Assembly (NCBI GenBank): GCA_034231615.1
Contig: CM067304.1
Location: 25,044,589-25,108,588, forward strand
From: Meghimatium bilineatum
Lineage: Eukaryota > Mollusca > Gastropoda > Stylommatophora > Philomycidae
Direction: 5' to 3'
DNA length: 64,000 nt
The position numbers were made by a program, and so were the translations under genes. The notes beneath the pieces were generated by a model. That model saw nothing but the letters and a program-made list of their open reading frames with translations. It did not search any database and was not told the origin of the DNA. Below, in pieces: positions 1-64,000 of this stretch; the first letter of the stretch is position 1; each line of letters begins with the position of its first letter.

Positions 1-894
1 CGGACAAATTCCACTTGCAGATTGTCCATGGGTTTCTTGAGGGTTGCCAGTCTAGGCCATCTTCTTCCACAGTGGAACAAGTTTTGTCATAGTTTTACGA
101 TGGCCTAAGGATGACTAACATACTATCAGACTATGTGATGTAATACAAAAACATACAAATAACAATATACAAGACAGTTTTAATATTTCAACTGTAAGGT
201 CTTTCTCAAGAATATACAAGACAAACAGTGAACAAACAATACAAACAGTAAAAATAATAACACAGTAGCACTAGACAGCAGACATTGAACAGTATGACAT
301 CCAAAATGACTATGATATACGTGTACACTTTGAGCAGTGTGTACAGAATTTTATTATATTCTCAGTATACTCCAACTTTGTGTTTCACAAGATGATAGTC
401 CCACTATATTTAGTCATGTCATCTGTTACGAACATGCTGTTGCATAAGGGATGGTGTGCTGAGACACGAGACTGTAGTTATATTTTATGTCTGTGTAATA
501 ATAATACATGGCTTGATGTTTCTGGTCATGTTCAAGTCTTGGACTTGTGTGACTTATGATGACTTATGATGCATGATTATCCAAATGTGACTTATTCTTT
601 TCACCTCATGTGAATCTCATTTATTTGATATTATTTGCTATTTTAGTGGCAAAAATGCACTTTTATTTTTGTTCTACATAAACCCTGTAACAATATTAAG
701 TGCATTTATTATATTTGTATTGATTGCATTTCATAGTAAACATTGATATTCAGTAGACATGTTTCATTCATAAGTTGCTCTCACTCAACAGATGAAGAAT
801 TATAATGCTACATTGATATTGTTTATCGTGGAAGGCAACTGAGGAGGGTTGGGCATGAATGTAGAAGCTCCAAGTGAATCAAACATGAATATCT
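1..894. other. No recognisable gene
   Basis: AT-rich sequence without a supported open frame. The first 60 bases weakly resemble antisense LINE coding sequence, but I could not assign them. Confidence 0.5.
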
Positions 895-1127
895 AATCAA
901 TAAATCAATCTGTCAAGTGGCGTAGTTGATTATGCTTTTCTCAACTCTCTGCCTCTTGTGTTGTTAATAAGTTCAGTTGATGACTTATTTTTGTACCACA
1001 GTAACAACTCATCCAGAAATAACTCTTTGTTTCCTCTCTTATCCCTTTATTTTTCTAGTAGTTGCTAAATGTTCAAGTTTTACTTTCCTAATCAAAAATC
1101 TTGATTGTCTGCCTATGATTTTTAAGG
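895..1127 (-). mobile_element. LINE family B, C-terminal fragment
   Basis: The minus strand is collinear with the C-terminal part of the better-preserved copy at 7919-9617 (same words around KLEHL.TT.KIKG and the distal RQRV region), with many stops. Family B is an APE-type non-LTR element without RNase H. Confidence 0.7.
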
Positions 1128-1350
1128 CTGAATTTGTCGAGAGCAGCTAGAAAGTCACGGATAGACCAAGATCCGTCTACATTCGTCATTCCATGTCCGA
1201 ACTGTACAAGGGCATTTACAGCTCGAATAGGGCTCATTAGCCATCTACGAATTTATAATCAAGGACGTAACTAAAATTGAATTTTCAATAGTGGATGTAA
1301 TAAATGGTCATCATCACTTGTGATGGATGAACAACATGATTTTTAATATA
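1128..1350 (+). mobile_element. LINE family E, 3' end with C2H2 finger
   Basis: One frame reads RAARKSRIDQ, then CPNCTRAFTARIGLISHLRI, a C2H2 zinc finger with a His-to-Ile change at the end. It is followed by the noncoding tail shared with the copies at 35.3-35.6 kb and near 45 and 63 kb (ATTTTCAATAGTGGATG...GTCATCATCACTTGTGATGG). Confidence 0.75.
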
Positions 1351-1362
1351 ATTTGTTGTTTT

Positions 1363-1491
1363 CTTCTTCTTCTTCTTCTGCGATCAGTTTCCTATGCTCA
1401 TAAATCTATACAGGAAGGTGAGCCGCCTCCACAAATTCAGTCATCAGCAGGAGGTCCTCACGGTTGCCCCAACAGTTTTACCCTTCAGATC
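1363..1491 (-). mobile_element. 5'-truncated copy of LINE family A with perfect TSD
   Basis: The reverse complement matches the last ~130 bp of the large LINE at 28564-33010, including the end of its ORF and the GCAGAAGAAG tail. Eleven-base direct repeats TTTGTTGTTTT flank it at 1352-1362 and 1492-1502, the hallmark of target-primed reverse transcription. Confidence 0.9.
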
Positions 1492-1585
1492 TTTGTTGTT
1501 TTACTCCAGCATATCTGAGGACTTCTATATTAATTTTTTTTTGCTGTCCATGATGTCTAAAGTTAGACCTAAAAGATGAAATGTG

Positions 1586-1650
1586 TAGATATTGCGTCCA
1601 AGCTGTAAATCATGACACAATGCATTCAGTTATCTGGACTAGCCATGTTG
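1586..1650 (+). mobile_element. SINE-1 core fragment
   Basis: Shares AGCTGTAAATCATGACACAA and TCTGGACTA with the full SINE-1 at 5994-6274; the ends are eroded. Confidence 0.5.
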
Positions 1651-2277
1651 TTAATCGAGAGGTGTTTGAGAATACAGAGGAAGGAGACTTGTTTCATAAA
1701 ATAAGAAAAGACAAATATACACATTTTTGAACAAATAGCAAGAGGAAATCATTTTCAAGAGGTTTATTTCTATTTTGATACTGAATATTGTTTAACATTG
1801 TTTTTGTTAATCAGAAATAAAAAAATATGTCAATTATTACATGATAAATATGAAATTTACTAACATAGATAAGGGAATAATTAAACATTTAGTGTCATCT
1901 ACTTGTACTGCACCTGTACTTTCTCTACATGTAACCACTTAGCACAGTAGCCTAGTTGATAGTGAATTGATACTATCATCGGGTTACAGCGTGTCAGTTC
2001 TAAATTAATTCTGAACAATAAAATTATTGTTCCATGTAAAACTGCTATTTCAACCCTTTGTGTATTTTGTTTCAATATTCACTTACCAATACCAATCACT
2101 GTACAGTTTTACTCTTCTGCTTATTACAGATTGTTAACAAACAGGTGTCTGTTTATTCTGTTAACATTGAGAAACTCAGATTTACTGTGGATGTTACCAC
2201 ATTGGCAATCATGTTATTTAATGTTTGTTTTGATCCCCCAGCAATTAGCTCCCTTATTTATGTGCAATTTGTGGTTT
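1651..2277. other. No recognisable feature
   Basis: AT-rich, without supported genes; a short open frame of 91 codons at 2058-2333 has no family resemblance. Confidence 0.5.
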
Positions 2278-2429
2278 CTCTAGAGCATAGGTTCCAAACT
2301 TTTTTGGGGCACCGCCTACTTTGCAAGACATAAATGTTGTAATGACCCCCCCCCCCCCCCCCACCCATTATAACAGTTCTCCGCATTCAAGCTGTTTGAT
2401 ATTTTTGATGTAAATAGTAACTAATGATG

Positions 2430-4110
2430 ATACATTACTTCTTATGCCACAAATTAAAGCTGCAGTGTATGCTGATCACTTGGTGGTGTGTAGAAGAACA
2501 TATAAAGATTGGCAACAAGAAAATACAAGAAGCAGCAGACAATATAGCAGCATGAGCAGAGAAACGCAGCAGACAATATAGCAGCATGAGCAGAGAAACG
2601 CAGCAGACAATATAGCAGCATGAGCAGAGAAACGCAGCAGACAATATAGCAGCATGAGCAGAGAAACGCAGCAGACAATATAGCAGCATGAGCAGAGAAA
2701 CGCAGCAGACAATATAGCAGCATGAGCAGAGAAACGCAGCAGACAATATAGCAGCATGAGCAGAGAAACGCAGCAGACAATATAGCAGCATGAGCAGAGA
2801 AACGCAACAGACAATATAGCAGCATGAGCAGAGAAACGCAGCAGACAATATAGCAGCATGAGCAGAGAAACGCAGCAGACAATATAGCAGCATGAGCAGA
2901 GAAACGCAGCAGACAATATAGCAGCATGAGCAGAGAAACGCAGCAGACAATATAGCAGCATGAGCAGAGAAATGAATGGTAAAGATCATTGCTGAAAAAT
3001 TCTCAATAACACTCTTCACTCTCTCAAATAAGGACAAAGCAGGAAAGATGAAACTTGGATATGTACGTATCTAAATAAAACCGGTTACTTGGGCACCACA
3101 CTACATAAGAGACTGACGTGGAGGTCTCACATTTAGAAAACGGGCATAGACAAGAAAGAAAGCTGCCATCCTAAGGAAATTATCAGGAAAGCTTGGGGGG
3201 GGGGTAGTGGCAATGCAGCAACCTTAAAGAAGGTATATATAGGTGCCATTAGGCAAACTTCAGCAGCCAATTCCCAGCTCTGGACAAAGCATAAAATCAA
3301 GCACTTTGCAATATCACAGGTGCCATGAAGGCCTCTTCCATAAATGAAATGGGAAATATAGCCACCACAACACCTCCAAACCATAGTCAGGGCATTAAGA
3401 CCATGATCTATGCAAAAAAGTACATGGGCTTGTGAGCACACCCAATGAAGACCAGATTTGGTGACATAGCCAGTAGGAGACTGAAGAGAAGCAGTTTATT
3501 CTCACAATAAAAAAACACTAAACAGAGATATAAAGAATATAAAGTGTTTCGAACTGATGTTTCTATCCTACAAGTCCTTGTGAGCGATAAACTGCCATAC
3601 CTAAAGAAAGCCATATGAGAAGTGAGCATCCAAATAAGCGTAGTACTACAGTGGATACCATCACACTGTGGCATACCAGGAAACAAAGAGGCAGGTATGC
3701 TGGCAAAAGATGGAGCAACAGGAACAAAAAGACCAAGAAATCACCTTCCAGGAAAAGAGGACCCTCATTAAAGCTATTAGGACAGTCGACCACCAAAACA
3801 ACAACTATTGCTATATTGATAGAGCTGAGCAGGTTATCATCTTCTGCATTAGGACATGACACAACAGACTAAACAATCACTTAAACATACTAAGACTGGT
3901 TCCATCATCTCTGTGTGAATATGGACAGGCAGACAGAATGAACATATCCTGCATTACACTAAACCAGTTAAAGGAAGAGCACGGGGCCACAGATCACGGA
4001 TATTCACAGAAAGCTGTATGGGAGCACTGTGGAGCTTTCAAATACAGCAGCATTTATTAAAAAAAACCAGACTTGCTATGTAGACATGTTAAACTGCGAA
4101 TGGGAAGAAG
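2430..4110 (+). mobile_element. RNase-H-type LINE fragment, degenerate, interrupted by a 34-bp array
   Basis: Frames in order show the RT core (AVYADHLVV), QEAADNIAA.AEK, TLFTLSNKDKAG, then GYLGTTLHKRLTWRSHI, the RNase H end (WIPSHCGIPGNKEAGMLAKD, read across frames) and a C-terminal IRTxHNRLNNHL block. The order is the same as in the intact LINE at 28564-33010 and it ends in the same GAAGAAGAAG tail (about 4095-4110). Many stops and frame changes show it is old. Confidence 0.8.
2532..2972. repeat. 34-bp minisatellite, about 13 copies, derived from LINE coding sequence
   Basis: Near-identical units begin CAGCAGACAATATAGCAGCA. The unit is the stretch of the surrounding LINE that codes AADNIAAWAEK, repeated in place. 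Because 34 is not a multiple of three, each copy shifts frame and all three minus-strand frames stay open, giving long but meaningless ORFs of up to 200 codons. Confidence 0.95.
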
Positions 4111-4439
4111 AAGAAGATGCCATTAAATTATTGAAAAAGTAGTGTCTAAAATGTGATTCATCTTGAGGACAGTTATTGTTATACCAATTTTAATGAAACA
4201 TAGCCCATATGTAAAAGATTGTAAAGTGTAAGCTCTTATTACATTATGCAGTTGTTTCATACAATGGTTTAAATATCAAAATTTGGAATACATATTAAGA
4301 GATTGCATTACAGTAGTAAGAATCTTATTTTAATAATTAAAACACCATTTATACCACCATATATTGCAAAATTGTTTATTTTGAATTTATAAAGCAAAAA
4401 TAATACTATAAATAATGTGAGGGAAGAACCTGATGCATT

Positions 4440-4830
4440 TTTAAAAGATTGTTAATATTCGGTTCAACTTTCGCTAAAAACAGTCGTAAATCGACATGAT
4501 CAGTTATATGCAACCAGTTCCTTTTCTTAGATAGTAAATTCACAACACTAAATCCACATTCAGCCAAATGAGAAGATGGAAATGCAATTCATAATTTCTA
4601 CACTATTTCCCATAATCCAGAGTACAGTATCAGTATTGATTTCTGAAGCCAGAACTTTTGGTATCCACTTTTGAATTTTATTTTTAGTTCTTCATTTGTT
4701 ATGAGTCCCTCCTCTAAATTTATGATCAGTGTGTTTACATGTGAGAAATGATCTAGAACCCAATATGGTATATTCATGTTTAGAATTGTTTTAGAATATT
4801 CATGCTCAATTGAAATCAGCATGGAGAACC
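4440..4830 (-). pseudogene. hAT (ZBED-type) transposase, C-terminal part
   Basis: Minus-strand frames read NIPYWVLDHFSHVNTL, then LKIKFKSGYQKFWLQKS, then FPSSHLAECGFSVVNLLSKK and LHITDHVDLRLFLAKVEPNI. This is the conserved end of ZBED5/FAM200-like hAT transposases (IPxWVxxPF, SxLxExGFS, LRLxLxxxxPxI). In-frame stops near 4600 and the lack of an intact N-terminal half show it is dead. The enclosing terminal repeats fit its being the transposase of that element. Confidence 0.8.
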
Positions 4831-4952
4831 TCTTGGCAGTATGTAAGTAAATCCTCCTTTTTGAGAGACACTGTGATAAATTTGAAAAGTGGCTATATTC
4901 CCCTTGGCAAATTCTGCTTGAACAGATGAAGTTTCCTCACTTGTATACACAC

Positions 4953-5116
4953 GCCGCCGAAGACGGATGTGTTGGACCATTGGTGCAAATAAAACTGCAA
5001 CACAACGCATTTCCATTCTCTGGACTACATTCAACTGGAAATCTTGTAGGATCATTGTCCTGTTGCAAGAGAAATCCAGTGGGAGTTTGAGAATGAACGC
5101 TGAAGAAGAAGAAGAA
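4953..5116 (+). mobile_element. SINE-2 copy with TSD
   Basis: A 164-bp element running from CCGAAGACGGATGTGT to a GAAGAAGAAG tail. Ten-base direct repeats GTATACACAC flank it at 4943-4952 and 5117-5126. The copy at 56626-56786 is highly similar. Confidence 0.85.
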
Positions 5117-5463
5117 GTATACACACATATATGCATGCTCTATTTTCTCATTGACATCTATTAAGTTATGTCAGATATGGTCAATTTTTAAATGATTAAA
5201 TAATTGAAATGAAAGTTTGATGAAAAAAATTGATCATGTAAGAGGGGCATATGATTAAGTAAAATTTAAATTTTGAATGATTATCCAATAGCAAAATCAT
5301 GAAAATAGTTAATTTTTAAATATAGTATTAGTTTCTTCAATAAGTAGTCACCAACCCCCTAGATTGCCTGAGTGCCCCCCCCCCCCCAGAATCCTACAGT
5401 GCCCGCTGGGGGCAGCACCATCCGCTTTGGGAACAAGTGGGTTCTATAGCCTATGCTTTAGAG

Positions 5464-5982
5464 CTATCAGAGCCAAAAGACTTCAACTGTAGACGGTGTA
5501 CAATGCTTTGAGAAGAAATCTGCTACTCAGAGGAGATCTATGACATTTGATAGATAACATAATTATTATGCTATGTACCCAATATTTATCTACAGTGATT
5601 TTAATGCCTGCAATAATTAATATGTTTAATGGTTAATAATCAGTATTTATTCAGGTTCAGCTTTTCTATGTGGGACTAATTTATTTGTAACCACTGTGCT
5701 GTGTGATCAGCATTCATAACTGCTGCCACAATGTGCTTTATATAAAACTGTATGTGAAGAACCTGCCATTTCAGTGTTTCTTTTGTTTCAACATTTGTGT
5801 AGTTTCAACATTGTTTGTTTTTCAACATTTTGTTTTCTTGTAAATATGTGAAGGTGAAGATTATCTAGAGTATAGGCATGCAAGATTTGTAAGTTTTCTG
5901 TCTGGTATTTGGTTGTAATATACATAAGTTGTCATGGCCACTGAGACATGTTGTACAATTAATGACAGGTTTGGTTTTTTTT
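5464..5982. other. No recognisable feature
   Basis: AT-rich, no supported ORF. It ends in a T-run that forms the insertion site of the following SINE. Confidence 0.5.
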
Positions 5983-5993
5983 TTTACATATGT

Positions 5994-6274
5994 CACCCGT
6001 GTGTTGCCAGGGCCAGAAAGGGGAGCAAAATAATAGCAACACTGTTTACCTTTCATGCATGTCGTAAGAGGCGACTAAGAAAGTTATGGGATGGAGTTGG
6101 CTGCCCCATCCCATATAGGGTCAGTGACCCAAAGCCATGCTGAAGTCAGATGTGTCAGGCCGAAAGGCGCAGATATCGCAGCAGTGCTGTAAACCATGAC
6201 ACAATGATTTCCGTTCTCCGGACTACATCCTGCTAATCTGCAGGAGTTTGAGAACGAACGCAGAAGAAGAAGAA
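5994..6274 (+). mobile_element. SINE-1, full-length, perfect TSD
   Basis: A 281-bp element from CACCCGTGTGTTGCCAGG to GCAGAAGAAGAAGAA, flanked by the 11-bp direct repeat TTTACATATGT at 5983-5993 and 6275-6285. A 5' module (GTCGTAAGAGGCGACTAAG) precedes a 3' module related to SINE-2 (GATGTGTCAGGCC, GGACTACATCCTGCT). No clear tRNA A/B boxes are visible, so the promoter type is unknown. Further copies occur at 16.4, 18.5 and 40.8 kb. Confidence 0.9.
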
Positions 6275-6382
6275 TTTACATATGTTTTTTTCTTTGAAAG
6301 GGGGACTACACATTGTAGAAGATCATGTACCTGTTTTGTAAGGTTCTTCCTACTCTGATGACAAGGCAAAAGTAAAGCATTA

Positions 6383-6484
6383 TTTTGAGTAAAGCAATGT
6401 TCCAACAGTATGATATTTTGAGTAAAGCAATGTTCCAACAGTATGATATTTTGAGTAAAGCAATGTTCCAACAGTATGATATTT
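6383..6484. repeat. 33-bp tandem repeat, three copies
   Basis: Three near-perfect units containing AGCAATGTTCCAACAGTATG. Confidence 0.9.
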
Positions 6485-6739
6485 TGGTGCACTCTTAAAA
6501 AAAATGATGTCATTGTGATGAAACTATGTCTGCCACATTGATAATGAATTTCCAACAGCTCTTCTACTGATTCAAAGACAATAAATCTGGGAGACAATCC
6601 AATTTCTACAAGAAAATGGCATATTGCATATTTTCAGACGTGTACACATGGCCATTCAATGTTTTTGTCATTAACCAGAAAACATGATGGTGGAGGTTCA
6701 ACTATTAAACCCACATCTCATTCTATAACAAACATGGCC

Positions 6740-6860
6740 TAATTCTAACCCTAACCCTAATATCTCATTCTACAGCTAACATGACCACATTCTAGCCCTA
6801 ATATCTCATTCTACAGATAACATGACCACATTCTAGCCCGAATATCTTATTCTACAACTA
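6740..6860. repeat. ~41-bp tandem repeat, about three copies
   Basis: Units share ATCTCATTCTACAG and ACATGACCACATTCTAGCCC. The first part contains two telomere-like CTAACC units, which look incidental. Confidence 0.75.
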
Positions 6861-7590
6861 ATACAGCCTAAACCTAACTCTTACTGTAATAAATCTATTT
6901 GAAAGCAAATCCCACAAAACAACTTCACCCTTAAGGAGAGTCCACTAACCTAAATACCTAGTGGAATTGACATTTAATATTTTAACACCAACAACCATTC
7001 ATAACTACTTAATCCTAATCAAGTCAACACACCAAATAACACTTCAATAGACAGATGTCTATGCTACGGAAAACCCTGCGAAATAATGCTATATTTGGAG
7101 TTGTTTGCTTCTGCAATTGTCAGAGTAGGAAGGACTGGGCCATTGAGTTAAAAAAAGAGAGCATCAGCACTAGAGATGAGTACCCAGTTCATGACACCAT
7201 TTGAGTACTAATCATTTAGGGCTGCTATTATTCAAAATAGATAATTTGAAGTCTAGTAAAGCATGATTTACAACGATGGCTTGTCCATTTCATTAGCATT
7301 TCCTATTTTTTTTAGTGTTGAAACCACATGCCATAAAACGTTGCTGGATACATTTTTAAAGAGAAATTCCTTCTATGTTTGCATCAGAACATAGGTTAAC
7401 ATAAGCAGACAAATAATAATGGTATATTGACTGCACCTGATTACAAATCCAAGCTTAGATTCCCAACAGGTATAGAACCTCAAGTAAAAAGACAGTTTCC
7501 TGGTAGGAATGGGGAACTCCTTGCTTTGCATAGATTGCTCATCCTTTTCTACTGTAGGATCCACAGGGATTGGAGCTACATTTGAAACCT
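6861..7590. other. No recognisable feature
   Basis: Unassigned DNA without a credible gene. Confidence 0.5.
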
Positions 7591-7599
7591 GGACACATC

Positions 7600-7917
7600 A
7601 CTATAGGACAATCTAATCATATTGGAAACCTGGACGCTGTACGATTACTGTAGCATAATCTATAACCTGGACGTTGTACAATTACTGTAGCATAAACTAT
7701 AACCTGGACGTTGTACAATTACTGTAGCATAAACTATAACCTGGACGCTATACAATTACTGTAGCATAATCTATAACCTGGAAGCTGTACAATTACTGTA
7801 GCATAATCTATAACCTGGATGCTGTACGATTACTGTAGCATAATCTAATCACATTTGAAACCTGGACACATTACTGGAGCACAATCTAATCACATTTGAA
7901 ACATGGACACATCACTG
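7600..7917. repeat. ~37-39 bp minisatellite, left half
   Basis: About seven units of the form ATAACCTGGACG...ACTGTAGCATAA, grading into units (ATCTAATCACATTTGAAACC) of the type found at 9618-10090. Confidence 0.9.
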
Positions 7918-7918
7918 T

Positions 7919-9617
7919 CAATCAAGTGCCATGCCAACTGTCGTAGGCGATCATGTTTCTCCATGACTCTGTCTCTTGTGTTGTCAATAAGCTCGGTTGG
8001 TGAGCTTCTACAGTGCAATGATACAAGCCCATCTAGTAATGTTTCTCTTTGTCGACCCCTATCTCTTCTCCATTTGATCTTTCCAGTGGTTATTAAGTGT
8101 TCAAGCTGTGTTTTTCTCAGCACATGCCCTAGAAACATTGACTGTCTGCCCCTAATGTTTGATATGATTGATCTTTTTACGCTAGCATCAATGAGAACAT
8201 CTGCATTAGTTTTTTTGGCTGTCTATGGTATTTTCATCATTCTTCTCAGAAACCACATTTCTGTACCCTCTAATTCGCTTTGAATTTTCTTGTTTACAGT
8301 CCATGCTTTACATCCATAAAAAAGAATTGGTTCTATATAACATCTCAGCACCCGAATTCGGGTCTGCATTGATATACTTCCATTGCAAAAAATGGTTATA
8401 ATTTTTTGGAATGCTGATTTGGCTTGTGCTGTTCGGCTCTTTATCTCACTTGAGCATCTACCTTCTGATGTTAACAGGGTGCCAAGATATTTCACTTTTC
8501 AACTTGTGCTAATTTTGTGTTATTAATTATTATGTTGCATCTTGGTGGTGTATGTCTCTTTGATACGACCATTATTTCTGTTTTCTTCTTGTCTAAACTG
8601 AGGCCTTTGTTTTCACTTTCCTTCACTACTTTATCTAATAGGGCTTGTAGTTCTTGTTCGCTTCCTGTGATCAGTACTGTGTCATCAGCATATCTCAAGT
8701 TATTTATATTGTATACTCCCACTTTTATTCCTGGCATATCTGCTATTTTTTGCATAATGTATTCTGTATACAGGGAGAAAAGGTCCGGTGACATTACACA
8801 ACCTTGCCTGACACCCATTTCTATCTTTTGAAATCTACCTATATAGTTGTTAACTCTCATCGCAGCTGTTTGTTTCCAATACATATTTCTTACTATTCTT
8901 AGATCTTTCCCATCAACGTTAAGATTTTCTAGCAGTTTTATAATCTCTGAATGCTTCGCCTTGTCAAATGTTTTGCTGTAATCTATGAAGCACAGATAAA
9001 GGTCTTGCTGTACTTCTATGGCCCTCTCCATTAATGTTCTTACTATACATAGGGCATTTCTTGTGTCTGTTCCTTCTACGTACCCGCATTGTTCGTCTGC
9101 TATCTCTGGTTTTATTTTTCCTCTTATATGCCTCATTATTATGCGCAGTAGAATATGGTCATCTGACTCATAAGACTAATTGTTCTGTGGTCTTCGCAAT
9201 CTACTGCACCAGGTTTCTTTGGTAGGGATGTGAAAATTGATTGTAGCAAATCAGATGGAATATAGCCACTGTTGTAGATGTCATTTAACATTTTGGTGAT
9301 AACTTCAAACGCCATAATCTCCCAGGGATTCTAATTCTTCTTTTGTAATCTTGTCTGGACCTGATGATTTGTTGTTTTTTAAGTGTTGTATGGATTCCTT
9401 TACTTCTGATTTTAATATACTTGGACCTTCATTGTTGTAATTTAAGTTAATATTATTTCTGTTATCTTCGTACAATTCTTTAATATATTCTTCCCATTTG
9501 TGCATGACTTCATTTTCTCCTATCAGTATGTGTCCCTGCTTAGATTTCAGGCACCCAGTCCTGTGAGCCTGCCCTCTGCCTGTTAATTCCTTTATTTGTA
9601 AATGTGTATGACTCATG
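7919..9617 (-). mobile_element. LINE family B, 5'-truncated, inserted in a minisatellite
   Basis: The minus strand codes, in order, a linker (ELTGRGQAHRTGCLKSKQGH), the RT with FIDYSKTFDKAKHSEIIKLL, GVRQGCVMSPDLFSLY and LRYADDTVLITGSEQE (the catalytic pair is in YADD), the post-RT KYLGTLLTSEGRCSSEIKS and WFLRRM, and the C-terminal FLGHVLRKTQLEHLITTGKI. Frame breaks separate these blocks. There is no RNase H, which fits the APE-type element class common in molluscs and arthropods. The direct repeat TCACTGT at 7912-7918 and 9618-9624, with array units on both sides, shows insertion into an existing minisatellite. Confidence 0.88.
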
Positions 9618-10090
9618 TCACTGTAGCATAATCTAATCACATTTGAAACTTGGACACATCACTAGGATAATCTAATCACATTTGAAACTTGACACATCAC
9701 TAGGATAATCTAATCACATTTGAAACTTGGACACATCACTAGGATAATCTAATCACATTTGAAACTTGGACACATCACTAGGATAATCTAATCACATTTG
9801 AAACTTGGACACATCACTAGGATAATCTAATCACATTTGAAACTTGGACACATCACTGTAGGATAATCGAATCACATTTGAAACTTTGACACATCACTGT
9901 AGGATAATCTAATCACATTTGAAACTTTGACACATCACTAGGATAATCTAATCACATTTGAAACTTGGACACATCACTGTAGGATAATCTAATCACGTTT
10001 GAAACTTGGACACATCACTAGGATAATCTAATCATATTTGAAACTTGGAAACATCACGGTAGGATAACCTAATTACATTTGCGTAGGTGT
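9618..10090. repeat. ~39-41 bp minisatellite, right half
   Basis: About twelve units with ATCTAATCACATTTGAAACT and GGACACATCACT. Units alternate between 39 bp and a 41-bp variant carrying an extra GT. One stray unit lies at 12110-12150. Confidence 0.93.
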
Positions 10091-10117
10091 CAACTAGTAC
10101 AGATTTTCTGTATTTAA

Positions 10118-10857
10118 CCTTTAGCGTGCTAGTTTACAATTATGTAATATTCTCCTCTGCCGCGGCATTGGTTTTTGCAAATATTACGCAATCGTCTGTG
10201 GCTGTTTTGAAATCGCGATAACTTTTTCGTTGTTACAGATACTTAAATAATATTTGCACATATAAATAAAGAAATAAATTCTGCATATATTGGTGTAAGT
10301 TTTGTTATCTATGTGTGATACAAGACATGTGAGAAAGTGATAAAGTCAAATTTAGACCTATCTCGATCTAGACCTACCAAATTTTTGGTCGATCATAAGC
10401 TGTGAAATCTGTTGAATATTATATATTTAACATAATGGAAACACTGGAATACGTTCTTCATTAAAAATCACAAATGAAGAACTTACCTTTGATAATTTGC
10501 GAATTTCCAGCTGTTTAAACATTGATTTCACTGAATATACTATTAGCAAATAGTATAATAAACACGATTCATTATCTTGTCGCTTCAACACGATGCAAAA
10601 AACCATAAATTCCTCGAATTTCCATGACAAAATCACTTCATATTGGCTTACTCGCCAATTTAAACAAAATGGGCATAAAATTTCTACCCACTATTGCCAT
10701 CGGATTCTATAAAAAATGTTACAAAATTTTCGGAATTTGATTTTTTCGTTCGCCATCGGGTTTTCTGAAGTGGGTGGTAGATTTTGATTCAGCGATCAAT
10801 ATATGCCAAATTCTGGTGAAATGCTTCACCAAAATTGTATACATAGCGTGCTAAAGG
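10118..10857. mobile_element. piggyBac-like MITE, copy 1
   Basis: TTAA at 10114-10117 and 10858-10861 flanks a 740-bp element with terminal inverted repeats CCTTTAGCGTGCTA and (reverse complement) CCTTTAGCACGCTA. TTAA target duplication and CCYT ends are piggyBac hallmarks. No transposase is coded inside, so it is non-autonomous. It shares an internal ~200-bp block with the copy at 16645. Confidence 0.85.
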
Positions 10858-10861
10858 TTAA

Positions 10862-12600
10862 CCAATTCAATCCCTGATATTCCATTGGCACCTGCTATGC
10901 GCACAGTAATTTTGATTGATGACTGTTACTGATTCAATGTGAATAGACATGCTAAATTTAACCCTGACATGATTACCAGTAATGGCGGCTTCCAGTGTTA
11001 TTTTCAGATTGTTTCTAGCAGCTGCTGTTTCTGAACTGCGAAAGGTTTATTATGACCATCAATTTTCGTCAAACTTGGTAAAAATGGACCTACTTATGAT
11101 TCAGATGATGTTCGGAGGCAATTTTTAAATGGAATTCTAGGGAACGTGAATCAATCAGACGTTGATGGAGTAGTAGTTCAGTATTTAGTAGACCTAGTTG
11201 AAATTAGCGACAATCTGTAGTGTAGGCCTAATAACCTAGTAATGATTGAGGATTATCAACACAGCGGATCTATGTCAATATTGATCAATTTCATGAAAAA
11301 TCTGATAATGCAAATGACATTCATCCAGATAACTATGCTTTGATCACAACTAGGCCTATCTTTCACTATTTCTACATGAGTCAATCATGTGCAGAGCTAA
11401 CCAATGTTGTGTATGCCTGTATAAAAATTTTCAGAAAAACCAGATCTGTTTTTTTTTTGAAACCTGTTTCACCAGATATCTAGGGCTTTCTTTATGTGAA
11501 CTAGGCCTATATATTTGGAGTAGTTAACAGTTACAGAATGCTGTTCTCATGCTGTTTAAAGAAGACTGCTTTGCAGCCTTTATGGGAACATTTATCAGCA
11601 AACAATTTGACACAAGTAAATGAAGCAGACATGAAACTGGTGCTTATTTTTTTCTCTCGCATGTTACATGACAAGTGAATTTGTCTTATATGACATTCAT
11701 GGATCAGTACTTGTTCCATTTATCTGTTAATTGGACTTTTAATCATAAAAATTGATTTCAATTGTAGTTTTGATTAATTTTCTTGCACAATCACCTCTTA
11801 TTTTTGCAGAGCTATTTCCCCTTGATCTGGGCATGATGCCTGGAGTTATTTCTGACTGGCTGGAATTGGATGGGTTAATATGGATTTCGTGCCCAAACCC
11901 CTCCCCCCCAACCCCATCCCAAATTTAACTCATTCTGCTTGTAAAAACTATATATCATTGCAGATAGAACCCCCAGTTCGGACGTATGCACGATTATTCG
12001 TTATTGCAGATATGCCATCTAAATTTGCTTTGTTTGGATCATAAATGAATTAACTTATTTAGCTGTTTAACATTTTAAAATCTGGCTAATGAAAGGTGGA
12101 CAATGTATGATCTCTGTAGGATAATCTAATCACATTTGAAACCTGAACAAAATGTATAATAACTGCCAAGCTATTTTTAGTGATCTACCAAATTGTTCGA
12201 AAACTATGACTATATATGCTCTAGCCCCTGAGCTTAGAAAATATTAAAGCTTAAACTATCTGGGCACAATACTTCCACAAGGACTTTTAAAAAAGCATTT
12301 GCCCATGAACATGCAAAGAATGCTCAATACAGTCCCACCAAACCAAAAATGTTGCCCAGTTCTGGTCTATTTATAGGAAAGCAAACATTTTAATTTAAAA
12401 AAAAACAACTGATATTCTTGATTCAATGACTTTTTTATTTTAATTACCATGGGTTATCCTGAGCACAGGTAGATAGATACAGGTAAAACATATGTTGTTG
12501 TTTGAACAAGTTCATAGTGAAGGTTGATCAATCAAACATATTACCTTGGATAATCAGACAGTTGAGAGACATGACACCGAAATATGTAATCATAGTTTCC
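10862..12600. other. No gene seen; one orphan minisatellite unit
   Basis: AT-rich. The stretch 12110-12150 matches one unit of the 9.6-10.1 kb array (GTAGGATAATCTAATCACAT). Nothing else is assignable. Confidence 0.5.
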
Positions 12601-12699
12601 TTATAACCATCAATAAGTTTTGTATGAAGTAAATTCTAGAAAAATTTGCACAAATAACTTTGTGAAAAAGAAGTCATTCACTTTATATTCATAAAGTTG

Positions 12700-12800
12700 T
12701 GAGTTTGAAATCAAACTGGAAGCCTTGTTTACAAGTGCACTTCCAAAAATCAAGCTGGAAGCATTATTTACAAGTGCGCTTCTCAAAATAAAGCTGGAAG
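12700..12800. repeat. ~41-bp duplication, 2.5 copies
   Basis: Units share AAGCTGGAAGC and TTTACAAGTGC.CTTC. Confidence 0.8.
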
Positions 12801-14120
12801 CCACCAGTTCTAATCTTGACTAGACCCAAAGAGACAAAATTGGGATAAGAAACTGTCAAGCACCTACAGTGGCCTCCATGAACTAATTGGAAACCAATAG
12901 CAGAAGATGAAGAATAATCCTGACTAAATCCATGTAGTACAATCACATATTATGTGCCTATTTTTCTGGAATGTGGAAGAAGTTTTATATTATGTATAGC
13001 TTCATTCCAAGTTATAGATAATGCAGTTTTCATGTCAATACATCACTAGCAGACCATGCGGAGATTAAATTATGCCACGATTTAATGCCACAAATGCGCA
13101 TTGGAGGAGATGGGATGATCATGGATATTAGGGGTAAGGTTAGACCTAATCATAACCCCCTAACACCCCCCCCCCCAAACTCCATACCTTACTGTCTCAA
13201 AGGAGACAGAAGCTATGTTCTTCCTTTTTTAAAATTGATTATTTCCTCTGGCTACATTTATCAATACAGCATCGATACTGCAGCCATTTCGCTAATAGAA
13301 ATGAACCAGCAGAGTGACATCGCAAACAACGAAACAATTGCAATCAGAGATGACATTAGAAACTACAAAAAAATTATGATCAGCACAGATACTTAAAAAC
13401 TGTGAGCACAGTAGGGACATCATATGTGATTGAACCATCCATGTTTCTTGCTTTGTATACAAAATGCTAACAGGAGGTTATTTTTAAATTATCAACTCAG
13501 TGCTAGAGTGGTTAAACTGTCTCACAACTAAAAGAAAACTCTAGAACTTGTTCATGGTTCAAAAACTGATCATTCACATTGTACTGGCAACACAATTGGA
13601 TGTATTAGTAGTGGCTAAAAATTCACCAATAGTTGAATGGCTATGGCTAATACAGAATATGCATCAATTATTATATTGTTTTTCATAATAATAGACATGT
13701 ACAAAAAAAGTGTATCTGTGGATTGAAGATTTCTTCAGTTACAGAACAACAACAGTAGAAAACAAACATTCAAACAAATAATTTCATTGATTATTATCAT
13801 CTGAAATTGTGGCAACAAAATTACCTAAACCATGATCACCACAATTGTTTTAATGTTAATAGTTCTGATATAACCAAGTAGGACTAACGTGCATGGTCGA
13901 AAGAAATGTATCTCACCATAAGAGGTACATTTTACATAACCAAATCAAATCATTTAATAGATATAAAATATAAATAAAAGTAGAACTGACTCTACAGTTG
14001 CCAGCCTGACAAAGTTATGTTAGTATGTTGCATCCGATATCTCCTTGTATAAGAAAAAGATTTAAACACAACTGACATTAGTACATATATGAAACAGGCT
14101 GCATACACAAAAACCTAAAA
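12801..14120. other. No gene seen
   Basis: AT-rich unassigned DNA; a 103-codon frame at 13085-13396 has low complexity and no family resemblance. Confidence 0.45.
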
Positions 14121-14124
14121 TCAT

Positions 14125-15095
14125 AAATATTCATACTAATACCCAAAAAGCCCAGGGCTGTGGATTGTACAGAATACAGAACAATAAGTTTGATGAGTCA
14201 TATAACCAAAATAGGCCTACTACTCTAGACAATACATACAAGAATTAAAAACAAGATAGACAGCGAAGTCAGTAAAAAGCAATTCGGTTTTAGGAAAAAC
14301 TAAGAAACTAGTAAAGTTATACTTTCAGCAAAGTCACAAAAGAACAGGTGCCAAACAAAAACATAAATATTATTAAAAAAACACCATGATAATCAGCAAA
14401 ATCACAGAAGAACAGGTGCTAAACATAAAAATACATGGAAAGAAACTACAACAAGTAGAACATTATCAATATATTGGACACATAATCACAAATGATGGCA
14501 GATGTGAAACAGAAGGTAAAATGATAATAGAAATTGCTAAAAGTACTTTTAATTACATGAAGAAAATATTAACATCTAAACAAATTACAAAAAAAACTAA
14601 AAATGAGAATTATAAAATGCTACATCTATTCTATATTAATGTATGGCTCAGAAACATGGACAATAGACACATAATTAGAAGACAGAATTGATGCCTTTGA
14701 GATGTGGATATATTGAAGAATACGAAGAACATCATCGAAAGAGAAGAAAACAAACAAAGAGGTTCTAACGACACTTCATATGAAGAAGGAATTATTAAAA
14801 GAAATAAAGATCAAGCAATAAAATATTTTGGACATATTAAAAGACATGACACTTTGTTGAAGATCTTAATCAACAAAGTTGATGTAATGTCAACTTAATT
14901 ACATATTAAAGGTAATGTCAAAGGGAGGCAAGCAAGAGGTAGGCTGATTTACAAGTGGGAGGGTAACATCATGAGATGGAGAGGTTACAGTCTAGCAGAG
15001 TGCACCACCAAGACAAGATACAGGGGATTTTGGAGGTCTGTTGCAGCCAACCTTTGTTGTGGAGACAGCATTTAATGATGATGACATTAGTACAA
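14125..15095 (+). mobile_element. LINE family C, internally deleted
   Basis: The first part reads TEYRTISLMSHITK and KQFGFRKN (RT N-terminal side) to about 14340. It then jumps to the post-RT block VEHYQYIGHIITNDGRCETE, YFGHIKRHDTLLK and a tail with TGATGATGA. Most of the RT, including the catalytic motif, is missing between the two. Confidence 0.82.
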
Positions 15096-16364
15096 TGATA
15101 ACATCCAAATTCAAACTATGGTACTTAAAGCAATATCCCACTTGAGGTTCTGTGATGCACAAAAATTGCATTGTCTGTGTCAAAAATAAGTTTTCATTAC
15201 ATGAGAGATTACCACCCAATAATTATCACCCAAAGTAATTCCTGAGATGAGCTGAACCTGATAATCCCAAGTATAAACCCAAGGATAATCCCAACCATAA
15301 CTAAAATCAGAACACTAAACTAAAAACTAGACTCACTGATACTAATGATTGCTTCCTGGTGCAAATGGATATGCATTGCTCTTGTGCAATCCCAGGGTTT
15401 ACTGATAACCAAGATCCTAAAACACCTCCTCGTGGTTCATCCTAGAAACAGATTGCTTTGAAGCTCATGTGAAGCAATAAGGCTAATTTTTATGGTAGTT
15501 TCTGGGCAATGTAGATAAAGATGGAGTGAGAGTTTTGGGCACAAGACAAACACTATCTCTGAACAGAATCCGTCTGTCCTCACTGCCAAAATACTGTTGC
15601 AGCACAGTTAAAGATAACAGCTTGCCTGAAGTGCCAGGATCTATGTTCGAAAGCTCACTAAGACAAAACTAGTTAAGAAAGTCTCTGGAGAAGTATGATT
15701 CATCTTTAGTACACTCAAAAAGGCAGCACATTGCTAGTGCACAGCGCATGTGCAAAAATATGAGTATATAGAAGCATAATGAAAGCAATGTTCATGCTCA
15801 AGAACAAGCTTTCTGCTATCTTCCAAGCAGCAATTTTGTGTGCAAAGGTAAAGGAAGGATACCATACCAATTTGGTATAAAGAAAATGTTGGTAGAAACT
15901 CTAACTTAGGTGAAGACATGAGGCAATGATGTCTAATTACATGGGACAAGTTTAAAGCAGCAGAATTTCTTGTACAAGATTGATGAAGTCGACTTACATC
16001 TGAATCCCTGCTCAGCCTTCTCTGAAACTGCCACAGAGGGACACACTTTGACCTGCAAAACCTAAGGGCACAGTTGGAGATAAACCGTCAGCTTAGGGTT
16101 CACTCTTTTTGCCTGGCGACAGATAGGAAGGCTGTTATGGGCTAGGGAAGCTCAATTGAAATAAAAGCAAACCAAAAATGGATGTGCTGGGTTGGAAAGT
16201 GCAAATAAATGCAGGCCTGCTGTGAAATTAGCAGCTCAATGTACTTTCCATCATAGTCTGCATCTTGTACTTTTTCCTTGAATTTTTCCCTCCCACTCAC
16301 CCTGGCGGAAATCACACAGATGTTTGTGTTATCAGAGAGCAAACACAGAAGAAGAATTATTACT
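15096..16364. other. No gene seen
   Basis: No supported coding sequence. The stretch around 16175-16200 weakly resembles the start of SINE-2. Confidence 0.4.
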
Positions 16365-16545
16365 TCTGCATTTGTTCTCAAACTTCTGTAGATTAGTTGG
16401 ATGTAGTCCAGAGATTGGAATGTGGTGCTGTATCATTGTTTACAGCTTGATTGCTTTTTGGGATAAGACCAGTCAACTCCACCCCTCCCCAATGTGCTTA
16501 GTTGTCTCTTATGACATGTATGACTGGTGAAAGCGTTGCTATAAT
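16365..16545 (-). mobile_element. SINE-1 copy, diverged
   Basis: The reverse complement follows SINE-1 (TCTCAAACTTCTG...GATGTAGTCCAGAGA...GTTGTCTCTTATGACATGTA) with an internal deletion. Confidence 0.65.
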
Positions 16546-16644
16546 TAGAAAAGCGTTGAATATTGATCTCCATTTTGGACCTCGGCAACACACTGTCGAT
16601 GTGTAATTTAACAAGCATAGCACCACACATGCACACCTGATTAA

Positions 16645-17555
16645 CCTTTAGCATGCGGCCATATAGTGTTCGACAATGGTTTACGCTATCTAAAATATCT
16701 GCGGTTGAGTATACAAGCCCCACAAAGTACAAGCCCTGTCGCTTGGTCCTCTGAAATCAATTATTTTTTTAAAACACAATTTTTAATATTTTGGTGACCA
16801 GATTCAATAAATCTGGTATTTTATTCAATTGACTATCTTTTCCTGCAGTTTTAGTGGCAACTAAAAAATAATGTGTCAAATGTCATTGAAAGATCAAAAT
16901 TTTCGCGATATGTTGACAATTTCAAACAAGAACAGCGCCATTGAGTTGTATAGACTTTTGTTTTATCGTATTTTCATTAAAAAAATCATTATGGAATGTG
17001 ACTCAGATGATTATTTATGGAGAGGTATGCTGTTTTCACACTAGAAAATCGGTTACACCATGCTGGTTTAATTAATTTGATATTAAAACATTAAACGGTT
17101 TCAAATGATACAGTTTTGGACTCTATCTAGATTTATAGAAGGATTTTATGACATACCTGTAGGTTTAATCCTTTTCCTCCGTGAAATTATAACAATTTGA
17201 CCATAAATATGGTGGAATTAGGTAATAATATACTGTTGTCACTCCAGGACATTTGCAAAATAAAGTCTGAAATTTTGTATTATTATAAACACGTTTTTTG
17301 TGTTAATATTTGCATGTTTTTTGTGTGATAAAATGTCTTTGCGACTGTCTTACATGTCTCATATCACACACACACACACACACAAACATTTTATATATTT
17401 ATATTTTACTTTATTTATATGTACAATTATTATGTAAATATCTCTAACAACAAAAAAGTTATAGCATATTCAAAACAGTCACCACCTATATGTAACATTA
17501 CCAAAAAATAATCCAGCGGCAGGAGGAAGATTTGTTTTTATTGTTAAATTAGAGG
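16645..17555. mobile_element. piggyBac-like MITE, copy 2, inverted and eroded
   Basis: TTAA at 16641-16644 precedes CCTTTAGCATGC, matching the inverted repeat of copy 1. The segment 17290-17530 is the reverse complement of 10140-10350 at clear similarity (GTTGTTAGAGATA, ACATATAAATAAAG, GAGACATGTAAG). The right terminus is damaged. It lies just beyond the 3' end of TEKT1. Confidence 0.7.
17368..17386. repeat. (CA)n microsatellite
   Basis: Uninterrupted CA dinucleotides inside MITE copy 2. Confidence 0.95.
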
Positions 17556-17761
17556 ACTCTGTATGCAATGGTGTCATCTACAAAAACAGTTTTTGACATA
17601 AATAACTAAATTGTGTAGCTCGTGGTTACATGTCAGGAGTTTTCGCTATAAGCAGCCAAAATTCTACTCTGTATTTTATGAATTAAAACAACTTTATATT
17701 CATAGAAATTTTAGAATTGAAAATAATATAAATTTCTTATTTTCTAGTTTAAACATTAGTG

Positions 17762-17767
17762 TTTAAT
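17762..17767 (-). promoter_or_regulatory. TEKT1: Candidate TEKT1 poly(A) signal ATTAAA
   Basis: The hexamer ATTAAA lies on the minus strand about 25 nt after the stop codon. It is the commonest variant of the canonical signal, but an AT-rich tail makes chance matches likely. Confidence 0.4.
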
Positions 17768-17792
17768 TTTTTTGGGTTAAGTTAGAAAATCT

Positions 17793-39238
<21,446 letters not shown>

Positions 39239-39445
39239 GTCTGCATTGCAATTGGTTATAAGTTTAACAAATTATTATTGTTTTTTTATCATCTAAATTT
39301 AAATTTTATCTAAAATAATAAATAATAATGATAATAAGACCATAGATAGACATATAGACAAGATCAAGATAGACAGAAGTTTGAAAAGGCTGTGTTGACT
39401 GCTACATAATGTTCAGGATATGCTATCTGATGGTAATAAAACCAT

Positions 39446-39690
39446 TACCCATTAGGGTTATAGAGGGTTATACTGCACAAAAAACCTCTATCCTCAGTCA
39501 TTTGGAGGAATGTAGAAAAATCATGACCAGACCATTCCTTGGTGTTATCAATACAAGATTTTCTATGTCTACCTCATCTCCTTCCACTCTTGACTCTTCC
39601 TTGCAAAATAATTTTAGAAAGTGAGTTGTGTCTCGTTACATGTCCAAACCAAACAGATGAGTGCCGTTTCACAACCAAAAGTGGTTCTTG
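39446..39690 (-). mobile_element. LINE family F, C-terminal fragment
   Basis: The minus strand reads VVKRHSSVWFGHVTRHNSLS, KIILQGRVKSGRR, GRHRKSCIDNTKEWSGHDF, a well-known C-terminal block of this LINE group. It lies just upstream of TEKT1 exon 1, in the same orientation. Confidence 0.8.
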
Positions 39691-39904
39691 ATAACCTGCA
39701 AGTTAGTCTATTTGTTGCCAGACAAATATATTCTTATAGCTGAAATAATGAAGTTATAGTAAATGAAAACTTAGTAACAGTTACAAACTAAATAATAGGC
39801 CTATGTACAAGTTTACAGCAAAAACATATTGTTCTGATGCTACAACTGTGAATGAAACTCATACTAGAAATAGTGCAATATTTCTCTCAAAATTAATATA
39901 AGAT

Positions 39905-40215
39905 TCAATCCAATAAAAAAATCAAAGAAGAGACACATCAAAACTACATCACAGATGTTATTAGAAATCGCCGTTGGTCCTACATTGGATATGTCCTACA
40001 CTCAGACAATAACAGAATACACCACCAATCTCTTGCATGGATACCACCAGGCAGAAGAGCCAGGGATAGACCAAAGGAAACACTCAGAAGAGCAATACTT
40101 ACAGAAATTAAAACAAACAATATTCATACTATTCAAGAAAAGCACAGAATAACTTTGAACTGACAGAATTGGAGAGATCTGACCTCTTCCCTATGCACTA
40201 AAGGAAAATGAATGA
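39905..40215 (+). mobile_element. LINE family D, C-terminal fragment
   Basis: Across one frame change: YIGYVLHSDNNRIHHQSLAW, IPPGRRARDRPKETLRRAIL and TSSLCTKGK, collinear with 22815-23085. Confidence 0.75.
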
Positions 40216-40689
40216 ATTAATGTAAGATTCAACTTATCCCTTGAAAGTAGAAACAATTTAGTAACAAATATAAAATCTTCTCATGGTTCATGACATGTGG
40301 CATTGTTTCATATCTATCCAGTCTTCTATTTTATGTAATGTCAATGATTTTTTATACCAATGCTATCTCATATGATAATGCCAGGCTGTCCAGCATCTTT
40401 TTCGAAGAGAGAACAAATATATGAATATATTTAATGAGCTAACAAGGTATCTATATTCCTTCAGTGCTGAATATCAGTCTGTCCATCAGACAGAAACCAG
40501 TGCTCTCCTCTAGTTCAAGCAATATGATGTTTCTGTAGCTCTTGCATATTGCTGAGATCTATAGTCATGCTATCTTTGAAAGTTGTTCTACAAATAATTA
40601 ACATGAGATCATCATCATGTGCCAATGTAACTATGTTTTCCAGACCTCCCTATCTCATAAAACATCCCCCCCAAAAAATTGTCTCTTTC

Positions 40690-40945
40690 TGATATCTTCT
40701 GTGTCCATTCTCAAACTTCTGCAGAATAGCAGGATATAGTCCAGAGAATGGAATGCATTGTGTCATGGTTCACATGTTGCGATATCTGCACCTTTTGGCC
40801 TGATGCATCTGACTTCAGCATGGCTGCAGGTCACTTTGACCCTATATGGGATGGGACAGCCAACTTCAAAACATAACCTCCCTAGTCATCTCCTATGACA
40901 TGCATGGAAGGTAAAAGGTAAAGATATGTGCCATGGCAACAACCT
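40690..40945 (-). mobile_element. SINE-1 copy
   Basis: The reverse complement matches SINE-1 over almost its whole length (AGCAGGATATAGTCCAGAGA, CATCTGACTTCAGCATGGCT, TATATGGGATGGGACAGCCA). The far 5' end is lost. Confidence 0.85.
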
Positions 40946-41034
40946 GAGATGATGGATAACTCGTCATATACTAAGCCGCAGCAACTATTATGTGGGCTGG
41001 CCAGTTCCCTTCCTTGCTGTCTTTACCTCCCCTA

Positions 41035-41215
41035 ACTCATGTATCAGGTATCCATTTACAATTGGGTCGACTGAGGAGTGGTCACATCAGCGTAGAAATC
41101 ATGAACCAGACAATTTTTTGTGTCTGGATGTGATTTCGAACCTGGCATGCTGCAACCTGGTGACAGTAAGCAAGCTCACTATCAACTAGTGTACTGTGCT
41201 CCTCCAAGTAAACAA
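41035..41215 (-). mobile_element. tRNA-related SINE, second copy
   Basis: The reverse complement carries GGTTCGAAATC (B box), then CAGTCGACCCAATTG and AAATGGATACCTGATAC, the same central block as at 35845-36085. Confidence 0.55.
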
Positions 41216-41249
41216 ATGGAAAGTAAACAGTGTTGCTATTCTTCGTTCA

Positions 41250-41420
41250 CCTCTTGATAGACATTGAAGTTAGTGAAGAGCTGCTTGGTTTTAGGAAAAA
41301 CAAAGGAACAAAAGAAGCTATATTTAGTATCAGACTATTGATGGATAAATATATAGAAGTTCAAAAAAGTGTATTTGTTTCATAGACAACAAATAGGCCT
41401 TTGACAGAGTCAAACATGAA
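41250..41420 (+). mobile_element. LINE RT fragment
   Basis: Codes EVSEELLGFRKNKGTKEAIF, IRLLMDKYIEVQKSVFVS, then FDRVKHELA in another frame: the RT blocks around the GFR and FDRVKH motifs, family C-like. Confidence 0.75.
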
Positions 41421-42870
41421 CTAGCCAGTTTTCTTTTACTAACTTGAATTTCTTTCTGATCTCCTTGTGTATTATCTTATATTTATCTGTCTTGTGTTTC
41501 TATTTCTTCTTGTGTTCATTAATTTTAACAGCCTATAACACAATTATCCCACTTGTGGAATGTGGTCAATATTGCAGTCTACTTCTTGTCTTGTTTTTGC
41601 AGAAATAATGCTGTTTATATGCTTGACTCTTGCAACAGAAGACCTACAACGAGATTCAAAACAAACCTTTTTTGCCAGGTTTTCAATTAAGTTTATACAT
41701 AGTAACCAACAAAACCATGACAATAATAAAAATCATCATGTTTTAAGGCTTGCTTTGATTCTGCCTAGTAGGTCTTCTATTGGCAAGAGTCATATTATAT
41801 GTCACTTGGAGACCAAAATAGATTAAATCTGGTTTCTGCATTTGATGCAAATTTACATCAGGACAAATGAGTGTCTCCCTGTGAAGTTAATGAGCTACCA
41901 CATGCACCGGTGGGTTCTATGTTCATTCCTTATGAACTGCATGGTGGCAACTTTCATTGCAACTCTCACTCCCAGTTAGAAAAAACCAGTTTCACTACAA
42001 TACAGAAATAAGTGAAGCATGTTCTTTACAGACCAGATGTGAAAAGTTACACTTAAACTATATTACAACAAATAGGTCCCTAATCCAAATTTGGAGAGTC
42101 AGAGTAAAAAATGTCTATGTAATATTAGAATGTAATTACTTTTATTGTGAAATAGTATCCTAAAATTCCTGTACAACTGCAACACTTTAAATTTGAAATT
42201 ACATGTCTCATGATGCCCAGTGACAAGAGACATTACTAACTAACCTTAAAACATGTTCTAGGACAATATTAAGTTTTCTATCAATCTCATACATCCTTGT
42301 TAACTAGGCTGTACTTCGTGATTATGGTTAAGCAAAATAAATTAAACAGGTTACTAGAAAAACTTGCTGTAACTATAAATAAAAATAGATAAAAAAGTAT
42401 ATAAAAAACATAGAATAAAACTGAACAGGACAATTCTCCATGTATCGTTCCATTTTTGGTTACTGCGACACACTCCACTTTGTTGGAACCCTCCGACCAT
42501 TTGGTTATTTATACTTTGCGATTATGCTTTTCCGCATACTTTGAGACTGTAACTTTATATTTTCTATTCCCTTAAAGTAAATTCTTTTGATGCATAATTA
42601 TTTCATTAAAAATGTATAATAGGCCTAAAAAATATATAACTTATTTTTCAGAAATGACGTAGTCCCTACATACTTTGTTGAAGTGCAATTTTTTAATTAA
42701 AATTTTTTAAATCTATCTAGCTGTTGTGTTTATAATGTTGCAAAACCATTCTGAAGTCACAACACTTATTGTCTATCTCCTTATTTGGGATCCCTTTTCC
42801 TTCTCATGTTCAACAGGCAATGGCCTGTCCCATGACATGCAGAAATACTCAAAGTCATGTACATCTCCTG
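41421..42870. other. No gene seen
   Basis: AT-rich unassigned DNA with short, low-complexity open frames. Confidence 0.45.
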
Positions 42871-42879
42871 TCTATATAA

Positions 42880-43340
42880 ATAATGTTAATGTTATCATAT
42901 CATGGTGTCTTGACAGTCTATATGCTGTATCCCAAATGTGCCTAACGGCATCTGAGGTAGAAAAGTTCTCTGGAGATGACCTTCCTGTGTGCTGTTTGTA
43001 AACTTGCTCCTGTGGGTTCTTTGATTTGAATGGCAAGACCATTCTGTCATCCATCTTTTACATGGTCTGCCTCTGGCTTTATAGCCGTTATGTCTATCTG
43101 CCATGGCCATCTGTGGCATTCTGTCTGATGGTAGTCAGAAAGTGTGTGAAAACTACTTGATCTGTTGTCTTTTGATTGTTTTGGTTATCTGTCTGATGTT
43201 ATCATTTCTAATTCTATCTCTTAATGACACTCCGAGTATTCTTCATAGACAAGTCATTTCTGCATATCCTAGAAAATTTTGTCTTAGATGTTGTGTGTTG
43301 CTAAAGTATCGTATTGATGCTGTGAAGACACAGATTAAGT
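42880..43340 (-). mobile_element. LINE C-terminal fragment
   Basis: The minus strand reads VSLRDRIRNDNIRQITKTIK, then DRMPQMAMADRHNGYKARGR and PCKRWMDDRM, the RIRN...GRPxKRW block that ends several APE-type LINEs; frame breaks present. Confidence 0.6.
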
Positions 43341-43513
43341 ACTAGGACATCTAGAATTAGTATGTATGGAAAATTTTGCATAGGCTATACATTTCTTGTG
43401 ACCAGGGTTTACATTTAGTGAGCACATGTTTGCAACTAGATTTATTAAGTTCTGCAACCATTTTTATTTTTATGAGTGCTGGACATTGCCAAAAACAGCA
43501 GCTAATTTAAAAA

Positions 43514-43880
43514 AAATTATTCAATTATGCAAATTAGTTGCTATTTTGAATAGGCCTATTAATTAGTTGTACATGCATCTGAGAATCACAGCAATGTGAT
43601 CAACAGATGCATCTTGTCTTTGCAAATACAAAAATATATAGTTTCTGTGGCATTTTATTATGCTTAATAGATAGGCTATAGGGCCTATAATTTATTTTCA
43701 TTATAATTATGCTAATTAGCTGCCATTTTGAATATCAAGTAGTTCTGTATTCATCTGAAAATTTGAGAAATGTGATCAACATATAGGCCATAAGTGACTT
43801 GTCTTTGTGAACACAGAAATTTATAGTTTGTTTATTGTACTATTGAAAATAACTCAGATAATTCAGAAATTATCAACTCA
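43514..43880. repeat. Diverged ~185-bp duplication
   Basis: Two long units share AATTATGC.AATTAG, ATTTTGAATA and ATGTGATCAACA in order; a third partial copy begins near 43860. Confidence 0.6.
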
Positions 43881-44940
43881 TCTGCATTTTGTGGTAACAC
43901 GTTTAATTAATATTTCCTATAGGCCTATGTTTCATGTAAAACATATTGATGTCAAATTAATTTGAAAAAAAGTATAGGCCTAACTTTTTTCAGGATGGGA
44001 TTACATATATGGTTTAGGTATCGTTATTTGCAATTTTAAAGAGCTATCTAACTATAGACTATAGAGTATTATTAATTATAAGTACAAGTAATATCATTTA
44101 TAGTAGGCCTAGACCCTAAAGTAGACTTACCAGTAAACACAATAATGAACATAAAATAACATTTTTGTTCATCATTACTCTTAGTTAAGCAAAATAAATT
44201 AAGCAGGTTACGAATTTATATAATTTATACGAAAATTATGGGTCTATCCATATTCCATATTCTTCATTATTCTGCTGTGTATTATATTAAATTTGATATA
44301 GGTTATACGTAAATTAAACCTAACATACCAAAAAGGTTAACCTTTCAGAATAAGTACAATAAGTATACAATTCATAGAATTAATGTAAGGATATTTCTTA
44401 AAGAGAATCAAACCTGGGAAAATTGTAAGTCACTAGTTGTGTACGACTACCTCTTAGCAACAGTCGTTGCCACAACGGAAGTCTCTTTCTAGTGTATCCA
44501 TTGGGTTTCTATAATTAAAAGACATTTGATTGGGCACTCCAAAAAGGCACGATAGGACCTACTTGGGGTTTTTGTTGTTTCCAATTTTTTTAAGGTATAG
44601 CTTCCTGTAGTGATTGGGGTTGACCGATACGTCCTGAATATGATATTCTACCAATTTTTCATTTTCAGTGCGTCCTGATATAACCTATGTGGACTTTGTT
44701 TGTTGTCCGCTGGTTGAAAAGGACTCGCCTCTCCAAAAGAGAGATAAACTCATTACCACTACTGCAACTACTACATAACAAACAAGACAAAGCTGATAAT
44801 TCATTTTCACCCTCCAGTCAACAATTGACTAAAGTTATAAAAACTTATACACATATTATGCCGTAGGCCCTATATTGTCTTGTCTATCTATTGTCTTGTT
44901 TTTGCTTTTGTCGTTAGGCGTCGCATGATTAAATGAGGAA
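43881..44940. other. AT-rich DNA, possible TEKT1 upstream region
   Basis: No coding sequence. A strong minus-strand donor (ACTG|GTAAGT at 44131/44130) and, upstream of it, CGTTGTGGCAACG (about 44468-44480), reminiscent of RFX X-box half-sites, could belong to a noncoding first exon and promoter of TEKT1. This is a guess. Confidence 0.25.
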
Positions 44941-44944
44941 CGGT

Positions 44945-45250
44945 TCCATTTTATTTTTCGCCCACCACAAGAAAATGATGACCAATTGTTAATAAATTTT
45001 GGAAATTCAGTTATGTCCGTGATTATGAGTTCGTAGGTGGCAATAAGCCATACTCTGGTTGCAAATGTCATTAGATAGTTCGGGCATGAAATGATCACTG
45101 TATATGGTTTTTAGTCTACCCCTGACTTTCTAGCTACTTTCCGCTGTTGAGCGGCTGCATTTCTCATTTTTTCACCCTAGCCTATGATGCGTCCTTTTTG
45201 ACTGTAGAGCGCAGTGTAGTTCAATTTTGTGCAAGTTCTTTCCATGTATC
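44945..45250 (-). mobile_element. LINE family E, 3' end with C2H2-like finger
   Basis: The minus strand reads VIISCPNYLMTFATRVWLIA with Tyr in place of the second Cys, then YELIITDITEFPKF, and the shared tail including GGTCATCATTTTCTTGTGG. Confidence 0.7.
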
Positions 45251-45259
45251 TTGATCCAT

Positions 45260-46680
45260 TTCAAACTTGTTTGTATATTTGTTTACTAATGGTTACCTCA
45301 TTTGGTAGAGATACGCTCAATTCAACCTAGGATTGGTTTCCATATTGGTTATATCAGGGCCTCTGGGGACCCATGTTTTTTGTGACGTGTGCCTAATTGG
45401 CGCTAGAACTTGACTATCCAGCCGGATTTGCCGCTGTGCCTTCTAGCTGCAACCCTTAAAATGAATATTTGTGGATTTTCCTCGTTCCAATGATGGGATA
45501 AGTGTAGCCTGTCTTGGTAGCCATTAGAAGGGCTATTTGTTGTGTGGTCTGTTTATTGTTTATTACCTGTCGTCTATTGACAGGGCTACTTTTTATTGTG
45601 ATGCTTGTGTCGTCTGCTAGTCGATTTACGCTTTTTCTCCAACTGTTTCTCCTCATTGATGATGTCGTTTGTGATTGTCGGGTCACCGTCTTCTTCAGGA
45701 GTTTTGGCTGCTACTTGATGTGCCGGTTGGATGTACCTCGCTCCTGTATAGTTTGTTTCTCCTTTTATTTAAATTTTTTTTTCTAATTTATAAATTTATA
45801 TAGGCTTACACAAAATGAGTATCTTACAAATTAATGTAATTTATAAACATAAATATATAAATACAAGCCTCTTGGCCGTTCATTGATCAATGCTCGGTTG
45901 TGTAATGTACATTGATCAAAGTGTAGGTTATCCTTGTGGTTGACTGGATCTTTTAAAACATAATTTTACATAATTTGTTCACATACTATTAAATAACAGT
46001 ATCCTAACTAATACTTGCTAGTAACTAATACTGCATTCACTACCTAAAGTTATATATTCGCTCATTCTCACACATAAAGGGCCTATTCGGTACACACATT
46101 GAGATTACTCTCTTTTGGCTTAATACATATTGTGTTCCTAAATAAAGTTATATTCTCAATTATTCATTAATTAGCAGCTATAGTTATATATAAGGATTCG
46201 TGCCCTAATACGAGATTTATATTCTCACTCATACATTAAATCTGTTATATCATTATACACATTCAAATCTTATAGTTATCATTCTTACTCAAGCCCTTAT
46301 ATATATATTCATATTCTCAAGTTTGATTCTCACTCAACCAGTAAGTACAGTTATATATTCACTCATTCGCTAATATGCCTACATATTCAACAAATATTCT
46401 TTCTAATGCCCTTATACATATTCCTGACCTAAAGTTAATTTACTCTCATCCAATGAAAACAGTAATATACTCGTACCTTAACGCACAGGCCTATTCTGTT
46501 CTAAATTATATTTTCATTTTTATCCTAATAAATATTCCGTGGATTCATTGTTCAATACATTTTGTTCTTTACTTCCTCATGCCCTGCTACATATTCATTG
46601 TAATAATATAATAGGGCAATAAACAAAAACTGCTCATTCGTTTTCTCAATTGCGGTGGTGGAGTTTGTATGTGTATGATG
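45260..46680. other. AT-rich DNA with degenerate short repeats
   Basis: Between 45,960 and 46,560 words such as ATATTCTCACTCAT and AGTTATATA recur at irregular spacing. No gene is supported; a 90-codon frame at 45514-45786 is not recognised. Confidence 0.4.
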
Positions 46681-46689
46681 AAGTATGTG

Positions 46690-47075
46690 CTATTTTGCTT
46701 TTGTAGACTGAAACTCAGCAGCACCGCAGAGGTGTCTCATCAGGGGTGCTTGGTATGTAGGCCTATGTGTGTCATATTTTGTTTTAGCGGGCAGAAACTC
46801 AGCACAAGCGCAAGATTGTCTCATTTGGGGTGTGTAGTATGTATATGTGTTATATTTTGTTTTAGCGGGCAGAAACACAGCACACGCGCAAGGTTGTCTC
46901 ATTTGGGGTTTGTAGTATGTATATGTGTTATATTTTGTTTTAGTGAGCCGAAACTCAGCACAAGCGCAAGGATGTCTAATTTCGCGTGTGTAGTATGTAT
47001 ATGCGTTATATTTTGTTCTAGCGGGCAGAAACTCAGCACAAGCGCAAGGTTGTCTATTTCAAACGCTTTCAGCGA
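46690..47075. repeat. ~79-bp tandem repeat, five diverged copies
   Basis: Units share GCGGGCAGAAACTCAGCAC and GTATGTATATGTGTTATATT, with spacing of 77-83 bp. Confidence 0.9.
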
Positions 47076-47214
47076 GGTCTTTAAATAGTATAGGGTAGTC
47101 GGGGGAAAGATGGCTTGTGGGGTAAGAGAGTGCAGCGGGTTTTTTTCCGGTAGGACTCGCAACTAGATCTGGTGCGAAAAGTTCATTCTTTGATACAACA
47201 AAATTTGGCAGCTA

Positions 47215-47478
47215 ATGGGCAACAATATAAGAAAAAGGCAATCTTCTTTTTTTGGCCACTTCATGAGACAGGCAGGTTTAGAGAACATAATCACAACAGG
47301 CAAGATTGAAGGCACCAGAGACAGAGGGCGACAACGTGAGAAAATATTAGACAGTTTGACAACCTGGCACGGCAAAGAAACAACAACGACTTTGATACAT
47401 AATACTGTGGACAGAGAGCGGTGGAGAGCCATGACCGCCTACGCCACCCGGCATGGCACCTGATGATGATGATGATGA
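47215..47478 (+). mobile_element. LINE family B, 5'-truncated 3' end
   Basis: Open from SSFFGHFMRQAGLENIITTG through KIEGTRDRGRQREKILDSLT to YATRHGT, stop, then the family's (TGA)n tail. This is the best-preserved family B C-terminus in the window. Confidence 0.88.
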
Positions 47479-47697
47479 ATGGGCATGTCGTTTTTCAACA
47501 ATGAGATTCGTTTGTTTTTCATAGGTCTCGATATAATTTTTGTTAAACTATTTACTCCTTTTCTTCTGTTATCTTTACTGTCCGTTTTTCTTACATGTTT
47601 AAACTGAAGCATGTATTGTATTGTTAAATTATTAATTGCGTTACCTCGTCAATGTATTTTTTGTGTGTGACAATTTATTATAGTTGCTAATCTTGTG

Positions 47698-47751
47698 AGA
47701 TGGCGCATAGTTAGCAGGGTAAGATGTTGCTGTTCACTCGATGCGCCATCT
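47698..47751. repeat. Inverted repeat
   Basis: AGATGGCGCAT and, about 32 bp on, ATGCGCCATCT form 11-bp arms. Related words (GGGGTAAGA, AGATGGC) also occur near 47105-47130. Confidence 0.7.
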
Positions 47752-47885
47752 TACCCCACTAAGTGTGGTCATTAGTCCCCCTCATTTTGCAAAGTATTTA
47801 AACCAGTTAAACAGTTTCATTAACTGTCTCCTTTACGTTTATTTTTAGCAATTACAAACGGAAGAACGATAACAGGAAGCCATCA

Positions 47886-48000
47886 GTCATAGATGCACAC
47901 TCCCCGCCATTTATAAATGCACAATCTCCGCCTTCATAGATGCACAATCTGCACCAGTCATAGATGTACAATCTCCACCAGTCATAGATGCACGATGTCC
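47886..48000. repeat. ~27-bp tandem repeat, about five copies
   Basis: Units share AGTCATAGATGCACAATCTCC. Confidence 0.85.
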
Positions 48001-48390
48001 GTGTACATAGTCCTTTGTTTTCTATAATTTTCTAATTATTTTGCAGTTTTTGTCAATTCTCTGTTGATTTCATATTTATTTGTTTCACCTTTTTTCCCCG
48101 CGCAATCTTACACCCAAAATTAGGCAGATTTAATTTTTTTTATATATGTTAGAAAATTACCATTCTACTGTCTACACGTAGATATATTTGTTCAACAACC
48201 TCACCATTGTAAGATGGATAAGCTATACACTGATGGCAGTTTGGTCTCTCATAATTAAGTCTAATTGTCAGAATAGTTAAAAAGTGCACCATCTTCCTCT
48301 TGACTACTCTATTTAGTGCTTCTTTTGACCATCATGATATCGTATACCTATCTGCGATTCACCATAGAGTCATTAAGTATCTTTAGCAGA
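48001..48390. other. No recognisable feature
   Basis: AT-rich, unassigned. Confidence 0.5.
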
Positions 48391-48394
48391 CGAT

Positions 48395-48618
48395 GATTTG
48401 GTCAACGTACCAGATGACATGCCTAGCTAATTTGTGTCTGCATCAGAATATTATCAATGCTGGGGATACCAGATGTGTCAAGACAGTGGAATCCGGTATC
48501 TTGTCTTACCATCTGATGTTCATACCCGCCTTTGAGACAAGTTGAGTGAAATTGATTGAGTTCCTTACATATCGTCTATACCACAGTCCATGTTTCACTA
48601 GCGTATAACAACACTGGA
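48395..48618 (-). mobile_element. LINE family E, post-RT fragment
   Basis: The reverse complement is collinear with 53860-54070 (GCTAGTGAAACATGGACTGT, GAACATCAGATGG.AAGA). It abuts the family G fragment of opposite orientation. Confidence 0.75.
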
Positions 48619-48639
48619 AGTTGTCAGTGGTATTGGTCA

Positions 48640-49290
48640 ATAAGAACTCCGGTGAAGGGGATGTGATTATATACACAGATGGATTGGTCGTTAGACATGT
48701 TCGCAATGCGTTGGTCTTCACAGCTCAGAGTGCAGGGAATAGTGTTAGGGAAGAGAGTGGAGCTTTTGCTGTGACTACGAGTAGTATGACTGTAGAGATC
48801 ATGGCGATGATTATGCATTAGAATGGGTCAGCTCACAGAGGTCTGTACGGACCTGTATCACGTGTGACTCGATGAGTATGATTATGAAAGTACAGAAGGG
48901 TCTTGTTCGTGAACAATGGACTGATATTTTGAGAGGGTCGAGGTTGGAGACGGTGATTTTTATTTTCGTGCCTGGGCCTGTTGGCGCACGGGGCAACGAG
49001 AGAGCTGTCTTGCTGGCGTCAGGTGCTGTTGTTACACCCAGGGAGGAGCAATGAATCGGGCAGATGTGTTGAATTCCCTACACTAGTCAGCACGTGAAAG
49101 TGAACTCGAAGTGGATGATGATTGTTATTCATTGGCTAGAATTAAGGAACAGGGTTTGAAATGTGGGGTCACCAGAGGGGAGCAGTTTGCAGGGCGCAGA
49201 AGAATGATGGTCAATCAACATAGACCCGGAACTGTCAGCAGAGATGTAATAGTGGATACAGAGAGAACGGAGCACCTATGGTACTTTGTC
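48640..49290 (+). mobile_element. LINE family G, RNase H and C-terminal part
   Basis: Frames read DVIIYTDGLVVRHVRNALVF, ESGAFAVTTSSMTVEIMAM, CITCDSMSMIMKVQKGLV, FIFVPGPVGARGNERAVLLA and NQHRPGTVSRDVIVDTERTE. Three RNase H acidic positions are kept, but the last Asp (normally ADRLA) is Val. A second RNase-H-bearing LINE family, distinct from family A. Confidence 0.85.
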
Positions 49291-49399
49291 AATGACATAC
49301 CGCTTTATGATGTGTCCAAAAGATGTGGACTGTCTCTGATGCGTGTAAACAACTTTCTTTTTGAATTAACTTATTTCACTATATCTTTTTTACTGCTTT

Positions 49400-49920
49400 T
49401 TATCTGTTCACGGTGTCTTAACATTCTTCTATAAAACCATATCTCTGCTGTCTCAATATAATTTGTGAATTCTACTGAGTATTCAAGACACATTTCCATA
49501 CACCAAAATTGGCTCTATATAACTTCTAAGAACTATATTTCTCACCTCAATTGACAACGATATATTACATAGGGTGATCTTCATCTTGTGAAATGATGCC
49601 TTTGCTTGTGAAATTATACATTTGACTTCTTTAATACATCTTCCATCTTATGTTATTAATGTACCTAAAATATCAATATGTTGACTTTCTTCGGACTGAG
49701 ACTTTATAGTGCATTCTGGAGGACATTTATTCTTTGATATTACCATTTGTTCAGTTTTTCTGTTATTCAGACTAACGCCATTGTTTTGACTTTTTTCTCT
49801 CAATAATATTCATCTATTGTTGTAGCTGTGTTTCATTTTCAGTTATCAGAACTGTATTATCAGCGTATCGTATGTTGTTTATAATATGCTATTCAACTGA
49901 TATTCCTGATATGACGAGGA
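49400..49920 (-). mobile_element. LINE family B, RT/post-RT fragment
   Basis: The minus strand reads TIRYADNTVLITENETQLQQ, VSLNNRKTEQMVISKNK, DGRCIKEVKCIISQAKASFH and VLRSYIEPILVYG. The catalytic DD is DN here, so it is inactive. Confidence 0.8.
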
Positions 49921-50029
49921 GATATAATCACTAAACTAGTTTTCCGGTAGCATGTCCTATTCAGGACATAGCTATCATCCCAGCATTTGTTGGCTATGGT
50001 AGGGAGCTTTAATACAATTATTAAAAAAT

Positions 50030-51800
50030 ATGAACATACATAGATACATGAAGGCTGGCTACATAGCTATCTACGCCTCATACCTAAGCCTGGTCAAGAC
50101 ACGACGTTGTTAAGCAGATACAGAACCAATACATAATATATACGGAAATCTACTAGAACAAATAGTGGCCAAGCTAGAGAATGAAAAAATCTTACCAGAA
50201 ACGATTAAGACCTATGAGGGAGAAGAATCAAAATCGTGCAAAATTTGATTACAACGTCGATGGGGCTTCAAACACAAGAAAATGGCAGTCGCTGTTGCTA
50301 TTGATCTGGGGGACGCATATAACAGTGAATACCTCTAGACACTATCTACTACATGATAGATGCAGAAAATCGAATTTTGGCTTCTACAATGAACAGACTC
50401 TGTAGTGACAAAAAGACCACGAGCTCCGTTTTGGATCTTGGACATAGGACTCTCAAAGAATATGCCTGGGACTTCCAGAAGGGTAGAAATTGTTGCATGT
50501 ACTAATCAATATTTATACAGCGAAGGTGGAAAGCATCTAATCAACTGGCTCAGTCCGTACATTGTCCTGTGCTGATGACATCTTAATCTATATAATTGTT
50601 TCTGATAAGCGGGAAATGGCCAAAAGTAACAAGGAGAGAATACAGATCATTTCTAGATAGTATCATAACACTAGTACAAAGGTTAATTCAGAACAAAGTA
50701 AGTTTGATGTGGTAATCGTCGAATAACTTAATAGTACGGGCGGATCCACCAAATATCACCTTTAAAGGTCAAGACATTATATAGAGTTATATAATGAAAT
50801 AATTGGGGGGGGGGGGGAGGAACATTCGAACAAAGTCTATCATGTATGTTCCATTCTGATCATGTCATACAGAGATGTAAACGTGGCCTGGAGCTAGTGG
50901 CTTCTAACACTGCTCATACAGAGATGTAAACGTGGCCTGGAACTAGTGGCTTCTAACACTGCTCATACAGAGATGTAAACGTGGCATGGAGCTAGTGGCT
51001 TCTAACACTGCTCATAAAGAGATGTAAACGTGGCCTGGAGCTAGTGGCTTCTAACACTGTTCATACAGAGATGTAAACGTGGCATGGAGCTAGTGGCTTC
51101 TAACACTGTTCATACAGAGATGTAAACGTGGCCTGGAGCTAGTGGCTTCTAACACTGCTCATACAGAGATGTAAACGTGGCCTGGAGCTAGTGGCTTCTA
51201 ACACTGCTCATACAGAGATGTAAACGTGGCCTGGAGCTAGTGGCTTCTAACACTGCTCATACAGAGATGTAAACGTGGCATGGAGTTAGTGGCTTCTAAC
51301 ACTGCTCATACAGAGATGTAAACGTAGCCTGGATCTAATGGCTTCTAACACTGCTCATACAGAATGTCAGTGGTTGGAATGCATAGTCTGAGGATTCACT
51401 AAAGATACCTCGATCGTGGTAATTAGATACATGTAAGGTACATCATCCATCAAATCGTGACATTTATTTTCCCAGATTGATACATACATGTGAGTTGTCA
51501 GTTATAAAAATCTTCGCTCCAGGAACATTACAGATAATAATAGTTCTATATTTGATATTATAATGTGATGTATGGAAGTATTGAGAAATTTTCAAATACA
51601 ACAACATTTCTCAAATAAATCGGAATTACTGTGGAGACATGTTAAATTGCAAAAGAGAAGAGGAATAAGAAGAGGGGAAATGTAATTGATGGCGCAAGAA
51701 TAAGCAAATAGTGCACTAGTTATCATATCAGATTCTTTCGTTAGAGGAGAGGAATCGATAAACGCTATGGAGGTCATGGACAATTACTTGCAGGTCATCG
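50030..51800 (+). mobile_element. LINE family G, RT region, interrupted by a 49-bp array
   Basis: Frames read NLLEQIVAKLENEKILPET, KMAVAVAIDLGDAYN (the RT block with DLxxAYN), HSDHVIQRCKRGLELVAS and, past the array, GFTKDTSIVVIRYM. The order matches RNase-H LINEs of the type at 48640. Many stops. Confidence 0.75.
50865..51360. repeat. 49-bp minisatellite, ten copies, derived from LINE coding sequence
   Basis: Units with ACAGAGATGTAAACGTGGCC and AGTGGCTTCTAACACTGCTC, starting about every 49 nt from 50882 to 51323. Each codes IQRCKRGLELVASNTA, the LINE residues at that point. Confidence 0.95.
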
Positions 51801-51949
51801 TTACACAGGGCGGTTAGAACATGGTACAATAAGAAAGAAAGTGGAACTTGAAATGCAACAATTGTTATGTGATAGCGCATTGGAAGATCACGTCTATACA
51901 ACAACAATAATAATAATAAAACTCATAACCAGCCAGGGTCATAGTGGTG

Positions 51950-53480
51950 TCACATTGATATACTTTATGCAGAAAGATCTAAAATAATTATTCTCTTCCA
52001 CCCTGACACCCTGATGAGTTTGAAAACTTCACACTGTCCAACTTTGATTTTATCCAACCATGTCTTTCTTTGTCTAGCACGACTTCTTCCACCCTCCATC
52101 ATACCTAGAATTTGTTACAGGCTTTTGATAATATGTCTATAGTAATGTTTAGATCGGTCTTAGGTTTGGCATTTAGGGCACATTCATAAGCAGGTAGGAG
52201 ATCTCTATATAGTGCCTCTATGACAGAGATGATGTTGCTGTCGAAATTAAACTCTCGCATAGTATTCCACAGACCTGTATACCTAACACAGTCAAAAGCT
52301 TTTGTGAAATCAATCAAGTTATGGAATAGACCGCGTTGGAGCTGCAAGTGCTTTTCACTTATTGGACGTAGATCGAAAATGTGTTTCACTGTATTTCTGT
52401 TTCTTCTGAATCCGACCTATTCTTCTGTCTAGATTTTTTTCTTTATCTATTGAGTATAATCCTCAGCATAGGCCTAACTTCACTTGAGTATAATCCTCAG
52501 CATAGGCCTAACTTCACTTATAATCCTCAGCATAGGCCTAACTTCACTTGAGTATAATCCTCAGCATAGGCCTAACTTCACTTGAGTATAATCCTCAGCA
52601 TAGGCCTAACTTCACTTGAGTATAATCCTCAGCATAGGCCTAACTTCACTTGAGTATAATCCTCATCATAGGCCTAACTTCACTTGGATGTGAAAGAGAC
52701 TGATTGTTCTTTAGGTTTTTGCACCAATTTAAATCTATTTTTATTTTAGAAATGGTTTTTGTAGTGACTGCGTCCATTTTTTTCAGGCAATATTTTCGTA
52801 GCCTAAATCCGATATATTATTGACATGACGTAAATCATTGCTTCTTCCTCCATGTGTGACAATTCCGCCGAGATGTTGTCATTTCCTATTTCAGTGAAGA
52901 AAATGCTTCCTTCACTTCATCACTGCTTCCTCTGTTGTTTATCCAGATATGGTTTAGTAATTGATTCTGTGGTACATCTTCATGTTTATATAACTCTCTA
53001 CAATATTCCCTCCATCTTCATCTCCATTTCTTTTATATTCAGTATTGTTGCATTTTTGTCGTCTATAATAGAAATCTTGGGTTTTCTTTGCTGTGTTATT
53101 TTTCTTCTAAAGTTTCAAAAGCGGTTTTACTTTTACCATGTGACATGTTGTTGTGAATGGAATCACACTGTGCATTGATGCAGTTTTCTTTATCTTTTTA
53201 CATTTTAGTATTAATAGTTTTATTTAGTGCACTATAAGTCAGGACTGCCATTGGATTATGTTTTTGTCATTTTATTTAGCTCTCTAATGTTATCATATAC
53301 GTTTAATATGTCTTCAGTAAGCCCAGGGTTTACTGGCTGTGTGTTTCTTGCCTAGTAGCTGTGTTAACTAACACGGCTTTCAGGTTCTCAGTCAGTGAGT
53401 TGATATCGTCCTCTAATAAGTTCAAAGTTGCACATGTACCTCCTATAGTTGCACTATCCACTAGCCAGAATCTCTTCATC
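51950..53480 (-). mobile_element. LINE family F, interrupted by a 34-bp array
   Basis: Along the minus strand: DINSLTENLKAVLVNTATR, LTYSALNKTI, AFETLEEK (endonuclease-RT linker), QSLSHPSEV.PMLRIIL, VGFRRNRNTVKHIFDLR, LFHNLIDFTKAFDCVRYTGL (RT), then after a deletion SRARQRKTWLDKIK (C-terminal). Frame breaks throughout. Confidence 0.82.
52453..52690. repeat. 34-bp minisatellite, about seven copies, derived from LINE coding sequence
   Basis: Units of TATAATCCTCAGCATAGGCC; one unit is shortened to about 28 bp. Reverse-complemented, each codes SEVRPMLRIIL, the RT residues found once in related elements (SKVMLRIIL). Confidence 0.95.
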
Positions 53481-53559
53481 ATCCATGGGAATTATAGAAG
53501 ATACAAGTAAGAAAGTAAGACAAGACGTGACAAAGATTTTTTAACAGAGGACAGGTTCT

Positions 53560-53625
53560 CAGCATATCCCCTTACTTTCCTTATTCGCCTTCTATGGCAT
53601 GCATGGAAAGAAGACAGATATCCCA
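53560..53625 (-). mobile_element. SINE-1 fragment (candidate)
   Basis: CTTCTATGGCATGCATGGAA resembles the 5' module of SINE-1 at 40890-40910. Confidence 0.35.
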
Positions 53626-53789
53626 TGTTTTGCACCCTGAACTAGAAGTCTAGGTCCCGGTTGCTACACGGTTGTTGCAATCTCAATTCGTCTTGCCATT
53701 TTTTTCAAATGAGGTCCGACAAGAGAGTGAGGTCTACGCTTTGCACAACCCCTCCTCACTTTAATCAAAATCCTCAGTGCAAGTCATTT

Positions 53790-54420
53790 TCAAATCCACG
53801 AGATTGTACGAAAATATGGCATTAACCTACAGACTAGGCTGAAAGTTTACAGAGCAGTGGTACTTCCAGTATTGTTGCATGCTAGTGAAACATGGACTGT
53901 ATATAGAAATCATGTGAGGAAACTCAATCACTTTCACACAACTTGTCTCAGAAAAGTTATGAACATCAGATGGGAAGATAAGATTCCAGATACCACCGTC
54001 CTTGACAGATCTGGTATCATCAGCATTGACACTATCCTGATGTAGACATAGATTCGTTGGGCAGATCACATGGTACTTTTGCTAGATCATCGGCTGCCAA
54101 AGTTACTTCTCTATAGTGAGCTGAAGAAAGGTACACGATCTCAAGGTGGCCAAAAGAAGTGCTACAAGGACTCGTTAAAGACTTCACTGAAAGCCTTTGG
54201 AATAGATTAAGATATATGGGAAGAACTTGCACAAAATAAATCTACATTGTGATCTTCAGTCAAAAAGAGCGCACCAAGGAGAAAGTCTTGGCAATTTTTA
54301 ATTTGCTAAGAAAGTGAATGGATTTTTAAGCAGAAAAAGCGAGGACACTGTTGAAAATGTATCCCGAAAGGTGAACATCGGTTCAAAACAGATAGCTATG
54401 GAAAAAAACAGGGGGCGTTG
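53790..54420 (+). mobile_element. LINE family E, post-RT region
   Basis: Open at first: LTYRLRLKVYRAVVLPVLLH, ASETWTVYRNHVRKLNHFHT, TCLRKVMNIRWEDKIPDTTV, then a stop and IRWADHMV, KKGTRSQGGQKKCYKDSLKT, WEELAQNKS. Matches a widespread invertebrate and fish LINE C-terminal half. Confidence 0.88.
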
Positions 54421-54925
54421 GACCAAAAATTGCCGAGAACTAATGGTATGGAACATGAATAATCACAATAAAGATTCATTGTCTGTGTAAGTTTTAGATT
54501 TAAATCCGAAAATTTGGCCAAATACATAAGCGCACATTTCAAACAAGTCATAGTATACTAGTCTTGAGTTATCAAGGAGACAATACTTTCATGAAAGTTA
54601 TAGAAGAATAAATCTTTGAGAGTAACTGAACAAGAGAAAGCGAATAAGTGAGAAAAATCTCAAGAACAGGACACAATTGCCTACATCTAACTACATGTAT
54701 ACAACATTCAAGATATGCAGCGCCCCCATGTGAACATGCACATCATACTCAAGAGTACACACTTCAAGATTACTCTGAAAGTCAGGCACTGAGGCAAAAG
54801 CACAGACCCAAATAAATAAAACAAAGATCTTGTAAGAGCCAGAGAAAACAAAAGACATTTGTTGCAGAAATTAGAAATTTTTTAAAACAAGTAAATAAAC
54901 AACGTTCGGTCAGGGACTGTAATAT
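54421..54925. other. No recognisable feature
   Basis: No supported ORF. Confidence 0.5.
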
Positions 54926-54929
54926 CCAA

Positions 54930-55230
54930 AAATAATGTTCTCATTATTAGTATGTGCCGTCTCCGCAATAAAGTTTGTCTGCAAAAGACCTCTAACACCC
55001 CTTCTCTCTTGTCTCTTGGTGGTGCAATCTACTAGACTGTAACCTGTCCATCTCGTGATGTTACTCTCCCACTTATATCTCTGCATACCTCTTGTTCGCT
55101 TCCCCTCGACTTTATCCTCAAGTACGGCCTTCAATAACATATGTCATGTCGTTTAATATGTCCATAATATTGTTTTTGTTTGCGTGATCATTATATCCTT
55201 TAATGATTCTTTCTTCGTAATTCTTTAATG
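54930..55230 (-). mobile_element. LINE family C, 3' end
   Basis: The minus strand reads MLLKAVLEDKVEGKRTRGMQ, RYKWESNITRWTGYSLVDCT, RGLLQTNFIAETAH, as at 28164-28563. Confidence 0.82.
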
Positions 55231-55841
55231 TTTAAAATGTTGCTAATTTTCGAATGTTGATAAACGAGTCAATTTTCTAATAATAGAACCACTTTTTTAC
55301 CCAATGTTGATAACAGAGCCAATATTGTAATCTTGAGTATGGAGCCAATGTTCTAATTTTGGGAATAGAGAAAAGATGAGTAATCTTGTTTGGTTGACGG
55401 GCGGTCCAGCGTGTTGTGTGTGGGTTGGTGCAAACAATTTATTTTTAAGTGTGGTCTCTTAGTTTCATAAGTTACGTTAAATTTTTTTACCAGTGTGTGA
55501 CCTTCTCCTCCCTCCTGTCAACAACTGTCAAGAATTCATGGACACTTCTTGTTAAATTACGTCAAAAGTCAAAAGTCTTAACCCCCCTCCCAAAAAACAA
55601 TATTAAAATTTTTTTTTTTGGTAGAAAATCTACGAAAATTATACGACCAGAGTTGTTTTCCGATGTTCTGAAAATGTTTAAAATTCATAGTATTTAATTG
55701 GTGTGAATAAATAGCATTGGTGACGTTTTCCCCTTTTCAATTCCTATCAAACATTTTAAGGATACCACCAACCCACTAAATGTTAGCGCAAGTTTTGAAA
55801 GTCTCTTAAGTTCCAAGCAGAAATAACGAAATAGCCTCGAC

Positions 55842-56110
55842 TGCGATGTTCATAATAAATACCACAAGTAATAGCAGAATAAGTACAGCAGTGAAGACAC
55901 ACTTTTATAAATCTCTAATGACACCTTTTATTTTGTATAGATGTGAGAGTTGGACAGTTACAGCAGAAATCGAGAGGACAAAGCAGACTCTTGAAACAAA
56001 TTTTGCTGACGAATATTACGCATCCATTATTCAGAACATAAAACAAACATATACGTGAGAAGCAAAATAAATACTCGTCCTTGCTAACAAGAACATTACA
56101 TGACATTGGA
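55842..56110 (+). mobile_element. LINE family F, post-RT fragment
   Basis: Codes SRISTAVKTHFYKSLMTPFI, LYRCESWTVTAEIERTKQTL, the YGCESW block of this family, then decays. Confidence 0.8.
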
Positions 56111-56625
56111 CTAACGGCCGTCGTTGAAAGGAGGGTACATCTCCAAAAGAGGTACATTTTACTTTACCAAAATCTTCTCATGACAGTGGTGAAACTTCGC
56201 AAACTTGTGAAAAAAATATTCGTAAGGTTATTAATTTTAAAAAGTTATCTATCATTGACGCCAAAACATTATGGCGTGTTTCTATTTAGAGCTGCAATTT
56301 TCATTGGCTGTAGAAGACCTGATCTTGCAATAGCGATTGATTTGTTTTTTTCTGGCTTCAGACCAATTATAGGCTTAGAAATAATTTATCTACTCGTGTA
56401 GTTCTCAAAACTGGCAATTCTCTATCTGTTACAAAATTAGTCGTCACGACAACATGGCGATGTTTTTTTCCTCGCGATGTAGGGAACTCTATTATGTAGT
56501 GAATAATAGTGCGTTAGTTAATAAGCCAATGTGGTCTGGATACTATCTTGATGATTTTATGCGAACGGATTCAACGATAACATCAAGTGCATGTAATACC
56601 TAGAAACCTTTATATTGAATCGCAC

Positions 56626-56786
56626 CCCACCGAAGACGGATGTGTCGGGCCATTGGCGCAAATAAACCGGCGACACAACGCATTTCCATTCTCTGGACTA
56701 CATCCTGCTGGAAATATAGTAGGACCATTGTCCTGTTACAAGAGATATCCAGCGGTAAATTGAGAATGAACGCTGAAAAAGAAGAA
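56626..56786 (+). mobile_element. SINE-2 copy with TSD
   Basis: A 161-bp element from CACCGAAGACGGATGTGTCG to a GAAGAAGAA tail, flanked by the nine-base repeat GAATCGCAC at 56617-56625 and 56787-56795. It closely matches 4953-5116. Confidence 0.88.
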
Positions 56787-56799
56787 GAATCGCACGATG

Positions 56800-57510
56800 T
56801 TCATGTTTCTGAGGGCACTGAACATTTTCACAAAAAAGACGAACAGACGTTTGGATCTGAATTAGAAGATCAGGTATGTTTAAAAAAAATAAAAACTAGC
56901 TAATATTTAATATAGGGCCGTAAATTCATATTTATGGTGGGGGGGGGGAGGGTAGAGAAGAGCTACCTATCTACCAAAGACCGGTCCCTCGGCGTCTCCA
57001 CTCTAAAATTCCCTGCTCCCACAGTCTCAAAGTATCTTCAATGTCTGATACGATCTTGAGGATGATACAAATATTTAAAAAAAGAAAAGCAACAATCTTG
57101 TGGCAGCCATCCAAATCTCAGAGTGATGTCCCCTGATTGGAACCAATTTTACAGTTTAAAATATCTTGTCCTGCTCTGTCGGAGGACAAATCTGACAAGA
57201 TAGTTGCTATCTGCCACATGCTGTTGCTATCGGAACCATTCTGAAAGCAATGGTATACTACTTGACGTAATTGCCGTCAAGAAATTAACTGCCAAAAAAT
57301 TCTGGGTTGTGATTAAGATGCCTTTTTTTAAATGCCTTTTTTTTAAAAAACCATGTAACTAATACACGCGCATTGATTGACATTATCTAAGATGCTGATA
57401 GTGAGTGAAAATATACGAGTGACACTGACTTTCTATGATAGACCACTGAGTTATACTTTCAGCTTCAGTGTAGTGTCTTTACGGCATTTTATTGATAGAC
57501 TTGTTTTCCA
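56800..57510. other. No recognisable feature
   Basis: Includes a G-run near 56940 and A/T-rich stretches, no supported gene. Confidence 0.45.
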
Positions 57511-57514
57511 GATA

Positions 57515-57964
57515 TGTTACAAGTCTCAGATGACTGTTTTATTCAATGTTACAAGTCTCAGATGACTGTTTTATTCAATGTTACAAGTCTCAGATGACTA
57601 TTTTATTTAATGTTAGAAGTCTCAGATGACTGTTTTATTTAATGTTACAAGTCTCAAAAGACTGTTTTATTCATTACAAGTCTCAGATGACTGTTTTATT
57701 CAAGGTTAAAAGTCTCAGATGACTGCTTTATTCAATGTTACAAATCTCAGATGACTGTTTTATTCAATGTTACAAGTCTCAGATGACTGCTTTATTCAAT
57801 GTTACAAGTCTCAGATGACTGTTTTATTCAATGTTACAAGTCTCAGATGACTGTTTTATTCAATGTTACAAGTCTCAGATGACTGTTTTATTCAATGTTA
57901 CAAGTCTCAGATGACTGCTTTATTCAATGTTACAAGTCTCAGATGACTGTTTCATTGAATGTTA
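57515..57964. repeat. 32-bp minisatellite, about 14 copies
   Basis: Units of TTACAAGTCTCAGATGACTG followed by TTTTATTCAA; a few units are shortened. Confidence 0.95.
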
Positions 57965-58074
57965 CCGTAAGGTGATATGCCACAAGAAGAACACTTTTCT
58001 ATTTCGAATAGAACTTTGCAATGTGTTATTTTGTAATCTTTAGATATGCTGTATATAAAGAGATTATTTCCTCA

Positions 58075-58193
58075 TCGGCATAGGCATCGGTCTTCTCAGC
58101 GACCTAGGCATCGGTCTTCTCAGCGACCTAGGCATCGGTCTTCTCAGCGACCTAGGCATCGGTCTTCTCAGCGACCTAGGCATCGGTCTTCGC
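58075..58193. repeat. 24-bp minisatellite, about five copies
   Basis: Perfect units of GGCATCGGTCTTCTCAGCGA plus CCTA; in frame on the plus strand as RHRSSQRP repeats, which I regard as non-coding. Confidence 0.95.
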
Positions 58194-58509
58194 CAGGATT
58201 TGTCATATCCTGTGATAATAATGTGCGGTTCTCAAATCCAAGCACAAACTTATTAGTTGCCAGCTACGGTTGACATGACAGACGACAATGATGCGATTCT
58301 TTTCTCCAAATTCTTGCCCAACAACACGTGTGTCTATATAAAGTAAACTCCCTTATATTAGATCAACTTTCTTCGCAAAACATTGCATACTTGCTGTAAG
58401 CACCTCGATCTCCATGTTCATGCTGCATACTGTTGTCGCAAATACTAGATTCGGGTAAAAAAAAATGGACAGAATAACTTCAACCTGATTGCATTGTTTT
58501 GTGTTATAT

Positions 58510-58715
58510 ATCGTCATCATCAAGTGCCGTCTCCGTAACGAAGGTTGGCTGCAACAGCCCTCCAACATCCCCTGTCTCTTGTCTTGGTGGTGCACTCTGC
58601 TAGAATGTAACCTGTCCTTCTTGTGATGTTACTCTCCCACTTGTATCTCTGCGTACATTTTGCTCGTTTTCCTTTGACTTTATCTTCAAATAAGGTTTTC
58701 AATAAGGTGTCATAC
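58510..58715 (-). mobile_element. LINE family C, 3' end
   Basis: The minus strand reads LLKTLFEDKVKGKRAKCTQR, ITRRTGYILAECTTKTRDRG, CWRAVAANLRYGDGT, stop, GATGATGA tail: a clean family C terminus. Confidence 0.88.
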
Positions 58716-58764
58716 AAGTGTGTTATAACAATTCTTTTATTCTGAGTCCAGCGTAATCATTACG

Positions 58765-58850
58765 TCCAATAGTTTCCCGTCTAGTGTAAGTTTGATTTGC
58801 AATAGCTTCTCGTCTAGTGTAGTAATGACTTGTAATAGTTTTCTGTGCAA
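58765..58850. repeat. 33-bp repeat, three copies
   Basis: Units share AATAGTTTCCCGTCTAGTGT. Confidence 0.8.
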
Positions 58851-59216
58851 ATAATATGCATCTTCTAAAACAGTGGTTCTCTTGGGTGGAAGGGCAAGAA
58901 AGACTTGAAGGGGGACCACAGAGAAATAATTTAAAGTTTGAGGGAGGGGGGAAGGGACACGACCCGTCTTGGAGGATTACAGGATGATAATAATATTAAT
59001 TACAATACCATACCATACATACTAAAATAATAATTTAAATCAATTTTTAATTGCAATTGGTGTTCTAAAGAGTATCAAACAAAGTAGCATAACCAGAAAA
59101 AATACAATGGCATATTTTTATATAGGAATGTAGTGTATTGAGACAAACGGCTTTAAGTATGGTACACAACAATTATCCAGGACATATCAAGTATAATCAT
59201 AACTAGAGCACCCTTT

Positions 59217-59275
59217 CTCTTCTTCTTCTTCTTCTGTGATAAGTCTTCTATGATCAACAGTCTTTTCAGGTGGAC
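59217..59275 (-). mobile_element. LINE family A, extreme 3' end
   Basis: CTTCTTCTTCTTCTGTGATA and TCTATGATCAACAG are the reverse complement of the family A tail (ACTTATGAGCATAGGAAACTGATCGCAGAAG in the intact copy) with moderate divergence. Confidence 0.6.
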
Positions 59276-59279
59276 ATAT

Positions 59280-61190
59280 CGTGGCATATACTTGTATAGA
59301 AATATATCAATGTGCTAGACCAGGGTTTGAACTCATGCTACATGTAGCGCAATGTAGGGGAACTTTCTTGAATTAAAAAAAGTTGTTAGTATTTAAGTCT
59401 TTGGAGGTCGTGGTAGAGCCACCACGACCTCCATTAATTGTAATGGTTACATATTCTGATATAACCAAATTGAACTATTATTTGATCGACAGGCGATGTC
59501 AGAGGTACAAGGGGCTCTATAATAGGTATATTTATGTTCACTTTCTTGAAACTCCGTCAATATATTTGTGTAATATGCAATCAATTAAGGTGTCATGTGA
59601 CGTATTTTTCCAGAACGTTGTCTTCCCAATAACTCCCAGAACCCCCTTATGTCTTGGGCGATGCGGCTTGCAATTTTCCAATATATTCATGTTATCTTTA
59701 ATGGCGCCAGTCCATCGTTTCGTGGTGCATTCTTTCTTTTCTACCCAGGTACTCTGCCCGATTGGGGTATGTCGAGTAATTCACTCTTATATACAAATAT
59801 CGAGTTATCGATATATGTCGATGTATGTATATGTCGAGTCTTCAGATTTAAAAAAAACTTGACACCCCAGTAGGTAAGAGCTGCCATATTAAAATATTAC
59901 GTCAGTGTAACTTTAAATATGTCCTGTATATTTTGTGTTCACGAAGTCGCGATTTTCTGCTCTCGACGTTTTGTTTATAAAGTGGATTTTATTTGATTTT
60001 ATATTAATACCGAACAGGTTAGGACACGCAATAAGTGGTGGAATCTCCCTGCGTAGTGTATTACGTAGTTCGCGTTGTATCAAGAAGTTGAAGTTCGAAT
60101 CTCGATTGCAATATCTTGTTTATAAAGTGGATGCTTTCGGAGATCCCGTGCTATGAATGACACTCTTAGCAGATGGCATGCCGCTTCATTGAGAGAGTTG
60201 ATGTACATATGGAGTAACCGGAGTAGAAATAAGTCAGTTATCTACGCCTCTACATTCTATACGCACAGCGTGATCTGGAAGCATATATGCCTACTTGAGA
60301 TGACTTATCGTGTGTATATCCAAGTGAATACAATACATTCAATGATTCAAGGATTTTCTGATTGCAGTATACCAGACTTTCTCAAGTTTGTGTTTGCGAG
60401 TACTAATTATTACATGTGGGAGGTACTCGCCGTCTCAAAAAGTTTAACATCCCTACAAATTATTGTATCGAAACTAACAAGGGAAGAATAAAGTCTGTAT
60501 GTGAATGTGTCCAGAATTTATCAGACAAGTCAAAGCAGTGTATCTGTAAATAGTGTTATAGCCAAATCATATGTCATGCATTATATGTTCAATAAGATTT
60601 CAGAAGCACTGGTTCTTTAGTCTGCTGGTGATTGAAAAAACAACAACACACCCACAGAAAATTAATGGCAGCTTTATCCGTTAGCGACTGTCAAAAATGT
60701 AAAGCCGGCGATAGAATTCGGGACCTAATTACCATTTTTGTTTACCAACCAAACTGATTACAATTTATAATATGCACTTACTCCTGAACTGGCAAACTAT
60801 AAAATCGATTGGCTATTGCAGTCAAGCTGTAAATCGCAAAGCACTAAAAATTCAATTGACATTCTTTTTACATAGTCGGTTATAACTTTGATAATGTCAG
60901 TTTAACACATGGGTAGAAATGATTACAACTTGAAGAGACAATATCTTTCGGTACCTTTGATCGTAAGAATATGAGGCAACTAAAGTTGTAACTTTCCTCA
61001 TCAAATTTGTGTTCATGATAGTATAAAATATGATTTCGCAAGAGTTATATTCTTGTCTACCACACATTCCTCCAAAAAAAGCTCCTCACTATTAACATAG
61101 AGATAAAGTACGTGTCGGGGAAACTACTCCATACAGGAGCTGTCTTGATGAAAATGTGTTCGCCGAAACGTCGCCTGTCGTTTTGTCTCG
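59280..61190. other. No gene assigned
   Basis: Two or three open frames of 100-160 codons (59383-59862, 60153-60491) show no recognisable domain. GTTCGAATCTC near 60094 is B-box-like but isolated. Confidence 0.4.
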
Positions 61191-61194
61191 TTGC

Positions 61195-61500
61195 TAATAT
61201 ATTTCGTTTATAAATATTGGTAATACCTATATTTATTTCCGTTAATGTAGCTGTGACCCGTAACGTAATATATTAGTAGCACATATACTCCATTAATTTT
61301 GTTGCTGTGACTTGTAACATAATATATTGGTAATATTTATACTTATTTTCGTTAATTTTGTTGCCGTGACTTGTAACATAATCTATTGGTAATACTTATA
61401 TTTAGTTCCGTTAATGTTGCTTGACGCGTACCGTAATATATTGGCAACACCTATACTCCATTCATTTTGTTGCCGTGACACGTAACGTAATATACTGACC
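61195..61500. repeat. ~62-bp tandem repeat, about five diverged copies
   Basis: Units share GTAATATATTGGTAA, TTCGTTAAT and TTGTTGCCGTGAC. Confidence 0.85.
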
Positions 61501-61589
61501 TAATTAAAGCTCATGTAGTATAGAAAACAAGTCTTCAAGGTAATACTGGTCACTCGTAAAAATGTCTGGTCAAACACTTCACTTTTAAC

Positions 61590-61800
61590 TAGCTCATACT
61601 GGTAAGTTGTAGAAATGTCTGGTCAGACTTGTTTTGTAAACTCATGACTCTTGTAAACTCATGACTTCTGGTGTAAACTCATAACTTACTTCTGTTCTAC
61701 ACTCAAGGCATATTTCTTTTGTAAACTCATGACTAACTTCTATTTTAAACTAATGACTTCTGTAGTAAACTAATGACGTACTTCTGTTGTAAACTCATGA
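61590..61800. repeat. Short irregular repeat
   Basis: TTGTAAACTCATGACT recurs about seven times at irregular 25-45 bp spacing. Confidence 0.8.
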
Positions 61801-62259
61801 CTTTTGTTGTTCTTGATTCTCAGGTATTGTAAGCGATAAAGACCCTATTTCCTATGTGAAGTTGGGTTTGTCCTCTGAGCTCCTTTTAATACCCAGAGCA
61901 CTTCAACTCTTGTGCAGTTTGCGGGTCTGTGTGTATGTCCAGACCTACAATTATATCCAAGTCTGAAACTATTAGGATCTATTTATATTGGCTTAATTCT
62001 TACCACATAAACCATATGACTGGGTCGTGACCCTCGACAGTAGAAGACCAACAAGTTGCATCAAAATAAGCCTTCATTTGTAACAATCTTGATTATTGCC
62101 GTGATTTTCGCTGTTCTTTGTGAGTATGCTTTGTCCCACCTGCTAACGCCGACCAACGAAATGCACGCATTGAAAAAGAAACGTATCTTTTTTTACGTTT
62201 TTACGAAATTTTACGTTTAATTGTATAGCCTTCGCTACAGTTCGCTGTATATTAACATA
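61801..62259. other. No recognisable feature
   Basis: Probable 3' flank of the exon at 62260-62445. Confidence 0.4.
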
Positions 62260-62445
62260 TTAACACGCTGAGAACCGTCTTGCACTAATATTAAGGCGAG
62301 TAACTCCAATGTGTTTCAATGGGTTCTTTCCATATTCTGTCTGAGGGATGTCAAGTACGTCAGAAAACTCCTGAATATCATCAAGTTCTGACTGGAATTC
62401 TTCAATCAGATCCTGGTGTTCCTCTGTGCTTTTTTGTAGTTTCAG
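62260..62445 (-). CDS. Probable 3'-terminal coding exon of an unidentified coiled-coil protein
   Basis: A clean acceptor (TTTTATTCTACAG) precedes an open frame of 61 codons ending TAA at 62260. The protein starts LKLQKSTEEHQDLIEEFQSE and is acidic and heptad-like, suggesting a coiled coil, then ends with a basic stretch (NISARRFSAC). No convincing donor lies inside it, and ATTAAA follows about 40 nt downstream, consistent with a last exon. The rest of the gene would lie beyond the right edge of the window. It does not resemble the LINE families nearby. I do not recognise the protein; the call rests on splice site, composition and polyadenylation context. Confidence 0.45.
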   Translation of the reverse strand: MKLQKSTEEHQDLIEEFQSELDDIQEFSDVLDIPQTEYGKNPLKHIGVTRLNISARRFSAC

Positions 62446-62699
62446 CTGTAGAATAAAACAAAACATGGAATTAATAATGCGGTCAGGATTTAAAATTGTG
62501 CTCTAGGTCTCGTGACATAAGAAACATAATTCGGTAATTTTATGTTAACTCTTCTCACGCATTTAACGAAACAAATTGTAACATGAAACAAAATGAGCAA
62601 CAATATTAGCAACATTGCTGACACACTACACTTTAGACATGTATTTTGTTATTGTAAACGCATATTGCTATTTCTATTGTGAACTTCGATATATTTATA

Positions 62700-62835
62700 T
62701 ATCAATAGTCGGATACTAAGTATAGCTTCTCTAGTTCCTCTGATTTTTCTACAACCGAACTGTTCTTCACCGACCTTAATGTCTATCTTGTTTTTAATTC
62801 CTTTATGTATTATCCTGAGTAGTATTTTGATATAA
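62700..62835 (-). mobile_element. LINE RT fragment, family C-like
   Basis: The minus strand reads LLRIIHKGIKNKIDIKVGEE, then QFGCRKIRGTREAILSIRLL-type residues. Confidence 0.7.
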
Positions 62836-62899
62836 GAAGGAAACCACAGTGTTGTGGATACTTACAATAAATATAATGGCATCGGTATGCTGGTTCTGG

Positions 62900-63055
62900 A
62901 GTGCACAGTGCCAAGAAAGAGAAGAAGAGTAAGACCAAAAAGACGATGGACCCAGCGACATCGAAGAATGTATGAACATGTCTCTGCCCAATGTCAAGAA
63001 CAGAGAGGTGTTCAGAGTATGCAGGGCGAAGACATGGTTCAGGAAAGAATATGCC
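62900..63055 (+). mobile_element. LINE C-terminal fragment
   Basis: VPRKRRRVRPKRRWTQRHRR and, in another frame, NMSLPNVKNREVFRVCR fit the GRPKxRW...DM block of LINE ends. Confidence 0.5.
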
Positions 63056-63159
63056 ACTTGATATATATATTATTTTGGTTATGTGGCTCCTTAAACTATA
63101 TTGTTTCATGGTTATCGATGGTACTACATAGAAACTATTCGTTGTTGTTGCTGTTGTTC

Positions 63160-63540
63160 GTTCACCACAAGTGATGATGACCATTTGTTACATCCACTTT
63201 TGAAATTCATTTATGTCCTTGACTATAAGTTTGTAGATGGCTAATAAGCCCTCTATTCTGGCCGCAAATATCCTTGGACAATTCGGGCACGGGATGATCA
63301 TTGTAGATGGTTTTGGTCTACCCGTGACCGTCTTTCTACTCTCCGTTGTTGATATATTTTGCCAGGTGTTGATTGTAACATGACTTCTGTTTTCTCTGTA
63401 TTAATAGCAAGCTTAAAGTTGGTACAGGCTGTGGAGAATCTGCCTATAATGTGTAGATAGCCTCAGAGTTGACATTTAAGGCACAGTCATCAGCATATAA
63501 GATATCCCTGATGATGTGTGTGGTTTAACTTTGGTTTTAC
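63160..63540 (-). mobile_element. LINE family E, RT remnant joined to zinc-finger end
   Basis: The minus strand reads DILYADDCALN (RT catalytic motif), NFKLAINTEKTEVML, then MIIPCPNCPRIFAARIEGLL (C2H2-like) and the shared tail near 63170. The middle is deleted. Confidence 0.75.
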
Positions 63541-64000
63541 GCATGTGGTTGCGTCTCTGGGTCTCACCAATGGCCCACTAGACAAACCACCCATGCAACA
63601 GAAAACCTTATTAGATGACATGCCGTTATATTGAGGTTATCTTCTTAGAGAAGCTTCATGGCACGTCATCTATACAATTATGCTTTTATTTTTGTTGTTG
63701 AAATATGTTTCATGTTTACCTGAATATACACGTATGCACCCTATGTGGTTGGGAGGGAGCCAGAGATGTACTGTGCAGCACTGGGGAGGAGACAACTGAC
63801 ACCACTGTTTTTTCCTATGGCTGAAACCAATCATAGAGACACAGTGACTCAGGACGTGACAATCCTTTTCACTTGAACATTTGGTTGCATGCCAGGAGCA
63901 ATAGAGACGTTCGGCATAACCAGTACTCAATTGGTGGCGGGGAATGAGCACAGTGAACCTATCTTGGCTACAGTGGCTAGGAGCAGTGCATAGGTTGAAA
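63541..64000. other. No recognisable feature
   Basis: Unassigned; a 93-codon minus-strand frame at 63670-63951 is not recognised. Confidence 0.4.

Follow-up and report, generated by a model that had tools for sequence, protein, structure and literature searches.

Minisatellites, LINEs and a tektin gene in the window

The window (i.e., the entire 64-kb stretch of DNA that was analysed) contains a tektin gene on its minus strand (17811-39193), for which seven Pfam Tektin matches were recovered in order, covering positions 1-382 of the 383 in the profile; the best solved match of one of its exons was an unnumbered tektin (8snb), followed by Tektin-4. Two large minisatellites were observed between its exons, one at 24457-26240 (30 bp x 59), whose end lies 85 bp away from the match of an exon, and one at 36941-38582 (48 bp x 35). 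The Rfam and tRNA scans returned no match.

Tandem repeats were called with TRF, and the 43 rows obtained were reduced to 20 arrays (unit >= 20 bp, score >= 93, overlapping rows merged), which together occupy 7,619 bp of the 64 kb. Three of these (arrays 1-3, Table 1) had been singled out in the original prediction as tandem arrays with units of 34, 34 and 49 bp, and all were recovered by TRF at their predicted places; they represent a selection from 20, the 17 further minisatellites of the same window having been left out. Arrays 1-3 consist of head-to-tail units of minisatellite size (34, 49 and 34 bp, in 7 to 13 copies), the units of minisatellites generally measuring approximately 10-100 bp.

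The least decayed LINE of the window, which served as query and has no array inside, is divided by a stop codon into two open pieces (29031-29738 and 29742-32969), and the protein encoded by the second was matched in Pfam by RVT_1 (E = 5.3e-40) and RNase_H (E = 5.7e-19). The clade names Jockey-like and RTE-like are those that we take to apply to the elements of this window. One RTE-like copy lies between two minisatellite parts (7578-7918 and 9618-10081) and, since a single unit family is common to both of its sides and the 7-bp TCACTGT at its junctions resembles a target-site duplication, it seems to have inserted into an array older than itself. Dispersed repeats were also noticed, namely six stretches linked by 76-83% matches (1136-1336, 35242-35577, 45003-45263, 48319-48621, 53790-54279 and 63145-63352), whose motifs presumably liken them to LINE C-terminal or 3' ends, and two pairs, 6045-6267 / 40695-40915 (84% identical) and 4950-5116 / 56623-56789 (87% identical).

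Relatives of two of the window's LINE proteins were sought in viral contigs, where pattern searches gave 4 and 2 matches, none of them confirmed by tblastn, and where the array-1 unit had no match. A degenerate motif scan yielded 13 loci in genome contigs and 4 in viral contigs, none of the 17 matching the window's LINE proteins at 1e-3 (best E = 0.043, in a comparison that included a positive control). The LINE tblastn matches in 4 plasmid records and 1 phage record were discarded as bacterial-type RT, RNase H or unannotated sequences of less than 60% identity.

Table 1. Positions of arrays, LINEs and tektin exon matches in the window
Feature	Position	Strand	Remarks
Decayed host LINE of array 1 (RT and RNase H code)	2440..4117	+	Several frameshifts and stops; ends approximate
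Array 1	2532..2972	+	34-bp unit, 12 full copies plus 33 bp; TRF: 13.0 copies, 99% matches
Minisatellite part, one side of LINE	7578..7918	.	TRF
RTE-like LINE, apparently inside older minisatellite	7919..9617	-	TCACTGT at both junctions (7912-7918, 9618-9624)
Minisatellite part, other side of LINE	9618..10081	.	TRF
Tektin exon matches	39193-39044, 36861-36676, 34514-34371, 26474-26325	-	Pfam Tektin; first under cut-off
Tektin exon matches	22519-22292, 18152-18003, 17999-17811	-	Pfam Tektin
Least decayed LINE of the window	28600..33012	+	Endonuclease, RT, RNase H; outer ends approximate
Probable decayed LINE around array 2	50469..51670	+	RT read by eye alone; 76% match between 51569-51670 and 4015-4117
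Array 2	50865..51367	+	49-bp unit, 10 copies plus 9-bp partial copy TCATACAGA; periodic run ends 51363; TRF: 10.3 copies, 96% matches
Decayed RTE-like LINE RT, host of array 3	52207..52886	-	Part above 52686 weakly supported
Array 3	52450..52686	-	34-bp unit, 7 copies (one 4 bp short) plus TTG; unit is minus-strand RT code; TRF: 7.1 copies, 95% matches

Host sequences of the three arrays

Array 1 carries a single substitution across its 441 bp, and its unit corresponds to the RT code that directly follows a YADD-like motif. A frameshift-tolerant alignment, with the least decayed LINE protein of the window (29742-32969) as query, spans the array with a 408-bp jump, exactly 12 x 34, which was unchanged at all five jump costs applied (14 to 40). 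None of 300 randomised sequences (first-order Markov, as in the LINE/RT controls throughout) scored as high as either flank, the right one reaching 150 (vs. a randomised maximum of 74) and the left one winning narrowly (48 vs. 45). As judged from this alignment, array 1 is LINE RT code, continuous with LINE code on both sides. Along its whole length the alignment passes 6 frameshifts and 4 stops, and inside RT an identical TGA stop codon occupies, in 13 of 13 array copies, a position at which the aligned LINE protein has a tryptophan. A six-frame Pfam search of the first 5 kb of the window gave no match, although the array-1 LINE sits there, and thus Pfam is too insensitive for broken copies.

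For array 3, a minus-strand alignment of the window's RTE-like RT spans 52490-52207 with a score of 98 (fitted P = 3e-8), and Pfam RVT_1 matches 52488-52207 (E = 2.7e-4, under the curated cut-off); each of the two takes in part of the array's end copy. Within a narrower slice the RVT_1 match, also under the curated cut-off, had E = 3.5e-5 and started at 52446, just outside the array; the other flank (above 52686) was weaker, 10 of 300 randomised sequences being as good. Array 3 is likewise LINE RT code, and the comparisons identify the units of both arrays 1 and 3 as derived from TE sequence at their own loci.

The apparent conversion of LINE code into arrays could also be read in reverse, with LINEs inserted into existing arrays or units captured from elsewhere. 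This order seems to apply to a further array in the window, the one split by the LINE at 7919-9617 with TCACTGT at both junctions, and yet as an account of arrays 1-3 we regard it as extremely improbable: the exact 12-unit bridge contradicts it for array 1, and the units of arrays 1 and 3 encode the RT segment expected at that position.

The placement of array 2 in LINE RT code is only suggestive. By eye, a G-P-G block and an ADD motif, spaced as in RT, can be read in its left flank; scored as RT, the left and right flanks were equalled by 142 and 247 of 300 randomised sequences, respectively, and the slice 50760-50920 by 11 of 300, while 86 of 300 scored as high as the left flank when it was compared with the array-1 LINE piece. 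Pfam found no RT around this array, and a lenient bridging alignment that put it in RT was rejected as proof, as the flanks did not exceed randomised sequences. A Jockey-like LINE family, considered only after the window had been read and for that reason not used in the analysis, would presumably fit these flanks. Approximately 200 bp downstream of the array, the stretch 51569-51670 matches the 3' part of the array-1 LINE (4015-4117; 103 bp, 76%), and this common stretch speaks against the hosts of arrays 1 and 2 being members of 'three unrelated LINE families', as they had been taken to be. The accompanying claim that all three arrays lie in LINE RT code holds for array 1, through the 408-bp bridge, and for array 3, through the RT and RVT_1 matches, and stops short of array 2, in view of its randomised controls and the Pfam result.

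Array frequency in relation to LINE coverage

The LINE intervals were delimited manually on the basis of protein and DNA comparisons in which only in-window proteins served as queries, and the coverage obtained is a lower bound (more LINE sequence could raise the expected and observed counts alike). The two array parts on either side of a LINE entered the count as one, leaving 19 independent arrays. With the full interval set, 25.4% of the array-free DNA is covered by LINE matches, and 22.0% under a stricter definition (intervals anchored to a LINE protein query plus the array-2 element), which leaves out seven LINE-like intervals of the full set. The numbers of arrays expected in LINEs are accordingly 4.8 or 4.2 of 19, and no more than 3 were observed (P for 3 or more = 0.90 or 0.82); without array 2, the expectation is 4.4 or 3.7 of 18, with 2 observed (P = 0.95 or 0.91). 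That arrays in LINE code are more frequent than LINE coverage predicts is not supported in this window, and the LINE-specific tendency put forward in the original prediction finds here an overlap no higher than the coverage itself, the outcome that had been named there as refuting it. Five of the 20 arrays are situated within the span of the tektin gene, between its matched exons, and therefore the birth of arrays does not depend on LINEs. The three arrays, striking as they are, have to be set against a base rate, and a region rich in both minisatellites and LINEs should hold several arrays in LINE code.

RT code alone takes up 9.4% of the DNA, for which 1.8 of the 19 arrays are expected and at most 3 were observed (P = 0.26), the corresponding values without array 2 being 1.5 and 2 (P = 0.46); among the 12 arrays with at least 4 copies, 1.1 would be expected in RT code (P = 0.096). 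The excess for RT code and longer arrays is mild and non-significant (P = 0.096). It is the observation on which a preference of minisatellite birth for LINE RT code as substrate in this genome would have to build (at most 3 arrays vs. 1.8 expected, with P = 0.26 for all 19 arrays and P = 0.096 when the 12 longer arrays are considered), and we consider such a preference improbable, given that significance is not reached, that the place of array 2 in RT is unproven and that P rises to 0.46 once this array is removed. We are equally doubtful that long minisatellites are born somewhat more readily in RT code than in the remaining LINE sequence, with some property of the DNA provoking duplication after the death of the element. 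If a genome-wide excess in RT code were true, it would be relevant to how minisatellites are initiated, a step still to be solved.

Array ends, proposed origin and known systems

Junctions were counted in 7 of the 20 arrays, which are cleanly bounded and were hand-picked after their remainders had been seen. The terminal partial copy measures 9 bp in array 2, 7, 5 and 15 bp in the arrays at 6381, 27242 and 58081, respectively, and 3 bp in array 3 (a value set by allowing a 4-bp deletion), and is lacking from array 1 (set to 0, the raw remainder being 33/34) and from the array at 18853. A partial copy of at least 5 bp was found in 4 of the 7 cleanly bounded arrays, vs. 0.8% of 200,000 random breakpoints (P = 1.7e-7, only indicative in view of this post hoc choice of arrays). 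The other arrays left remainders of 20, 36, 7, 1, 14, 32, 39, 55, 13, 4 and 5 bp (none from 3 arrays), and the arrays that gave these values contain indels or mismatches or have indistinct ends. An incomplete last copy suggests that short direct repeats were involved in the first duplication.

We reason that the arrays are very probably ordinary minisatellites, born in place at the DNA level within minisatellite-rich animal DNA. A single duplication of a short piece, in many cases between short direct repeats or via an end-joining accident, would have been followed by expansion and homogenisation through slippage, unequal exchange or gene conversion; with LINE copies making up at least about one-fifth of the region, some arrays would land in LINE code, of which RT is the most recognisable part. 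For array 1, the simplest order of events would be that the LINE inserted, decayed and had a 34-bp piece amplified in place. Its amplification probably took place after the death of the element, because all 13 copies have the same stop codon; homogenisation could in principle have spread this codon after an early duplication. Both the actual step (slippage or unequal exchange) and the order of events are what we infer from the arrays as they stand.

Of the alternatives that had been offered, DNA-level duplication such as replication slippage fits this origin, and aborted reverse transcription fits array 1 poorly. Template slippage or switching by the LINE reverse transcriptase at retrotransposition might nonetheless have seeded short duplications that expanded later, as two of the arrays are in LINE RT code and the third probably is. 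We give this little credence, considering that one stop codon inside RT is common to 13 of 13 copies of array 1, that the host of this array has 6 frameshifts and 4 stops over its aligned part, and that arrays are no rarer outside LINEs.

The three arrays, with array 2 only suggestive, are new cases of TE-derived minisatellites, a kind already known: contrary to the earlier remark that no described system of this kind was known, TE-derived tandem arrays in general are on record (PMC3389668, PMC6947457, PMC9659126). Among the papers that our literature search turned up, none dealt specifically with minisatellites in LINE RT code. For the human genome, at least 7,276 TE-derived minisatellites/satellites (23% of all) are given in a survey in which the postulated initiation mechanisms explain only 6% of the TE-derived cases (PMC3389668), and the origin of minisatellites from TEs is reviewed in PMC6947457. 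As described in that survey, the human TE-derived minisatellites resemble the arrays reported here in being short, in having pieces of TEs as units and in having mostly been initiated at or after individual insertions, with local expansion (PMC3389668); unlike the survey, our observations concern one window with Jockey-like and RTE-like LINEs. The Haber-Louis and Taylor-Breden models, as presented in PMC6947457 and PMC3389668, involve flanking direct repeats of approximately 5-10 bp or an incomplete terminal copy, a feature seen at array 2 (9 bp) and at the arrays at 6381, 27242 and 58081 (7, 5 and 15 bp), whereas arrays 1 and 3 (0 and 3 bp) depart from it and may have had another initiation step. 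Among the satellites listed as originating from LINE ORF2 (PROsat, Pvc 20 and HinfI of chicken; PMC9659126), the unit is wholly or partly related to LINE ORF2, as it is here, but these are satellite families, while the window holds single, short and local arrays.
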